NCBI RefSeq assembly: GCF_004745575.1
Contig: NZ_RPEM01000007.1
Coordinates: forward strand, 1 to 64,000
DNA: 64,000 bases
Origin: Pseudotabrizicola sediminis
GTDB taxonomy: Bacteria; Pseudomonadota; Alphaproteobacteria; Rhodobacterales; Rhodobacteraceae
Direction of reading: 5' to 3'
The notes beneath the pieces were generated by a model that had not been told where the DNA came from, ran no database searches, and was given only the letters and a program-made list of their open reading frames with translations. This document shows, piece after piece, positions 1 through 64,000 of the stretch. The translations under genes and the position numbers were made by a program. Position 1 is the first letter of the stretch, and the number at the start of each line of letters is the position of its first letter.

Positions 1-177
1 GGACGCCGTCCGGAATCCTATGTCAGGTGCGGAACACTAGCGCCGCCGCTGCCAAAATCGCCTTCATAATCGCCTCCATCAAAATGCCACAATGGACGCT
101 GCGGCGGGCACACCGATTCGTGAAGATGATTCCTGTTCCCGACTGCCAGAATCGTTCGACGTTCCGCATACTTCTGG

Positions 178-606
178 ATGATCAGCCAGCATAACCTGCA
201 CATCATGTGCGCCTGCGGGCGCTATCGCTACCTGGCGGCAGAGAATGTTCCGCCTGCTTGGCTGGATGAAACTGGCCTGAACATCCTGCCATGCGTGTAC
301 GACCGCTTCGTCTGCTGGGCCTGCGGCCGGCGCGGGCGGCCCATGTCGACCAACATCAGCGCGGTGCGTTGGCGGGGCGGGATAAGCACCGAGACGCGTG
401 AGACGTTGCCCGTGATCAATGAGAAAGACGCGCGTGCCGACTGCCAAGACCCCAGATCAAATTCAACTCTCCCTGCAGATTGCCCCTCATTGCAGCGATC
501 ACGGCATCAGGGAGGGTTTCCTTTAGTTCACGGGCGGCAATATCCTCCTCCCCACCAGATGAAATGCCCACCTCCAAGGCTTCGAAGGGATTATGCGCCG
601 CCTTGA
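178..606 (+). pseudogene. Zinc-ribbon-like small protein, 3' end apparently lost
   Basis: The open frame encodes an N-terminal stretch with Cys at residues 11, 13, 39, 46 and 49, in CxCG and CWACG contexts. This resembles the small zinc-ribbon hypothetical proteins often found on alphaproteobacterial mobile DNA. From about position 445 the frame runs antisense through the broken integrase and looks non-coding, so the recognisable part is only about 65-90 residues. I infer that a recombination joined this gene to the integrase remnant and removed the natural 3' ends of both. No function can be assigned, and it could be a chance open frame. The stretch 1-177 upstream holds nothing I can identify. 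Confidence 0.3.
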
Positions 607-1355
607 TCAGATCGAACTCTCGAATGGCGTGGCCAATCATCGCCTTCATGATTGTGAGGTCTCTTTTCACAGAGGCAGGGGCCACCTTGCCGCCCCCCGG
701 CTTCTCATATGTCAGCATGTGATCGCGCACGTCTCGGGCTTGTTGGCGTGTCAAATCGACCAGCAAGGTGGAAGCGGGTAAGCCCCCTGCCTCCGCCCTC
801 ACGAAAAGCTTGGCCAGACGATTGCGCGCCGCATGTCGCCGGGGGTCTTCACCCACCCCAATGCGTTCCTTCAGGTAAAGCTGACGGGCATCCTCAAGGG
901 AATACCCCAGCGCACCTTTCACAGGGGACATCAGGGCCTTGAGGGTCAAGGCATCGTCCTTCGATATGCCAACGGGTGGACCATCTTCAGGGTCCACAGG
1001 ATAGGCAGACACTATTCCATCGGCCACCATTGCCCGCGCATCGTCTTCGTCAAGACCAACTGCCCCAGAGATCAGACCCTCAGCCCGCTTCAGGGCAGCC
1101 TGAAAGGCCAGCTTGAGGGACTTGTGAGGGGGATGAAGAGGTGACCCCGAGCGAGGCAGCCTGCATCTGGGACATGAAATCAGCGTCAACCTTGGCATGG
1201 CCACGGGCCACCTCGGCAGGGTTGCGGGCATCAAACACCCGCTTCCACTCAGACTTGCCCACCGTCGCCTTGATCGACTCGGGGACACGCCACCGATATT
1301 CCCAGCGCCCCCCGCCAAGGTCTTTCAGATACTTCAGCGTCACCGTGACACCCAT
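416..1355 (-). pseudogene. Tyrosine recombinase (phage-type integrase), frameshifted and truncated
   Basis: Translation from ATG at 1355 gives a typical integrase N-terminus with the motif GGRWEYRWRVPE, as in DUF6538-type integrases. The reading frame changes near 1140-1148, after the FMSQMQAASLG segment. It continues in another frame with SLKLAFQAALKRAEG and a SAM-like core-binding segment (DVRDHMLTYEKPGGGKVAPASVKRDL). It then stops at 416, just after LNLIWGL, where the first catalytic Arg of the recombinase domain should follow. The whole R-H-R-Y catalytic domain is therefore missing, and the gene must be inactive. Its start lies 90 bp from the 3' end of a tRNA-Thr, the usual position for an integrase of a tRNA-integrated element. 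Confidence 0.8.
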
Positions 1356-1359
1356 GAAT

Positions 1360-1389
1360 GTGGACCCCTAGTGGACCTAGATGTGGACC
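1360..1389. repeat. Three direct GTGGACC repeats next to the integrase start
   Basis: GTGGACC occurs at 1360-1366, 1371-1377 and 1383-1389, with 11 and 12 bp between starts, about one helical turn. The array lies between the integrase start codon and the tRNA-Thr 3' end. This is where arm-type integrase-binding or excisionase sites of an attL region would be expected. The assignment as protein-binding sites is inference. Confidence 0.5.
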
Positions 1390-1444
1390 GGGGAAGGCAC
1401 TAAAGACCTGAAATCATTGTATGATTGGGGATTGTCAGAAATGA

Positions 1445-1520
1445 TGGTGCCCCCAGCAGGATTTGAACCCGCGACCCCCTGATTACAAATCAGGTGCTCT
1501 ACCAGCTGAGCTATAGAGGC
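1445..1520 (-). tRNA. tRNA-Thr(UGU)
   Basis: The reverse complement folds as a 76-nt cloverleaf: acceptor GCCTCTA, D arm AGCTCAGCTGGTAGAGC, anticodon stem CCTGA/TCAGG with loop TTTGTAA (anticodon TGT), T arm with GGTTCAAATCC, and encoded CCA. The 3' end abuts the integrase remnant, so this gene was probably the attachment site of the lost element. Confidence 0.95.
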
Positions 1521-1562
1521 ATGCCCTTGAAATAACCGCGCAGGCGGGCGGGTGCAAGCCCC

Positions 1563-3221
1563 TCAGCGATGGGTTCGGGCCAAAAGGGCCACGGCCAGCA
1601 GTCCGACGGCCATCACCACCAGAGCGGCGGGGGCGGCGTCTTCCAGCCGTTCCAGACTGGCCAGTTCAAACACCCGCGTGGACAGCGTGTTGTAGTTGAA
1701 CGGGCGCAGCAGCAGGGTGGCGGGCAGTTCCTTGACGCAATCGACAAAGACCACCAGCAGCGCGGTTGCGACCGACCCGCGCATCAAGGGCAAATGTACC
1801 GCCCGCAGCGCCCCTCCGGGCGAGCGGCCCAGCGACCGCGCGGCCATCGGCAGCGACGGCGAGATCCGGCCAAAGGCTGCATCCACAGCACCCTGCGCCA
1901 CGCCAAAGAACCGCACCGAATAGGCCAGCACCAGTGCCGCCGCCGTGCCGGTCAGCATCAGCCCCGGATCCCAGCCGCTGACCTCCAGCACCGCGTCGGC
2001 CAGCTTGTGGTCAAGGGCTGCCAGCGGGATCAGGATGCCCACCGCAAGCACCGCTCCGGGCGCCGCATAGCCCAGCGTGGTGACCGGCAAAATCCAGCGC
2101 GCCGCCGTCCGGTTGATCATGCGCAGCCCGTAGACCAGAAAGATCGCTGCCCCCACCGTCAGCCCCGCCGCCAGCCCGCCGGTGATCAGCGTGTTGCCAA
2201 GGGCGCGTGCCAATCCGGGGGCAAGCCAGACCTCGGGGCGGCGCAGGCCGTGCCAGCCCATCACCGCCACAGGCAGCAGGAAACCCACACTGACCGGCAC
2301 CATGCACAGCGCGAAGGCCAGCCAGCCGCTCGCGCGCGACAGGGTCGTCGGTTCAACCGGCCGCACCGACCGGCCCACACGGTGAAAGCGGGCGTTGCGG
2401 CGGCTGATCCGCTCCAGCCCCAGAAGCACGAAGATCAGGGTCAGCACCACGCCGGCAATCTGCGCGGCCCCGCCCGCGTTGTTGCCGTTCAGCCAGGTTG
2501 AAAAGATGCCGGTGGTCAGCGTCTGCACCCCGAAATGCTGCACCGTGCCGTAATCTGCCACCGTCTCCATCAGCGCCAGTGCCACGCCGGTGGCAATCGC
2601 GGGCCGGGCCAGCGGCAGGCCCACGCGGCCAAACAGCCGCCACGGGCCGCAGCCAAGCGCGCGCGCCACCTCATACGATCCGCCCGACTGCTCGCGGAAC
2701 GCGGCGCGGGCCAGCAGGTAGACGTAAGGATAGAGCGCCGCCGACAGCACGATCACCGCCATGCCACGCGACCGCACCTGCGGGAACCAGTAATCGCGGG
2801 CCGTTTCAAACCCCATCACCTCGCGCAGGCCGGTCTGCACCGGGCCTGCGTATTGCAGGAAATCCACCAACGCGTAGGCCCCGACATAGGCCGGGATCGC
2901 AAGCGGGAACAACAGCACATAATCCAGCCAGGCCCGCCCCGGAAAGCGGTACATCGTGGTCAGCCAGGCGGCCCCCGTGCCAACCGCCGCCGTCAGCACG
3001 GCCACCCCCAGCATCAGCACCAGCGTGTTGGACAGATAGCGCGGCAGCACCGTGGCCAGCAGATGCGGCCAGATGTTTTCGGTCGGGTGAAAGGCGATCC
3101 ACAGCACAGATGCCATCGGGGCCAGCACCACGACCGCAATGGCAAAGGCCCCCACAGACCACAGGTCAGGTCGCGGCATGTGCCAAGCAGATCGCGGAAC
3201 TTGAGTGTTTTGCTGGGTCAT
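1563..3221 (-). CDS. fbpB: Fe3+ ABC transporter permease, FbpB/AfuB type
   Basis: This is an inner-membrane permease of a ferric-iron ABC importer, with two fused BPD_transp domains of about 250 residues each and around twelve hydrophobic segments (about 552 residues). The EAA-type loop appears as EVARALGCGPWRLFGRVGLPLARPA in the first half and again as ARSLGRSPGGALRAVHLPLMRG in the second. I chose the ATG at 3221 because the frame upstream (to 3374) looks non-coding and the membrane domain begins about 20 residues after this start. No iron-binding protein or ATPase gene is adjacent. Its 3' neighbours are a tRNA and the integrase scar, so it is an orphan permease here. Thiamine or other metal transport by the same fold cannot be excluded. 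Confidence 0.85.
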   Translation of the reverse strand: MTQQNTQVPRSAWHMPRPDLWSVGAFAIAVVVLAPMASVLWIAFHPTENIWPHLLATVLPRYLSNTLVLMLGVAVLTAAVGTGAAWLTTMYRFPGRAWLDYVLLFPLAIPAYVGAYALVDFLQYAGPVQTGLREVMGFETARDYWFPQVRSRGMAVIVLSAALYPYVYLLARAAFREQSGGSYEVARALGCGPWRLFGRVGLPLARPAIATGVALALMETVADYGTVQHFGVQTLTTGIFSTWLNGNNAGGAAQIAGVVLTLIFVLLGLERISRRNARFHRVGRSVRPVEPTTLSRASGWLAFALCMVPVSVGFLLPVAVMGWHGLRRPEVWLAPGLARALGNTLITGGLAAGLTVGAAIFLVYGLRMINRTAARWILPVTTLGYAAPGAVLAVGILIPLAALDHKLADAVLEVSGWDPGLMLTGTAAALVLAYSVRFFGVAQGAVDAAFGRISPSLPMAARSLGRSPGGALRAVHLPLMRGSVATALLVVFVDCVKELPATLLLRPFNYNTLSTRVFELASLERLEDAAPAALVVMAVGLLAVALLARTHR

Positions 3222-3402
3222 CCTGCGCCCCAGATAGCACCCGCCGCCCTGCCCTGTCCAGATCACCTTGTTCGCAGGCCTGTGGCGGCATGGGCGTGGC
3301 GCGCAGGACCCTGTTGCCAATTCTTCTGATGCCCCCCTGTGCTCGGCGCCGATTGTGCCTATAGTCGGCGTCAATCAAGAACCGGCACAGGTCCAGAGCA
3401 GG

Positions 3403-4275
3403 ATGCGTATTGTCTACCACCTTGGCGCCCATTGCACCGACGACGAACGTCTGGTGCGGTGCCTTCTGAAAAACCGCCAGGTGCTGGGCGAGCAGGGCAT
3501 CGTGGTGCCCGGCCCTGCCCGCTACCGCACCTTGCTGCGCGATACGGCGATGACGCTGAAAGGCCAGCCCGCCAGCCGTGACACGCAGGCGCTGGTGCTG
3601 GACCAGATCATGGATGAAGACCGGGCCGAGCGTCTGATCCTGTCATGGGAGAATTTTCTGTCGTTCCCGCAATGGGTGCTGAAGACCCGGCTTTACCCGG
3701 CAGCGGCCGAACGGGTCAGCGCCTTTACCCAGATCTTTCCGGACATCGAGGCCGAATTCTATCTGGCCATCCGCAACCCGGCGACCTTTCTGCCCGACCT
3801 GTTTGCCAAGCAGCGCGACAAGACCTTTGACCAGTTCATGTCCGACATCGACCCCGCCGATATCCGCTGGTCTGATGTGATCGGCGATATGCTCAACGCC
3901 AACCCCGGCGTGCCCTTCACCGTCTGGTGCGATGAGGACACGCCGTTGATCTGGCCCGAGGTGCTGCAAGCGGTGTCCGGCCATGCCGAGGGTACCGTGC
4001 TGACCGATGCCAACGAGCTTTTGGGCACCATCATGTCGCCCGAAGGTCTGACCCGGATGATCGCCTATATGGAAAGCCACCCGGCGCACACCGCCGTGCA
4101 GCGCCGCCGCATCGTGTCGGCCTTTCTGGACAAGTTCGCCCTGCCCGACCGGGTCGAGATGGAGGTGGAACTGCCAGGCTGGACGCAAGAGACGGTGGCC
4201 AGCCTGACAGAGGGATATTATCAGGATGTGGCCCGAATCCGGGCCATGCCGGGGGTGACGTTCCTGTCTGCCTGA
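3403..4275 (+). CDS. Conserved hypothetical protein, Rhodobacteraceae type
   Basis: The product has about 290 residues, no signal peptide and no membrane segment. It starts MRIVYHLGAHCTDDERLVRCLLKN, followed by a segment like LAIRNPATFLPDLF and a C-terminal QRRRIVSAFLDKF. From memory, proteins with this pattern recur in Rhodobacteraceae and are annotated only as hypothetical. The N-terminal strand with HLGAH and the internal arginine-rich segments loosely recall sulfotransferase-like proteins that start LHIGTHKTGT, but the PAPS loop is not recognisable, so this is a weak suggestion. The start is set at 3403 because the upstream part of the frame (3268-3402) overlaps the divergent permease promoter region. 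Confidence 0.8.
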   Translation: MRIVYHLGAHCTDDERLVRCLLKNRQVLGEQGIVVPGPARYRTLLRDTAMTLKGQPASRDTQALVLDQIMDEDRAERLILSWENFLSFPQWVLKTRLYPAAAERVSAFTQIFPDIEAEFYLAIRNPATFLPDLFAKQRDKTFDQFMSDIDPADIRWSDVIGDMLNANPGVPFTVWCDEDTPLIWPEVLQAVSGHAEGTVLTDANELLGTIMSPEGLTRMIAYMESHPAHTAVQRRRIVSAFLDKFALPDRVEMEVELPGWTQETVASLTEGYYQDVARIRAMPGVTFLSA

Positions 4276-4330
4276 TGCGCCCATTGGCTGCGGCGACCCG
4301 GCGCGGGACTGCCCCCGCCGCGGTCTGGTG

Positions 4331-4585
4331 TCAGGCCATCCCCAGCGCGGTCTTGTACATTTCCAGCACCGCTTCTTCTTCGGCAATCTCATCGGGCTTG
4401 CGTTTGCGCAGGGCAATCACCTTGCGCATGACCTTGGTGTCATAGCCCCGGCCCTTGGCCTCGGCGAACAGTTCCTTTTCCTGTTCGGCAATGTCCTTCT
4501 TTTCAGACGCCAGCTGTTCGGCGCGTTCGATGAACTGGCGCAGCTCGTCCGCTGTCACGGAATAATTGTCGGTGGGATCGCTCAT
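4331..4585 (-). CDS. gapR: GapR-like nucleoid-associated protein (DUF2312)
   Basis: The 84-residue product begins with a VTADELRQFIERAEQLASEKKDI helix, then AEAKGRGYDTKVMRKVIALRKRKPDE. This is the conserved core of DUF2312/GapR. In Caulobacter GapR encircles overtwisted AT-rich DNA ahead of replication and transcription and stimulates type II topoisomerases. The coiled-coil N-terminus and the Lys/Arg-rich middle fit DNA binding. It is convergent with the hypothetical gene ending at 4275. The assignment is by family; the role in this organism is inferred. Confidence 0.92.
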   Translation of the reverse strand: MSDPTDNYSVTADELRQFIERAEQLASEKKDIAEQEKELFAEAKGRGYDTKVMRKVIALRKRKPDEIAEEEAVLEMYKTALGMA

Positions 4586-4707
4586 CTCTGCCTCGTGCTG
4601 TGCTGATTGACCCCTTCCCTACCGTGGCCCCGTTACGGGTTCAAGGCTTGCACCGCGCCCAAAGCTGGGCTAGGCGGCGCAGAGTCATTGCCATGGGGGG
4701 CCGACGG

Positions 4708-4923
4708 ATGGACATGCTGATCTGGGGAGGTGCCGTTTTGACCATGATCGGCGTGCTGACGCTGCTGTGGTGCATCTTTCTGGCCATGCGCGCCCGCAAA
4801 TCCGGCCTGCCGGATGACCAGATCAAGGCACAGCTTCAGCGGGCGGTGGTGCTGAACCTTGGTGCCTTGGCGGTGTCGGGCCTTGGGCTGATCGTGGTGG
4901 TCGTCGGCGTCATCCTTGGCTGA
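4708..4923 (+). CDS. Small two-helix membrane protein
   Basis: The protein of about 71 residues has two hydrophobic segments (LIWGGAVLTMIGVLTLLWCIFLA and LNLGALAVSGLGLIVVVVGVIL). They are separated by a basic loop containing RARKSGLPDDQIKAQLQR. A G-rich stretch (4694-4699) lies eight bases before the ATG at 4708, whereas the ATG at 4693 lacks one. Its 3' end overlaps the convergent gene by 14 bp. The family is unnamed as far as I can tell, and no function is assigned. Confidence 0.7.
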   Translation: MDMLIWGGAVLTMIGVLTLLWCIFLAMRARKSGLPDDQIKAQLQRAVVLNLGALAVSGLGLIVVVVGVILG

Positions 4924-6775
4924 CGGTACCCAGAAACCCGCGCCCCGCTGACACCAGCGTATCGAGCGCCGGAACCGGTACCCAGACCTCGGCCTCTGTG
5001 CCCCAGATCCGCAGGTCACGGCGCAAAATCATCAGCCCGCGCTGATCGGCCCGGTGCAGGGGGCCACCAGATGCGGCAGGCAGCCCAAGGCCGTGGACAG
5101 CCACCAGATCAATATCCGATGCCGACAGCGCCAGCCCCGAGGCCAGCAGCCGCGCGCCTTCATTGGCCAAAGCCCCCAGCCAGCGGCGAATGATCTCTTC
5201 TGCCGCCATGTCACGCGGCGCAGCGCTGGTCTCGACCTTGGGCAGCGCCGGGGACACCATACCAAAGCCCGTCAATGCGGCAGACACTGCCTCCGGTGCC
5301 ACGCCAGAGACCATCAATGCCCGCAGCGCCGCACCGCTTGCAGCCGCCAGCCGCCCCGAAATGCCCAAGGGCGACTGCACCCCGGTCAGCACCACCGTCT
5401 GGCCGATCCGTCGCAGAAATGCCAATGCCGTCGCCGCCTTTGCCGCCGGGCAGCTGGCGGGCAGGCCCAATTCTGCCACCCGCCCCGACAGCACCAGACG
5501 GAACGCCCCGGCTGGCAGATCGGCACGCCCCATCATCAGCAGGACAACCGCATCACCCAAAGCGGGCGGTGGCGTGTCAGCCCCCCCCACCACCAGATCG
5601 GCCTGGTCCAGCCCGGTCGCATCGACCACCGGGCGCAGCCTTGCCCAGTCGGCATCGCGCTGCGCCGCCGACAATGTGCCGGCCTGCACCGCAGCCTCCT
5701 GGCGTTGCGCAATGGTCTGCAACATCGGCACCAACCGCGCGCGGTCGGGTTCCAGCACCGTCACCGGTAATCCGCGCGCCAGCGTCATCAGCGCCAGCGC
5801 CGACAGTTGCGGCGACGCCCCCACCAGCGCCGGACGCTGAACCGGGTCTGGCGTCACATCGTGCAACGGCTCGGGCGTTTTGGCGGCCAGACGTTCGGCC
5901 CGCAGCAGATGCGCCAGCGCTGCGGTCTGCGGCAGGGCATCGCGCTCCAGCGCGAGGGCAGCCTCGAAGGCATAGCCCTGCTCGGGCGGCAGCAGCAAAG
6001 CCGCCTCGGCGCAATCGGCAAGGGCCATGGCCAGACTGCCCGGTGCCGCATCCGACCGCGCCTTCCTCACCGCCGCCAGAAAGGCACGGCCATCGGGCGC
6101 GGGGCGCAGCGGCATCGCTTGCGTCTGGATCAAACCCATCGCTGTCGCAAAAGCCGCTTCGGCCGTTGCGTCATCGATCACATGATCGACCAGACCGATG
6201 ATCAGGGCATCGGGGGCCGCAACCGGCTTGCCGCTGGTCAGCAGCCGCAGAGCGTTTTCCGCGCCGATCAGCCGCGGCAGCCGCTGTGTGCCCCCCGCGC
6301 CGGAAATCCGCCCCAGCCGCACCGCCGGAAACGCCACCCGCGCGGCCGGGGTGGCAAGCCGCACCTGCGCCGCCAGCGCGATTTCGGCCGCAGCCCCGGT
6401 GACCAGACCTTCCAGCAACAGGACGACCGGCACCGGGCTGGTCTCGATCGCAAGACACAGGCTGGCCAGCGATGGTGCCGCTGCATCATCAGCATCCGGC
6501 AGATCCGGCCCGGCATCGGCATGGGCCGCAAGCACCCGGTCATCGGCGCGCAGCAGGATCGCCCTTGCGTCTGCACCAACCGCGCCCAAAGCCGACATCA
6601 GCGCTGCGCGCTGTGCCGCATCGAGCCAGCCCCCGCCAGACTGGCGGATCAGGCAGATATCTGCCACCCCGCCCGAGACGGTCACGTCTACGCCGTTTGC
6701 CAATGCCCCGCCCTTTTCGCCTGCCCCAGTTTTACAGTGCCTTGCAACACGGAGCGGGGTCAAGGCGCTGTTCAC
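4910..6775 (-). CDS. Crotonase/3-hydroxyacyl-CoA dehydrogenase-like protein with degenerate active sites
   Basis: Residues 30-200 form a crotonase fold: GLVTGAAAEIALA at about 124-136 and GRISGAGGTQRLPRLIG at about 155-171. Residues about 315 onward resemble the dehydrogenase half of multifunctional beta-oxidation proteins. Glu131 matches the first catalytic Glu of enoyl-CoA hydratase, but the second, 20 residues later, is Ala151 in FPAVRLG, where the family has PE. The NAD-binding GxGxxG is replaced by GASPQL (319-324), although the strand-end acid (VLEPD) survives. The product (621 residues) is shorter than typical FadB/FadJ. It is probably not a functional trifunctional enzyme, and could be a divergent isomerase, structural subunit or decaying gene. 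The start is uncertain; a GTG or later start near residue 30 is possible. Confidence 0.75.
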   Translation of the reverse strand: MNSALTPLRVARHCKTGAGEKGGALANGVDVTVSGGVADICLIRQSGGGWLDAAQRAALMSALGAVGADARAILLRADDRVLAAHADAGPDLPDADDAAAPSLASLCLAIETSPVPVVLLLEGLVTGAAAEIALAAQVRLATPAARVAFPAVRLGRISGAGGTQRLPRLIGAENALRLLTSGKPVAAPDALIIGLVDHVIDDATAEAAFATAMGLIQTQAMPLRPAPDGRAFLAAVRKARSDAAPGSLAMALADCAEAALLLPPEQGYAFEAALALERDALPQTAALAHLLRAERLAAKTPEPLHDVTPDPVQRPALVGASPQLSALALMTLARGLPVTVLEPDRARLVPMLQTIAQRQEAAVQAGTLSAAQRDADWARLRPVVDATGLDQADLVVGGADTPPPALGDAVVLLMMGRADLPAGAFRLVLSGRVAELGLPASCPAAKAATALAFLRRIGQTVVLTGVQSPLGISGRLAAASGAALRALMVSGVAPEAVSAALTGFGMVSPALPKVETSAAPRDMAAEEIIRRWLGALANEGARLLASGLALSASDIDLVAVHGLGLPAASGGPLHRADQRGLMILRRDLRIWGTEAEVWVPVPALDTLVSAGRGFLGTVSQG

Positions 6776-6846
6776 ATTTCGTTAACAATGACCAGCGCGA
6801 TGAGGGGGCCAAAGATCAATGTGACATCAGGGGATTAGCGGATGGT

Positions 6847-7059
6847 TCAGAAAGGCCGCGCGCCGGACCCTGCCCGGGTGGTCCGGTCCGACATGGCCCT
6901 GTCCCCCTCGGCTGGCGGTATCAGGCCGGGCAGAACCGCGCCCAGCGCCCGCATTTCGCCCAGCAAAACCTTCAGCGCCCCGTCACGCCCCTTTTGACAC
7001 CCGCCACAGCACGCGCCCCCACCGCTGCAAGATGGCGCGAAGTCTGTCGTCTCAGCCAT
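6847..7059 (-). CDS. Small cysteine-rich protein
   Basis: The 70-residue product carries a Gly/Cys cluster (CSGGGACCGGCQKGRDG, residues 11-27), followed by an amphipathic helix. Four Cys fall within eleven residues, suggesting metal or redox chemistry. A good Shine-Dalgarno (AGGGGAAG) precedes the ATG at 7059, and it starts 28 bp after the stop of the DksA-like gene, so both are likely co-transcribed. I do not recognise the family. Confidence 0.6.
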   Translation of the reverse strand: MAETTDFAPSCSGGGACCGGCQKGRDGALKVLLGEMRALGAVLPGLIPPAEGDRAMSDRTTRAGSGARPF

Positions 7060-7087
7060 TGTCTTCCCCTGTTTTCTCACGTCGGTG

Positions 7088-7414
7088 CTACGCATGCGCG
7101 ACGCAGTCGCGGCACAGCGGTGTGAAGGGCAAAACATCAAGCCGCGCTTCGCTGATCGCTTCGCCGCAGCGGGCGCAAAGCCCATAACTGCCCGTATCCA
7201 GCCGGTGCAACGCGGCCTCGATGCTCCGCAGTTCGGCCTGCGCCGATTGGCCCAGACCTTCCAGCACCTCATCAGCCTCACGCTCGGTGGCAAGGTCAGA
7301 CCAGTCGGGGTTCTGGTGGCTTTCCAGCTCTGCCCCGATCCCCTCCAGCCGCGCGGCCAAAACGGACATGCGATCCAGCAATTGGGTTTTGCGGTCTTGC
7401 AGTGATTTTGGCAT
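7088..7414 (-). CDS. TraR/DksA-family C4 zinc-finger protein
   Basis: This 108-residue protein has an N-terminal coiled coil (residues about 5-75) and a C-terminal zinc finger with CARCGE and CRDCVAHA, the four-Cys arrangement of DksA/TraR proteins. These bind the RNA polymerase secondary channel and modulate initiation, often with ppGpp. The family also includes short versions lacking the DksA tip residues, and the tip here is EADEVLEG rather than a clear DxxDxA, so ppGpp-dependent action is uncertain. A candidate Crp/Fnr-type box lies about 52-65 bp upstream of its start. Confidence 0.85.
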   Translation of the reverse strand: MPKSLQDRKTQLLDRMSVLAARLEGIGAELESHQNPDWSDLATEREADEVLEGLGQSAQAELRSIEAALHRLDTGSYGLCARCGEAISEARLDVLPFTPLCRDCVAHA

Positions 7415-7465
7415 GATATCCTCCCTGATCCTGTGGCAGTATCGGGCCAGATGCAGGGACGCACC

Positions 7466-7479
7466 TTGATACAGGTCAA
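7466..7479. promoter_or_regulatory. Candidate Fnr/Dnr-family binding site
   Basis: TTGATACAGGTCAA has the TTGAT-N4-RTCAA layout, one mismatch from the Fnr consensus TTGAT-N4-ATCAA. It sits between the divergent DksA-like and persulfide dioxygenase genes, at a distance suitable for activation of the DksA-like gene. It is a single motif match and therefore weak evidence. Confidence 0.35.
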
Positions 7480-7532
7480 GTCAGGCAGGCGGGCCAGGTC
7501 GGGCGGACATCAGGATGTGCGAGCGCCGCCAT

Positions 7533-7556
7533 ACACATTCAATTATTGAAATGTGT
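7533..7556. promoter_or_regulatory. Palindromic operator upstream of persulfide dioxygenase
   Basis: The perfect 13-bp palindrome TTCAATTATTGAA (7538-7550) is nested in a second inverted repeat, ACACATT (7533-7539) with AATGTGT (7550-7556). This AT-rich dyad lies in GC-rich surroundings about 60-80 bp before the dioxygenase start. BigR/SqrR-type ArsR repressors, which sense sulfane sulfur, bind AT-rich dyads at such genes. SqrR binds an ATTC/GAAT-type site, which this resembles. Confidence 0.6.
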
Positions 7557-7613
7557 TGGCAAGCACCCTACATCCGATTGCAAGCGACAGACCGAAACGA
7601 ACAGGGAATGATC

Positions 7614-8477
7614 ATGCAAGCCACAGTTCAAGGCTTCTTTGACGAAGCAACAAACACGGTCACCTATGTGGTGCGCGACCCCGAAAGCACCGCCTGCGCC
7701 ATCATCGATTCGGTGCTCGACTTCGACTATGCCTCGGGCCATACCGACACCCGCTCGGCCGATCAGGTCATTGCCTTCATTGAGGGTCAGGGCCTTGATC
7801 TGCAATGGATTCTGGAAACCCATGTGCATGCCGACCACCTGTCCGCCGCGCCTTATATCCAAGAGCGTCTGGGCGGCAAGATCGGGATCGGGGACCGGAT
7901 CACCGTGGTGCAGGACACCTTTGGCAAGATCTTCAACGAAGGCACGCGGTTCCAGCGCGACGGATCGCAGTTCGACCGGCTGTTCCGCGAAGGCGACAGC
8001 TTTCACATCGGCCAGTTGCGCGGCGATGTGTTGCACACGCCAGGCCACACCCCGGCCTGTCTGACCTATGTGATCGGTGACGCGGCCTTTGTCGGCGACA
8101 CGCTGTTCATGCCCGACTTCGGCACCGCGCGCTGCGACTTTCCGGGCGGCTCGGCAGAAACCCTGTTCGATTCGGTGCAAAAGATCATGGCCCTGCCGGA
8201 CGAGACGCGGATTTTTGTCTGCCACGATTACAAGGCACCGGGCCGCGATGACTATGCCTGGGAAACCACCGTGGGCGCGCAAAAGGCGCTGAATGTGCAT
8301 GTGGGCGCGGGCAAATCGCGCGCCGATTTCGTGGCGATGCGCGAAGGCCGCGATGCCACGCTGGCGATGCCGCGCCTGATCATTCCGTCGCTGCAGGTGA
8401 ACATGCGCGCCGGGCAAATGCCGGAACCCGATGACAGCGGCACAACCTACCTCAAGGTGCCGATCAACCGGCTGTGA
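7614..8477 (+). CDS. Metallo-beta-lactamase-fold persulfide dioxygenase (ETHE1/Blh-like)
   Basis: The cytoplasmic enzyme of about 287 residues shows the hydrolase metal motif H70-x-H72-x-D74-H75 (THVHADH), then HTPGHTP, GDTLF and CHDY. These are typical of ETHE1-type glutathione persulfide dioxygenases, which oxidise GSSH to sulfite. It is closest in pattern to the C-terminal domain of Blh proteins found beside the BigR repressor. The ATG at 7614 has AGGGAATG just upstream; another ATG at 7608 is possible. The next gene encodes the DUF442 domain that in Blh is fused to this enzyme. The upstream palindrome suggests sulfide or persulfide induction. Confidence 0.88.
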   Translation: MQATVQGFFDEATNTVTYVVRDPESTACAIIDSVLDFDYASGHTDTRSADQVIAFIEGQGLDLQWILETHVHADHLSAAPYIQERLGGKIGIGDRITVVQDTFGKIFNEGTRFQRDGSQFDRLFREGDSFHIGQLRGDVLHTPGHTPACLTYVIGDAAFVGDTLFMPDFGTARCDFPGGSAETLFDSVQKIMALPDETRIFVCHDYKAPGRDDYAWETTVGAQKALNVHVGAGKSRADFVAMREGRDATLAMPRLIIPSLQVNMRAGQMPEPDDSGTTYLKVPINRL

Positions 8478-8616
8478 CAGTTGGCGTGCGCGGGGGCCAA
8501 GCCCTCACGACTTTCCGGAACGGCACCGGTGGTCTGGTCTTTCCTGTTGGCATGGTCGCGGCTATGGTCGCCCCGCCCGCGCTGTGCCGCCGTTTGACTT
8601 CCAAAGGAGACTTCCC

Positions 8617-9042
8617 ATGGACATCCGCCCGCTGACCCCCGACTACGCCGTCGCCCCCCAGATCGACCCGCAGGATTTTGCGGCGATCAAGGCGGCTGGC
8701 TATACCCGCGTCATCAACAACCGCCCCGATGCCGAAATTCCGGCGTCGCATCACGCCAGTGCCATGCAGGCCGCTGCCGAAGCGGCGGGCTTGGAATTTG
8801 TGGTGAACCCGGTGATCGGCGGCGCGCTGACGATGGCAAATGTCACCGCACAGGCCGAAGCCATCGCAACGGCGACAGGCCCGGTGCTGGCCTATTGCGC
8901 CAGTGGCAACCGGTCGTCAATCTGCTGGGCGCTGGCCAAGGCGGGGGACATGCCTGCGGATGATCTGATCGGCATTCCGGCGCGGCACGGATACAGCCTG
9001 GAAGGCCTGCGCCCGCAGATTGAAGCGCTGGCAAAAGGCTGA
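8617..9042 (+). CDS. TIGR01244/DUF442 family protein (Blh N-terminal-domain-like)
   Basis: The 141-residue protein starts MDIRPLTPDYAVAPQIDPQDF and has a phosphatase-like loop CASGNRS (Cys94, Arg99). These are the hallmarks of the DUF442/TIGR01244 family, which is related to dual-specificity phosphatases and often annotated as a sulfur transferase. AAAGGAGA precedes the ATG at 8617. It follows the persulfide dioxygenase by 139 bp, and the two probably act together in sulfide detoxification; Cys94 could carry the sulfane sulfur. Whether it is a sulfurtransferase or phosphatase is not settled by sequence. Confidence 0.85.
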   Translation: MDIRPLTPDYAVAPQIDPQDFAAIKAAGYTRVINNRPDAEIPASHHASAMQAAAEAAGLEFVVNPVIGGALTMANVTAQAEAIATATGPVLAYCASGNRSSICWALAKAGDMPADDLIGIPARHGYSLEGLRPQIEALAKG

Positions 9043-9153
9043 TCCGGCGCGAGAGGCTGGGGGTGATCGGCTTGTGAAAGACGCCTATCCCCCAACCATG
9101 CGTGGCAAGGGCATAGGCGGGACTGCCTACCGCCCCCATTCCGGCGACCCGTG

Positions 9154-10263
9154 CTAATCAGAGCCGGTGGCTGAAAATCCCGCAAAGTCAAAGTCCATCG
9201 GTGCCATCGGCTCAAGCCCGGGCTCGGGCTCAGGCTCCGGTTCGCCCCAGGCGGCAACGGTTGCAACCGAGGGGCCGTCCATCGCCATGCTATTCGCAGT
9301 CGGCGCAGCTGCTGCCCCGCCCTGTGCCGTCAGGCGCAGGGCGCGCATGCCGCGATGCTGGCCCAGCTTGCCTTCGGCCACCTGACGCCCGTCCATCCCG
9401 TCAAGGCAGATCCGCTCCAACGCGGCGTTGGGCAAGGGCAGCACCATATCGACCGACAGACCCATCACGTCAGCCAGTGGCATCGACAGCCGCGCCAGAA
9501 CCGCCTCGATCTGGCAGGGTGCCGCATCCACCCGCGTGGCAAGGGCAGCGGCAAAGGCCGGCCGCGAGACCGAGGATGGCACCGCATGCGCCGGCAGCCG
9601 CGGCTTTCGACCCTTTCCCGTGGCAGGCAGGACCAGCCACATATCGCCCACCCGCGCCCCATGCGAAACCGACAGACGGGCCGTCAGCGCCCGGTAGGTG
9701 ACATCCTCCAGCAGCAGGCCCAAAGGCCGCGCCTCTTCGATAAAGCTGGCAAAGCGAAAACCACTGGTCCAGACCAGATCACCATCTTCGGCAAGTGCCT
9801 CTTCCAGATGCGACAGCGCCAGATCTGCCAGGGGGGACAGCATGGCCGCATCGGTGCGGGTGGGTTTGCGCGGATCAGGGGGCTGGGTGCCGCATTTGCC
9901 GACCGTCAAGGCTTCGATCATTGCAGACAGCAGATCGGGTGACAGGACCAGCAGGCCCAACCCGTCTTCCGGGCCTTCCAGGATCAGAATCAGCGCGCGC
10001 TCCGGCGGCACATCAAGCAGTTCGGCCAGCGACAGACGCGACGACGACAGGCTGACGAAATCGACCGGCAGCTCCATCATATCGCGCGTCGCCCGCGCAA
10101 AGCCAACACGCCATGCCCGGTCAGCGCCCGGCCCGCCAGCGGTCACGGCCTGTTGTCTGGCCTGCAGTTTCTTGCGCAACACCTCACCCGCCACGGCGAC
10201 CCCGATCCTTATCTGCTTTGCACCAGTGTCGCCCAGCAGCGTTACCAAAGGGTTCACGCGCAC
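9154..10263 (-). CDS. FliM/FliN-family flagellar switch-like protein
   Basis: The central region (LPVDFVSLSSSRLSLAELLD...LGLLVLSPDLLSAMIEALTVG) matches the FliM middle domain. The segment around residues 255-315 (LSMPLADVMGLSVDMVLPLP...GRQVAEGKLGQHRGMRALRL) matches a SpoA domain. The C-terminus is an acidic, Pro/Glu-rich tail. The N-terminal CheY-binding EIDALL motif of true FliM is absent, so this is an accessory or divergent paralogue. The GTG at 10263 follows the kinase stop by 4 bp, but an in-frame GTG at 10194, preceded by AAGGATCGGGG and giving a start like MAGEVLRKKLQ, may be the real start. No other flagellar gene is in the window. Confidence 0.75.
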   Translation of the reverse strand: MRVNPLVTLLGDTGAKQIRIGVAVAGEVLRKKLQARQQAVTAGGPGADRAWRVGFARATRDMMELPVDFVSLSSSRLSLAELLDVPPERALILILEGPEDGLGLLVLSPDLLSAMIEALTVGKCGTQPPDPRKPTRTDAAMLSPLADLALSHLEEALAEDGDLVWTSGFRFASFIEEARPLGLLLEDVTYRALTARLSVSHGARVGDMWLVLPATGKGRKPRLPAHAVPSSVSRPAFAAALATRVDAAPCQIEAVLARLSMPLADVMGLSVDMVLPLPNAALERICLDGMDGRQVAEGKLGQHRGMRALRLTAQGGAAAAPTANSMAMDGPSVATVAAWGEPEPEPEPGLEPMAPMDFDFAGFSATGSD

Positions 10264-10267
10264 TGCC

Positions 10268-12955
10268 TCAGTCGGCTTTTCGCTCCAGCCGCAGCGGCAC
10301 GGCCACGCGGAACGCAGCCCCGCCCTGCCCCGGCAGATAGGTGATCGTGCCGCCCAGATTGGCCATCACCTCGCGGCAGATCGCAAGGCCAAGCCCCGCC
10401 CCCCCGGCACGGGTCTGGTCGGTCAGGCGGGCGAACTTCTCAAAGATCAGCGCCTGGCTTGCCTTGGGAATCCCCGATCCGTTGTCGGCAAAATCCACCG
10501 TCACCCGCCCACCGCGCTGCCGCACAGATATCCGCAATTCCGGTGCCGTCGCATCGCAATACTTGCGCGCATTCGAGATCAGGTTGATGAACACCTGCAC
10601 CAGCCGGTCGGCATCGGTGCGGATGAAGATGTTCTCCATCGGCAGATCGCGGTGGATGACAAAGCTACGTTCGGGCTTGGTGTGGCTGGCGCTTGCCAAG
10701 GCGCGGTCGATCATCGGGCTCAGGTTGGCCAGCCCAAGGTTCAGCTGCACCGTGCCGTTTTCCAGCACCGACAGATCCAGCAGATCGTCCAGCAACCGGG
10801 TCAGACGCTTGGCCTCGTCATGGATGATGCGGCCATAGTTCGCCACCATCTCGGGCGGCAGATCGCCTTCGGTCAATATCTCGGAAAATGCCCGGATCGA
10901 GGTCATCGGCGTGCGCAGCTCATGGCTGATCTGGCTCAGGAAGGCATCTTTCTGGATCGACAGCTGCATCAGCTTTTCATTGGCCTCGCGCAGGGCGCGG
11001 GCGGTGCGGGTCACTTCCTCTTGCTGGCTTTCCAGCCGGGCGGAATATTCCATGATCTGCGCCGATTCACTGGCCACCGCCATCAGGTCTTCGACCGTTA
11101 CCGTGGCCCGCCCCGCAAGCTGGCTCATCATCGCGTGCGCGGTCGCGGCCCCGACCGACCCCGCCAGCCGCCGTTCCAGCCGCGCCATGAAGTCGGGCGT
11201 CGGGTCGGGCAGATAACCGGCCTTGCCCTGCCCCTTCGCCTCGGCCTCGAAAAACATCAGCGCGTCGTCATCGCCCATGATGCGTTGCGACATCACCAGC
11301 AGGTCTTCGGGGTCTGCCAGCCCCCGTTCCCAGCCGCGCGGGCTGCCCGACGTGGTGTCAAACACCCGCACAAAGGCCGCGCCCTGCATCCGTTCGACCG
11401 GGCCCGGAAAGGTGAACAGCGATCCGGTCAGAAAGGCCGCCGTGTTCAGCACCATCGACCAGAACAGCGCATGCAGCAGCGGGTCCATCGTGGCCACCCC
11501 GAACAGCGCGCGGGGGCGCAGCCATTCGATGCCGAACGGCCCTTCGATGAACACCATCGCCGGGATCACCGCATCCGGGCCAAAAGACGGCAGAAACAGC
11601 GTATAGGCCCAGACCACAAAGCCCACCGTCATCCCCAGCGCCGCCCCGATCCGCGTGGCCCCGCGCCAGAAAATGCCAAAGATCATCGCGGGCAGGAACT
11701 GCGCGACGCCGACAAAGGCAATCAACCCAATAGCCGCCAGCGCCGTCGATCCGCCCGACATCCGGTAATAGGCATAGCCAAACCCCAGCACGACCCCGAT
11801 GGAAATGCGCCGCGACAGCAGCACCAGCCGCCGCACATCGCCCGACACCGCCTTGGCGGGTCGCAGCCGCAGCCAGACCGGCATGACGATATGGTTCGAC
11901 ACCATGGTGGCCAGCGCGATGGATTCCACGATCACCATCGACGTGGCCGAGGAAAACCCGCCCAGAAAGGCCAGCATCGCCAGTGCGCCCTGCCCTTCGG
12001 CCAAGGGCAGCGTCAGCACGAACATGTCGGGGTTGGCGGTCGCAGGCAGCCGTTCCAGCCCCATCACCGCAATCGGCACGATGAACAGACTCATCGCGAA
12101 CAGATACAGCGGAAACGCCCAGGAGGCGGTGGCCAGATGCCGTTCATCCGCGTTTTCCACCACCATCACCTGAAACATCCGCGGCAGACAAATCACCGCC
12201 GCCCCGGCGGCAAACAACAGCCCCGCCCAACGGCCCGGTTGCAGCTTCCAGTCGGCGACGTCCGATGCGCTAATCCGCGCGATCATGTCGGCAGGCCCGT
12301 CGGCCATACCCCAGACCACAAACATCCCCACCGCAATAAGGGCGATCAGCTTGACCACCGCCTCGACCGCGATGGCGGTGACAATACCGTGGTGCTGTTC
12401 CTTGGCATCCAGATTGCGGGTGCCGAACAGGATGGTGAACAGCGCCAGTCCGCACGCCACCCAGACCGCCGTCGCCTCGGTTCCGGGCGGCGCAAAGCCA
12501 TCATCGGTCGGGCTGGCAAACACGCTGAACGACAGCGTAACCGACTGCAGCTGCAACGCGATATAAGGAGTGGCCGCCACCACCGCGATCACCGTCACGA
12601 TCACACCCAGCAGGTTCGACTTGCCAAAGCGGCTGGAGATCAGGTCGGCAATCGACGTCACCCGCTGCTGCCGCCCGATCCGCACCAGCTTGCGCAGCAC
12701 CCACCACCAGCCGATGAACACGATCGTCGGGCCAAGGTAAATGGTCAGGAACTCCAGCCCCGATCGCGCCGCATAGCCCACCGCACCGTAAAACGTCCAG
12801 GCGGTGCAATAGATCGACAGTGACAGCGTGTAGATCAGCGGCGATTGCAGCCAGCCAAGCCGCCCGCGATCCGCCCGCCGTTCCGCCGCCCAGGCGACGC
12901 CGAACAGAAAGATCACATAGGCCAGACAGGACAGGACCAGAATGTTAAAGGGCAT
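10268..12955 (-). CDS. Sodium/solute symporter-like sensor histidine kinase
   Basis: Residues 1 to about 500 form an SSS-family transporter module of about 13 helices (for example SLSIYCTAWTFYGAVGYAARSG). A linker and coiled coil follow, then HisKA with SHELRTP (phosphorylated His678), then HATPase with NLISNARKY, DNGSGIP and GAGLGLAI. This CbrA-like architecture couples solute binding or transport to phosphorylation. It is the third gene of a compact unit with a CheY-like regulator and a small membrane protein. At 895 residues it lacks a C-terminal receiver domain, and the separate receiver gene at 13266-13634 is the likely partner. The ligand is unknown. Confidence 0.92.
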   Translation of the reverse strand: MPFNILVLSCLAYVIFLFGVAWAAERRADRGRLGWLQSPLIYTLSLSIYCTAWTFYGAVGYAARSGLEFLTIYLGPTIVFIGWWWVLRKLVRIGRQQRVTSIADLISSRFGKSNLLGVIVTVIAVVAATPYIALQLQSVTLSFSVFASPTDDGFAPPGTEATAVWVACGLALFTILFGTRNLDAKEQHHGIVTAIAVEAVVKLIALIAVGMFVVWGMADGPADMIARISASDVADWKLQPGRWAGLLFAAGAAVICLPRMFQVMVVENADERHLATASWAFPLYLFAMSLFIVPIAVMGLERLPATANPDMFVLTLPLAEGQGALAMLAFLGGFSSATSMVIVESIALATMVSNHIVMPVWLRLRPAKAVSGDVRRLVLLSRRISIGVVLGFGYAYYRMSGGSTALAAIGLIAFVGVAQFLPAMIFGIFWRGATRIGAALGMTVGFVVWAYTLFLPSFGPDAVIPAMVFIEGPFGIEWLRPRALFGVATMDPLLHALFWSMVLNTAAFLTGSLFTFPGPVERMQGAAFVRVFDTTSGSPRGWERGLADPEDLLVMSQRIMGDDDALMFFEAEAKGQGKAGYLPDPTPDFMARLERRLAGSVGAATAHAMMSQLAGRATVTVEDLMAVASESAQIMEYSARLESQQEEVTRTARALREANEKLMQLSIQKDAFLSQISHELRTPMTSIRAFSEILTEGDLPPEMVANYGRIIHDEAKRLTRLLDDLLDLSVLENGTVQLNLGLANLSPMIDRALASASHTKPERSFVIHRDLPMENIFIRTDADRLVQVFINLISNARKYCDATAPELRISVRQRGGRVTVDFADNGSGIPKASQALIFEKFARLTDQTRAGGAGLGLAICREVMANLGGTITYLPGQGGAAFRVAVPLRLERKAD

Positions 12956-12967
12956 CGTGGCGCGCCC

Positions 12968-13261
12968 CTATCGACCTGAACCCGGATCAGAAGTCGCCTC
13001 GGGATCATCGCCTTCATCGGCGGTGTTCAACCCCCGCGAGATCAGCACCGCGATGGCGATCAGCACCGCCCAGACGACGAACAGATAGATGCCGTCCGGT
13101 GCCGTGTCGCGCCGCAACGCGTCCTGCGGGCCCCAAAGCACCGGCATCAGCACCAGAAACAGGCCCACCACCGGCAACAGCCGCGCCGCATCGCGCCGCC
13201 TGCGCTGGCGATAGCTTGACCGGCGCAGAAACAGCGGCGGGGTGCGGGGGGGCGGCACCAC
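12968..13261 (-). CDS. Small two-helix membrane protein of the symporter-kinase operon
   Basis: The 97-residue product has a very basic N-terminus (SSYRQRRRRDAARLL), two hydrophobic segments (LLPVVGLFLVLMPVLWG and IYLFVVWAVLIAIAVLISRGL) and an acidic tail. It starts with GTG at 13261, 4 bp after the receiver gene's stop, and ends 12 bp before the kinase start. This arrangement suggests it assembles with the kinase, much as small partner subunits accompany SSS transporters. That role is inference only. Confidence 0.75.
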   Translation of the reverse strand: MVPPPRTPPLFLRRSSYRQRRRRDAARLLPVVGLFLVLMPVLWGPQDALRRDTAPDGIYLFVVWAVLIAIAVLISRGLNTADEGDDPEATSDPGSGR

Positions 13262-13265
13262 CCGG

Positions 13266-13634
13266 TCAGCCCCCGGTCAGGGCGCGCACGGCGGCACGCA
13301 TGTCATCATTCGAAAACGGCTTGGTCATGAAATGGCTGGCCCCTGCACGTTCCGCCGCCTCACGGTCACGGCCTTGCCCCTTGGCGGTCAGCATCATCAC
13401 CGGCAGGGTTTTGGTGGCCGGATCGGCGCGCAACTGCGCCAGAATCTCCAGCCCACTGACACCCGGCAGCATCAGGTCCAGAATGACCAGATCCGGCTTT
13501 GCCGCCTGCACCGCCGCAATGGCACCCGCCCCATCGGCAAGCGCCGTGACATCACACCCGTCGCGCGACAGGATGAACCGGATTGCCTCGGTGATGTTCG
13601 GCTCATCCTCGATGAGCAGCACACGCGCCGTCAT
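13266..13634 (-). CDS. Single-domain response regulator (CheY-like)
   Basis: The 122-residue receiver domain has the acidic pocket E9-D10, the phosphoacceptor Asp53 (VILDLMLPG), Thr83 in MLTAKG and Lys105 in MTKPF. There is no output domain. It is first in the operon with the symporter-kinase and a FliM-like protein. It may be phosphorylated by that kinase and, like CheY, act by protein interaction; the FliM-like protein is an attractive but unproven target. Confidence 0.92.
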   Translation of the reverse strand: MTARVLLIEDEPNITEAIRFILSRDGCDVTALADGAGAIAAVQAAKPDLVILDLMLPGVSGLEILAQLRADPATKTLPVMMLTAKGQGRDREAAERAGASHFMTKPFSNDDMRAAVRALTGG

Positions 13635-13729
13635 ATGGTCTTCATCCCCCCTCCGGCGCGAGGCCGGCTCCGGTCAAACTATCCGGCGAATGGGCGGGTA
13701 TGTCAAAGACCTATTGCAGGTGCGGCGCG

Positions 13730-15052
13730 CTACAGCCCCGCATCCGCCATGATCGACGGCTCGCGCCGCGCCGGACAGCGCGGGCGCGGGCAGATGCGGC
13801 AAGAGGTGCCAATCGCCAGCACGGGGGCAGAGGGCTGCGGCGCATCATCGGGCAGGATCAGCATGGCGGCCTCGCGCAGCGCCGGTCCGGCAAACCCCTG
13901 CGGCAGCCGCGCCTCGCAGATCGACAGCGTGCGGAACTGCCGCAGGCTGCGCCCGGCGGGCTCCACCTGCGTCATCACCGGCAGCATCGGGCGGGCCAAT
14001 GCGGCAAACAGCGGCCAAAGCGGGCAAGCGGCACCAAAGCGCGGCAGCGCAAAGCCATCAACCGGCTTGCGGAACAGCAAGGTGCCAGAGGCATCGCAGA
14101 TCACCAACCCCGCCGCCGATCCGGGCAACAGCGCCATGCGCCGCATCACCGCCAGCACCGACATCCCCCTGCCTTGCGCCAGCAGGCAGGGGTCATCCGC
14201 GCCCGTCGCAACGGCGGCCTGCAGCGCCGCGTCCGGCAGCAGCCGGAAATCTGCCTCTGCCTGCCGCAGGAACGCCGCCCCCAGCGACCGCGCAGCCGCA
14301 GAGGCCAACGCGCCCACCTCTTCCATCAGCACATCAAACCCACCATGCCCTGCCAACTCTGACAGGTGCCAGCCCCGCGCCGACAGCCAGGTCTCCACCT
14401 CTTCCTGCGGTGCCGCCAACCCGGCATCCACCGCGGTTTCCGGCCCATCCAGATAGGCCACCAGCGCCTCGGCCCCGGTGGCCAGACGTTCGCTGTCCTG
14501 ATGCAGGTTGCGGTGGAACCGCGTGCGCCATTCGGGATCGATATCATCGGTATCGGCCAGAATCGCTGCCGTCGAGCGGACCGAGGCCAGCGCCGACAGC
14601 ACCTCATGCAGCGACGCCGACAGATGCGGGTCATGGGTCAGCCGGTCATTCAGCGCGCTGACCGCCCGTTCCAGTTGCGCGGCCCGGTGATGCTGGGCGG
14701 CCAGCACCGCCGCCCAACCGGGAAAGCGCCCGGCGAAATCCTCGATCCGGTCCAGCTCCGGCTCCACCAGGGGCGTGGTCGCGGCGGCGGCGCGCAGATC
14801 ATCAATCAGCGCGCCCCCCGCCCCTTCGGACAGGATTGCGGTGTCCGTACCCAGCACCCCGGCCAGACGCGCCAGCACCTCGGCCCCGACCCGGCGACGG
14901 TTGTGCTCGATCAGGTTCAGGTAACTGGCAGAAATCCCCGCCGCCTGCGCCACATCGCCCTGCCGCAACCCCATCGCCAGCCGCCGTTCCCGGATCAGGC
15001 TGCCCGTCAGGCTGGCGGTCAGGCTGGCGGGGGGGCTCGGGCTGTTGGGCAT
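13730..15052 (-). CDS. ScfR/PccR-type XRE regulator (short-chain fatty acyl-CoA responsive)
   Basis: An N-terminal XRE helix-turn-helix (LIRERRLAMGLRQGDVAQAAGISASYLNLIEHNRRRVG) is followed by a long IrrE/DUF2083-type region. A C-terminal cysteine cluster reads IGTSCRICPRPRCPARR. This layout is that of ScfR regulators such as PccR (propionyl-CoA carboxylase regulator of Rhodobacter sphaeroides), RamB and MccR, which sense acyl-CoA. Target genes are not adjacent. Direct repeats just upstream are likely its own operator. The start is uncertain: 15052 is chosen, but ATG at 15079 is in frame and lies against the repeats. Confidence 0.85.
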   Translation of the reverse strand: MPNSPSPPASLTASLTGSLIRERRLAMGLRQGDVAQAAGISASYLNLIEHNRRRVGAEVLARLAGVLGTDTAILSEGAGGALIDDLRAAAATTPLVEPELDRIEDFAGRFPGWAAVLAAQHHRAAQLERAVSALNDRLTHDPHLSASLHEVLSALASVRSTAAILADTDDIDPEWRTRFHRNLHQDSERLATGAEALVAYLDGPETAVDAGLAAPQEEVETWLSARGWHLSELAGHGGFDVLMEEVGALASAAARSLGAAFLRQAEADFRLLPDAALQAAVATGADDPCLLAQGRGMSVLAVMRRMALLPGSAAGLVICDASGTLLFRKPVDGFALPRFGAACPLWPLFAALARPMLPVMTQVEPAGRSLRQFRTLSICEARLPQGFAGPALREAAMLILPDDAPQPSAPVLAIGTSCRICPRPRCPARREPSIMADAGL

Positions 15053-15080
15053 GGCGGTCCACTGGCTGGAAAGCGCCATC

Positions 15081-15110
15081 TTTACAATCGTCAGTGAAGT
15101 TTACAATCGG
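15081..15110. promoter_or_regulatory. Direct repeat TTTACAATCG, candidate ScfR operator
   Basis: TTTACAATCG occurs at 15081-15090 and again at 15100-15109, 19 bp start to start, directly before the ScfR-type gene. A third partial copy, CGGTTGTTAAG, follows. Spacing of about two helical turns suggests binding of a dimer or tandem dimers. PccR is reported to bind TTTGCAAA repeats; this sequence is related in layout but not identical. Confidence 0.5.
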
Positions 15111-15244
15111 TTGTTAAGCCGCCCCTCCCCGCGCCGGCTGCCCCCTTGGCCGCAGCTGCAAGACCCGCACAAGGTGCCATACCCATGCCATACGTTCGCC
15201 ATACCTAAATCAGACGCGCAACACATGCCGGAAACGGCCGCCGC

Positions 15245-15850
15245 TTAAGGTGCCAACAGCCGCGTATACAGCGTTTCCAGAAACGCCCCCGCCTCGGCAT
15301 AGGGGTCATGCCCTTCGCCCAGCACAGCGCGGACCTGCACATCGAAATCGGCGTAATGCTGCGTCAGCGCCCAGATCGAGAACACCAGATGCACCGGGTC
15401 CAGCCGCGCAATGCGCCCTTCGTCCATCCATTGCCGCAGCACCACGGCCTTTTCTGCCACCAGCGCCGTCAGCTCGCCCTCAATCGCCTCACGCATGCGC
15501 GGCGCACCCTGCAGGATTTCAATCGCGAACAACCGGCTTTCGCGCGGGTAATTCCGGCTCAGCTCCAGCTTGCGGCGCACATAGCCCATCACCTCGGCCA
15601 CCGGATCGCCCATGGCGTCCATCTCGCGCAGCGGGTCAAGCCAGGTGTCCAGCAGCCGGGTCAGAAGGGTCTGATGAATCGCCTCTTTCGACGGGAAGTA
15701 ATACAGCAGGTTCGGCTTCGACAGCCCCGCCACCTCGGCAATCTGGTCCAGCGTCGCCCCCCGGAAACCCTGCGAGGAAAACACATCCAGCGCCGCCTCC
15801 AGTATGGTTTCCGAATTCCTGATCTGAATGCGGGTCTTTGGTCTGGGCAT
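15245..15850 (-). CDS. TetR-family regulator, RutR-like (copy 1)
   Basis: The product has about 201 residues, with a TetR helix-turn-helix in residues 10-55 (ILEAALDVFSSQGFRGATLDQIAEVAGLSKPNLLYYFPSKEAI). Its C-terminal domain contains FAIEILQGAPRM and FSIWALTQHYADF, as in RutR. RutR of E. coli binds uracil and controls pyrimidine catabolism. It is divergent from an aminotransferase suited to beta-alanine, the end product of reductive uracil degradation. A second homologue at 44070 sits beside dihydropyrimidinase. The start MPRPKTRIQ at 15850 is preferred over ATG at 15907. Either uracil or a pathway intermediate could be the ligand. Confidence 0.85.
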   Translation of the reverse strand: MPRPKTRIQIRNSETILEAALDVFSSQGFRGATLDQIAEVAGLSKPNLLYYFPSKEAIHQTLLTRLLDTWLDPLREMDAMGDPVAEVMGYVRRKLELSRNYPRESRLFAIEILQGAPRMREAIEGELTALVAEKAVVLRQWMDEGRIARLDPVHLVFSIWALTQHYADFDVQVRAVLGEGHDPYAEAGAFLETLYTRLLAP

Positions 15851-15990
15851 AGTCACGTCAATCCTGAAGCCGGGGGGCACATTGGCGCAGATCACGCCAT
15901 CTTGCAATTGCCAGAGCGCAGGTTGGGCGTGCTAAGATCACCGCGATCCGTGCGGGCTATTGACTGGCTTGACCGTACTGATAGCAACAT

Positions 15991-16006
15991 CTGACCATCC
16001 GGTCAA
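15991..16006. promoter_or_regulatory. RutR-type operator, locus 1
   Basis: CTGACCATCCGGTCAA is an imperfect dyad, TGACC-N4-GGTCA, close to the E. coli RutR consensus TTGACCA-N2-TGGTCAA. It lies between the RutR-like gene and the aminotransferase. It sits just downstream of a possible promoter, TTGACT (15960-15965) with TAGCAA (15982-15987), so binding would block transcription. Confidence 0.75.
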
Positions 16007-16053
16007 AACCCATCCGCGCGCCGCAAGGCCGCCCCAACAGGAACCCCGACACC

Positions 16054-17379
16054 ATGGCGCTGGACCGCAAAGCCCCCAATGACCTGAACGCCTTCTGGAT
16101 GCCCTTCACCGCCAACCGCCAGTTCAAGAAGAACCCGCGGATGTTTGTGGCTGCCAAGGACATGCACTATACCACCAGCGATGGCCGTCAGGTGCTGGAT
16201 GGCACGGCGGGCCTGTGGTGCTGCAACGCCGGGCACTGCCGGCCCAAGATCACCGAAGCCATCCAGAAGCAGGCGGCAGAACTGGATTATGCGCCCGCCT
16301 TCCAGATGGGCCATCCGGTGGCGTTCGAACTGGCCAACCGGATTGTGGAGATTGCCCCTGCGGGCATCGAGCATGTGTTCTACACCAACTCCGGCTCGGA
16401 AAGCGTTGAAACGGCGCTGAAACTGGCCATCGCCTACCACCGCGCCAAGGGTCAGGCCACCCGCACCCGGCTGATCGGGCGCGAAAGGGGCTATCATGGG
16501 GTCAATTTCGGCGGCATCTCGGTGGGCGGCATCGTCAACAACCGTCGCCATTTTGGCAGCCTTCTCAACGGGGTGGACCATCTTCCTCATACCCACCTGC
16601 CCGATGAGAACCGTTGGTCCCGTGGCCAGCCAGAGCATGGCGCGTGGCTGGCCGATGATCTGGAAAAACTGGTGGCGCTGCATGGGGCCGAAACCATCGC
16701 CGCGGTGATTGTCGAGCCCGTCGCCGGGTCCACCGGTGTGATCCTGCCGCCCAAGGGCTACCTTGAAAAGCTGCGCGCGATCACCAAAAAGCATGGCATT
16801 TTGCTGATTTTCGACGAGGTGATTACCGGGTTTGGCCGCCTTGGCGCACCCTTTGCGTCACAGTATTTCGACGTGCTGCCTGACATGATGACCACCGCCA
16901 AGGGCCTGACCAATGGCGTCATTCCCATGGGCGCAGTGCTGACCACAGCCGATGTGCACGATGCCTTCATGGACGGGCCCGAGCATATGATCGAGCTTTT
17001 CCACGGCTATACCTATTCAGGCAACCCCATCGCCTCCGCCGCCGGAATCGCCACGCTGGAGACTTATAAAGAAGAGGCGCTGTTCGACCGCGCCGCCGAA
17101 ATTGCGCCCTATTGGGAGGATGCGCTGCATTCCCTGCGCGACTCACGCCATGTCATCGATGTGCGCAACATGGGTCTGATCGGCGCGGTAGAGCTGGACC
17201 CGATTGCCGGAGAGCCTACAAAACGGGCGTTCAGCGCATTTCTTGCCGCCTATGACAAGAATATCCTGATCCGCACCACGGGTGATATCATCGCCATGTC
17301 GCCGCCCCTGATGATCAGCAAGTCGCAGATCGACACGCTGATCGGCACTTTGGCCGATGTGCTCAGGGCGCTGGACTGA
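16054..17379 (+). CDS. Omega-amino acid:pyruvate aminotransferase (beta-alanine transaminase)
   Basis: This class III PLP-dependent aminotransferase of 441 residues shows the PLP Lys283 (TTAKGLTNG), the preceding IFDEVITGFGRLG, and TNSGSESVETAL. The N-terminal FWMPFTANRQFKKNPR and GLWCCNAGH are typical of beta-alanine--pyruvate transaminases. The enzyme would convert beta-alanine and pyruvate to malonate semialdehyde and alanine. A RutR-type operator and a RutR-like regulator precede it, tying it to pyrimidine catabolism; the dihydropyrimidinase and amidohydrolase lie about 29 kb away. Taurine or other omega-amino acids are alternative substrates. Confidence 0.9.
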   Translation: MALDRKAPNDLNAFWMPFTANRQFKKNPRMFVAAKDMHYTTSDGRQVLDGTAGLWCCNAGHCRPKITEAIQKQAAELDYAPAFQMGHPVAFELANRIVEIAPAGIEHVFYTNSGSESVETALKLAIAYHRAKGQATRTRLIGRERGYHGVNFGGISVGGIVNNRRHFGSLLNGVDHLPHTHLPDENRWSRGQPEHGAWLADDLEKLVALHGAETIAAVIVEPVAGSTGVILPPKGYLEKLRAITKKHGILLIFDEVITGFGRLGAPFASQYFDVLPDMMTTAKGLTNGVIPMGAVLTTADVHDAFMDGPEHMIELFHGYTYSGNPIASAAGIATLETYKEEALFDRAAEIAPYWEDALHSLRDSRHVIDVRNMGLIGAVELDPIAGEPTKRAFSAFLAAYDKNILIRTTGDIIAMSPPLMISKSQIDTLIGTLADVLRALD

Positions 17380-17398
17380 GCGGTTCAGCACAAGCGAC

Positions 17399-17424
17399 GC
17401 CGGGGCGCGCGACGCCGCCCCGGC
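17399..17424. terminator. Hairpin between convergent genes
   Basis: GCCGGGGCG (17399-17407) pairs with CGCCCCGGC (17416-17424) around an 8-base loop. It separates the convergent aminotransferase and GntR genes, as a bidirectional terminator would. There is no strong T-run. Confidence 0.5.
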
Positions 17425-17431
17425 ACCCTGC

Positions 17432-18139
17432 TCAAATATCCAGCGCCGGTGCGCCTTCGAAAAACGCCTCGTTCTCGCCCCTGATCCGGCGCACCTGCTC
17501 TTTGATGCGTGACAGGTGCACATGCATCGCCGCAATGGCCGCATCCGCGTTGCGCATGCGCAAGGCCTCCATCACCTTCAGATGATCACCAAAAGCGTCC
17601 TGTGACGCGAAGGACAGCGACAGGAAACGCACCCTGTCCATATGCGCCTTGTTCTCGCGGATGATGTCCCAGGCAAAGCCATGGCCACTGCGTTCGCAAA
17701 GTTCGCGGTGAAACAGGTCATCCAGCGCATGAAAGCCCATTGCATCATGCGCCTCTACCGCGTCGCGCTGCTGGTCGATCACCCGGTCCAGCGCGGCAAA
17801 GTCACCCTCCCCCAGCCGTTCGCAGGCCATGCGCACGGTCTGGGCTTCGATGGCCGAGCGGATGAACCGCGCCTGCATCACCGCCGCCTCGGAAATCGCC
17901 GATACCACTGTGGCGCGCTGCGGGCGGATGGTCAGAAAACCAAGCGTTGAAAGCCGGTAGAATGCATCGCGCACCGGCTGGCGCGACACGCCCATGATGC
18001 GCGCCACATCCACCTCTGACACCTTGGTGCCGGGCGGCAGATCAAGTGACAGAATCTGCCGGTGCAGTTCTTCAAATACCGCATCGGTCACGGAAGGCCG
18101 CTGCACCGGCTCTGACAGTTTCAGCAGCGTGCTTTCCAT
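17432..18139 (-). CDS. GntR-family (FadR/FCD) repressor of the uronate operon
   Basis: The protein of about 235 residues has an N-terminal winged helix (LHRQILSLDLPPGTKVSEVDVARIMGVSRQPVRDAFYRLSTLGFLTIRP) and an FCD effector domain with metal-type residues in HALDDLFHREL and DHLKVMEAL. GGAGG precedes the ATG at 18139, so that start is chosen over ATG at 18166. It is divergent from uxaC, with a strong promoter overlapped by a dyad between them. This strongly suggests it represses uronate catabolism and is released by a uronate or fructuronate/tagaturonate. Confidence 0.9.
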   Translation of the reverse strand: MESTLLKLSEPVQRPSVTDAVFEELHRQILSLDLPPGTKVSEVDVARIMGVSRQPVRDAFYRLSTLGFLTIRPQRATVVSAISEAAVMQARFIRSAIEAQTVRMACERLGEGDFAALDRVIDQQRDAVEAHDAMGFHALDDLFHRELCERSGHGFAWDIIRENKAHMDRVRFLSLSFASQDAFGDHLKVMEALRMRNADAAIAAMHVHLSRIKEQVRRIRGENEAFFEGAPALDI

Positions 18140-18150
18140 GGTTGCCTCCG

Positions 18151-18180
18151 TTGACAGGTTTCGCATACTAGCATATTAGT
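18151..18180 (+). promoter_or_regulatory. Promoter with overlapping GntR-type operator before uxaC
   Basis: TTGACA (18151-18156) and TATTAG (18174-18179) are separated by exactly 17 bp, a near-consensus housekeeping promoter. The dyad ACTA-GCATAT-TAGT (18167-18180) overlaps the spacer and -10 box. A repressor bound there would exclude RNA polymerase. The predicted start point is about 50 bp before the uxaC GTG. Confidence 0.75.
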
Positions 18181-18238
18181 TTGCAGGTGCGTTGGAAAGA
18201 CCTTTCGCCATGAACGCACTTCGGGAGGGAAACACTAC

Positions 18239-19645
18239 GTGGCATTGCTGGATAAAGACCGTCTTTTCCCCATCGACTCTGGCGCGCGCGGCCTTGCCCG
18301 GGCGCTTTATGACACGGTTTGCGATCTGCCGATCATCAGCCCGCATGGCCATACCGACCCGCGCTGGTATGCCACCGACGACGCCTTTCCCGACCCTGCC
18401 CAACTGCTTGTAACCCCCGATCACTACGTCTTCCGCATGCTGTGTTCGCAAGGCATCGCGCTGTCCGATCTGGGGGTGCCCCGCGCCGATGGCGGCCCCA
18501 CGCAAACCGATGGTCGCAAGATCTGGCAGCTGTTTGCACAGAATTACCACCTGTTCCGGGGCACGCCGTCGCGGATGTGGCTGGACCACGCGTTCGAGAC
18601 GGTGTTCGGCTTTGACACGCCCCTGTCGGCATCAACGGCTGACGACTATTATGACCGTATCGACGCCGCCCTTGCCACGCCGGATTTCCGCCCGCGTGCC
18701 CTGTATGATCGGTTCAAGATCGAGGTGATTTCCACCACCGATGGCGCGCTGGATGATCTGGGCTGGCACCGACAGATCCGCGACTCGGGCTGGCAGGGCC
18801 GCGTGATCCCCGCCTACCGGCCCGACGCGGTGGTCGACCCCGAGTTCGACGGGTTTGCGAAAAACGTGGCGCAACTGGGCGAAATCACGGGTGAAAACAC
18901 CGCCACATGGGCCGGCTACCTTGCCGCCCACCGCGCCCGCCGGGCGTATTTCAAATCCTACGGCTGCACCTCTTCCGACCATGGCCACGCCACCGCACGC
19001 ACGATGGACCTGCCGCAGGATCAGGCCGCGCTGCTGTTTGAACGCGCGTTGCGGGGGGAGTGCACGGCGGAAGAGGCGGATGCCTTCCGCGGCCAGATGC
19101 TGACCGAAATGGCGCGGATGAGCCTTGATGACGGGTTGGTGCTGCAAATCCACCCCGGCAGCCGCCGCAACCATTCGGACCCGATGCTGGCAATGTTCGG
19201 CCGCGACAAGGGCTTTGATATTCCCGGGCGCACCGACTACGTCGCCGCCCTGCGCCCGCTGCTGAACGCAGTCGGGATGGACCCAGCGCTTTCGGTCATT
19301 GTCTTCACGCTGGACGAAACGGCTTACGCCCGCGAACTGGCCCCACTGGCCGGGGTCTATCCGGCGCTGAAACTTGGCCCTGCCTGGTGGTTCCACGACA
19401 GCCCCGAAGGCATGCGCCGGTTCCGCGAGATGATCACCGAAACCGCCGGGTTCTACAATACCGTGGGTTTCAACGACGACACCCGCGCCTATCTGTCGAT
19501 CCCCGCGCGCCACGATGTGGCCCGCCGTGTGGATTGTGCCTTTCTTGCCACGCTGGTTTGCACCGGCAGGCTGGCGGAAGGCGATGCATACGAGGTCGCG
19601 CACGACCTTGCATACCGGCTTGCAAAGCAGGCCTACCGGCTGTGA
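18239..19645 (+). CDS. uxaC: Glucuronate/galacturonate isomerase
   Basis: The 468-residue product begins near [16 protein letters not shown], with the metal-binding HGHTDP of UxaC, and contains SSDHGHA and [12 protein letters not shown]. UxaC converts D-glucuronate to D-fructuronate and D-galacturonate to D-tagaturonate in the cytoplasm. It starts with GTG at 18239 after a GGGAGGGAAAC ribosome site. It is the first gene of the operon uxaC-dctP-dctQ-dctM-kdgF-kduI-kduD-uxuB. The presence of uxuB points to glucuronate as the main route. Confidence 0.96.
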
Positions 19646-19670
19646 AGCCACTCAACGGGAGGAGACTACA

Positions 19671-20654
19671 ATGAAAAAGTTCAACACCATGGCCGCTGCC
19701 CTGCTGGCATCGGTTGCCTTTGCCGGGGCCGCCTACGCCGAATGCGAAGTGACCCTGCGATCATCAGACACCCACCCCGCCGGCTACCCCACCGTGGCCG
19801 CCGTCGAGCATATGGGCGCACTGCTCAAAGAGCGCAGCGCGGGCCGGATCTGCGTCGAAGTGTTCCACTCTGCCCAGTTGGGCGAGGAAAAGGACACCAT
19901 CGAACAAACCAAGTTCGGTGTCATCGACTTCAACCGCGTCTCGATGGGGCCGTTCAACAACATCATCGAGGAAACCAAGGTTGTCTCGCTGCCCTTCATC
20001 TTCCGCGGCACCGACCACATGCACCGCGTGATGGACGGACCCATCGGCGATGAGATTCTGGCTGCGTTCGAGCCGCATGGTTTTGTCGGTCTGGCCTATT
20101 TCGACGGCGGATCGCGGTCTTTCTACAACAAGCAAAAGCCGATCACGTCCGTGGATGACCTGAAGGGCATGAAGATCCGCGTCATGCAGTCTGATGTGTT
20201 CGTCGACATGATGAGCGCCCTGGGGGCCAACGCGACCCCGATGCCCTATGGCGAGGTCTATTCCGGCATCCAGACCGGCGTGATCGACGGGGCGGAAAAC
20301 AACTGGCCGTCGTTCGAGTCGTCGGGACACTATGAGGTTGCCGGCTACTACACCCTGAACGAGCACCTGATCGTGCCAGAGGTTCTGGTGATGTCGAAAG
20401 CCAGCTACGACAAACTGAGCCCTGAAGATCAGGCACTGGTGGTACAGGCCGCGAAAGACTCGATCCCGGTTAACCGCGAGCTTTGGGCCGCGCGTGAAAA
20501 AGAGTCGGAAGACAAGGTGCGTGCCGCCGGTGTGGAAGTGATCTCGGACATCGACAAGACCCCGTTCATCGAAGCGATGGTCCCGGTCTATGAAAAGCAC
20601 GCAGGCACGCCAAAGCTGCAGGATCTGGTCACCCGCATCCAAGCGACCGAGTAA
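19671..20654 (+). CDS. TRAP transporter solute-binding protein, DctP family
   Basis: A signal peptide ([23 protein letters not shown]) precedes a periplasmic DctP domain of about 300 residues with [21 protein letters not shown] and [47 protein letters not shown], the family signature. This signature includes the Arg that clamps the ligand carboxylate. Operon context predicts a uronate or unsaturated oligouronide ligand. GGGAGGAG lies upstream of the ATG at 19671. Confidence 0.95.
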
Positions 20655-20668
20655 GGCAAGCGGCGGGA

Positions 20669-20719
20669 CCGGGGGTTTCACACCCCCGGACCCCCGTGGG
20701 ATATTTGAGAACAGATGAA
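20669..20719 (+). repeat. GC hairpin plus GGGATATTT element (copy 1)
   Basis: CCGGGGGT (20669-20676) and ACCCCCGG (20682-20689) form a hairpin. It is followed by CCCCC, then GGGATATTT and CAGATGAA ending at 20719. A 22-nt stretch (20698-20719) is identical to 51327-51348. The element lies in the dctP-dctQ gap and supplies the ATG annotated here for dctQ. Related copies lie at 32461, 46101 and 51303. Confidence 0.65.
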
Positions 20720-21275
20720 TGACCGCAGCGCGCGGCAGGGGGGCTTGATGCAGCCGGGTTTGTTACGTCTGGCCGTCTGGCTGGGTTATGTTGCCAAGGG
20801 CGCGCTGTGGGCGGCCGGTGCCGGGTTGGTGGCGATGACCGCCATCATCGGCGCGCAGGTGTTTTTCCGCTATCTGCTGAACGACTCGATCATCTGGAGC
20901 GAGCCTGCGGCGGTGATCCTGATGGGCTGGTTCATCTTTCTGGGCGCCGCAGTCGGCATCCGCGAGGGCTATCACCTGTCCTTCGACATTCTGCTCTATC
21001 TGGTGTCGCACCGGGTGAAGATGGTGCTGTTTTCCCTGTCGGATATCGTGGTGACCGCCTTTGGCATTGGCATGGTCTGGTTCGGCTGGCAGCTGATGTC
21101 TTCGGCCTATGGCATCACCCTGCCCTCGCTGGGCATCACCGGCGCGGTGGATTTCATGCCGCTGGTGGCGGGCGGCGTGTTGATGGTGATCTTCTCGCTG
21201 GAACGGCTAGCGCGGCGGGCGGCGGGCCTGCCGACGGCACGGTTTGGCGAAACCGAGCTGGAAGAGGTGGCGTGA
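20715..21275 (+). CDS. TRAP transporter small permease, DctQ family
   Basis: The product of up to 186 residues has four transmembrane helices, with the family core FFRYLLNDSIIWSEPAAVILMGWFIFLGAAVGIREGYHL. The start at 20715 lies inside an intergenic repeat. The in-frame ATG at 20748 has a GGGGGG stretch just before it and gives a more usual N-terminus (MQPGLLRLAVW), so the true protein may be 11 residues shorter. The stop overlaps the dctM start. Confidence 0.93.
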   Translation: MNDRSARQGGLMQPGLLRLAVWLGYVAKGALWAAGAGLVAMTAIIGAQVFFRYLLNDSIIWSEPAAVILMGWFIFLGAAVGIREGYHLSFDILLYLVSHRVKMVLFSLSDIVVTAFGIGMVWFGWQLMSSAYGITLPSLGITGAVDFMPLVAGGVLMVIFSLERLARRAAGLPTARFGETELEEVA

Positions 21276-22555
21276 TGGAGCTTTGGGTTCTTTTCGGCAC
21301 CTTCGTGGTGCTGCTGGCGATCGGTACTCCGGTGGCCTTCTGTCTGGGCGTGTCCAGCTTTGCCACCGTCATCTATATGGGCCTGCCGCCGGTGGTGGTG
21401 TTCCAGCGGCTGAATTCGGGCGTGTCGGTCTTTGCGCTGATGGCGATTCCCTTCTTCATATTCGCCGGTGAAATCATGGTGCGCGGCGACATTGCCAGGC
21501 GGCTGATTGCCGTGGCGGGGGCGGCTGTCGGGCACTTCCGGGGTGGATTGGGGCAGGTCAACATCGCCTCATCGGTGCTGTTTGGCGGCATTTCCGGCTC
21601 GGCTGCGGCGGATGCCTCGGCCATCGGCGGGCTGATGGTGCCGCAGATGAAGGAGCGCGGCTATGATGTTGACTATGCGGTGAATATCACCGTGGTGTCT
21701 TCGATCATCGCGTTGATGCTGCCGCCCAGCCACAACATGATCATCTATTCGATCTCGGCGGGCGGGCGGCTGTCGATTGCCGATCTGTTCACCGCAGGGA
21801 TCATTCCGGGCCTGCTGCTGGCGTTGAGCCTTGCCGCCGCTGCCTGGTATGTGGCTCGCAAGAAAGGCTATCCGACCGAGGCGTTTCCGGGCTGGTCTAT
21901 GCTGGGGCTCTTGCTGATCAACGCCATTCCGGGGCTTTTGCTGATTGTGATCATCTTTGGCGGCGTGCGCTCAGGTGTGTTCACGGCGTCGGAATCGTCG
22001 TGTATCGCCGCGATCTACGCGCTTGGGGTCACCACATTGGCTTATCGTACCATGGGGTGGAATGACTTTGTGGGCGCGGTCAAGGCGGCGGTGCGCACCA
22101 CAGCCATGGTCTTGCTGGTGATCGGCTGTGCGGCCTCGTTCGGCTGGTTGCTGGCGTACCTGAAGGTGCCAAGCGCGATGATCGCGCTGATGCAGAGCGT
22201 TACCGAAAACCCGATCCTGATCCTTTTGCTGATCAACGTCATCCTGCTGGTGCTGGGCACCTTCATGGACATGAGCCCGCTGATCGTGATCACCACCCCG
22301 ATCTTTCTGCCCGTTGCCGTCGCCTTCGGCATCGACCCAGTGCATTTCGGGGTGATCCTGGTGCTGAACCTTGGCATCGGGCTGTGCACCCCGCCGGTGG
22401 GCGCGGTGCTCTTCGTGGGCTGTGCTGTCGGCAAGATTTCCGTCTGGCAGGCCGTGCGCACGATCTGGCCGTTCTACGGCGCGGCCTTCGCCACGCTGAT
22501 GCTTGTCACCTATATCCCGGCGCTGTCCCTGTGGCTGCCTGCCCTGTTCCGTTGA
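21275..22555 (+). CDS. TRAP transporter large permease, DctM family
   Basis: This polytopic protein of 426 residues has about twelve helices and family motifs GGISGSAAADASAIGGLMVPQMKERGY and LGTFMDMSPLIVITTPIFLPVAVAFGIDPVHFGVILVLNLGIGLCTPPVGA. It forms the Na+-coupled membrane component with DctQ. The start ATG at 21275 overlaps the dctQ stop (TGATG). Confidence 0.95.
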   Translation: MELWVLFGTFVVLLAIGTPVAFCLGVSSFATVIYMGLPPVVVFQRLNSGVSVFALMAIPFFIFAGEIMVRGDIARRLIAVAGAAVGHFRGGLGQVNIASSVLFGGISGSAAADASAIGGLMVPQMKERGYDVDYAVNITVVSSIIALMLPPSHNMIIYSISAGGRLSIADLFTAGIIPGLLLALSLAAAAWYVARKKGYPTEAFPGWSMLGLLLINAIPGLLLIVIIFGGVRSGVFTASESSCIAAIYALGVTTLAYRTMGWNDFVGAVKAAVRTTAMVLLVIGCAASFGWLLAYLKVPSAMIALMQSVTENPILILLLINVILLVLGTFMDMSPLIVITTPIFLPVAVAFGIDPVHFGVILVLNLGIGLCTPPVGAVLFVGCAVGKISVWQAVRTIWPFYGAAFATLMLVTYIPALSLWLPALFR

Positions 22556-22562
22556 GGCCTGC

Positions 22563-22871
22563 ATGATCTATCCCATTGTCGAAACAGGCGAAAACGTGAC
22601 CCGGCAGGTGCTGGCAGACAGCGCGGAGCTGATGACCGTGGCGTTCCGCTTTGCCGCCGCAGGGGCACTGGGCGCGCTGCACCGCCACCCCCATGTGCAA
22701 TCGACCTTTGTGCAATCGGGACGCTTTCGGTTCACCGTTGCCGACCGCGACTTCGAGGTCGGCCCCGGCGATGCCTTTGTCATCCCCTCCAACGCTGTTC
22801 ATGGCTGCGTCTGCCTTGAACCCGGCACGCTGATCGACGGGTTTACCCCCCGCCGTGACGATTTTCTCTGA
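22563..22871 (+). CDS. kdgF: KdgF-like cupin protein
   Basis: The 102-residue single-domain cupin has metal-type residues in HRHPHVQ (His40, His42, Gln46) and His80 in IPSNAVHGC. KdgF enzymes open 4,5-unsaturated uronates, released by pectin or alginate lyases, to the linear keto form (DKI). Its place directly before kduI and kduD supports this role. Many cupins look alike, so the name rests partly on context. Confidence 0.8.
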   Translation: MIYPIVETGENVTRQVLADSAELMTVAFRFAAAGALGALHRHPHVQSTFVQSGRFRFTVADRDFEVGPGDAFVIPSNAVHGCVCLEPGTLIDGFTPRRDDFL

Positions 22872-22883
22872 AAGGACCATCTC

Positions 22884-23708
22884 ATGCTGTACGTTGAAAC
22901 CCGGCAGGCGATTTCCGCCAATGAAGCCAAGGGAATGGATACGACCGCCCTGCGCGCGAATTTCCACGGCGAGGGGTTGTTTCAGGATGGGCAGATCCGC
23001 CTTCTGTACACCCACTACGACCGGATGATCGTGGGCGGGGCAGTTCCGGCGGGCGGCGATCTTGTGCTGGACCATGTCAGGGAATGCGGCACCGCCAGCA
23101 TTCTGGACCGGCGCGAGATGGGCATTATCAACATCGGCGGCGATGGCACGGTTGCGGCGGGGGGGGAGACCTATGCGCTGTCCAAGGGCGATGTGCTCTA
23201 TCTGCCGATGGGGGCGGGCCCGGTGACGTTTTCGGGTCAGGGCCGGTTCTACATAAACTCTTGCCCGGCGCATCAGGCCTATCCGGCGCGGCTGATCAAG
23301 CTGGAAGACGCCAAAAAGCTGACGCTGGGGGCTGCGGAAACCGTCAACCACCGCACCATCAACCAGTTCATCCACCCCGAGGTGATGACCAGTTGCCAGC
23401 TGGTGCTCGGCTATACCCAGTTTCATGGCGGCAGCGTCTGGAACACCATGCCCGCCCACCTGCACGACCGGCGGATGGAGGCGTATCTGTATTTCGATAT
23501 TCCCGAAGGCCAGCGCGTGTTCCACTTCATGGGCGACCCGGCCGAAACCCGGCATCTGGTGATCGCCAATGAAGAGGCCGCGATTTCGCCGCCATGGTCG
23601 ATCCATTGTGGCGCAGGCACCGCCAGCTATACCTTCATCTGGGCGATGGCGGGCGACAATGTCGATTACCGGGATGTGGAAGTGGTGAAGATGGAGGATT
23701 TGCGGTGA
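22884..23708 (+). CDS. kduI: 5-dehydro-4-deoxy-D-glucuronate isomerase
   Basis: The 274-residue product matches KduI along its length, for example LLYTHYDRMIVGGAVP, REMGIINIGGDG, NQFIHPEVMTSCQLVLGYTQ, TMPAHLHDRRMEAYLYFD and PPWSIHCGAGTASYTFIWAM. The cupin metal ligands lie in HLHDRRMEAY and the later WSIHCG. It converts 5-keto-4-deoxyuronate to 2,5-diketo-3-deoxygluconate, the substrate of KduD encoded next. AAAGGA precedes the ATG. Confidence 0.96.
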   Translation: MLYVETRQAISANEAKGMDTTALRANFHGEGLFQDGQIRLLYTHYDRMIVGGAVPAGGDLVLDHVRECGTASILDRREMGIINIGGDGTVAAGGETYALSKGDVLYLPMGAGPVTFSGQGRFYINSCPAHQAYPARLIKLEDAKKLTLGAAETVNHRTINQFIHPEVMTSCQLVLGYTQFHGGSVWNTMPAHLHDRRMEAYLYFDIPEGQRVFHFMGDPAETRHLVIANEEAAISPPWSIHCGAGTASYTFIWAMAGDNVDYRDVEVVKMEDLR

Positions 23709-24430
23709 CCCCGTTTTCGCTGTCAGGCCAGACCGCACTGATCACGGGGGCCAATACCGGCATCGGTCAGGCCATTGCCGCCGCCATGGCGCGCGCCGGC
23801 GCGCATGTGATTGCGGCGGGGCGGTCGTCTTGTGCCGAGACGGTCGCTATGACCGGGGGAGAGGAACTGGCGCTTGATTTTGCCGATCCGATGGCTGCGC
23901 GTGACGTATTCTCGGACCGCCCCATCGACATTCTGGTGAACAACGCAGGCATCATCCGCCGCGCGGACTCGGTCGACTTTACTGAAGAAGACTGGGATGC
24001 GGTGATGGATGTGAACCTGAAGGCGGTGTTCTTCACCTGTCAGGCCTTTGGCAAGGCGGCCCTAGCCCGGGGGGCGGGCGCGAAGATCGTCAACATCGCG
24101 TCGCTGCTGTCGTTTCAGGGCGGCATCCGGGTGCCGTCCTATACTGCGTCGAAACATGGCGTGGCGGGCATCACCAAATTGCTGGCCAATGAATGGGCGG
24201 CAAAGGGCATCAACGTGAATGCCATCGCACCGGGCTATATCGAGACCAACAACACGCAAGCCCTGCGCGCCGACCCCGACCGCAACAAGGCGATCCTCGA
24301 CCGCATTCCTGCCGGTCGCTGGGGCCGTGCCGATGATATCGGCGAGGCGGCGGTGTTCTTGTCCTCTCCCGCTGCCGCCTATATCCACGGCGCAGTTCTG
24401 AATGTTGATGGAGGCTGGCTTGCCCGCTGA
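23705..24430 (+). CDS. kduD: 2-dehydro-3-deoxy-D-gluconate 5-dehydrogenase (SDR)
   Basis: A classical short-chain dehydrogenase of about 241 residues has TGANTGIG (14-21), NNAG (79-82) and the catalytic Tyr146-x3-Lys150 (YTASK). It starts with GTG at 23705, overlapping the kduI stop (GTGA), so translation is coupled. KduD reduces 2,5-diketo-3-deoxygluconate to KDG with NADH. KDG kinase and aldolase genes are not in the window. Confidence 0.94.
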   Translation: MTPFSLSGQTALITGANTGIGQAIAAAMARAGAHVIAAGRSSCAETVAMTGGEELALDFADPMAARDVFSDRPIDILVNNAGIIRRADSVDFTEEDWDAVMDVNLKAVFFTCQAFGKAALARGAGAKIVNIASLLSFQGGIRVPSYTASKHGVAGITKLLANEWAAKGINVNAIAPGYIETNNTQALRADPDRNKAILDRIPAGRWGRADDIGEAAVFLSSPAAAYIHGAVLNVDGGWLAR

Positions 24431-25832
24431 ACGCCTGACCCGCAGCGCCCCTGCCGTTCCTGTCGGTATCGTCCACCTTGGCCTTGGCGCGTTTTTCCGG
24501 GCCCATGGCGCGGTTTACATCGAAGAGGCGATGTCGGCCTCGGGTGGCGACTGGGGCATTCTGGGCGTGTCGCTGCAATCGGCCACCATGCGCGACCAGC
24601 TGACCCCGCAGGGCGGCACCTATATGGCGTTGGAGCTGGGGCCGGAAGGCGAGACGCTGCGCCATGTGCAATCGGTCCAAGGTGTGCTGGTGGCCCGAGA
24701 GGATGCGCAGGCGGTGCTGGAGGCGATGGCGGATCCGGGCGTGCGCATCGTCAGCCTGACGGTGACGGAAAAGGGCTATTGCCATGAGCCTTCGACCGGT
24801 CGGCTGAACGACCAGCATCCCGATATCGTCCATGATCTGAGCCACCCGCTGCCCGTCTCGGCCCCCGGCTATCTGGTGCGTGCGCTTGCGCTGCGTCTGT
24901 CGCGCGGCCTGCCCCCCTTTACCGTGCTGACCTGCGACAACCTGCCCAACAACGGCCATGTCGTGCGCGGCGTGGTGCTGGATCTGGCGCATGCGATTGA
25001 TCCTGCCCTTGCCGCGTGGATCGAGGCCGAGGGGAAGTTCCCGTCAACCATGGTCGACCGCATCGTTCCCGCGACTAAGCCCGAAGACATCGCTCGGGTG
25101 GAGGCGCTGATCGGCGCGCATGATGCCGCCCCGGTGATGCACGAACCCTTCCGGCAATGGGTGGTCGAGGATGATTTCGTGGGCGGTCTGCGCCCCGATC
25201 TGGGCGCGGCAGGTGTGCAACTGGTGCGCGATGTGACTGAATTCGAGCATATGAAGCTGCGCATGCTCAACGGGACCCATTCGTCGCTGGCCTATCTGGG
25301 CTATCTGTCAGGGCATGAAACCATTGCCGATTGCATGACCGACCCGGTGCTTGACCGGTTCGTGCAACACCTGTGGGCGGCAGAGATCATCCCCGCCCTG
25401 ACCCCGCCCGAAGGCGTCAGCCTGTCCGAATATGCTCAGGCCCTGCGGGCGCGCTATGCCAACCCCGGCATCCGCCACCGCACCTGGCAGATCGCGATGG
25501 ATGGCAGCCAGAAACTGCCCCAGCGCATCCTTGGCACGCTGGAGACCAACTTGGCCGCAAACCGCCCCTGCCCCGGCCTGATGCTCGCTGTCGCCGCCTG
25601 GATGATTTATGTGCGCGGCACCGATCTGGCCGGTCAGCCGATAGAGGTCAAAGATCCGCTTGCCCCACGCCTGCGCGAAGCCGCCACCAGCGCCGATCCG
25701 GTGGGTGCCCTGCTGGCGCTGCGCGAAGTGTTCCCGCAGGATCTGGCGGCCCGGCTGTCCGAACCTCTGCGCAAGGCCTGTTCCGATTTGTCGGCTCTGG
25801 GGGCCAAAGACGCGATGCAAGCCCGGCTGTAA
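24402..25832 (+). CDS. uxuB: Fructuronate reductase (mannitol dehydrogenase family)
   Basis: This long-chain polyol dehydrogenase starts with a Rossmann segment, IVHLGLGAFFRAHGAVY. It carries TVTEKGY, TCDNLPNNGH, FPSTMVDRIVP and KLRMLNGTHSSLAYLGYL, where the Lys serves in catalysis in this family. UxuB reduces D-fructuronate to D-mannonate. The frame opens inside kduD. Starts at ATG 24402, ATG 24408 or TTG 24420 are all possible, and the TTG lies five bases after GGAGG, which makes it credible. UxuA (mannonate dehydratase) is absent from the window. Confidence 0.9.
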   Translation: MLMEAGLPAERLTRSAPAVPVGIVHLGLGAFFRAHGAVYIEEAMSASGGDWGILGVSLQSATMRDQLTPQGGTYMALELGPEGETLRHVQSVQGVLVAREDAQAVLEAMADPGVRIVSLTVTEKGYCHEPSTGRLNDQHPDIVHDLSHPLPVSAPGYLVRALALRLSRGLPPFTVLTCDNLPNNGHVVRGVVLDLAHAIDPALAAWIEAEGKFPSTMVDRIVPATKPEDIARVEALIGAHDAAPVMHEPFRQWVVEDDFVGGLRPDLGAAGVQLVRDVTEFEHMKLRMLNGTHSSLAYLGYLSGHETIADCMTDPVLDRFVQHLWAAEIIPALTPPEGVSLSEYAQALRARYANPGIRHRTWQIAMDGSQKLPQRILGTLETNLAANRPCPGLMLAVAAWMIYVRGTDLAGQPIEVKDPLAPRLREAATSADPVGALLALREVFPQDLAARLSEPLRKACSDLSALGAKDAMQARL

Positions 25833-25839
25833 CTGTCAG

Positions 25840-25860
25840 GCGGGCGCCAGCCGCGCCCGC
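25840..25860 (+). terminator. Hairpin after uxuB
   Basis: GCGGGCGC (25840-25847) pairs with GCGCCCGC (25853-25860) around a 5-base loop, 8 bp after the uxuB stop. A short TTGCCCCCTTT follows. It probably ends the uronate operon. Confidence 0.45.
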
Positions 25861-25894
25861 TTGCCCCCTTTCTGACCGCTTCAGAAATGATGGC

Positions 25895-25927
25895 TTTTCG
25901 TCAGATTGACCAGTCATTTTTCGTCAG
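25895..25927. promoter_or_regulatory. Direct repeat TTTTCGTCAG before the inositol operon
   Basis: TTTTCGTCAG occurs at 25895-25904 and 25918-25927, 23 bp apart, with TTGACC between them at 25906-25911 as a possible -35 element. The 185-bp gap between uxuB and the SDR gene is the only sizeable gap in this block, so the operon promoter must lie here. The repeats are candidate operator half-sites. Confidence 0.45.
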
Positions 25928-26017
25928 GAATGACGCATAGCACCGCCTGACCCGTTGACCGGGCCGCCGGTCTGGCACAAGGTCCGCGCAACCCGCAGCA
26001 GGGAGGCCGCGCGTGAC

Positions 26018-26785
26018 ATGACCCCACATAGCAACACCACAGCGCTGATCTTTGGCGGCACGCAGGGCCTTGGTCTTGCCATTGCCGAGCGTCTGCGCGC
26101 CGAGGGCTGCACCCGTATGGTGCTGGCCGCGCGTGACCCTGACAAGGGGGCTGCGGCAGCGGCCCAACTGGGCGCAACGTTCCTGCCGTGCGATCTGGCC
26201 GATGCCGCATCGGTCATCGCCTGCGTTGATCAGGCGGCAGCCCTGATGGGCTCGGTCAACGCGCTGTGCCTGTCGGCCGCGTCAACCGACCGGGGTTCGA
26301 TCTTGGACACGGCGCCGGAAGCCTTTGACCGCATGTTCGCGATCAACACCAAGGGGCCGTTCTTTGCCATCCAGCGCGTGGCGCAACTGGCAAAAGCCGC
26401 ACAGCACCCGGCCAGCATCGTTACCATCCTGTCGATGTCGGCCCATGTCGGGCAATCATTCCTGACGCCCTATTCTGCCTCCAAGGCCGCGCTGTCGAAC
26501 ATCACCAAAAACACCGCCAATGCCCTGCGCCACGACCGCATTCGCGCCAATGGCATCAATTGCGGCTGGATGGACACGCCCGGCGAAGACGCAATCCAAC
26601 GCAGCCACCACGGGTCCACCGATGGCTGGCTGGAACGGGCCGAGGCGGCGCAACCCTTTGGCATGCTGGTAAAACCCGCCCATGTGGCCGGACTTGCCGC
26701 CTATATGCTGGGCCCGCAATCCGGTGTGATGACGGGCTCCATCGTTGATTTTGATCAGAACGTCTCTGGCGCATCGCCCGAGTAG
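26018..26785 (+). CDS. SDR-family oxidoreductase, first gene of the inositol operon
   Basis: The product of about 255 residues has a nucleotide-binding loop GGTQGLGLAIAE, an unusual CLSAA in place of NNAG, a catalytic Ser in ILSMSAH and YSASK. GGGAGG precedes the ATG at 26018. It starts the operon ahead of iolG by 11 bp. Its substrate may be an inositol isomer or keto-inositol, but sequence alone does not show this. Confidence 0.85.
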   Translation: MTPHSNTTALIFGGTQGLGLAIAERLRAEGCTRMVLAARDPDKGAAAAAQLGATFLPCDLADAASVIACVDQAAALMGSVNALCLSAASTDRGSILDTAPEAFDRMFAINTKGPFFAIQRVAQLAKAAQHPASIVTILSMSAHVGQSFLTPYSASKAALSNITKNTANALRHDRIRANGINCGWMDTPGEDAIQRSHHGSTDGWLERAEAAQPFGMLVKPAHVAGLAAYMLGPQSGVMTGSIVDFDQNVSGASPE

Positions 26786-26796
26786 AAAGGACCATC

Positions 26797-27798
26797 ATGA
26801 CCGTCAGATTCGCAATTCTGGGCGCAGGCCGCATCGGCAAGGTGCACGCAGGGGCCGTCGCCTCGGTGCCCGGCGCCACGCTGGTTGCCATTGCCGACCC
26901 GATGCCAGACGCCGCCCAAGCCATCAAGGACGCCTATGGCTGCGATATCCGCAGCATCGACGCCATCGAAGGCTCTGCCGATGTCGATGCTGTGGTGATC
27001 TGCACCCCCACCGACACGCACGCCGACCTGATCGAGCGCTTTGTCCGGGCCGGAAAAGCCGTGTTCTGCGAAAAGCCGGTCGATCTGTCGCTGGACCGGG
27101 TCAAGGATTGCATCGCCACGGTCGAGGCCGCCAAGGGCACGCTGATGGTCGGCTTCAACCGGCGGTTTGACCCCGATTTCATGGCCGTAAAGGCCGCCAT
27201 CGATGCGGGCCGCGTCGGCCGCGTCGAAATGGTCACCATCACCAGCCGCGACCCCGGCGCACCGCCGCCCGAATACATCACCCGGTCGGGCGGCATGTTC
27301 CGCGACATGACGATCCATGACTTCGACATTGCTCGCTGGTTGCTGGGGGAAGAGGTCACGGAAGTCTTCGCTTCGGCGTCCGTGCTGGTCGACAAGCGCA
27401 TCGGCGAGCTGGGGGATTTCGATTCTGCCAACGTCATCCTGCGCACCGCGTCGGGCACGCAGGCCATCATCACCAACACCCGCCGCGCCGCCTATGGCTA
27501 CGATCAGCGGATTGAGGTGCTGGGGTCAGACGGGATGGCGGCGGCGGAAAACCATGGGGAGAACCGGATCACGCTGGCCGACAAGGCTGGCTTTCACTCC
27601 GCCCCGCTGCTCAACTTCTTCATGTCGCGCTACACCGCCGCCTATGCCAATGAAATCGCGGCCTTTGTCGCCGCCGTCGCAGATGGCGCACCCACGCCCA
27701 CCACCGGCCATGACGGGCTGATGGCGCTTGCCCTTGCCGAAGCCGCGCTGAAATCCATCGCGACCGGGCGCATGGTCAAGGTGTCAGAGGTATTGTGA
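26797..27798 (+). CDS. iolG: Inositol 2-dehydrogenase
   Basis: A Gfo/Idh/MocA-family oxidoreductase of 333 residues has the Rossmann motif AILGAGRIGKVHA and the EKP motif at 92-94 (CEKPVDLS), whose Lys is catalytic. Further motifs are GFNRRFDPDF and the dihydrodipicolinate-reductase-like GGMFRDMTIHDFDIARWL with the conserved DxxxH-type residues. IolG oxidises myo-inositol to scyllo-inosose with NAD+. The stop overlaps the iolC start (TGATG). scyllo-Inositol specificity is also possible. Confidence 0.94.
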   Translation: MTVRFAILGAGRIGKVHAGAVASVPGATLVAIADPMPDAAQAIKDAYGCDIRSIDAIEGSADVDAVVICTPTDTHADLIERFVRAGKAVFCEKPVDLSLDRVKDCIATVEAAKGTLMVGFNRRFDPDFMAVKAAIDAGRVGRVEMVTITSRDPGAPPPEYITRSGGMFRDMTIHDFDIARWLLGEEVTEVFASASVLVDKRIGELGDFDSANVILRTASGTQAIITNTRRAAYGYDQRIEVLGSDGMAAAENHGENRITLADKAGFHSAPLLNFFMSRYTAAYANEIAAFVAAVADGAPTPTTGHDGLMALALAEAALKSIATGRMVKVSEVL

Positions 27799-29696
27799 TG
27801 CGGGATCTTGACCTCATCACCATCGGCCGGTCGTCGGTCGACCTGTACGGCGCACAAGTCGGCGGGCGGCTGGAAGATATGGCCAGCTTTCAGAAATACA
27901 TTGGTGGCAGCCCCACCAACATGTCGGTGGGCACCGCGCGTCTGGGGCTGAAATCGGCGCTGCTGACCCGGGTGGGCGATGAGCACATGGGCCGCTTCAT
28001 CCGCGAACAGCTGGTGCGGGAAGGGGTTTGTGTCGATGGAGTCAAGACTGACCCCGAACGGCTGACCGCCTTGGTGCTGCTGGGGATACGGGACGAGCAC
28101 CGCTTTCCGCTGATCTTCTACCGCGAAAACTGCGCCGATATGGCGCTGTGCGAGGATGATGTTGATCCGGCCTTCATCGCCCGCGCCCGTGCCATTGTCG
28201 CCACCGGCACCCACCTGTCGCACCCGCGCACCGAAGCCGCCGTGATGAAGGCCCTGCATCTGGCCCGCGCCAATGGCGCACAGACCGCGCTGGATATCGA
28301 CTACCGCCCCAACCTGTGGGGGCTTGCGGGGCATGGCGACGGCGAAAGCCGGTTCATCGAATCCGCGGCCGTGACTGCCAAGCTGCAAGCCACGCTGCAC
28401 CTGTTCGACCTGATCGTTGGCACCGAAGAGGAATTCCACATCGCCGGAGGGAGCACCGACACCATCGCCGCCCTGCGCGCCGTGCGGGCAGGGAGTGGCG
28501 CCACGCTGGTCTGCAAACGCGGGCCGATGGGGGCTGTGGCCTTCACCGGTGCCGTCCCCGACAGCCTGGATGAGGGCGAAGCCGGTCCTGGCTTCCCGAT
28601 CGAAGTGTTCAATGTGCTGGGCGCAGGCGACGGCTTCATGTCCGGCCTGCTGAAAGGCTGGCTGGATGGCGAGGCCTGGCCCGTCGCGCTGAAATACGCC
28701 AATGCCTGCGGGGCCTTTGCGGTGTCGCGGCATGGCTGCGCCCCGGCCTATCCATCATGGGAGGAGATGCAGTTCTTCTTTGCGCGTGGCGTGGTCAACC
28801 CGGCCCTGCGTCACGACCAGCCGCTGGAACAGATCCACTGGTCCACCAACCGCACGGGCGACTGGCCGGAGATGCGGGTCTTTGCCTTTGACCACCGGAT
28901 GCAGCTGGAAGCCCTGCCGGGAGCCAATCCCGAAAAGATCGGCGCTTTCAAGGAATTGTGTCTCAAAGCTGCGACGCAGGCTCAACAGGGCCGCCCCGGT
29001 TATGGCATCCTGTGCGACAACCGTCTGGGCCGCGATGCGCTGCATGCGGCGGCTGAAACCGGCTTGTGGATCGGCCGCCCGGTCGAATGGCCCGGATCAC
29101 GCCCGCTGACGCTTGAACCAGAACTTGGCCCCGATTTCGGCGGGCTGTCGGAATGGCCGCTGGCCCATGTGGTCAAGGTGCTGTGCTTTTACCACCCCGA
29201 CGACACAGCTGACATAAAGGCCGAACAAGAGGCCACCGTCACCCGCCTGTTCCACGCCGCCCGCCGCAACCGGCTGGAGTTTTTGCTGGAGGTGATCCCG
29301 TCCAAGGCAGGGCCGGTGACCGACCAGACCACCGCTCAGGTGATCCAGCGGTTCTACGACATTGGCATCTTCCCTGACTGGTGGAAGCTGGAACCGATGC
29401 AGTCGGAAGCCGGATGGCAGGCCGCCGTTGACGCCATCACCCGCAACGATGCCCACACGCGCGGCATCGTGGTTCTGGGGCTGGGGGAGTCGGAAGACGC
29501 CCTTGCCGCCAGCTTTGCCGCCGCCGCAAAGTTCGATCTGGTCAAGGGCTTTGCCGTTGGCCGCACCATCTTTGCCGAAGCCGCCGAGGGCTACATGGCG
29601 GGCTCGATCTCCGCAGACACGGCGGTCGAGATGATGGCCGCAACCTATACCCGGCTGTGCACCCTGTGGGATGCACAGCGCGCCGCGAAAGGATAG
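27798..29696 (+). CDS. iolC: 5-dehydro-2-deoxygluconokinase fused to DUF2090 domain
   Basis: Residues 1 to about 325 are a PfkB sugar kinase (GGSPTNMSVGTARLG at 36-50; catalytic VLGAGDGFMSG with GAGD at 275-278). Residues about 340-632 are a DUF2090 domain (FAFDHRMQLEALPG, LEFLLEVIPS, GIFPDWWKLEP), an aldolase-like barrel. IolC phosphorylates 5-dehydro-2-deoxygluconate. The fused domain probably supplies the IolJ aldolase step, giving malonate semialdehyde and dihydroxyacetone phosphate, and no separate iolJ is present. The fusion is a known arrangement in Proteobacteria. Confidence 0.94.
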   Translation: MRDLDLITIGRSSVDLYGAQVGGRLEDMASFQKYIGGSPTNMSVGTARLGLKSALLTRVGDEHMGRFIREQLVREGVCVDGVKTDPERLTALVLLGIRDEHRFPLIFYRENCADMALCEDDVDPAFIARARAIVATGTHLSHPRTEAAVMKALHLARANGAQTALDIDYRPNLWGLAGHGDGESRFIESAAVTAKLQATLHLFDLIVGTEEEFHIAGGSTDTIAALRAVRAGSGATLVCKRGPMGAVAFTGAVPDSLDEGEAGPGFPIEVFNVLGAGDGFMSGLLKGWLDGEAWPVALKYANACGAFAVSRHGCAPAYPSWEEMQFFFARGVVNPALRHDQPLEQIHWSTNRTGDWPEMRVFAFDHRMQLEALPGANPEKIGAFKELCLKAATQAQQGRPGYGILCDNRLGRDALHAAAETGLWIGRPVEWPGSRPLTLEPELGPDFGGLSEWPLAHVVKVLCFYHPDDTADIKAEQEATVTRLFHAARRNRLEFLLEVIPSKAGPVTDQTTAQVIQRFYDIGIFPDWWKLEPMQSEAGWQAAVDAITRNDAHTRGIVVLGLGESEDALAASFAAAAKFDLVKGFAVGRTIFAEAAEGYMAGSISADTAVEMMAATYTRLCTLWDAQRAAKG

Positions 29697-29699
29697 CCG

Positions 29700-31523
29700 A
29701 TGGCCACGATCCGACTGACCGCCGCTCAGGCGATGATGCGCTACCTTGCCGCGCAGATGAATGATGAGGGTCAGACCTATCTGGCCGGATGCTGGGCGAT
29801 CTTTGGCCATGGCAATGTGGCTGGCATTGGTGAGGCATTGCACGGCATCAAGGACACCTGGCCCACATGGCGCGGCCAGAACGAACAGTCGATGGCCCAT
29901 ACCGCCATCGCCTATGCCAAGCAGATGCGCCGCACCCGGGCGATGGCCATCACCTCCTCCATCGGGCCGGGGGCGCTGAACATGGTCACCGCCGCCGCTC
30001 TGGCGCATGTGAACCGCCTGCCGGTGCTGCTGATCCCCGGTGATGTGTTTGCGGGCCGCGGCCCTGACCCGGTGCTGCAACAGATCGAGGATACCACTGA
30101 CGGCACCGCATCCGTCAACGATTGCTTCCGCCCGGTCAGCCGCTATTTCGACCGGATCACCCGGCCCGAGCAGTTGCTGACCGCCCTGCCCCGTGCAATG
30201 CGCACCATGACCGACCCGGCAGAGTGCGGCCCGGTGACGCTGTCGTTCTGTCAGGACGTGCAGGCCGAAGCCTTTGACTGGCCCGAGGCGTTTTTTGCGC
30301 GACGCGTCTGGCGTATCCGCCGCCCGCATCCCGACCCGGTGGAATTGGACCACATAGCCGCCTTGATCCGCGCCGCACAGCGCCCGGTGATCATCGCAGG
30401 CGGTGGTGTGCATTTTTCCGGCGCGGATGCCGCCCTTGCCGAATTTGCGCAGCGCTTTGACATTCCCGTGGTTGAAACGCAGGCCGGCAAATCGGCGCTG
30501 CCATGGGACCATCCGCTGAACTTCGGCCCGGTCGGCGTGACCGGGGCCAGCAGCGCCAATGCGGTGTGCGAGGATGCCGACCTGATCCTTGGCGTCGGCA
30601 CACGGTTTCAGGACTTCACCACCGGATCATGGGCCTTGTTCAAGAACAAGGACCGCAAACTGGTATCGATCAACGTGGCGGCCTATGACGCGATGAAGCA
30701 TGGGGCCGAACCGCTGTGCGCCGATGCGCTTGTGGCCTTGCAGCAGTTGCAGGTCGCACTAGCCGATCACCGCTGCCCTGCCCCGCCCGCCGGTCTGAAA
30801 GCCGCATGGTTCGCCGCCGTGGACCCGCTGACCGACGTGCCCGGCGATGCAAATGCCCTGCCGACCGACCAGCAAGTCATCGGCGCGGTACAGCGCGCGG
30901 GCCACATGGAAACCGTGGTGATGTGCGCCGCAGGCACAATGCCGGGTGAATTGCACAAGCTGTGGAAAGCCCCGAAACAGGGGGCTTATCACATGGAATA
31001 CGGCTTTTCCTGCATGGGCTATGAAATCGCCGGGGCCATCGGCATCAAGATGGCCCAGCCAGAGCGGGACGTGATCTGCATGGTCGGCGATGGCAGCTAC
31101 ATGATGATGAATTCGGAAATGGCCACCGCCGCGATGATGGGCGTGCATTTCACCACCGTCATCACCGACAACCGGGGCTATGGCTGCATCAACCGGCTGC
31201 AAATGGGCACCGGCGGGGCAGAGTTCAACAATCTCTACGCCCATGCCAACATCACCAACGCGCCCCGCATCGACTTTGCCGCCCATGCGGGGGCGATGGG
31301 GGCCACCTCGGTCAAGGTTGCCAGCATTGCCGAGCTGGAAACCGCCCTCACCCGTCGTGACCAGATCGGCGGTCCCTATGTGATCGTCATCGACACCGAT
31401 CCCTATCCCAGCACCCCGCATGGCGGCCACTGGTGGGAGGTGTCGGTGCCCGAGGTCAGCACAAGATCGCAGGTGAACGACGCCCGCGTACAATATGAAA
31501 CCCAACGGAAAGACCAAGCATGA
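29700..31523 (+). CDS. iolD: 3D-(3,5/4)-trihydroxycyclohexane-1,2-dione hydrolase
   Basis: This ThDP-dependent enzyme of 607 residues has the catalytic Glu62 (WRGQNEQSMAHTA), SSIGPGALNMVTAAA, a central domain, and the ThDP/Mg motif VGDGSYMMMNSEMATA with the following NRGYGCINRLQ. IolD hydrolytically opens the diketo-inositol ring to 5-deoxyglucuronate. It starts 4 bp after the iolC stop and overlaps iolE (ATGA), so it lies in a fully coupled operon. Confidence 0.96.
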   Translation: MATIRLTAAQAMMRYLAAQMNDEGQTYLAGCWAIFGHGNVAGIGEALHGIKDTWPTWRGQNEQSMAHTAIAYAKQMRRTRAMAITSSIGPGALNMVTAAALAHVNRLPVLLIPGDVFAGRGPDPVLQQIEDTTDGTASVNDCFRPVSRYFDRITRPEQLLTALPRAMRTMTDPAECGPVTLSFCQDVQAEAFDWPEAFFARRVWRIRRPHPDPVELDHIAALIRAAQRPVIIAGGGVHFSGADAALAEFAQRFDIPVVETQAGKSALPWDHPLNFGPVGVTGASSANAVCEDADLILGVGTRFQDFTTGSWALFKNKDRKLVSINVAAYDAMKHGAEPLCADALVALQQLQVALADHRCPAPPAGLKAAWFAAVDPLTDVPGDANALPTDQQVIGAVQRAGHMETVVMCAAGTMPGELHKLWKAPKQGAYHMEYGFSCMGYEIAGAIGIKMAQPERDVICMVGDGSYMMMNSEMATAAMMGVHFTTVITDNRGYGCINRLQMGTGGAEFNNLYAHANITNAPRIDFAAHAGAMGATSVKVASIAELETALTRRDQIGGPYVIVIDTDPYPSTPHGGHWWEVSVPEVSTRSQVNDARVQYETQRKDQA

Positions 31524-32413
31524 TCCGCTTTGGAACCAACCCCATCGCCTGGGCCAATGATGATGACCAAAGCATCGGGGCCGACATTCCCACCGCCCGC
31601 ATTCTGGACGAGGCGGGTCGCCAGATCGGCTTTGACGGCATCGAGAACGGCCACCGCTGGCCAGACGACCCCGAAGCCTTGCGCGCGCTGCTGGCAGAAT
31701 ATGGCCTCACCTTCATCTCGGGCTGGTATTCCACCAACCTGCTGCTGCATTCGGTGGAAGACGAGGTCAAAGCCTGTCAGGCGCATCTGGCCAAGCTGAA
31801 GCACAATGATTGTCAGGTGATGATCGTCTGTGAAACCTCGAACGCGATCCACGGGGCAGTCGTGGCGGTGAATGACCGCCCACGGTTGACCGACGCCGAG
31901 ATGGAGGCGTTTGGCACCAAGCTGGAGGCGTTTGCCGCCTATCTGGCAAGCGAAGGCATCACGCTGGTCTACCATCACCACATGGGCACCATCGTGGAAT
32001 CGCCGGATGAAATCGACGCGCTGATGGCCGCCACCGGCCCGCACACGCATCTGCTGTTCGATGCCGGGCACTGCGCCTTTGGTGGTGGTGATCCGGTGGC
32101 GGTGCTGACGCGCCATGCCGCGCGCGTGCGCCATTTCCACGCCAAGAACATCCGCCCCGCCGTTACCTCTCGGGTGCGGAGCGAAGGCCTTTCCTTCCTG
32201 CAAGGCGTGCTGGCCGGGGCCTTTACCGTGCCCGGCGATCAGGAGGGCGGCGTGGATTTCGCCCCGCTTTTGCAGATTTTGGCCGATGTGGGTTATGATG
32301 GCTGGATCGTGATCGAGGCGGAACAAGACCCGACCCAACGCAACCCCCTGCTGTATCAGACGCTGGGGCTGGCGACGCTGAAGCGGCTGTCAAAGCAAGC
32401 CGGGTTGATCTGA
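31520..32413 (+). CDS. iolE: Myo-inosose-2 dehydratase
   Basis: A xylose-isomerase-like TIM barrel of 297 residues has metal and substrate residues in GFDGIENGHRWP, YHHHMGT, LLFDAGHCAFGGGDP, RVRHFHAKNIRP and GWIVIEAEQDP. IolE dehydrates scyllo-inosose to the diketone used by IolD. The ATG overlaps the iolD stop. Confidence 0.95.
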   Translation: MIRFGTNPIAWANDDDQSIGADIPTARILDEAGRQIGFDGIENGHRWPDDPEALRALLAEYGLTFISGWYSTNLLLHSVEDEVKACQAHLAKLKHNDCQVMIVCETSNAIHGAVVAVNDRPRLTDAEMEAFGTKLEAFAAYLASEGITLVYHHHMGTIVESPDEIDALMAATGPHTHLLFDAGHCAFGGGDPVAVLTRHAARVRHFHAKNIRPAVTSRVRSEGLSFLQGVLAGAFTVPGDQEGGVDFAPLLQILADVGYDGWIVIEAEQDPTQRNPLLYQTLGLATLKRLSKQAGLI

Positions 32414-32460
32414 GGTAGGCGGCGGAGGGGCCCCCGATGTGTGGCCCTCTCCGCTGTCGT

Positions 32461-32486
32461 CCCCCGGAGTATTTTGGAAAGGTACA
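32461..32486 (+). repeat. GGGATATTT-type intergenic element (copy 2, diverged)
   Basis: CCCCCGGAGTATTTTGGAAA lies in the iolE-iolB gap and resembles the CCCCGGGATATTT elements at 20669, 46101 and 51303. It ends a few bases before the iolB start, and its GGAAAGG part probably serves as ribosome site. Confidence 0.45.
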
Positions 32487-32488
32487 AG

Positions 32489-33295
32489 ATGAGCAAGCTG
32501 TTGATAAAGCCCCAGGGCGCTGCAGGCAAAGTGCATGACATAACCCCCGAAAGCGCAGGCTGGGGCTATGTCGGGTTTCAGCTTTACCGGCTGGAGGCGG
32601 GTGAGACCGCCAGCGGTTCGCTGGGCGACCGCGAGGCGATCTTTGTCTTTGTCGAAGGCAAGGGCCAGTTTTCCGGCGGCGGGCAGGACTGGGGCGTGCG
32701 CGGCGACCGGATGGATGTGTTTGAAAAGACCCCGCCACATTGCATCTACCTGCCCGATGGCTCTGACTGGGCCGTCACGGCCACTTCCCGGCTGACGCTG
32801 GCCGTCTGCACCGCACCGGGGGCTGGCGGCCATGCTGCCGCGTCCATCGGGCCTAAGGATGTGCCACAGCTGACACGCGGCAAGGGCACCAACACCCGCC
32901 ATATCAACGCCATCGCGATGGAAGAGCGCGATGTGGCCGACAGCCTGCTGGTGACCGAGGTCTTCACCCCGGCAGGCCATTGGTCCAGCTATCCGCCGCA
33001 CCGGCATGACGAAGACAGCTTTCCCCACATGACCTATCTGGAGGAAACCTATTACCACCGCCTGAACCCGGCGCAGGGCTTTGGCATCCAGCGGGTGTTC
33101 ACCGAAGACGGCAGTTTGGATGAGACCATGGCGGTGGCAGACGGCGACGTGGTGCTGGTGCCAAAGGGCCATCACCCCTGCGGCGCGCCCTATGGGTATG
33201 AGATGTATTACCTTAACGTCATGGGCGGCCCGCTGCGCAAATGGCGGTTCCAGAACCACCCTGACCATGACTGGATTGCGAAACGCGACGCCTGA
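32489..33295 (+). CDS. iolB: 5-deoxy-glucuronate isomerase
   Basis: The 268-residue bicupin has HRHDED metal ligands in SYPPHRHDEDSFPH, then LEETYYHRLNPAQGFGIQRVFTEDGSLDE and VPKGHHPCGAPYGYEMYYLNVMGG, all typical of IolB. It isomerises 5-deoxyglucuronate to 5-dehydro-2-deoxygluconate, the IolC substrate. It is the last gene of the operon; iolA and a transporter are not here. Confidence 0.95.
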   Translation: MSKLLIKPQGAAGKVHDITPESAGWGYVGFQLYRLEAGETASGSLGDREAIFVFVEGKGQFSGGGQDWGVRGDRMDVFEKTPPHCIYLPDGSDWAVTATSRLTLAVCTAPGAGGHAAASIGPKDVPQLTRGKGTNTRHINAIAMEERDVADSLLVTEVFTPAGHWSSYPPHRHDEDSFPHMTYLEETYYHRLNPAQGFGIQRVFTEDGSLDETMAVADGDVVLVPKGHHPCGAPYGYEMYYLNVMGGPLRKWRFQNHPDHDWIAKRDA

Positions 33296-33304
33296 GATGG
33301 GGAA

Positions 33305-33380
<76 letters not shown>

Positions 33381-33480
33381 GACTTGCGCTCGTTTAACGC
33401 CTTGTCGCGCCGCTATCAAGCCTGCTTTTGGGGTGACTTTGTGGGCACGTGCCGGGGGGTCGCACCACGTTCCGAAATAC

Positions 33481-33512
33481 AAAAAGGCGATCCCTTAAAG
33501 GATCGCCTTTTT
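33481..33512. terminator. Rho-independent terminator after tRNA-Val(CAC)
   Basis: AAAAAGGCGATCC (33481-33493) and GGATCGCCTTTTT (33500-33512) pair perfectly over 13 bp with a 6-base loop and T-tracts on both strands. It lies 16 bp downstream of the minus-strand tRNA-Val(CAC). Confidence 0.85.
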
Positions 33513-33527
33513 GGAAAAGCGGAAGAA

Positions 33528-33602
33528 TGGTGGGCGATAACGGATTTGAACCGCTGACATCTTCGATGTGAACGAAGCGCTCTACCGCTGAGCTAATCGC
33601 CC
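33528..33602 (-). tRNA. tRNA-Val(CAC)
   Basis: The 75-nt cloverleaf has acceptor GGGCGAT/ATCGCCC, anticodon stem CTTCG/CGAAG with loop TTCACAT (anticodon CAC), and encoded CCA. It is very similar to the tRNA-Val(UAC) 150 bp away, consistent with duplication and divergence. Confidence 0.95.
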
Positions 33603-33614
33603 GATGGCAGCGTC

Positions 33615-34031
33615 TTAGACGGCTTCGCCCGCCTCTGCAAGGGTCTCTTTCGACTGTTTCGGCTTTGGCGTTCCGGTGCCGCGCACCTTGAGCGTCATCA
33701 TCGCCCGGCCTTCGCGGTCAACCGATTTTGCCACCCGCACCTTGCCGACACCGGGCAGTTTCAGCTCTTGCCCCTTGGCCAGCGCATCACCCAACGCGGT
33801 CAGGGTCGCCTCGACAATTTCCTTCACGCCTTTCTTCTTGCCGCCGGTCGTTTCCGTCACACGGGTGACCAGTTCACGCAGTTTCAACGCGGCGGCGCGC
33901 TCGTCCTTGCTGTCGGCGGGTGTCGGTTCGATGGCCGGGGCCGCGGCAAGAGCCGCAGGCTCTGCCGCAAGCTTTGGCTTCGGCGCAGGGATGCCCTTCG
34001 GACCGGGTTTCGCTGTGGGCTTGCTGGCCAT
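33615..34031 (-). CDS. HU-like DNA-binding protein with extended basic N-terminus
   Basis: Residues about 45-125 form an HU/IHF fold (LRELVTRVTETTGGKKKGVKEIVEATLTALGDALAKGQELKLPGVGKVRVAKSVDREGRAMMTLKVRGTG). The signature arm region lacks the GRNP motif of canonical HU. An Ala/Pro/Lys-rich extension of about 45 residues precedes it, so the protein (138 residues) is longer than the usual 90. It follows lon on the same strand, an order also known for hupB and lon in many bacteria. It probably binds DNA as a nucleoid protein. Confidence 0.85.
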   Translation of the reverse strand: MASKPTAKPGPKGIPAPKPKLAAEPAALAAAPAIEPTPADSKDERAAALKLRELVTRVTETTGGKKKGVKEIVEATLTALGDALAKGQELKLPGVGKVRVAKSVDREGRAMMTLKVRGTGTPKPKQSKETLAEAGEAV

Positions 34032-34158
34032 GGAAAACTCTCCGTCTGACAGATGTTGGGGATGACCTTTTCCGCAGATTAGCCATGTTCACAGGCGGAT
34101 GTCACTGACAAACGCGCGTGTGCCCCAGCGCCGCTGTCAAAACTCTCCCGACAATGAA

Positions 34159-34184
34159 AAAGCGCCCCCGACCGGGGGCGCTTT
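34159..34184 (-). terminator. Terminator of lon
   Basis: AAAGCGCCCCC (34159-34169) and GGGGGCGCTTT (34174-34184) form an 11-bp stem. On the minus strand it is followed by TTTTCATTG, 25 bp beyond the lon stop. Confidence 0.8.
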
Positions 34185-34208
34185 GAGGGTACGGACGTCG
34201 CCAGAGGC

Positions 34209-36617
34209 TTAATGCGCGGTCTGCGACAGCTGGGACAACTCGCCTGCCCGGCGGGCCGCGGCGGCAGCCTCCTCGGCGGCTTCATCCCATTCGATGGGTT
34301 CCGGCTGGCGGACAAGGGCGGCGGCCAGAACTTCGCGGACGTGGCTGACCGGGATGATCTTCAGCCCCTGCTTCACATTGTCCGGAATCTCGGCCAGATC
34401 CTTTTCGTTTTCCTGCGGGATCAGCACGGTCTTGATGCCGCCCCGCAATGCCGCCAGAAGTTTCTCTTTCAAACCACCGATCGGCATCGCATTGCCGCGC
34501 AAGGACACCTCGCCCGTCATTGCGATGTCGCGCCGCACCGGAATGCCGGTCAGCACCGACACGATAGAGGTCACCATCGCAAGGCCCGCCGATGGCCCGT
34601 CCTTCGGGGTCGCCCCATCGGGAACGTGAACGTGAATATCCATCGTTTCGAACTTCGGCGGTTTCACCCCGATTTGCGGACTGATCGAGCGCACGTAGGA
34701 CGCTGCCGCTTCGATGGATTCCTTCATCACATCGCCCAGCTTGCCGGTCGTCTTCATCCGCCCTTTGCCGGGCAGTTTCAGCGCCTCGATGTGCAGCAGA
34801 TCGCCGCCTACCGATGTCCAGGCAAGGCCGGTCACCACGCCGACCTGATCTTCCAACTCGGCCAGACCATAGCGGTGCCGCTGCACGCCCAGATACTCTT
34901 CCACCTTGGCGTCATCGACAGCCACGGACTTGGCCTTGCCCTTCAGGATTTCGGTCACCGCCTTGCGGGCCAGTTTCGCGATTTCCCGCTCAAGGTTCCG
35001 CACCCCGGCTTCGCGGGTGTAGTAGCGGATCACATGGGTCAGCGCCGCGTCGTCGACGCTAAACTCACCCTTTTTCAGACCGTTGGCCGCGATCTGCTTG
35101 GGCAGCAGATGCTGACGCGCAATTTCGCGCTTCTCGTCTTCGGTGTAGCCCGCCAGCGGGATGATCTCCATCCGGTCCAAGAGCGGGCCGGGCATGTTGT
35201 AGCTGTTGGCGGTAGTGATGAACATTACGTTCGACAGGTCGTATTCCACCTCAAGGTAGTGGTCGACGAAGGTGCCGTTCTGTTCCGGGTCCAGAACCTC
35301 GAGCAGGGCAGATGCCGGATCACCCCGGAAATCCTGCCCCATCTTGTCGATCTCATCCAGCAGGATCAACGGGTTGTTGGTCTTGGCCTTTTTCAGGCTT
35401 TGGATGATCTTGCCCGGCATCGACCCGATATAGGTCCGCCGGTGACCGCGGATTTCAGACTCGTCACGCACACCGCCGAGGGAAATGCGGATGAACTCGC
35501 GCCCGGTTGCCTTGGCGACCGACCGGCCCAGCGAGGTTTTGCCCACGCCCGGAGGGCCGACAAGGCACAGGATCGGCCCTTTCAGCTTGGTAGACCGCGC
35601 CTGCACCGCAAGGTATTCGACGATCCGCTCCTTGACCTTGTCCAGACCGTGATGATCGGCGTCCAGCACCTTTTGTGCCGCAGCCAGATCTTTCTTGACG
35701 CGCGACTTCACATCCCATGGAACGCCAAGCAGCCAATCCAGATAATTGCGCACGACAGTCGCCTCGGCGCTCATCGGGCTCATGGATTTGAGCTTCTTGA
35801 CCTCGGCATCGGCCTTTTCGCGGGCCTCTTTCGACAATTTGGTGGCCGCGATGCGGGCTTCCAGCTCGGCGATTTCGTTCTGGCCTTCCTCGCCATCCCC
35901 CAACTCGCGCTGGATCGCCTTCATCTGTTCGTTGAGGTAATATTCGCGCTGCGTCTTTTCCATCTGGGTCTTGACGCGCGTTTTGATCTTTTTCTCGACC
36001 TGCAGCACGCTCATTTCGCCCTGCATGTGGCCGTAGACCTTTTCCAGCCGCTCGGACACGTCCAGCGTTTCCAGCAGCGCCTGCTTCTGGGCCACTTCCA
36101 CCCCCAGATGGCCCGACACAAGGTCGGCCAGCCGCGCGGGTTCGCGCGTTTCAGACACTGCAGACAGCGCCTCTTCGGGGATGTTCTTCTTGATCTTGGC
36201 GTAGCGTTCAAATTCATCCGCCACAGCGCGCAGCATCGCCTCGACGGCCGAGGCATCGCCGGGGGTTTCAGACAGCGGCGCGGCCGACGCTTCAAAGAAG
36301 CTGGGGTTGTCGATGAATTCGGTGATCTTCACCCGCGTCTTGCCCTCGACCAGCACCTTGACCGTGCCATCGGGAAGTTTCAGCAATTGCAGCACATTGG
36401 CCAGAACACCGACGCGGTAGATCCCATCGGTTGAGGGGTCATCGACGGTCGGGTCGATCTGGCTGGACAAAAGGATCTGCTTGTCGTCCTGCATCACCTC
36501 TTCCAGCGCCCGCACGGATTTCTCGCGGCCGACAAACAACGGCACGATCATATGCGGGAACACCACGATATCGCGCAACGGCAGTACCGGGTAGCTGGTC
36601 GAAAATTGCTCGCTCAT
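34209..36617 (-). CDS. lon: ATP-dependent endopeptidase La
   Basis: The 802-residue LonA has an N-terminal substrate domain ([26 protein letters not shown]), coiled coils and an AAA+ module (Walker [40 protein letters not shown]). A C-terminal Ser-Lys protease domain contains [12 protein letters not shown] with the catalytic Ser, and [24 protein letters not shown] with the catalytic Lys. It degrades misfolded and regulatory proteins. A heat-shock-type promoter lies about 80-110 bp upstream of its start, and a strong terminator follows. Confidence 0.98.
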
Positions 36618-36696
36618 CTTTGGTATCCTTATCTCGGCAGGAAGGTCACGGCCCCGTCCATCGGCAGCATCCCGACCTTCCCCTCTCTGGCTCCTC

Positions 36697-36727
36697 TATC
36701 TGGGGAGTCTGCGGGGGGGTGTCAACC
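36697..36727 (-). promoter_or_regulatory. Candidate RpoH (sigma-32) promoter of lon
   Basis: On the minus strand GGTTGACA (36727-36720) is followed after 14 bp by CCCCAGATA (36705-36697). This resembles the sigma-32 pattern CTTGAAA-N13-17-CCCCATNTA. Location upstream of lon, a classical heat-shock gene, supports it. Confidence 0.6.
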
Positions 36728-36858
36728 AGGGCAGCCAAGTGGCCGGGAAAGGCCAGCCGTTTGGTGTGATGATGCGCCTTGGCGCTTGCGCGGGCAAGGG
36801 ACAATCCCGGACAAATCTGCGCAGTCGGGCGGCCTGTCCGGCCCGGTGCCCTGTCCGG

Positions 36859-37449
36859 TCAGGTGCGGCTGAAGCCGGGCTTCAGGATCAGCTCTCCCAC
36901 ATCCCCCGCCTCTGCCCCGTCCAGAATACCAGCCACCGCCGCGCCGATCCGGGTGATGCAGGGCGGGCAGACCGTGTAGCAGACCAGGGCCGGATGCTGC
37001 ACCCCCGGCAGGGTCGGGTCTTTCCATGATGCACCCGGCGCATGCACCATCCCGCAGACCGAGCATTTCTGGTCGCGGGCGGCCGGGTCATAGCTCCACA
37101 CCTCCATTGGCGGGTTCAGCCGGATCGCATCGCGCAGCTCGTGCACCATGATCACACGGCCGTCTTTCATCGGCTTGATCGTCAACCGGAAGCGGCGCAA
37201 CTCATCCGGGCCATCGCAGCGGTAATCCATTCGCAGGCTGCCCTGGGTGTCAATCACCGCCGCCACCATTTGCTGAACCGTGCCTGCCGTCGCGCTGTCG
37301 GTGATGTAATCGGTCAGCCGGGTTGCCAGCACATCATTGGCAAGGATCGACGTTCCCCCATTGCGCAAGGCAAAATCATCCCAGTCTCCGCCAACCCAGA
37401 GGATGCGAAGCGACGAGTCGACCACGCAGAAACAATGCAGAAATTTCAA
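36859..37449 (-). CDS. Unrecognised protein with PAS-like N-terminus and Cys-rich C-terminus
   Basis: The first 110 residues (VVDSSLRILWVGGDWDDFALRNGG...LRRFRLTIKPMKDGRVIMVHELRDAI) resemble a PAS-like sensor fold by pattern only. The C-terminal part has CSVCGMVHAPG, then CYTVCPPCI, four or five Cys that could bind zinc or a cluster. The open frame starts with TTG at 37449 without an obvious ribosome site; a GTG eight codons later (37425) is an alternative. It stands alone between lon and tgt, in the same direction as both. No known function; a small cytoplasmic sensor is a guess. Confidence 0.65.
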   Translation of the reverse strand: MKFLHCFCVVDSSLRILWVGGDWDDFALRNGGTSILANDVLATRLTDYITDSATAGTVQQMVAAVIDTQGSLRMDYRCDGPDELRRFRLTIKPMKDGRVIMVHELRDAIRLNPPMEVWSYDPAARDQKCSVCGMVHAPGASWKDPTLPGVQHPALVCYTVCPPCITRIGAAVAGILDGAEAGDVGELILKPGFSRT

Positions 37450-37606
37450 GCCACTTGTCCGTATTTGCAGGGTGCTGCGCCGTCACATTAGCAGCGCGCT
37501 GCAAAAAATGCGCGTGGAAGTTTACAGTTTGCTCAATTTTTGCATGCCGTCGTATGCGGATGCCACAGGTCCGGCCCCGTGCCCCGCCTTGCCGATGTCA
37601 GGACGG

Positions 37607-38890
<1,284 letters not shown>

Positions 38891-38941
38891 TTAAGTGATC
38901 TGGACCGCCCGGATGACCGGGCCTCTTTGGGGGATTTCACA

Positions 38942-39529
38942 ATGCGCCGTTTCGCCGCCACCTTGCTTTTTGCCTGCGCCCTGCCTGCCTTTGGCCTACC
39001 CGCTTTCGCAACCGAAAGCGCCTTCCCAGAGGACAAGGCCCGCGCCTTCACGACAGAAGCGCTTAACACCTGGGCCGCCGACCCGGAGCTGATCTCTGCC
39101 GTACTGGCGCAGAACCTGCGCCACGCCGCGCTGACGCAGGCCGATATCGACGCGCTGGATCAGGCGTGGATGTCAGAACTCGGAAAATCCGTGCAACCCA
39201 CCATCAGCAGTGTTCTGACCACCCCTGCCTCAGACCTGCTGCGCAATCAGATCGAAGCGGCCGGCGGCCAAATCAGTGAAGTGTTCGTGATGGATTCGCT
39301 TGGCCTCAATGTCGCAGCGGCCGCTGCCACCTCGGACTACTGGCAGGGGGATGAGGCGAAGTTTCAGGAAACCTATCCCAATGGCCCCGGTGCAATCCAC
39401 ATCAGCGAGGTTGAGTTCGACGAAAGCAGCCAAGCCTATCAGGTTCAGGTGTCGTTTACCCTGACAGACCCTGCCGATGGCAGTGTCATCGGCGCGGTCA
39501 CGGTCGCCCTGAATGCAGAACAGTTCTGA
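38942..39529 (+). CDS. Periplasmic protein, probable partner of the adjacent chemoreceptor
   Basis: The 195-residue product has a signal peptide (MRRFAATLLFACALPAFGLPAFA). Its domain contains VFVMDSLGLNVAAAAATSDYWQGDEAKFQETYPNG and VSFTLTDPADGSVIGAVTVALNAEQF, which looks like a PDC/Cache-type sensing fold. GGGGGA precedes the ATG. The chemoreceptor starts 51 bp downstream, so the two are probably co-transcribed, and this protein may present ligands to the receptor. That partnership is inference. Confidence 0.75.
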   Translation: MRRFAATLLFACALPAFGLPAFATESAFPEDKARAFTTEALNTWAADPELISAVLAQNLRHAALTQADIDALDQAWMSELGKSVQPTISSVLTTPASDLLRNQIEAAGGQISEVFVMDSLGLNVAAAAATSDYWQGDEAKFQETYPNGPGAIHISEVEFDESSQAYQVQVSFTLTDPADGSVIGAVTVALNAEQF

Positions 39530-39580
39530 CCTCAACGTCTCTGACATCTTCTCCAGCTGTCGCATCCAAGGATTGTCCCG

Positions 39581-42214
39581 ATGCCCATGACCCTTTCTTC
39601 CCTGTTCCAACTGCGGTCCATCTTCCTCAAGGCGACCGTAATCACCGCGCTCACTGTGGCTGTCGTCGTTGCAAGCTCGATCTTTGGCAGCAACGTCGAC
39701 AAAAAGGCGATGCTGCATGCCGCATTGCGGGAAATGGCGGGAATGGTCACCAATATGTCCGGGCACAGTGCTGGCGGGGCCTTGCGGTTCAACAAGCCCG
39801 AAGCGGCAAACGTGATCGAACAGGAATTGTTCGATCTGACCGGCGAAGATCTGACAGAGATTTTGACGTTGCGCCTAGATGGCACTGTGTTTTCCCAGGC
39901 CCGCCGTCCGGGTGCAACAGCCACGGATGATGCGCCTGTGCGGCTTGGCAATGACCTGCTGGCCAAAGTTACCGCTTGGGTTGCGCAAAACCGTCAACCA
40001 GGCCACGACGAAGAACTGCTGTACAGCGAAGACGGCCTGATGGCGGCCCATCCGGTCTATTTCGGTGCCGAATCGCAGATCGTTGGCGTGATCGTCACGC
40101 GCTGGTCCGATGAACGGATCTCGGCAGAGGTTGCGGCGACAACTCGGCAGAGCCTGGTGACGGGCGCGGGTATTTTTGCGGTGATGCTGTTTGTGGCTGC
40201 CCTTCTGTTCCGCCGGTTCATCTCAAGCCCGCTGCGCAACCTGAATGAGGCGGTCAGCAAAGTGGCCGCCGGAGATTATGCAGTTGAAGTGCCGGGCCGA
40301 ACCGCGCACGATGAGATCGGCGACATCGCCCGGGCGCTCGAAGGCTTTCGCTCCGATCTCGCCGCCTCGCTGGAGGTGACACGCGTCGGCATGTTCAAGG
40401 GCTCCGGCTTTGAAGGGGCCTCAGCCGCGCTCACGATTACCGACACGGATTTCCGCATCCTGTTTGCCAACGCCGCAGCGCAAACCCTGATGACCAGTCA
40501 TTTCTCGGCGGGTCAGGGCGCGGCCACGCCGCTGACCGGACGCCCCGCCACCAGCCTTGATCCGGCCCTCGCCAACCTGTCCGGCCGCGGCGGCGCAGGT
40601 CTGCCGCAAGCCATCGGCTTCTCACGCGGAAGCGATATGTTTGCCGTCTCAATGGCCGCCATCCGCGACACTGACGGCGTGCTTACCGGCTATGTTCTTG
40701 AATGGCGCATGACCACGCAAGACCGCCGCAATGCCGCTGTCCTCTCGGCGATCGACGCGGGGCAACTGCGCGCTGAATTGTCAAAGTCCGGCCAGATCGA
40801 ATCTGCGAATGACCGCTTTGCCGCCTTGCTTGGGCATTCTGCCGCAACGATCGCCGGACGCGACTGCCGCAGCCAGCTGACACTCGAAGAGCCTGCGTCC
40901 GGCGATCTGTGGGGGCGGCTCAGATCGGGCGATCCGGTCGACGGGCTGATCCGTCTGAGCTTGCCAAACGGTGACGCTGCCTTGCTTGATGCGCGCATCA
41001 CCCCGGTCAAAGACGACAAGGATGCGGTGCAATCCTATCTTCTGCTCGCAACCGATGTCACCCGGCAGCAAGCCGATCAGCGCGAGGCCGAGGCACGTCG
41101 GCGCGACATGGAGGCGGCACAGAGCAAAGTCGTCGATTCGCTTCGCGCAGCACTGGCGCAACTGTCGAACGGCGACCTGACCGCCACCCTGGGCGAGACG
41201 TTCGACACCCGATATGAAGGTCTGCGCTCCGATTTCAACGAAGCGACAGAGCGGTTGCGGGCGGCGATGTCGGATGTCGTTGACAGCTCGGCCGCCATCC
41301 GCGGCGAAGTGGGCGACATCAGCAGCGCCGCCGACAATCTCAGCCGCCGCACCGAACAACAGGCCGCCACGCTGGAGCAGACCTCTGCCGCGCTTGACCA
41401 GATGACAACCTCGGTCAAATCCACCGCCGAAGTCGCCCGCAACGCCAATTCACGGGTGGAAGAGGCCAAGCAGAATGCCGAAACCTCGGGCCGGGTTGTG
41501 CGCGAGGCTGTGTCGGCCATGGGCGAAATCGAACAAAGCTCGTCCAAGATTTCTCGCATCACCTCTGTGATCGACGAAATCGCCTTCCAGACCAACCTGC
41601 TGGCGCTGAACGCCGGGGTCGAGGCCGCCCGCGCGGGCGAGGCCGGGCGTGGCTTTGCCGTCGTCGCCTCGGAAGTGCGCGATCTGGCGCAGCGCTCGTC
41701 CGAGGCCGCGCGCGAAATCGCCGGGCTGATCACCGCCTCTTCCGATCAGGTCAAACGCGGCGTCAGCCTTGTGGCAGAGGCCGGCCGCAGCCTGACCGGC
41801 ATCCAATCCGCGGTAGGGGAGGTGCACAGCCTGGTGTCAGAGATTGCAAGTTCGGCCAAGGAACAATCCAACGGCATCACCGAGTTGAACACCGCCGTCA
41901 AACATCTGGACCAGGTGACCCAGCAAAATGCCGCAATGTTCGAGGAAACCTCTGCGGCATCGCAATCGCTGAACCGGGCAGCCGGTGCACTGGCCGAAAC
42001 CACCGCGCGCTTTACCCTGAACAGCGGCACCCGGCGCGACGCGTCCTCTGGTCCGATGGCCAGCCGAACCGCGCAGTCTTGGGGCCCGCCCAAAGCAGAC
42101 AGCAAGCCTGCCCCAGGCACCTTTCAGTCTTCACGCACGCCCCCCGCCCGGTCCTCATCCCGCGCCGCACAGACCGCAACCGCCGCAGACCGCGACAGCT
42201 GGGAAGATTTCTGA
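39581..42214 (+). CDS. Methyl-accepting chemotaxis protein
   Basis: This transmembrane chemoreceptor of 877 residues has a first helix near residues 14-38, a periplasmic sensor and a second helix near 190-215. HAMP follows ([27 protein letters not shown]), then one or two PAS-like domains (about 275-510) and the MCP signalling domain with hairpin tip [52 protein letters not shown]. The C-terminus DSWEDF fits the CheR/CheB tether pattern xWxxF, at the end of a Pro/Ser-rich linker. It therefore should recruit adaptation enzymes. Its ligand is unknown. Confidence 0.96.
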
Positions 42215-42243
42215 TCCCGAACGAAATCTGATCCCAAATAAAA

Positions 42244-42272
42244 ATGCCGGATCCGACCATCGGATCCGGCAT
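42244..42272 (-). terminator. Terminator of efp
   Basis: ATGCCGGATCCGA (42244-42256) pairs with TCGGATCCGGCAT (42260-42272) around CCA. On the minus strand a TTTTTATTT tract follows the stem. It lies downstream of efp and between it and the convergent chemoreceptor. Confidence 0.85.
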
Positions 42273-42329
42273 CTTGCATCCTGTCAGCGCAAAGACAGCT
42301 ACGCCGGGATCAGACCGCGCAAAACAGGG

Positions 42330-42893
42330 TCAGTCCTTGGCACGTCCCACATAAGAATAATCGTCGGTGTTGATCTCGATCCGCGTGCCGGTACCAATAT
42401 GCGGCGGCACCATCACCCGCAGCCCGTTCGAGCAGATCGCCGGCTTGTAGGACGATGACGCCGTCTGCCCCTTCACCACCGGTTCGGTTTCTGTAATCTC
42501 GACGATCACGCGCTGGGGCAGTTCAATGGCAATCGCGACGCCTTCATAGGTCCGAAGATAGACCTTGATGCCTTCGTTCAGAAACACCTTGTCATCGCCC
42601 ACCACATCCGGCGTCACTGCGATCTGCTCATAAGTGGTAGGCTCCATGAAGTGATAGCCTTCGCCATCTTCATACAGAAAATCATATTCCCGCTCGTCCA
42701 CCGTGGCCTTTTCGACCATCTCGGTGGTGCGCCAGCGCTCGGCCACCTTCACCCCGTCCGAAATCCGGCGCATATCGACACTGGTGGTGGGCGTGCCCTT
42801 GCCGGGATGGAAGTTTTCAGCTTTCAGAACGGCATAGAGCTTGCCATCCATTTCAACAACATTGCCCTTGCGCAGCGAGGATGCGATGACTTT
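42330..42893 (-). CDS. efp: Elongation factor P
   Basis: The 187-residue three-domain protein starts [19 protein letters not shown] with GTG at 42893. Lys33 sits in [15 protein letters not shown], equivalent to the modified Lys34 of E. coli. The C-terminus [19 protein letters not shown] is canonical. EF-P relieves ribosome stalling at polyproline. It is divergent from epmA, which beta-lysylates that residue. Confidence 0.97.
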
Positions 42894-43021
42894 CACGGTC
42901 AGGTTTTCCTTGTGGTTTGAAAGGCCGAAGGATAGCCCCGGCACCGATTGTCTGCGCGCCTACCGCATCTGACGGCGAATTTCAACGCAGGCCGCGCAAA
43001 AAGACCGCAGGAAGGGTTCGC

Positions 43022-44062
43022 ATGTCCGGTTCAGACACCTGGTGGTCCGCCACACGCCACGCCGACCGCCGCCCGCTGCTGCTGGCGCGCAACCGAATTC
43101 AGGCGCGGATCCGCAACCATCTGGCGGAGGACGGTTTTACCGAGGTCGACCCCGCCGCGCTGCAAACCAGCCCCGGCAATGAAACGCATCTGCACGCCTT
43201 TGGCACTGACGCCATCGGCAACGATGGCCAATCACGGCGCATGTATCTGCACACCAGTCCCGAATTCGCGATGAAAAAGCTGCTCGCGGCGGGCGAGACG
43301 CAGATCCATGCCTTTGCCCATGTCTGGCGCAACCGCGAACGTGGCGCGCGGCACAGCCCGGAGTTCACCATGCTGGAATGGTACCGGGTCGGACAGGATT
43401 ACAGCACCTTGATGCAGGATTGCGCGGCCTTTTTGCGGCTCGCGGCACAGGCGGCGGGTGCCAACCACTTGCGCTTTCGCGAGGCGACCTGCGACCCCAT
43501 GCTTGAACCGGAACGGGTATCGGTGGCCGATGCGATGCGACGCCACGCCTCGGTCGACCTGCTGGCCACGCTGGCCCATGATGGCAGTGCCGACCGCGAA
43601 TCCCTTGCCCGTCAGGCAGCAGCCATCCACCTGCGCGTTGCCCCCGATGACACCTGGTCCGACATCTTCAGCCGCATCCTGTCCGACCGGGTCGAGCCGC
43701 ATCTGGGCCATGGCCGGCCCACCCTGCTCGACCGCTATCCGGTGGTCGAGGCCGCGCTTGCCCGCCCCTGCGCCGATGACCCGCGCGAGGCAGAACGGTT
43801 CGAATTGTATGCCTGCGGGGTCGAACTCGCCAATGGCTTTGGCGAGCTGACCGACGCGACCGAACAACGCCGCCGCTTTGCCGCCGAGATGGAGGAAAAG
43901 GCGCGGATCTATGGCGAGCGTTATCCGCTGGACGAAGATTTCCTTGCGGCCCTCGCCCATATGCCGCCTGCCAGCGGCTGCGCCCTGGGGTTTGACCGGC
44001 TGGTGATGCTGGCGACCGGAGCCCCACGCATCGACGATGTGCTTTGGGTGCCAGTGGGTTAG
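43022..44062 (+). CDS. epmA: EF-P beta-lysine ligase
   Basis: The 346-residue protein is a class II lysyl-tRNA synthetase catalytic domain without the anticodon-binding domain. Motif 2 is HVWRNRERGARHSPEFTMLEWYR, and motif 3 is ASGCALGFDRLVMLATGAPRIDDVLWVP. These mark EpmA/GenX (PoxA), which attaches beta-lysine to EF-P. CAGGAAGG precedes the ATG at 43022. The stop is 7 bp from the convergent regulator stop. Confidence 0.95.
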   Translation: MSGSDTWWSATRHADRRPLLLARNRIQARIRNHLAEDGFTEVDPAALQTSPGNETHLHAFGTDAIGNDGQSRRMYLHTSPEFAMKKLLAAGETQIHAFAHVWRNRERGARHSPEFTMLEWYRVGQDYSTLMQDCAAFLRLAAQAAGANHLRFREATCDPMLEPERVSVADAMRRHASVDLLATLAHDGSADRESLARQAAAIHLRVAPDDTWSDIFSRILSDRVEPHLGHGRPTLLDRYPVVEAALARPCADDPREAERFELYACGVELANGFGELTDATEQRRRFAAEMEEKARIYGERYPLDEDFLAALAHMPPASGCALGFDRLVMLATGAPRIDDVLWVPVG

Positions 44063-44069
44063 CACCGCC

Positions 44070-44717
44070 TCAGATCACGCCAATCCCGCGCAGGATGACC
44101 GTCTTTGCCGTCTCGGTCGCGTCACGCCATTGCGCATCACTCAGCGGCTCGCCGCCGTTCAGCGTCTCGATCTGATGACCGAAATCAGCATAATGCTGCG
44201 TCATCGCCCAGAGCATGTACAATAGATGGCGCGGATCGACCGGGGCCATCTTGCCCTCATCCACCCAGGCCTGGATCACCGCCATCCGCCCCGCCGTCCA
44301 GTCGCGCAAGGTCGTTTCCAGATAATCCTGTATCACCGGCGCGCCATGCATCACCTCGGATGCCCAGACCTTTGACCCGAACGGATGACGGCGCGAGATC
44401 GCCATCTTGGCCTCGATATAGCCGCCGATCCCTTCGACCGGGCCGGGGGCATCGTCAAAAGTGTCGGCGGCATGCAACCAGATTTCAAAGATGTTGCGCA
44501 CCACCTGCCGGTAGAGCGCCTCCTTGGTGGGAAAGTAGTAATGCAGATTGGCCTTGGGCAGCCCCGCCATATCGGCGATCAACTGCATGGTCGCCCCGCC
44601 ATAGCCAGCCTCGGCAAACACCTTTTCTGCCGCATCCAAAATCACACGCTCATTTTCGCGCCGGATTTCGGTGCGTCTGCCCTTCTGGATGCGTGAAACT
44701 TGTGCGTTCTGTGTCAT
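44070..44717 (-). CDS. rutR: TetR-family regulator, RutR-like (copy 2)
   Basis: The 215-residue product has a TetR helix-turn-helix (ILDAAEKVFAEAGYGGATMQLIADMAGLPKANLHYYFPTKEALYRQV) and the RutR-type ligand domain with ASEVMHGAPVIQDYL and LYMLWAMTQHYADFGHQI. The same positions are shared with copy 1 at 15245. It is divergent from the amidohydrolase and dihydropyrimidinase genes, with two RutR-type dyads between. It is therefore the likely uracil-responsive regulator of pyrimidine degradation. Confidence 0.9.
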   Translation of the reverse strand: MTQNAQVSRIQKGRRTEIRRENERVILDAAEKVFAEAGYGGATMQLIADMAGLPKANLHYYFPTKEALYRQVVRNIFEIWLHAADTFDDAPGPVEGIGGYIEAKMAISRRHPFGSKVWASEVMHGAPVIQDYLETTLRDWTAGRMAVIQAWVDEGKMAPVDPRHLLYMLWAMTQHYADFGHQIETLNGGEPLSDAQWRDATETAKTVILRGIGVI

Positions 44718-44736
44718 CAGCCTGTTGGAAATTATG

Positions 44737-44752
44737 TTGACCGGATGGTCAG
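44737..44752. promoter_or_regulatory. RutR-type operator, locus 2 site A
   Basis: TTGACCGGATGGTCAG has the arms TTGACC/GGTCAG around 4 bases and sits 20 bp before the RutR-like start on the minus strand. It matches the operator at 15991 and the known RutR consensus. Confidence 0.75.
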
Positions 44753-44770
44753 GTTGTGGTGCGCTTGGTC

Positions 44771-44786
44771 CTGACCATACGGTCAG
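44771..44786. promoter_or_regulatory. RutR-type operator, locus 2 site B
   Basis: CTGACCATACGGTCAG is a dyad with six-base perfect arms. It lies 58 bp before the amidohydrolase start and 34 bp from site A (start to start), so the two sites could control the two divergent promoters. Confidence 0.75.
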
Positions 44787-44843
44787 GAAATGAGTCGCCG
44801 CAAGAGGGGCAAAGACCCTTTGGCAAACAGGGAGAGCCAGCTG

Positions 44844-46094
44844 ATGCCAGCACCCGGAGAAAACCTCCGCATCAATTCCGAACGGCTGTGGGACAGCCTG
44901 ATGCAGATGGCGCAAGTGGGCCCCGGCATCGCGGGGGGCAACAACCGCCAGACCCTGACCGACGCCGACAATGAGGGCCGCCACCTGTTCGCAGACTGGT
45001 GCAAGGCGGCCGGAATGACCATGGGCGTGGACACCATGGGCAATATGTTCGCCACCCGCCCCGGCACCGACCCTGGAGCCCTGCCCGTCTACATGGGCAG
45101 CCATCTGGATACCCAGCCGACGGGGGGCAAATATGACGGCGTGCTGGGCGTGCTGGGCGCGCTGGAAGTGGTGCGCACGATGAACGATCTGGGGATCGAG
45201 ACCCGCCACCCGATCGTGGTCACCAACTGGACCAATGAGGAAGGCACCCGCTTTGCCCCCGCCATGCTGGCCAGCGGTGTCTTTGCCGGGATGCACACGC
45301 AGGACTACGCCTACTCCCGCACCGATGCCGAAGGCAAAGCCTTTGGCGACGAACTGGCCCGGATTGGCTGGGTCGGGGACGAGCCGGTGGGCACGCGCAA
45401 GATGCACGCCATGCTGGAACTGCACATCGAACAGGGCCCTATTCTGGAGGCCGAGGGCAAGCAGGTTGGCGTCGTCACCCATGGTCAGGGCCTGTGGTGG
45501 CTGGAAATCACCCTGACGGGGCGCGACGCACATACTGGCAGCACCCCCATGGCGATGCGCGTCAATGCCGGCCTCGGCATGGCGCGGATCACCGAGCGGG
45601 TGCATCAGATTGCCATGAGCCATCAGCCGGATGCTGTCGGCGCGGTGGGGCATTGCAATGTCTACCCCAACTCGCGCAACGTGATCCCCGGCAAGGCCGT
45701 GTTCACGGTCGATATCCGCAGCCCCGATCAGGCCAAGCTGGACGCGATGAAGGCCGAGGTGATGCGGGCGGCCCATGCGGTGGCGCGCGATCTGGGACTG
45801 GGCTGCGAGATCGAGGATGTCGGCCATTTCGACCCGGTGACCTTTGATGAAGGTCTGGTGAAGACCGTCCGTCAAGCCGCTGAAAAGCTTGGGTACTCCC
45901 ACATGGATATCGTCTCGGGTGCCGGGCACGATGCCTGCTGGATCAACCGGGTTGCCCCCACGGTGATGATCATGTGCCCCTGCGTGAACGGGCTGTCGCA
46001 CAACGAGGCGGAAGAAATTTCGTCCGAATGGGCGGCGGCAGGCACGGATGTGCTGCTGCATGCGGTGCTTGAGGTGGCTGAGGTGGTATCCTGA
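44844..46094 (+). CDS. Zn-dependent N-carbamoyl-beta-alanine amidohydrolase (M20 family)
   Basis: This M20/allantoate-type hydrolase of 416 residues has metal ligands in GSHLDTQPTGGKYDGV (His88, Asp90, Asp99) and TNEEGTRF (Glu132/133). Later come LELHIEQGPILE and the dimerisation-domain GRDAHTGSTPM, with SGAGHDACW and GLSHNEAEE near the end. Beside a dihydropyrimidinase it should hydrolyse N-carbamoyl-beta-alanine to beta-alanine, CO2 and ammonia. Hydantoinase-coupled N-carbamoyl-L-amino acid hydrolysis is the alternative. Confidence 0.92.
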   Translation: MPAPGENLRINSERLWDSLMQMAQVGPGIAGGNNRQTLTDADNEGRHLFADWCKAAGMTMGVDTMGNMFATRPGTDPGALPVYMGSHLDTQPTGGKYDGVLGVLGALEVVRTMNDLGIETRHPIVVTNWTNEEGTRFAPAMLASGVFAGMHTQDYAYSRTDAEGKAFGDELARIGWVGDEPVGTRKMHAMLELHIEQGPILEAEGKQVGVVTHGQGLWWLEITLTGRDAHTGSTPMAMRVNAGLGMARITERVHQIAMSHQPDAVGAVGHCNVYPNSRNVIPGKAVFTVDIRSPDQAKLDAMKAEVMRAAHAVARDLGLGCEIEDVGHFDPVTFDEGLVKTVRQAAEKLGYSHMDIVSGAGHDACWINRVAPTVMIMCPCVNGLSHNEAEEISSEWAAAGTDVLLHAVLEVAEVVS

Positions 46095-46100
46095 GGCTGG

Positions 46101-46130
46101 CCCCGGGATATTTTTGGACAGAAAATAAGG
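46101..46130 (+). repeat. GGGATATTT-type intergenic element (copy 3)
   Basis: CCCCGGGATATTTTTGGACA, followed by GAAAATAAGG, lies in the short gap before the dihydropyrimidinase start. It shares CCCCGGGATATTT and an AGA-rich end with the elements at 20669 and 51303. Its AAGGGAG end acts as the ribosome site. Confidence 0.55.
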
Positions 46131-46140
46131 GAGCAGTGCT

Positions 46141-47595
46141 GTGGCATCGACGGTGATCAAGGGCGGGACGGTGGTGACCGCGGATCTGTCCTACGCGGCG
46201 GATGTGTTGGTCGAGGGTGGGGTGATTGTCGAGATCGGCCAAGGCCTTGGCGGCGACACCGTGCTCGATGCCACCGGCTGTTACATCATGCCCGGCGGGA
46301 TTGATCCGCATACCCATCTGGAAATGCCCTTCATGGGCACCTATTCGGCAGATGATTTTGACAGCGGGACAAGGGCGGCGCTGGCAGGTGGCACGACGAT
46401 GGTGGTGGATTTCGTGCTGCCGGGTCAGGGTCAGGGGCTGATGGATGCGGCCAAGGTGTGGAGCAACAAATCCCCCCGCGCCCATTGCGACTATTCCTAC
46501 CACATGGCGGTGACCTGGTGGGGCGAGAAGGTCTGGGAGGGGATGGAGGACAGCGTCAAGGCCGGGATCACCAGCTTCAAGCACTTCCTCGCCTACAAGG
46601 GCGCGCTGATGGTCAACGATGACGAGCTGTTTGCCAGCTTTCGCCGGGTGGGCGAGCTTGGCGGGCTGGCCATGGTGCATGCCGAGAATGGCGATGTGGT
46701 GGCGGAACTGACCGCCAAACTGCTGGCCGAGGGCAATACCGGGCCAGAGGGCCATGCTTACAGCCGCCCGCCGCAGGTGGAGGGCGAAGCGACCAACCGG
46801 GCCATCATGATCGCCGATATGGCGGGCGTGCCCCTGTATGTGGTACATGTGTCCTGCGAGGACGCACATGAGGCGATCCGCCGGGCGCGACAGCAGGGCA
46901 AGCGGGTGTGGGGCGAACCCTTGATCCAGCATCTGACGCTGGACGAGTCCGAGTATTTCCACCCCGACTGGGACCATGCCGCGCGCCGCGTGATGAGCCC
47001 GCCGTTCCGCAACAAGGCGCATCAGGACAGTTTGTGGGCCGGGTTGATGTCGGGGTCGTTGTCGGTGGTGGCGACGGACCATTGCGCCTTTACCACCGAG
47101 CAGAAACGCTTTGGCAAGGGTGATTTCTCCAAGATTCCCAATGGGACCGGGGGGTTGGAAGACCGGCTGCCAATGCTCTGGACCCACGGGGTGGGCACCG
47201 GGCGGATGACGCCGAATGAATTTGTGGCGGTGACCAGCACCAACATTGCCAAGATCCTGAACTGCTATCCGAAAAAGGGCGCGGTTCTGGTGGGGGCGGA
47301 TGCCGATCTGATCGTCTGGGACCCGGAGCGGGAAAAGACCATCACCGCCAGCGCGCAACAATCTGCCATTGATTACAATGTGTTCGAAGGGAAAAAGGTC
47401 AAAGGCCTGCCCAGGTTCACCCTGACGCGCGGCCATGTCGCGGTGACCGAAGGCGTGATGACCAGCCGCGAGGGCCATGGCCAGTTTGTGGGCCGTGAGG
47501 CGCGCGGCGCGGTCAACCGGGCGCTGACGCAGTGGAAAGACCTGACGGCGCCACGCCCCGTGGTCCGGTCCGGCGTCCCGGCAACGGGCGTCTGA
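46141..47595 (+). CDS. hydA: Dihydropyrimidinase
   Basis: The cyclic amidohydrolase of 484 residues starts with GTG at 46141. Metal ligands lie in GGIDPHTHLEMPFMG (His57, His59), the carbamylated Lys153 in SFKHFLAYKG, and His residues in MVHAEN, YVVHVS and VATDHCAFT. It opens dihydrouracil or dihydrothymine to N-carbamoyl-beta-amino acids. It follows the amidohydrolase by 46 bp and precedes an ABC importer. Dihydropyrimidine dehydrogenase genes are not in the window. Confidence 0.95.
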   Translation: MASTVIKGGTVVTADLSYAADVLVEGGVIVEIGQGLGGDTVLDATGCYIMPGGIDPHTHLEMPFMGTYSADDFDSGTRAALAGGTTMVVDFVLPGQGQGLMDAAKVWSNKSPRAHCDYSYHMAVTWWGEKVWEGMEDSVKAGITSFKHFLAYKGALMVNDDELFASFRRVGELGGLAMVHAENGDVVAELTAKLLAEGNTGPEGHAYSRPPQVEGEATNRAIMIADMAGVPLYVVHVSCEDAHEAIRRARQQGKRVWGEPLIQHLTLDESEYFHPDWDHAARRVMSPPFRNKAHQDSLWAGLMSGSLSVVATDHCAFTTEQKRFGKGDFSKIPNGTGGLEDRLPMLWTHGVGTGRMTPNEFVAVTSTNIAKILNCYPKKGAVLVGADADLIVWDPEREKTITASAQQSAIDYNVFEGKKVKGLPRFTLTRGHVAVTEGVMTSREGHGQFVGREARGAVNRALTQWKDLTAPRPVVRSGVPATGV

Positions 47596-47600
47596 GCCAG

Positions 47601-48398
47601 ATGAAAGACACCTCCCATACAGGGCAGCCGGTGATCGAGGCGCGGGGTTTGAACCTGACCTTCCAGACCGGCGACGGGCCGGTTCATGCGCTGAAAGACG
47701 TGGATCTGACCATCAACAAGGGCGATTTTGTCAGCTTTATTGGCCCCTCGGGTTGTGGCAAGACCACGTTTCTGCGCTGTATCGCGGCGTTGGAGCACCC
47801 CACTGGCGGCACACTGACGGTCAACGGGTTGTCCCCGGACGAGGCGCGAAAGACGCGCGCCTATGGTTATGTGTTTCAGGCGGCGGGATTGTATCCGTGG
47901 CGCACGATTGCAGGAAATGTGAAACTGCCCCTCGAAATCATGGGGTTTTCCAAGGCGGATCAGGAAGATCGTGTTCGAAAAGTGCTAGAGCTGGTGGAGC
48001 TGTCGGGCTTTGGCGGCAAGTTCCCCTGGCAGCTTTCGGGCGGGATGCAGCAGCGCGCCAGCATCGCGCGGGCCTTGGCCTTTGACGCCGATATTCTGCT
48101 GATGGATGAACCCTTTGGCGCGCTGGACGAGATTGTGCGTGACCGGCTCAATGAAGAGCTTCTGAAGCTCTGGGCGCGTACGTCCAAGACCATCGGCTTT
48201 GTCACCCATTCGATTCCGGAAGCGGTGTATCTGTCGACCAAGATCGTCGTCATGTCGCCGCGTCCCGGCCGGATCACCGATGTGATCGACAGCCCCCTGC
48301 CCAAGGATCGCCCGCTGGAGATCCGGGACAGCCCGGAGTTCATCGAGATTGCGCATCGGGTGCGCGAAGGGTTGCGGGCGGGGCATCTGGATGACTGA
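47601..48398 (+). CDS. ABC transporter ATPase, SsuB/NitT-Tau type
   Basis: This ATPase of about 265 residues has Walker A GPSGCGKTT (48-56), Q-loop YVFQAAGLYPW, signature LSGGMQQR, Walker B ILLMDEPFGALD and the H-loop VTHSIPEA. It belongs with two permeases and an NMT1-like binding protein. Context suggests import of a pyrimidine or hydantoin-like substrate. Confidence 0.95.
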   Translation: MKDTSHTGQPVIEARGLNLTFQTGDGPVHALKDVDLTINKGDFVSFIGPSGCGKTTFLRCIAALEHPTGGTLTVNGLSPDEARKTRAYGYVFQAAGLYPWRTIAGNVKLPLEIMGFSKADQEDRVRKVLELVELSGFGGKFPWQLSGGMQQRASIARALAFDADILLMDEPFGALDEIVRDRLNEELLKLWARTSKTIGFVTHSIPEAVYLSTKIVVMSPRPGRITDVIDSPLPKDRPLEIRDSPEFIEIAHRVREGLRAGHLDD

Positions 48399-48493
48399 GC
48401 CGCGCAAATCCACAGCCAGCCAACGTCTGGCCCACGTCTGGTTTGCGTATGGCAAAGGTATGGCTGTGTGTGCGCAAGGGTTCGGGGGCATTG

Positions 48494-49360
48494 ATGGGTA
48501 AGATTGCCCCGGTCCTGACCGTGCTGTGTGCCATTTTTACGCTGTGGTATCTGGCGGCGGTCTGGATGAATGCGACCTGGGTTTATGATCAGGCCGCGCG
48601 CTCTGGCACCACCGTCACTTTGGCCGAGGTCATCCCCCAGACCATGGCACAAGATCGCCCTCTGCTGCCGCCGCCGCATCAGGTGGCACAGGTTTTGTGG
48701 GATGGGGTGACGGGTCAGGCGGTGACGTCGAAGCGATCCCTCGTCTATCACGGCTATGTCACGCTGCGGGGCACGATGATGGGCTTTGTGCTTGGCATCG
48801 TGCTGGGCGTGGCGCTGGCCATGGCCATCGTGCGGTTCCGGGTGATGGAGGTCAGCGTGATGCCTTGGGCCATCATCAGCCAGACCATTCCCATCGTGGC
48901 ACTGGCCCCGATGATCCTGACCGTGTCGAACCAGATCGGCATCGACAACCGCGAAGTACCGAAGGCGATCATCGCGGCGTACCTCTCGTTCTTTCCGGTG
49001 CTGGTCAGCATGATCAAGGGGCTGCGCAGCCCCGACCAGATGCAGCTGGACCTGTTGTCCACCTATGGCGCATCAGAGCCGCAGACGTTTTTCAAGCTGC
49101 GGCTGCCGGCGTCGCTGCCCTATTTTTTCGCCTCGCTGAAGGTGGCGGTTGCGGCGGCGCTGGTGGGGACCATCATCGGCGAGCTGCCGACCGGCGCGGT
49201 GGAGGGGTTGGGCGCGCGCATGCTGATCGGGTCGCAGTTTGGCGAGCCGCTGATCATGTGGGCGGCGCTGTTTGCGGCGGCCATTCTTGCGGGCGGGTTG
49301 ATCCTGATCGTCGGGTGGATTGAGCGGCTGGCCCGGGCGCGAATGGGGGTGCCGGCATGA
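48494..49360 (+). CDS. ABC transporter permease (NitT/Tau type), subunit 1
   Basis: The product of about 288 residues has a membrane anchor, a periplasmic insert and a BPD_transp_1 domain with the EAA motif YGASEPQTFFKLRLPASLPYFFASLKVA. ATG at 48494 is preferred to 48443, which would add a basic non-hydrophobic stretch. It overlaps the next permease by ATGA and forms a heterodimer with it. Confidence 0.92.
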   Translation: MGKIAPVLTVLCAIFTLWYLAAVWMNATWVYDQAARSGTTVTLAEVIPQTMAQDRPLLPPPHQVAQVLWDGVTGQAVTSKRSLVYHGYVTLRGTMMGFVLGIVLGVALAMAIVRFRVMEVSVMPWAIISQTIPIVALAPMILTVSNQIGIDNREVPKAIIAAYLSFFPVLVSMIKGLRSPDQMQLDLLSTYGASEPQTFFKLRLPASLPYFFASLKVAVAAALVGTIIGELPTGAVEGLGARMLIGSQFGEPLIMWAALFAAAILAGGLILIVGWIERLARARMGVPA

Positions 49361-50202
49361 TCTGGCTGATAGGTTCGGTTGTCTTCTGGCTGGCGGCATG
49401 GGCGCTGAATGTGCGGCTGGCGGCAAGCGGGTTTGGCAAGACCCGCGCGGGGCAGATCACGGTGGCGGCGCTGTTCGGCATCACCCTTCTGGTGCTGTGG
49501 GAAGGGCTGGTGCGCGGCTTTGCGGTGCCGACTGTTATCCTGCCGGGGCCATCGGTGATCGGGCCGAAGATTGTATCGTCCTTGCCCATCCTTTGGGCCG
49601 ATTTCGTGCAGACGGTGATCCGGGGGGCGCTGTCTGGGTTCGCCATCGGCACGGTGGCGGCCTTTGTCACGGCCATTGCCATTGACCGGTCCCCTTTCCT
49701 GCAAAAAGGGCTGCTGCCGGTGGGCAATTTCGTCTCGGCCCTGCCCATCGTCGGCCTCGCCCCGGTGCTGGTGATGTGGTTCGGCTTTGACTGGCAGTCC
49801 AAGGCGGCGGTGGTGGTGGTGATGGTGTTCTTTCCGCTGCTGGTCAACATGGTGGCGGGGTTGCAGGCGAGTGACCGGCTGCAGCGCGACCTGATGGAGA
49901 CCTATTCGGCCACCTATACGCAGCGCTTGCTGAAGCTGCGCCTGCCCGCCGCGATGCCCTTCATCTTCAACGGGCTGAAGATCGCGGCCACGCTGGCGCT
50001 GATCGGGGCGATCGTTGCCGAATTTTTCGGCAGCCCGGTCACCGGCATGGGCTTTCGCATCTCGACCGAGGTGGGAAAACTGGCGCTCGATATGGTCTGG
50101 GCCACAATTGCAGTGGCGGCACTGGCGGGATCGGCGCTCTATGGGCTGATCGCGCTGATCGAATCCCGGGTGACGTTCTGGCACCCGAGCCAACGAAAAT
50201 AA
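49357..50202 (+). CDS. ABC transporter permease (NitT/Tau type), subunit 2
   Basis: The 281-residue membrane protein has a BPD_transp_1 domain and EAA motif YSATYTQRLLKLRLPAAMPFIFNGLKIAATLALIGAIVAEFF. Its start overlaps the stop of subunit 1. The substrate-binding protein follows after 44 bp. Confidence 0.93.
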   Translation: MIWLIGSVVFWLAAWALNVRLAASGFGKTRAGQITVAALFGITLLVLWEGLVRGFAVPTVILPGPSVIGPKIVSSLPILWADFVQTVIRGALSGFAIGTVAAFVTAIAIDRSPFLQKGLLPVGNFVSALPIVGLAPVLVMWFGFDWQSKAAVVVVMVFFPLLVNMVAGLQASDRLQRDLMETYSATYTQRLLKLRLPAAMPFIFNGLKIAATLALIGAIVAEFFGSPVTGMGFRISTEVGKLALDMVWATIAVAALAGSALYGLIALIESRVTFWHPSQRK

Positions 50203-50246
50203 CAAGCAACGCCCCCGACAGAGGGGCACAACACGGAGGTCGACCA

Positions 50247-51233
50247 ATGAAGAGACTGTTTACCGCGGCGGTTCTGGCCAGCTTTGCCGGCACGGCGCAG
50301 GCGCAGGATGTGACGCTGCAACTGAAATGGGTGACGCAGGCGCAGTTCGCTGGCTACTACGTCGCCAAGGACAAGGGGTTCTTTGAGGAAGAGGGCCTGA
50401 ATGTCACCATCAAGCCCGGCGGCCCCGATATCGCGCCGGAACAGGTGATTGCAGGCGGCGGCGCCGACATCATCACCACATGGATGCCCGCCGCCTTGGC
50501 GGCGCGCGAGCGTGGTTTGCCGCTGGTGAACATCGCACAACCCTTTGCCGATGGCGGGTTGAAGTTCACCTGCCTGAAGGAATCGGGCGTCACCACGACG
50601 GCCGATTTTCCCGGCCGCACGCTGGGCGTCTGGTTCTTTGGCAATGAATATCCGTTCTATGCCTGGATGGCGAAACTGGGTCTGGCGACCGACGGCTCTG
50701 ACGGTGGGGTGACGGTGCTGAAACAGGCGTTCAACGTCGATGCGCTGCTGCAAAAGCAGGCCGATTGCATTTCGGTGATGTCCTATAACGAATATGGTCA
50801 GGTGATTGACGCCGGGATCACCGAGGATCAGCTGGTGACCTTCACCTATGCCGATGAAGGCGTGGGGGTGCTGGAGGACGGGCTTTATGTGCTGGAAGAC
50901 CGGCTGGCCGACCCGGCCTTTGTGGAAACCATGGCGAAGTTCGTCCGCGCCTCGATGAAGGGCTGGAAATATGCCGAAGCCAACCCGGATGAGGCGGCGC
51001 AGATCATCGTCGACAATGACGATTCCGGCGCGCAGCGGCTGGAGCATCAGCAGTACATGATGTCGGAGGTGGCCAAGCTGACCGCAGGCAGCACCGGCAA
51101 GCTGGACCCGACAGCTTACGAGGAAACCGTGGCCACCCTGCTCGCCGCCGTGTCGCCCGACAATCCGGCGATCACCAAGGCGCCTGAAGGCATGGCCTGG
51201 ACCCATGCGGTGACGGACCTTGCGCTGGAATAA
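50247..51233 (+). CDS. NMT1/THI5-like substrate-binding protein
   Basis: A signal peptide (MKRLFTAAVLASFAGTAQA) precedes a periplasmic domain of about 309 residues with LQLKWVTQAQFAGYYVAKDKGFFEEEGLNVTIKPGGPDIAPEQVIAGGGADI, the NMT1 pattern. This family binds pyrimidine-like ligands such as HMP precursors, riboflavin-like or taurine-like solutes. Placement after dihydropyrimidinase suggests uracil, thymine or their dihydro forms. CACGGAGGTCGACC precedes the ATG. Confidence 0.93.
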   Translation: MKRLFTAAVLASFAGTAQAQDVTLQLKWVTQAQFAGYYVAKDKGFFEEEGLNVTIKPGGPDIAPEQVIAGGGADIITTWMPAALAARERGLPLVNIAQPFADGGLKFTCLKESGVTTTADFPGRTLGVWFFGNEYPFYAWMAKLGLATDGSDGGVTVLKQAFNVDALLQKQADCISVMSYNEYGQVIDAGITEDQLVTFTYADEGVGVLEDGLYVLEDRLADPAFVETMAKFVRASMKGWKYAEANPDEAAQIIVDNDDSGAQRLEHQQYMMSEVAKLTAGSTGKLDPTAYEETVATLLAAVSPDNPAITKAPEGMAWTHAVTDLALE

Positions 51234-51250
51234 GGCGTGAGGCACTGACA

Positions 51251-51281
51251 CCAACGCCCGGAGAACCCCTCCGGGCGTTGG
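51251..51281 (+). terminator. Terminator of the pyrimidine operon
   Basis: CCAACGCCCGGAG (51251-51263) pairs perfectly with CTCCGGGCGTTGG (51269-51281). It begins 17 bp after the binding-protein stop and is followed by CATTTGT. Confidence 0.75.
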
Positions 51282-51302
51282 CATTTGTGGCCCCTGTGGA
51301 CG

Positions 51303-51348
51303 GGGGGGCAGCCCCCCGGACCCCCCGGGATATTTGAGAACAGATGAA
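51303..51348 (+). repeat. GC hairpin plus GGGATATTT element (copy 4)
   Basis: GGGGGG-CA-GCCCCCC forms a short hairpin, then GGACCCCCC, GGGATATTT and CAGATGAA ending at 51348. Positions 51327-51348 are identical to 20698-20719. Here the element lies between convergent genes and is not translated. Confidence 0.65.
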
Positions 51349-51407
51349 GGGGGCTGGCCGCATTTGAGCCAGCCAGTCGAAGGTGCCCGACAGCGGTCAC
51401 CGGCGGG

Positions 51408-52691
51408 TCAGTCCAGATGATGGCGGATGCGCCGCACCATCAGCCAGACCCCCAGCAGAACCACCGGCGTCAGAACTGCCAGCCCCATGCCTTTTGACAC
51501 GCCCGCAGCTTCGGTCAGCGGGTAGATCACATAGCTGGCCAGATTGATCGCGTAATAGCTGATGGCGACCGTCGACAGCCCTTCGACCGTGCGCTGCAGG
51601 CGCAGTTGCACATCGGCGCGGCGGTCCATCGATTCCAGCAGTTTCTGGTTCTGCGCCGAGCGGTCCACCTCGACCCGGGTGCTGAGGAGTTCTGCCGCGC
51701 GGGCGGCGCGTTCGGCCATGCTGCGCAGCCGGCTTTCGGCTGATTTGACCGTGCGCATCGCCGGATCATAGCGGCGCATCATGAATTCGGCGAATGTCTG
51801 GCGGCCGCCCAGACGGATTTCGCGCATCACCTCGATCCGCTGGTTCACGATGGCCTCATAGGCGGCTGTCGCGCCAAAGCGGAAGGTGTATTTCACCGAC
51901 AGGCTTTCCAGTTCCGCCGAAATGGCCAACAGATCGTGCAGCATCGCCTCGGCGCTGCGTTCGGTGCCGTCAAGGGCGCTCACCAGATCCGACAGGCGCG
52001 GGTCCAGCGTGTTCAGCCGGGAGTTCAGGTGCCGCACCCGGGGCAGCGCCAGCATCGACATGGCGCGGTAGGTTTCCACCTCGCACAGGCGCTGCACGAT
52101 CCGCCCGATGCGGCGCGGCGAGGTGCCCGCCCGCACGAAGACCGCAAAGCGCATGTGGCCAGCCGCATCGATGCGGAAGTCGCCCGCGACAATGGCCGCG
52201 CCATCGACCACCTTTGACACCGCAAGGCTTTCGCCCACGAACCAGTCTTCCAGCTGGGCCAGCGCGGTGGCCTCATCCTCGGGCATGTACTCGATGCGGA
52301 TCAGGACCGAACAAAGCCGCTTGCCGGGGGCTTGCGACAACCAGTCTTCGGGAAACACCGCCGCTTCGGCCGGGTCGAACGGGCGCGTGCCCACGCCTTT
52401 GCTGAACACCGAATAGGTCACGAATTCGGTATGGCTTTCCCATTTCAGTTGGTTGCGGCCGATCTCGCCAAAGAAATGCGTGGCCTCGGGCTGCGGATGC
52501 GCACTGCCGTTGCGGTCCAGAAGGTCAAGCAGATGGCGGCGGTCGCGGCTGCGGTCGCGGTTGGCGGCATCGTCTGGCTCTTTGATCGCCAGATATACCG
52601 CCGTGCCCGGCACCTCGATGGCGGGAAAGGGTCGGGCGTGCAGTTCGTTCACGATGGAATAGCGCTGCGGGTGGTCGGAAAAACTGGTCAT
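51408..52691 (-). CDS. DUF3422 family membrane-anchored protein
   Basis: The 427-residue product begins HPQRYSIVNELHARPFPAIEVP, the hallmark of DUF3422. It has a long helical middle part (ESLSVKYTFRFGATAAYEAIVNQRIEVMREIRL...) and ends with two transmembrane helices (AISYYAINLASYVIYPL and GLAVLTPVVLLGVWLMV). The large soluble part is probably cytoplasmic. The family has no established function. It is monocistronic, between two terminators. Confidence 0.92.
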   Translation of the reverse strand: MTSFSDHPQRYSIVNELHARPFPAIEVPGTAVYLAIKEPDDAANRDRSRDRRHLLDLLDRNGSAHPQPEATHFFGEIGRNQLKWESHTEFVTYSVFSKGVGTRPFDPAEAAVFPEDWLSQAPGKRLCSVLIRIEYMPEDEATALAQLEDWFVGESLAVSKVVDGAAIVAGDFRIDAAGHMRFAVFVRAGTSPRRIGRIVQRLCEVETYRAMSMLALPRVRHLNSRLNTLDPRLSDLVSALDGTERSAEAMLHDLLAISAELESLSVKYTFRFGATAAYEAIVNQRIEVMREIRLGGRQTFAEFMMRRYDPAMRTVKSAESRLRSMAERAARAAELLSTRVEVDRSAQNQKLLESMDRRADVQLRLQRTVEGLSTVAISYYAINLASYVIYPLTEAAGVSKGMGLAVLTPVVLLGVWLMVRRIRHHLD

Positions 52692-52805
52692 GCGGGGGGA
52701 ACTCGGGCCAAAGGTCTTTGATCTTGACTTAAGGCGCGCGGGCGCGCGCGCAAAAGCGAAATGCCGGAATACCGGGGTATGCCGCAGGTCTGTTGCGCGA
52801 ATGTC

Positions 52806-52833
52806 AAAGGCCCCGGCATCTGCCGGGGCCTTT
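52806..52833 (-). terminator. Terminator of pntAB
   Basis: AAAGGCCCCGGCA (52806-52818) pairs with TGCCGGGGCCTTT (52821-52833) around a 2-base loop. It lies 31 bp beyond the pntB stop. Confidence 0.7.
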
Positions 52834-52863
52834 GGTCGGATTTTTTACAGAACACACGCGGCG

Positions 52864-54297
52864 TCAGTCGATCAGCGGCAGCAGCGCATCCAGCGACTTT
52901 TTCGCATCGCCATAGAACATCCGGGTGTTGTCCTTGTAGAACAGCGGGTTCTCGATCCCGGAATACCCCGTGCCCTGCCCGCGTTTGGACACGAACACCT
53001 GTTTCGCCTTCCAGCATTCCAGCACCGGCATGCCGGCGATGGGGCTGTTGGGGTCTTCTTGTGCTGCCGGGTTCACGATGTCGTTCGAGCCGATCACGAT
53101 GGCCACGTCGGTGGAGGGGAAATCCTCGTTGATCTCGTCCATTTCCAGCACGATGTCGTAGGGCACCTTGGCCTCGGCCAGCAGCACGTTCATGTGGCCG
53201 GGCAAGCGGCCTGCCACCGGGTGGATGGCAAAGCGCACCGTCTTGCCCTTGGCGCGCAGCTTGCGGGTCAGTTCCGACACCGATTGTTGCGCCTGCGCCA
53301 CCGCCATGCCGTAGCCGGGGATGATGATGATGCTGTCGGCATCGTTCAGGGCCGCCGCGACGCCTTCGGAATCAATGGCAATCTGTTCGCCGGTGACTTC
53401 CATCTGCGGGCCGGAGGTGCCGCCGAAGCCGCCGAGGATGACGCTGATGAACGAGCGGTTCATCGCCTTACACATGATATAGCTCAGGATCGCGCCCGAG
53501 GAGCCGACCAGCGCGCCGACCACGATAAGAAGGTCATTGCCAAGGCTGAACCCGATCGCCGCCGCCGCCCAGCCGGAATAGCTGTTGAGCATCGAGACCA
53601 CCACCGGCATGTCGGCGCCGCCGATGCCCATGATCAGGTGATAGCCGATGAAGAAGGCCAGCAGGGTCATCGCGATGAGCGCGAGGATCCCGGCGTCGTT
53701 GAAATACATCACACCAAGGATCACCGACCCAAGCGCAGCGCCTGCGTTCAGCAGATGCCCGCCGGGCAATTTCTTGGCGGTGGTATCGACCTTGCCCGCC
53801 AGCTTGCCGAAGGCCACGACCGAGCCGGTGAAGGTGACCGCGCCGATGAAGACGCCGAGGAAGACTTCGACCCGCAGGATCGAGATTTCAACGGCGGATT
53901 TCTTGGCCAGCAGGGCGGCAAAGCCCTCCAGCCCCACCCGCGCGGCAGGCTCCATCGCCAGCACGCGGCTGAGTTCCAGATCGGCGTTGAAGCCGACGAA
54001 GACCGCGGCCAAGCCGACGAGGCTGTGCATCGCCGCCACAAGTTGCGGCATTTCGGTCATCTGAACGCGTTGGGCCACGACGTAGCCGATGGCACCCCCG
54101 CCGGCGATCATCAGGAGTGACAGGAACCAGTTGCCTGCCCCCGGCCCCATGAGCGTGGCGACAATCGCCAGCGCCATGCCGGTAATGCCGTACCAGACCG
54201 CGCGCTTGGCGCTTTCCTGACCCGACAGCCCGCCCAGCGAGAGGATGAAGAGAATAGCCGCAACAACATAGGCGGCCGTGGTGAATCCGTAGTCCAT
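52864..54297 (-). CDS. pntB: NAD(P) transhydrogenase subunit beta
   Basis: The 477-residue subunit has about eight transmembrane helices, starting [25 protein letters not shown]. The soluble NADP-binding domain III follows ([18 protein letters not shown] with [50 protein letters not shown]). With PntA it couples proton entry to NADPH formation. The ATG at 54297 lies 14 bp after pntA. Confidence 0.97.
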
Positions 54298-54310
54298 CTT
54301 GCCCCCTCCC

Positions 54311-55888
54311 TTACGATTTCTGGAACATGGCAAGCATGCGCCGGGTGACAAGGAAGCCGCCGAAGATATTGATTCCGGCCATGAAAACGGACAGCGCCGC
54401 GAGCAGGATCACAAGATATGACCCCGACCCGATCTGCATCAGCGCGCCAAGGATGATGATCGACGAAATGGCGTTGGTGATCGCCATCAAGGGCGTGTGC
54501 AGGGAGTGCGAGACGTTCCAAATCACCTGGAAGCCGACAAAGACCGCCAGCACGAAGACGATGAAGTGCTGCATGAAGCTGGCCGGGGCCACGAGGCCCA
54601 GCGCCAGCAGCAGCACCGCGCCGATGGCCAGCAGGCCGACCTGATTGCGGGTCTGGGTCTTGAACGCCGCGACTTCGAGCGCGCGTTTTTCGACCGGGGT
54701 CAGTTCGACAGCTTTCGGCTTCGGCTTGGCCGCCGCAATCGCCGCAACCTTGGGGGGTGGCGGCGGATAGGTGACCGCGCCCTGATGGGTCACGGTGGCA
54801 CCCCGGATCACGTCATCTTCCATGTTATGCGCGATCACACCGTCTTTCTTTGGTGTCAGATCGGCCAGCATGTGACGGATGTTGTTGGAATAAAGCGTGG
54901 AAGACTGCGCTGCCATCCGGCTGGGGAAATCGGTGTAGCCGACGATGGTGACGCCATTGTCGCTGACGATCTTCTGGTCCGGCACGGTCAGGTCACAGTT
55001 GCCGCCACGTTCGGCGGCCAGATCGATGACCACCGAACCGGGCTTCATCATCGCAACCATATCCGCTGTCCACAGTTTTGGCGCAGGCCGACCCGGGATC
55101 AGGGCGGTGGTGATGACGATGTCCATGTCGGGGGCCAGTTCGCGGAACTTGGCAAGCTGCTTGGCGGCAAAGGCCGGGCTCGACGGGGCGGCATAGCCAC
55201 CCGTCGCCGCGCCATCGGGCAGTTCGGAGGCGTCGAATTCCAGAAACACGAAATTCGCACCCATCGATTCGATCTGTTCGGCCACTTCGGGCCGCACGTC
55301 AAACGCCAGCACGATCGCGCCGAGCGACGTTGCCGTGCCGATGGCCGCGAGGCCTGCCACGCCGGCCCCGACGATCAGCACCTTGGCGGGGGGCACCTTG
55401 CCTGCCGCCGTGACCTGACCGGTGAAGAAGCGGCCAAAGTTGTTGCCCGCCTCGATCACCGCGCGGTAGCCCGCGATATTGGCCATCGACGACAGCGCAT
55501 CCATCTTCTGCGCGCGGCTGATGCGGGGCACCATATCCATGGCGACCGCAGTGGCGCCCTGGCCTGCGACCTGCGCCAGCAGATCCGGGTTCTGCGCCGG
55601 CCAGAAGAAGGAAATCAGGGTCTGTCCGGATTTCAGCAGACGCGCCTCATCCGCCTCGGGTCCGCGCACCTTGACCACGACATCGGCCGCGTCATAGAGC
55701 GCCTGTGCCGTTGGCACGACCTCGACGCCCACCTTTTCATAGGTGGCGTCGGAAAACCCGGCCCTGGCCCCTGCGCCGGACTCGATCACGCAGGCATGGC
55801 CCAGCTTGATCAGCTGCACGGCCGATTCCGGTGTCATGGCGACACGGTTCTCGCCGTCAAATATCTCTTTCGGTGCCCCGATCTTCAC
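54311..55888 (-). CDS. pntA: NAD(P) transhydrogenase subunit alpha
   Basis: The 525-residue subunit has an alanine-dehydrogenase-like NAD(H) domain I ([58 protein letters not shown]) and a C-terminal part with about four helices. GTG at 55888 after GGGGGAGA gives the conserved N-terminus, while upstream codons look untranslated. Domain I and the membrane part are in one chain, as in the two-subunit E. coli enzyme. Confidence 0.96.
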
Positions 55889-56005
55889 AGTATCTCCCCC
55901 GATGTTCAGGTCAGTGTTGCGCCGCGCGCAGGTCCGGTTCTGTATTGCGGTCCAATTAGCACCGCGCAAGATTATTTCATAGACTTCTGGCCCTTTGCGG
56001 CATTT

Positions 56006-56479
56006 CTATCGCAAAGTTCGACCAAACCAGCGTCCGGTGCGCGCGGCCCATTGGGTAAATTGCGGGCCGAATGCAGCCCTTAGCACCATTTCCTCGCGCA
56101 GGATGAAGCGGTGTTGAATGAGGAACATGAAGCCGAACACCAAGGGCACGGCCACCGGCACATCCCACCACAGGATGGCACCTGACAGGATCAGGGCATC
56201 GGCCAGATAGATCGGGTTGCGCGACCAGGCAAACAGCCCGCCGGTTACCAGCGTACGCGGCTGACCGCGCGGGATGACGGTGGTGCGCGCGGCCAGCATC
56301 TGCGCCACCGCCGCCGCCAGCAGCCCCAGCCCGATGATCACCAGACCCGCCCCGACAAACCGCCCCGCCGGGCCGAACAGGCCCCAGGGCATCACCTGAT
56401 CGAACCCCCATGTCACGCCAAGCGCAAGCGCCAGCCAGACCGGCGGCAGGTCTATCCAGTCGGTCAGGGTCTTTGGCAT
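56006..56479 (-). CDS. ICMT/PEMT-like membrane methyltransferase family protein
   Basis: The 157-residue protein has four to five hydrophobic segments and the family motif RGQPRTLVTGGLFAWSRNPIYLADALILSGAIL, followed by HRFILREEMVLRAAFGPQFTQWAARTGRW. These match isoprenylcysteine-methyltransferase-like small membrane proteins, whose bacterial substrates are mostly unknown. It is divergent from kynU. The longer frame to 56689 is rejected because it overlaps kynU's start region. Confidence 0.85.
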   Translation of the reverse strand: MPKTLTDWIDLPPVWLALALGVTWGFDQVMPWGLFGPAGRFVGAGLVIIGLGLLAAAVAQMLAARTTVIPRGQPRTLVTGGLFAWSRNPIYLADALILSGAILWWDVPVAVPLVFGFMFLIQHRFILREEMVLRAAFGPQFTQWAARTGRWFGRTLR

Positions 56480-56657
56480 TGCAGTGCTCCGGTCAGGCTG
56501 TCCCGCGACTATCTGCACTCTTGTCGCAAAGGCAACATGCAAGGCCGGTTGCGCAGCGGTATTCTGGTGCCGGTTTCGCCATTGTCGGCGGGGAAAAAAG
56601 AACGCACATCTGCGCCAGAAGATTGCACCTGCACAAAAGACACCAGAAGGTCCGCCA

Positions 56658-57854
56658 ATGCCCACAGATTTCGCCGCCACCCGCGCCATGTTCCACCTGC
56701 CGCACGGCGTGATCTATCTGGATGGCAATTCGCTGGGGCCGCTGCCGCGTGCCGCCGCCGCCCGCGTTGCCGCCTGCGTCACCGATGAATGGGGCGACAT
56801 GCTGATCCGGGGCTGGAATGCCGCCGGATGGATGGACCAGCCGACCCGGCTGGGCGACCGCATCGCGCGGCTGATCGGGGCGGAGCCGGGGTCTGTGGTG
56901 CTGGGCGATACGCTGTCGATCAAGGTCTATCAGGCGCTGGCCTCTGCCTTGGAAATGACGCCGGAGCGGCGGGTGATTCTGTCGGATACCGGCAATTTCC
57001 CGTCGGACCTGTATATGGCCGAAGGGCTGTGCCGCACGCTTGGGGCTGATTATCGGCTGGTGACGGTTGCGCCCGAAGATGTGGCGGCGGCGATCACCGA
57101 TGAGGTGGCGGTGCTGATGCTGACGCAAGTGGATTACCGCACGGGTGCCAAACATGACATGGCGGCCCTTACCGCGCTGGCGCGCGACAAGGGTGTGGTC
57201 ACGGTCTGGGATCTGGCGCATTCGGCGGGGGCGCTACCGGTGGATCTGGCCGGGTGCGGCGCCGATTTTGCGGTCGGCTGCACCTATAAATACCTGAACT
57301 CCGGCCCCGGCGGCCCGGCCTTCATCTATGTGGCCCCCCGGCATCAGGATGTGGTGCGCCCTGCCCTGTCGGGCTGGCTGGGGCATGAAGCGCCCTTTGC
57401 CTTTGATCTGCACTACCGCCCCGGCACCGGGATTGAGCGGATGCGGGTGGGCACCCCGCCTGTTCTGCAACTTGCCGCGCTGGAGGCCAGTCTGGACATC
57501 TGGGACGATGTCGACATGGCCGATCTGCGGGCGCGGTCGGTTGATCTGTGCGAGGCGTTCATTGCGGGGGTCGAGGCGGCCTGCCCCGATCTGACCCTTG
57601 CCTCGCCGCGGGATGCCACACAACGCGGGTCACAGGTCAGTTTCCGCCACCCGGACGGCTATGCCATCATGCAGGCGCTGATTGCCCAAGGTGTCGTCGG
57701 CGATTTCCGCGCGCCCGATATTCTGCGCTTTGGCTTTACCCCGCTGTATACCTCGGACGCCGATGTGCAGGGCGCAGTGGCTGTTCTGGCGCAGATCATG
57801 GCCAGCCGCAGCTGGGACCGGCCGGAATTCAAGGCCCGCGCCAAGGTGACATGA
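56658..57854 (+). CDS. kynU: Kynureninase
   Basis: The PLP enzyme of 398 residues cleaves kynurenine to anthranilate and alanine. It has IYLDGNSLGPLP, LMLTQVDYRTG, WDLAHSAGALPVD (Asp185 binds the PLP nitrogen), the PLP Lys211 in CTYKYLNSGPGGPAFIYV, and GWLGHEAPFAFD. The ATG at 56658 follows AGAAGG. Other kyn genes are not adjacent. Confidence 0.96.
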   Translation: MPTDFAATRAMFHLPHGVIYLDGNSLGPLPRAAAARVAACVTDEWGDMLIRGWNAAGWMDQPTRLGDRIARLIGAEPGSVVLGDTLSIKVYQALASALEMTPERRVILSDTGNFPSDLYMAEGLCRTLGADYRLVTVAPEDVAAAITDEVAVLMLTQVDYRTGAKHDMAALTALARDKGVVTVWDLAHSAGALPVDLAGCGADFAVGCTYKYLNSGPGGPAFIYVAPRHQDVVRPALSGWLGHEAPFAFDLHYRPGTGIERMRVGTPPVLQLAALEASLDIWDDVDMADLRARSVDLCEAFIAGVEAACPDLTLASPRDATQRGSQVSFRHPDGYAIMQALIAQGVVGDFRAPDILRFGFTPLYTSDADVQGAVAVLAQIMASRSWDRPEFKARAKVT

Positions 57855-58079
57855 TCCGCGGGCGCGGTTAAGCCCCTGTGATCGGACAGTTTCTGAGGCA
57901 GCGGCGTGCTGATGGCCTGCCCTTCGGCACGACTGAAATCACAGTTCCGCGAGCGAATGGGGGAATGCGCGCCTGTCCGCGCAAGGGCTTTGACCTCTGT
58001 TAACACCTCGGTTAAGTTTGGGCTGATACTGTCGCGGGCGACGCTTGCAGCTTTGTTGAATTTCTGACGGGATTTCCAT

Positions 58080-59063
58080 ATGTCTTCTTTCGCACTCCGG
58101 GCCTTGCTTGCCATTACCGTGTCGGCAGGCCTTGCCGCCTGTGTGCCCGCCACCACCTCTGCGCCCGCTGTCGTGGTGCCGGCAGAAGCGATGTATCTGG
58201 CCACCAAGGACAATGGCATCGACATTCCGGCGATTGATCCGGCACGGGTGCCTGCGCAGTTCCAGCGACAGGTTGTCGATTTCCCGTCGGAAGAAGTGCC
58301 GGGCACCGTGATCATCAACCCGGCGACCAAGCATCTGTACTTCATCACCGGCAAGAACAAGGCGATCCGCTATGGCATCGCGGTCGGGGCTGCTGGCTTT
58401 CAGTGGTCGGGTCAGGCGCTGGTGACCAACCGCCGCCAGTGGCCAACCTGGACCCCGCCGAAAGAGATGATCGAGCGCAAGCCAGAGCTGTCGAAATGGG
58501 AAAAGGGTCAGCCCGGCGGGCCGACCAACCCGCTGGGGTCGCGCGCGCTGTACCTGACCACCAATGGCGTCGATTACGGCTACCGCATCCATGGCACGCC
58601 GGAATGGTGGTCGATCGGGCGCAATGCGTCTTCGGGCTGTATCCGCATGATCAATCAGGATGTGATTGATCTGTACAACCGCGTGCCGGACGGGGCCAAG
58701 GTCATCGTGCTGACCGCAAGCGGCCAGATGCCCAAGGGGCTGACCCTGCCGCCGCCCGCGCCGAAGAAGAAAGCGCCCGAACCAGCAGTTGCAACCACGG
58801 CGGACGCCGATGGCAGCGTGACACCTGCGGCGGTGACAGGGCCGATGTCCACGGCACCGACGGCATGGCCCAGCCTGCCGACGCCCGCCGCCATGCCCCC
58901 GGCGCTGGTTACCCCGGCTGTGCCTGCGGCACCTGCCCCGGCAACCCCTGCGGCGGCACCGGCCCCCCTGGCCCCGACCCCGCCAGCAGCCCCCGCCGCC
59001 GTGACACCCGCCGCCCCGGCTTGCGCTGTGGCGCTGGTAAACGGCCTGTGCCCGCAGGGCTGA
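58080..59063 (+). CDS. L,D-transpeptidase lipoprotein with Pro/Ala-rich tail
   Basis: A lipobox (GLAACV, Cys21) follows a signal peptide. The YkuD domain spans about residues 73-225, with the catalytic pair His171 (YRIHGTPEWW) and Cys187 (SSGCIRM). It would make 3-3 cross-links or anchor proteins to peptidoglycan in the periplasm. After residue 235 comes an Ala/Pro-rich tail of about 75 residues ending CAVALVNGLCPQG, with two Cys that may form a disulfide loop. The 225 bp upstream hold no gene; TTGACC near 57990 may be part of its promoter. Confidence 0.93.
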   Translation: MSSFALRALLAITVSAGLAACVPATTSAPAVVVPAEAMYLATKDNGIDIPAIDPARVPAQFQRQVVDFPSEEVPGTVIINPATKHLYFITGKNKAIRYGIAVGAAGFQWSGQALVTNRRQWPTWTPPKEMIERKPELSKWEKGQPGGPTNPLGSRALYLTTNGVDYGYRIHGTPEWWSIGRNASSGCIRMINQDVIDLYNRVPDGAKVIVLTASGQMPKGLTLPPPAPKKKAPEPAVATTADADGSVTPAAVTGPMSTAPTAWPSLPTPAAMPPALVTPAVPAAPAPATPAAAPAPLAPTPPAAPAAVTPAAPACAVALVNGLCPQG

Positions 59064-59081
59064 GACGACCGGAGATAAAGC

Positions 59082-59113
59082 AAAACGCGCGCACCCCCCG
59101 GTGCGCGCGTTTT
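59082..59113. terminator. Terminator between convergent genes
   Basis: AAAACGCGCGCACC (59082-59095) pairs with GGTGCGCGCGTTTT (59100-59113), with extra T residues after it. It ends the L,D-transpeptidase transcript and may also serve the convergent gene. Confidence 0.9.
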
Positions 59114-59136
59114 TTCATGCCTCGCGTGTGGACTGT

Positions 59137-59835
59137 TCAGGCCAACCAGCGATCATAATCACTGACCAGCAAATGGGTCGGGGCCACGTCTTCCTCGATG
59201 TCGGCAAAACGGCCAATCGGTTCGACAAAGACGTTGTCGGTCAGGTCGTCATTCACGGTCGACACCTCGCCGATCAGCACATCGCCGCCCTCGCCCCAGA
59301 AGGCATGCCAGTCGCCGGGCATCAGCGTGACGCTTTCGCCGGGGGCGAGCTTCAGTTTCTCGCCGGGGGCATAGGCCCGCTCCAGCCCGTCGCAGCGCAC
59401 CACGCCGCCACGGTCGCGGGCAAAACGGCCCTGATCATCGCTGCCATGCAGTTCGATCACCAGCGTGGCCCCGCCCCGGTTGATGATATCTTCGGCCTTG
59501 ATGACATGGGTGTGCATGGGTGACAGCTGATCCTGCCGGGAAATCAGCAGTTTTTCGGCATAGCACATGCCGCCGCCACGCTGCAGATCGGCCAGATCAC
59601 CATTGCGCAGGGTGAACAGGAACAGGCCCATCTGGTCAAACCGGCCCTGCCCGTAATCGGTGATGTCCCAGCCCATGCGCGAGGCGATGATCCGGCCAGC
59701 CTGCGCCTTGTGCATTACGAACTGGTCGGGCGTCCAATAGGCAAAGGGCGGCAGGACAAAGCCATACTGGCGGATCATGTCATCGGCCTGCGCCATGATG
59801 TCATTGATGCGCGAGCGGGTCATGGAATGGGTCAC
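59137..59835 (-). CDS. D-lyxose/D-mannose ketol-isomerase family protein
   Basis: The 232-residue cupin-fold isomerase has YGFVLPPFAYW, MHTHVIKAEDIINRGGATLVIEL with the metal-binding HxH and Glu, and LMPGDWHAFWGEG. These match the D-lyxose isomerase family (EcSI-like), which interconverts lyxose/xylulose and mannose/fructose. ATG at 59823 is an alternative start. No sugar operon surrounds it. Confidence 0.85.
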   Translation of the reverse strand: MTHSMTRSRINDIMAQADDMIRQYGFVLPPFAYWTPDQFVMHKAQAGRIIASRMGWDITDYGQGRFDQMGLFLFTLRNGDLADLQRGGGMCYAEKLLISRQDQLSPMHTHVIKAEDIINRGGATLVIELHGSDDQGRFARDRGGVVRCDGLERAYAPGEKLKLAPGESVTLMPGDWHAFWGEGGDVLIGEVSTVNDDLTDNVFVEPIGRFADIEEDVAPTHLLVSDYDRWLA

Positions 59836-59895
59836 GGCAGCCTCCCCTTTGGAACCGGCCCCGACTATATCCGCCTTGTTAGCGCGAACAAGGCC

Positions 59896-60714
59896 TCAGG
59901 CGCTGCGCAAGGCCACCGGGCGACGGCCAGCGGCCCAATCGGCCACGGCGCGGCCAAAGGCGGCGAACAGCGGCCGCGAGACCGGATCGCCCGCAGCGTT
60001 CCATTCCGGGTGCCACTGGACCGAAAGGGTGAACCCCGGCGCGCCCTGCACATAGATCGCCTCGGGCGTGCCATCGGGGGCGGTGCCGTCGATCACGATG
60101 CGGCTGCCGGGGCGGTTGATGCCTTGGCCGTGCAGCGTGTTGGTCATCACCTCTTGCGCGCCCATCAGCTGATGAAACACCCCGCCGGGGTTGAATTTCA
60201 CCGTGTGGCGCAGGGCGAACTTTTCCTCCAGCGTGCCATCGGGGGGCATACGGTGGTTCATCCGGCCCGGCAGATCGCGGATTTCGGGATAGAGCGTGCC
60301 GCCCATGGCCACGTTCACCTCTTGAAACCCGCGGCAGATGCCGAACACCGGCTGGCCACGTTCGACACAGGCCCGCACCAGCGGCAGGGTGATCGCATCG
60401 CGGCAACGGTCAAAGCTGCCATGCGCGGGGGTTTCATCCTCGCCATATTCACTTGGGTGCACATTCGGGCGGCCCCCGGTCAGCAGAAAGCCGTCGCACA
60501 GGTCCAGCAGCTCTTCGACCACCACAAGGCGCGGGTCGGAAGGGATGATGATGGGCAGGCAGCCCGAGACCTCGGCAACCGCTTCGGAATTCATCGTGCC
60601 CCCGGCATGTACCGGATAGCTTTCATTGAGCAGGCTCATGTTGCCGATGATGCCCACGACAGGGCGCCGCGAGGCCGGAGGAGTCATAGACGTGCAGCCA
60701 TGTTCATGTTCCAT
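59896..60714 (-). CDS. Gamma-glutamyl-gamma-aminobutyrate hydrolase-like (peptidase C26)
   Basis: This class I glutamine-amidotransferase-like hydrolase has RRPVVGIIGN, FLLTGGRPNVHPSEYGE, the nucleophile Cys127 in VFGICRGFQEVNVAMGG, and SVQWHPEW with the catalytic His. PuuD-type enzymes release GABA from gamma-glutamyl-GABA in putrescine breakdown. The start is uncertain: ATG at 60714 or 60687 could be used, and the frame further upstream looks non-coding. Confidence 0.88.
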   Translation of the reverse strand: MEHEHGCTSMTPPASRRPVVGIIGNMSLLNESYPVHAGGTMNSEAVAEVSGCLPIIIPSDPRLVVVEELLDLCDGFLLTGGRPNVHPSEYGEDETPAHGSFDRCRDAITLPLVRACVERGQPVFGICRGFQEVNVAMGGTLYPEIRDLPGRMNHRMPPDGTLEEKFALRHTVKFNPGGVFHQLMGAQEVMTNTLHGQGINRPGSRIVIDGTAPDGTPEAIYVQGAPGFTLSVQWHPEWNAAGDPVSRPLFAAFGRAVADWAAGRRPVALRSA

Positions 60715-60867
60715 GCCTTCACAATAGGCGCAAATCCGGGCCGGGCCAAGTCTGCACCCGCGCACAGCGCATCCGCACCCTGCGGCAGGGGCGGTTTCGG
60801 CCGCATCTGGCAGCAAAGCGGGCAGATGGTGGGGGCGCGGGTGGTTTTTCGCAGCAGACCCTGCGCC

Positions 60868-62091
60868 TTAGCCCGCCGCGATGACCTTGGCGGCGGCGTC
60901 CAGCGCGCCCGGGCCGTGCGGGATATCCAGCGCGCACATCCCCGCCTCCATTACCGCAAGGGCCCCCAGCGTCATATGCGCATTCACATGCCCCATATGC
61001 GCCACCCGCAGGAAGCCGTGCCAGGCCGGGTCCGACGGCAGCGCCATGCCAAGGCCGATGCCCAGGGTCACCCCGCCCTGCGCTTCCGTCCAGTCGCGCA
61101 GCCGCGTGGCATCCGGTGCGCCCAGCCGCGCCGCCGTGACCGCGCGCGAGCGGTATTTGGGCTCGGCCACATTCAGCCCGATGCGCGGATGGCCCATACC
61201 CCAGGCATCAAACGCAGCCCAGACCGTGCGGGCCAGCACCTCATGCCGTGCCCAGACGCGGGCCATCCCCTCTTCGTGCAGCATGGCCAGCGCCTCGCGC
61301 AGGCCAAATAGGTGATGCGTGGGGGCCGTGCCCGCCCAGTATTGCCAGAACTCTTCCGGTTCCGACCGTTTGCGCCAGTCCCAATAGGGGGTGCGCAGAT
61401 CGGCATCGACCCCTGCGGCGCGGGCTTTTTCCGAAAACCACAGAAAAGACATGCCGGGCGGGGTCATCAACCCCTTCTGGCTGGCGGCCACCGTCAGATC
61501 GATGCCCCAGGCGTCCATATGGTATTCATCGCAGCCCAAGGACGCGATGCAATCGACGCACAGAAGCGCCGGGTGCCCCGCCGCATCCATCGCCGCGCGC
61601 AGGGCCGGAATATCGGTCAGGATGGAACTGGACGTATCGACATGCGTGGTCATCACCGCCTTGATCCGGCCTGCACGATCTTCGCGCAGCCGCGCCTCGA
61701 CCCGGGCCATGTCGACCGGATCACGGGTGCCGAAATCCATCACCTCGACCTCGACCCCCATCGCCCGCGCACTTTCCGCCCAACCGATGCCAAACCGCCC
61801 GGTGGCCAGCACCAGCGCCAGATCGCCCCGGCTGAACAGGTTGGCATTCGCCGCCTCCCACGCGGCATGGCCATTGCCGATATAGGCCGCCACATGCTGC
61901 GTGGTGCCCGCCACCGCGCGCAGATCGGGCCACATCGCGGCAACCATTTCGGTCAGATCGCCCGCATAGATGTTGGGCGCGGCCCGGTGCATCGCGTTCA
62001 GCACCCGGTCGGGCATCACCGAGGGGCCGGGGATGGCCAGATAACTGCGTCCGCGCGAAAGGTCAGGCCGGGTGGAATTGGGTTGCGTCAT
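60868..62091 (-). CDS. Class V PLP aminotransferase (alanine/serine-glyoxylate type)
   Basis: The 407-residue protein starts near YLAIPGPSVMPDRVLNAMHRAAPNIY, as in alanine-glyoxylate aminotransferases. It has VMTTHVDTSSSILTDIPAL, LCVDCIASLGCDEYHMD and the PLP Lys206 in ASQKGLMTPPG. Substrates could be serine-glyoxylate, alanine-glyoxylate or a purine-pathway (S)-ureidoglycine. An ATG three bases upstream (62094) is equally possible. It is divergent from the ABC exporter gene. Confidence 0.9.
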   Translation of the reverse strand: MTQPNSTRPDLSRGRSYLAIPGPSVMPDRVLNAMHRAAPNIYAGDLTEMVAAMWPDLRAVAGTTQHVAAYIGNGHAAWEAANANLFSRGDLALVLATGRFGIGWAESARAMGVEVEVMDFGTRDPVDMARVEARLREDRAGRIKAVMTTHVDTSSSILTDIPALRAAMDAAGHPALLCVDCIASLGCDEYHMDAWGIDLTVAASQKGLMTPPGMSFLWFSEKARAAGVDADLRTPYWDWRKRSEPEEFWQYWAGTAPTHHLFGLREALAMLHEEGMARVWARHEVLARTVWAAFDAWGMGHPRIGLNVAEPKYRSRAVTAARLGAPDATRLRDWTEAQGGVTLGIGLGMALPSDPAWHGFLRVAHMGHVNAHMTLGALAVMEAGMCALDIPHGPGALDAAAKVIAAG

Positions 62092-62214
62092 CATGCGCCT
62101 CTGGCTGTCAATTCGCCAATGGCTATGGCCAGTCTTCGCCAAGGTCAATCGGGCCTGCGCTGATTTGCGGGCCAGTCCTTGCGGCTGCACCGGCTTTGCC
62201 ATTACATCACGCGC

Positions 62215-64000
62215 ATGACGCTGCCGGACACCCCTGCCCGCGACCTGCCGCCACCCGACACCGATGCCGGTGATGGCCCCTTGGTGCGCTGGTTCTGGGC
62301 GCGGTATCTGCGACCAGAGTCCGGGCTGCTGGCGCTGGCCTTTCTGATCATGGTGATCGAGGGCAGCACGCTGGGCGCACTGTCCTATATGCTGGAGCCG
62401 TTGTTTGACCGCGTGTTCGGCAGCGGCAGCACCGGGGCGCTGTGGCTGGTGGGCGGGGCGATCTTTGGCCTGTTTGCGGTGCGTGCCATTACCTCGCTTA
62501 CGTCCAAAACCCTGCTGGCCCGCGTGTCGCAGCGGGTGGCGGCCCGGATGCAAGGCCAGTTGCTCGCGCATCTCTTGCGGCTGGACATGCGGTTTTTTCA
62601 GGACAATTCCCCAGGCGCGCTGATTGAACGGGTGCAGGGCGACACCATGGCGGTGCAGGGCATCTGGATATCGCTGGTGTCTGGCATTGGCCGCGACATG
62701 GTGGCGCTGATCGGGTTGTTTGCGGTGGCGGTAAGCATCGACCCGTGGTGGACGCTTGCCGCGCTGATCGGCACGCCGCTGCTGATTTTGCCCGCAGCGG
62801 TCTTGCGCCGCTATCTGCGCCGCAAAGCCATTCATCTGCGCAATCAGGCGGGGGAACGGGCCACAAGGCTGGACGAGATCTTTCACGGCATTCAGGCGGT
62901 GAAGCTGAACCGGATGGAGGCGCATCAGACCGCGCGCTTTGACGCGATCCTGTCGCGCATCGTTTCCGCCGAGACCAAGGCCGCCTTTGGCCGCGCCGTG
63001 CTGCCGTCACTGGTGGATCTGATCACCGGCTTCGGTTTTCTGGCGGTGCTGATGCTTGGCGGACGCGAGGTGGCGGCGGGCACCCGCAGCACCGGCGAGT
63101 TCATGGCGTTCTTTTCCGCCATGGTGCTGACGTTTCAGCCGATCCGGCGTCTGGGCGACATGGCGGGGCTGTGGCAGATCGGGGCGGCCAGCCTGCACCG
63201 CATTGCGGCGCTGTTTGGCCTGCAGCCATCGCACTGCCGCCCTGCCGTGGGCCAGATGCCTGCCACGCTGCCACCTGCGCTCAGCTTTGCCGATGTGCAT
63301 TTCGGCTATGGCGATCAGCCGGTGCTGCGCGGCCTGAGCTTTACCGCCGAGGCGGGCAAGCTGACCGCGCTGGTCGGCCCGTCGGGCGCGGGCAAATCCA
63401 CCGTGTTTCACCTGCTTACGGGCCTGTCAGACCCGGCAAGCGGCGTGGTGGCCATCGATGGCATTGCCACCACCGACATGGGCCTTGATGATCAGCGCGC
63501 GCTGTTTGCCGCCGTCAGCCAGGATGCGGCGCTGTTCGACGAAAGCCTGCGCGACAACCTGACCCTTGGCCGGCAGGGCATCAGCGCCGGGCAGATCGAC
63601 GCCGTCCTTGCCACTGCGCAAGCAGCCGGGTTTGTCGGAACCCTGCCGCAGGGCGCGGACACCCCCGCAGGCCCGCGCGGCAGCAACCTGTCGGGCGGTC
63701 AGCGCCAGCGCATCGCCATCGCCCGCGCCCTGCTGCGCGACACGCCCGTGCTGCTGCTGGATGAGGCGACCAGCGCACTGGATGCGGCGTCCGAAGCCGC
63801 CCTTGCGACCGCCATGGCGCAGGCCGCACAGGGCCGCACCACGCTGGTCATCGCCCACCGTCTGGCCACGGTGCGATCTGCGCATCGCATCATCGTCATG
63901 GATCAGGGCCGCGCGGTGGAAACCGGAACACATGCCGAACTGCTGGCGCAGGGCGGGCTTTATGCCAACCTTTATGCGCTGCAGTTCAAAGATGAGGGGA
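62215..64000 (+). CDS. ABC exporter, MsbA/ABCB type (3' end beyond window)
   Basis: The open frame runs from ATG 62215 to the window end without a stop. It encodes at least 595 residues with six transmembrane helices (about 35-320) and a fused ATPase. The ATPase has Walker A GPSGAGKST, Q-loop VSQDAALFDESLRDN, signature LSGGQRQRIAIARALL, Walker B LLLDEATSALD and H-loop VIAHRL. Only the last few residues appear to be missing. It is a homodimeric half-transporter for lipids, lipopolysaccharide precursors or drugs; the substrate is not evident. Confidence 0.93.
   Translation, partial: MTLPDTPARDLPPPDTDAGDGPLVRWFWARYLRPESGLLALAFLIMVIEGSTLGALSYMLEPLFDRVFGSGSTGALWLVGGAIFGLFAVRAITSLTSKTLLARVSQRVAARMQGQLLAHLLRLDMRFFQDNSPGALIERVQGDTMAVQGIWISLVSGIGRDMVALIGLFAVAVSIDPWWTLAALIGTPLLILPAAVLRRYLRRKAIHLRNQAGERATRLDEIFHGIQAVKLNRMEAHQTARFDAILSRIVSAETKAAFGRAVLPSLVDLITGFGFLAVLMLGGREVAAGTRSTGEFMAFFSAMVLTFQPIRRLGDMAGLWQIGAASLHRIAALFGLQPSHCRPAVGQMPATLPPALSFADVHFGYGDQPVLRGLSFTAEAGKLTALVGPSGAGKSTVFHLLTGLSDPASGVVAIDGIATTDMGLDDQRALFAAVSQDAALFDESLRDNLTLGRQGISAGQIDAVLATAQAAGFVGTLPQGADTPAGPRGSNLSGGQRQRIAIARALLRDTPVLLLDEATSALDAASEAALATAMAQAAQGRTTLVIAHRLATVRSAHRIIVMDQGRAVETGTHAELLAQGGLYANLYALQFKDEG

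Follow-up and report, generated by a model that had tools for sequence, protein, structure and literature searches.

Two RutR-like repressors from different clades may govern one scattered pyrimidine-degradation regulon in Pseudotabrizicola sediminis

The window, that is, the whole 64,000-nucleotide stretch analysed here of DNA from Pseudotabrizicola sediminis, a Rhodobacter relative, holds two loci at which a RutR-like TetR-family gene stands divergent to pathway genes (Table 1). A preliminary description had assigned a beta-alanine-type aminotransferase to locus 1, and an N-carbamoyl-beta-alanine-type amidohydrolase, a dihydropyrimidinase and an ABC importer to locus 2, proposing that a single pyrimidine pathway is split over two loci with a common operator type; the profile and structure matches bear out these enzyme assignments, and three dyads bear out the shared operator type. 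The structure 8c46, matched by the hydrolase, is itself named N-carbamoyl-beta-alanine amidohydrolase, and the hydrolase also exceeds the cut-offs of NF006769 and TIGR01879. Its start is probably the ATG at 44844 rather than 44790, as GGGAGA precedes the former and relatives start alike, while for the importer ATPase 47532 is the first start codon and the true start probably lies later. Dihydropyrimidine dehydrogenase was absent among the window ORFs scanned, and preA and preT were found on contig C3 instead, such that PreTA, dihydropyrimidinase and the beta-ureidopropionase-type hydrolase of the reductive pathway are all present in the genome.

Table 1. Features of the two loci, in window coordinates.
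Feature	Coordinates	Strand	Remarks
RutR1, RutR-like TetR regulator	15248..15850	-	ATG at 15850; best PDB match E. coli RutR, 187 bits
Predicted operator dyad CTGACCATCCGGTCAA	15991..16006		48 bp ahead of aminotransferase ATG
Omega-aminotransferase (AptA type; beta-alanine:pyruvate aminotransferase kin)	16054..17379	+	NF052567 756 bits, cut-off 500; 3a8u, 4b98
RutR2, second RutR-like TetR regulator	44073..44717	-	ATG at 44717; best PDB match E. coli RutR, 163 bits
Site B, rutR2-proximal dyad TTGACCGGATGGTCAG	44737..44752		Intact in G083 and G085, both without RutR2
Site A, hydrolase-proximal dyad CTGACCATACGGTCAG	44771..44786		Spacing to site B 34 bp; decayed in both G083 and G085
Hydrolase, N-carbamoyl-beta-alanine amidohydrolase type	44844..46094	+	8apz 734, 8aq0 726, 8c46 714 bits
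Dihydropyrimidinase	46141..47595	+	TIGR02033 591 bits, cut-off 393; 3dc8 860 bits
ABC importer ATPase	47532..48398	+	PF00005; best NCBIfam match under cut-off
ABC importer permease 1	48443..49360	+	Weak SaoP/SsuC-type matches; kept in relatives' cluster
ABC importer permease 2	49357..50202	+	PF00528
ABC importer substrate-binding protein, NMT1/THI5-like	50247..51233	+	PF09084 122 bits

The three exact YTGACC-N4-GGTCAR dyads lie where the preliminary description had placed them, all within the divergent promoters of the two RutR-like genes, and are the only zero-mismatch matches in the window; the opposite strand of the 44737 dyad is the identical 16-mer to the dyad at 15991. Both loci thus carry 16-bp palindromes of the TTGACC-N4-GGTCAA type near predicted target genes, and the E. 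coli RutR operator is likewise described as a 16-bp palindrome in the part of PMC10891134 consulted. At locus 1, a dyad of the 15991 type (at most one mismatch) was present at 11 of the 14 genus loci with rutR1 facing the aminotransferase, and at neither of the two from which the aminotransferase is gone. Perhaps the same dyad, 140 bp ahead of the rutR1 ATG, would also serve as an operator of rutR1; we do not hold own-promoter control to be general, since, among distinct RutR1 of the window's genus and of RutR2-bearing loci, 59 of 85 lack an upstream dyad with at most one mismatch. At locus 2, two dyads 32-34 bp apart recur in 75 of the best 80 of 493 GTDB loci with RutR2, a sample of close relatives, with spacings of 34, 33 and 32 bp in 66, 8 and 1 of the 75, respectively. 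Of the 13 host-family genomes with both regulators, eight have a pair of dyads in the rutR2 promoter, four have a single one, and one has none.

The 4.04-Mb genome contains 20 copies of TGACCN4GGTCA, against five of a reversed-pattern control, and 11 of YTGACCN4GGTCAR. With ORFs chosen by a length/GC3 rule, 15 of the 20 fall within ORFs (all 15 among the 17 outside the window loci) and five between genes, three of these five being the window dyads. The dyad at C78:80383 lies in the gap where a Usp gene and a 267-codon ORF run towards each other, and was set aside. The many matches inside ORFs, and the short hairpin that a 6-4-6 dyad could form, would suit chance matches or parts of hairpins or terminators; we regard that explanation as extremely improbable for dyads that sit between divergent gene starts, with constant spacing and conserved arms across many genera. 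At a rate of 20 per 4.04 Mb, the 203-bp rutR1/aminotransferase gap should contain about 0.001 dyads, and the chance of two in the 126-bp rutR2/hydrolase gap is arithmetically on the order of 1e-7.

The claim of two RutR-type regulators was upheld, as E. coli RutR structures (3loc, 4jyk, 4x1e, 6z1b) are the closest solved structures and top PDB matches of both. The curated RutR families TIGR03613 and NF011584 were also the best-scoring ones, yet RutR1 (220.6 and 202.0 bits) and RutR2 (202.3 and 179.1 bits) both fall under the respective cut-offs of 368 and 230, and hence we label them RutR-like rather than RutR equivalogs. They are 39% identical, with consistent differences between the two in the recognition helices and at many further positions. 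In a tree of 71 rows they belong to different clades (split 97/88, with bootstrap not fully settled and four long branches), RutR2 clustering with RutR-like proteins from other lineages; recent gene duplication was rejected, the two not being nearest kin. RutR1-type proteins were present in 69 of 80 host-family genomes, and RutR1 is, as judged from sequence, the ordinary, resident RutR of the family. RutR2-type proteins were present in 13 of the 80, each time together with RutR1 and in eight of the 13 within about 1.1 kb of it. Protein counts here and below are on distinct sequences, since genus genomes recur across several sets.

The preliminary description had further suggested either cross-regulation or a division of labour by two ligands. 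In the latter case RutR1 would sense beta-alanine or a late intermediate and control the aminotransferase, while RutR2 would sense uracil and control the early steps, an arrangement that suits the window, where the two regulators stand opposite different sections of the pathway, and that could draw on their consistent differences in the recognition helices and elsewhere. The two-ligand suggestion found no support. The residues contacting uracil in E. coli RutR (W77, Y97, W167, Q171 and Q179) are all present in the window's RutR1 and RutR2, and among distinct sequences covering them they were conserved in 56/56 RutR1-only, 83/83 other RutR1, and 91/91 RutR2 proteins; as both groups retain the five contacts without exception, two different ligands are not suggested. 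Moreover, at the 56 RutR1-only host-family loci (L154, at 35% identity, left out) the hydrolase was alongside in 51, dihydropyrimidinase in 49, preA in 41, and the aminotransferase in 13, so that in most of these relatives the entire pathway lies opposite or next to RutR1. A RutR1 dedicated to beta-alanine was rejected on this ground, and we consider the two-ligand explanation very unlikely.

Cross-regulation by RutR1 and RutR2 is plausible, in that the window's 16-mer recurs as the predicted rutR1-side operator of the RutR1-only relative L119 and site B outlives the loss of RutR2. The latter was seen in the congeners G083 and G085, in which RutR2 is lost, site B is intact and site A has decayed, suggesting that RutR1 reads site B. 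These are sister genomes (RutR1 97% identical), therefore the loss counts once, and the persistence of site B could reflect mere recency of that loss; in both, the aminotransferase is not beside rutR1. Alternatively, RutR2 may be a second copy with the same sites and the same ligand, retained for dose or by drift. The equal pockets and the 16-mers common to both operator groups (5 of 44 RutR1-only predicted operators are identical to a RutR2 16-mer) accord with such redundancy; the different clades with diagnostic recognition helices, the decay of site A where RutR2 was lost, and a T in position 3 (or an A in position 14), present in 9/44 RutR1-only versus 0/152 RutR2 predicted operators, speak against it, and we think it decidedly unlikely.

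Outside the window, no canonical dyad (at most one mismatch) was found near preT in the host genome. A matrix scan, which took in only upstream stretches of adequate length, recovered a conserved variant dyad at preTA, located at C3:29962-29977 in the host genome. This element (at most one mismatch) was present at 74 of 77 RutR-linked loci, whereas in the four RutR-less genomes with preT it was missing from three and damaged in one (p 0.0009 for the contrast). Because it deviates from the RutR dyad and hardly varies in its right arm, the element could be the site of another protein. A dyad also lies at deoC on contig C45 (C45:152838). Such deoC dyads were seen in 17 of 61 RutR-bearing rows (the 61 including that of G052, the genome of L154) versus none of eight RutR-less genomes (p 0.19), and 17 compares with two expected by chance; two of the 71 further deoC rows (G011 and the second copy of G033) were left out, and a second G081 deoC (68%, L268), without a dyad, was excluded from the 16. 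The deoC gene may belong to the regulon. If the preTA and deoC elements served other regulators, the regulon would comprise the two window loci only. The imperfect dyad with its nearly invariant right arm, the separate RutR-like dyad near the preTA element in L098/L099, L107 and L144, and the deoC contrast, which alone is not significant, all lend themselves to this explanation. We nonetheless judge it unlikely, because L123, L129, L277 and L278 have the preTA element in a canonical or intermediate RutR form, all four RutR-less genomes with preT either lack it or have it damaged, and deoC dyads are far above chance.

We favor, with a probability of roughly 0.66, a model in which two RutR-type repressors govern one reductive pyrimidine-degradation regulon whose parts lie dispersed on the chromosome. 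RutR1, as the host family's resident regulator, would bind three elements: site B, the aminotransferase operator (15991) and the variant operator of preTA on C3. RutR2 belongs to another RutR clade and is encoded divergently from the hydrolase-dihydropyrimidinase-importer operon; it would bind both site A and site B, which are separated by about three helical turns, and hence its own promoter. Uracil (or thymine) bound in the conserved pocket would release both proteins from DNA, such that the operons are induced together; we infer repression, uracil as inducer, and the assignment of proteins to sites from the genes, the sites and their conservation, the pocket residues, the two clades, and the decay of site A, but not site B, after the loss of RutR2. 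A more specific joint version is possible but tentative, and on balance somewhat unlikely: the second RutR was gained horizontally, settled beside the resident and established a promoter with two operators, with B read by both, A by the newcomer alone, and a relaxed TTTACC/TTTATC preTA operator by the resident alone.

In E. coli, a single RutR regulates the rut operon, and a rut context was seen in the comparison. The host, unlike E. coli, has two RutRs from two clades, and while the E. coli protein regulates rutA-G and carAB, the predicted targets here are genes of the reductive pathway; no rut gene was found beside RutR1 or RutR2 in the neighbourhoods of both loci. In Sinorhizobium, Caballeronia, Thalassospira and Azospirillum a RutR-like gene adjoins a Zn-dependent hydrolase, dihydropyrimidinase or preA, as here, yet those stretches hold one RutR-like gene each, whereas in the window's relatives one per clade coexists. 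The paired-operator divergent layout of the rutR2 promoter resembles that of Tn10 tetR/tetA, where a divergent TetR-family promoter likewise contains a pair of operators separated by some 30 bp; regulator and ligand are unrelated, and no second regulator is known to share the Tn10 sites, unlike what is predicted for rutR2. According to the sections of PMC5343134 consulted, pyrimidine catabolism is under RutR control in 13 proteobacterial groups (68 genomes) of RegPrecise, with taxon-specific motif changes; those sections name no second RutR, double operator or preTA variant. Nor did a literature search, in its listings and in parts of PMC5343134, PMC4344238 and PMC10891134, show a two-RutR arrangement. 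RutR-type uracil sensors are well known, while the two-repressor arrangement with a fixed dyad pair looks new.

The host family appears to offer a natural case of a bacterium absorbing a second regulator with a nearly identical DNA code, in which relatives with one regulator can be compared with relatives that have two and with congeners from which RutR2 has been lost, with predictions at the level of single operators. Predicted control of pyrimidine degradation in the family would extend to preTA, and perhaps to deoC. Should the joint version described above hold, uracil, as the single ligand acting on two overlapping DNA codes, would release the operons in a graded order, and loss of the newcomer from a species would entail loss of its private site.

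The three dyads reported in the preliminary description were found at the positions it gives and proved, in a pattern scan, to be the sole perfect YTGACC-N4-GGTCAR matches within the window, and the locus 1 dyad (15991 dyad) and the rutR2-proximal dyad (site B) are an identical 16-mer on opposite strands. Across the 4.04-Mb genome, TGACCN4GGTCA occurred 20 times versus five for the reversed pattern; by ORFs chosen with a length/GC3 rule, 15 of these were within ORFs and five were intergenic, including the three in the window. The flanking RutR-like TetR regulators, RutR1 and RutR2, share 39% identity and both score below the curated RutR cut-offs. Family and structure matches bore out the enzymes previously assigned: an aminotransferase at locus 1, nearest to omega-amino acid/beta-alanine:pyruvate types, and at locus 2 a hydrolase near structures labelled N-carbamoyl-L-amino-acid hydrolase and N-carbamoyl-beta-alanine amidohydrolase, a dihydropyrimidinase, and an ABC importer that includes an NMT1-like binding protein. 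A DUF3422 protein (PF11902, 524 bits; window 51408-52691) adjoins the importer genes on the opposite strand. The window represents a split form, in which 28 kb separates rutR1 and rutR2 and the dihydropyrimidine dehydrogenase genes (preTA) are on another contig, C3. TRAP transporter, KduI, KduD, and mannitol-dehydrogenase-type genes (window 18239-26785; uronate or sugar-acid use) are located in the intervening DNA.

Regulators and predicted operator elements in the source genome
Feature	Location	Strand	Remark
RutR1	window 15248-15850	minus	top structure matches are E. coli RutR
RutR2	window 44073-44717	minus	top structure matches are E. coli RutR
15991 dyad	window 15991		locus 1
Site B	window 44737-44752		rutR2-proximal
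Site A	window 44771-44786		hydrolase-proximal
preTA element	fetched locus L014 7963-7978 = genome C3:29962-29977		TTTACCGTTTGATAAA, near-invariant; 74 bp before preT; unique in genome
deoC dyad	fetched locus L026 3339-3354 = genome C45:152838		precedes deoC-aldehyde dehydrogenase pair

RutR1-type proteins were present in 69 of 80 family genomes (counting that of the window), 13 of which also had a RutR2-type protein, 12 at >=66% identity and one at 50%. The RutR2 query had matches in 70 of the 80 and none at the search threshold in the other 10; one genome (G052) had a distant 35% protein only. The nearest named RutR2 loci were from Pseudotabrizicola and other Rhodobacteraceae. In the 56 RutR1-only loci, hydrolase (51), dihydropyrimidinase (49), preA (41), and aminotransferase (13) genes were found, and two lacked all five of the pathway genes tested for, noting that a missing gene may sit outside these 9-14 kb stretches. 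The usual order was preT-preA, then rutR1 facing (aminotransferase-)hydrolase-dihydropyrimidinase-ABC. Because pathway genes adjoin it in these loci, RutR1 is the predicted usual pyrimidine regulator of the family. In most genomes that carry it, rutR2 is transcribed divergently from the hydrolase gene. The two regulator genes were at most about 1.1 kb apart in 8/13 two-regulator family genomes, and RutR1 was in the fetched stretch at 55 of the best 80 of 493 GTDB RutR2 loci. An HbpS-like or similar gene separates rutR2 and rutR1 in the two gaps inspected (PF03928, L178 6658-7122, in tandem; a similar ORF in the same gap of L169).

Among the same best 80 of 493 loci, the hydrolase/rutR2 gap contained two dyads (<=1 mismatch) in 75, one in four, and three in one, with a spacing in the two-dyad loci of 34 bp (66), 33 bp (8), or 32 bp (1). 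In the 13 two-regulator family genomes, eight had two dyads, four had one, and one had none. The typical centres of sites A and B differ, and the space between them is partly conserved, so shared descent contributes to this pattern. Beside rutR1, a dyad at <=1 mismatch was found in 44/56 RutR1-only loci. The predicted DNA codes of RutR1 and RutR2 overlap, since five of these 44 operators are also RutR2 16-mers (including the 15991 sequence), yet are not identical, since a T at position 3 or an A at position 14 was seen in 9/44 RutR1-only versus 0/152 RutR2 operators (relatedness not corrected). Within the genus, the 15991 dyad was retained at <=1 mismatch in 11/14 loci where rutR1 faces the aminotransferase (nine exact) and in 0/2 without that gene beside rutR1, which marks it as a predicted aminotransferase operator. 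Across genus and RutR2-bearing loci, 26 of 85 distinct RutR1 had an upstream dyad at <=1 mismatch and 59 did not; where the two regulator genes are in tandem, rutR1 transcription may start at the rutR2 promoter.

Two family genomes, G083 and G085, encode RutR1 and retain the hydrolase operon, adjoining the same epmA-like gene, with no RutR2 found at the search threshold or beside that operon. Site B is perfect in both, while site A has decayed and its altered end is identical in the two; their RutR1 proteins are 97% identical, and the decay therefore counts as a single event. Any continued use of site B in these genomes would require RutR1 to read it. Site A appears to be private to RutR2.

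No canonical dyad was found upstream of preT in the source genome. Most loci had TTTACC-N2-TTGATAAA about 70 bp upstream of preT (<=1 mismatch in 74/77), an element occurring once in the source genome at that threshold. This could be the site of another protein, and RutR-like dyads do lie near an intact element in L098/L099, L107, and L144, directly before it in the latter two. However, the element itself takes canonical or nearly canonical dyad form in L123 and L129, its left arm is TTGACC in G083 and G085 (L277 and L278), and among four RutR-less relatives with preT it was absent in three and changed in ACC in one (p 0.0009). The element is most likely a variant operator of RutR, and a site for another protein is less likely.

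As for ancestry, a 71-row tree placed RutR1 with E. coli, Sinorhizobium, and Shinella proteins and RutR2 with those of Azospirillum, Tistrella, Caballeronia, Thalassospira, Halomonas, Cupriavidus, and Pseudoroseomonas, the split being supported at 97/88 with long branches and a bootstrap that had not settled. Helix residues 51-58 read SKPNLLYY in 124/142 RutR1 rows and PKANLHYY in 100/104 RutR2 rows (rows not deduplicated). Annotated outside relatives of RutR2 are encoded next to reductive-pathway genes, including preA, or next to a GTP cyclohydrolase II/URC4/upp cluster. An old duplication of RutR followed by losses is the alternative to gain; the simplest reading is that RutR2 was gained from another lineage. 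In Pseudoroseomonas (L251 3552-7579), the RutR2-clade regulator faces GTP cyclohydrolase II, URC4, and upp and is preceded by the dyad CTGACCGATTGGTCAA; the clade may also serve this further uracil pathway.

Uracil contacts described for RutR are stacking by W77 and W167, Q171, Y97 via water, and Q179 from the other monomer (PMC10891134). All five were retained in 56/56 RutR1-only, 83/83 other RutR1, and 91/91 RutR2 distinct sequences spanning these positions (two RutR1 rows incomplete); Q179 was missing in one of two distant extra proteins. Uracil or thymine is the predicted ligand of both regulators. A further dyad, some 165-190 bp upstream of the deoC-aldehyde dehydrogenase pair, was found at <=1 mismatch in 16/16 genus orthologues (14 exact). 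It was seen in 17/61 RutR-bearing family rows, with two expected, versus 0/8 RutR-less rows (p 0.19), and deoC may be part of the RutR regulon in some genera.

Overall, the observation is real, coherent, and mostly of a familiar type, namely predicted RutR-like control of pyrimidine breakdown, with operator binding by RutR1 and RutR2, their response to uracil or thymine, and operon induction all predicted from comparative sequence analysis. As far as the literature searched shows, what would be new is that RutR proteins of two clades are paired with a double operator, together with this pattern of loss.
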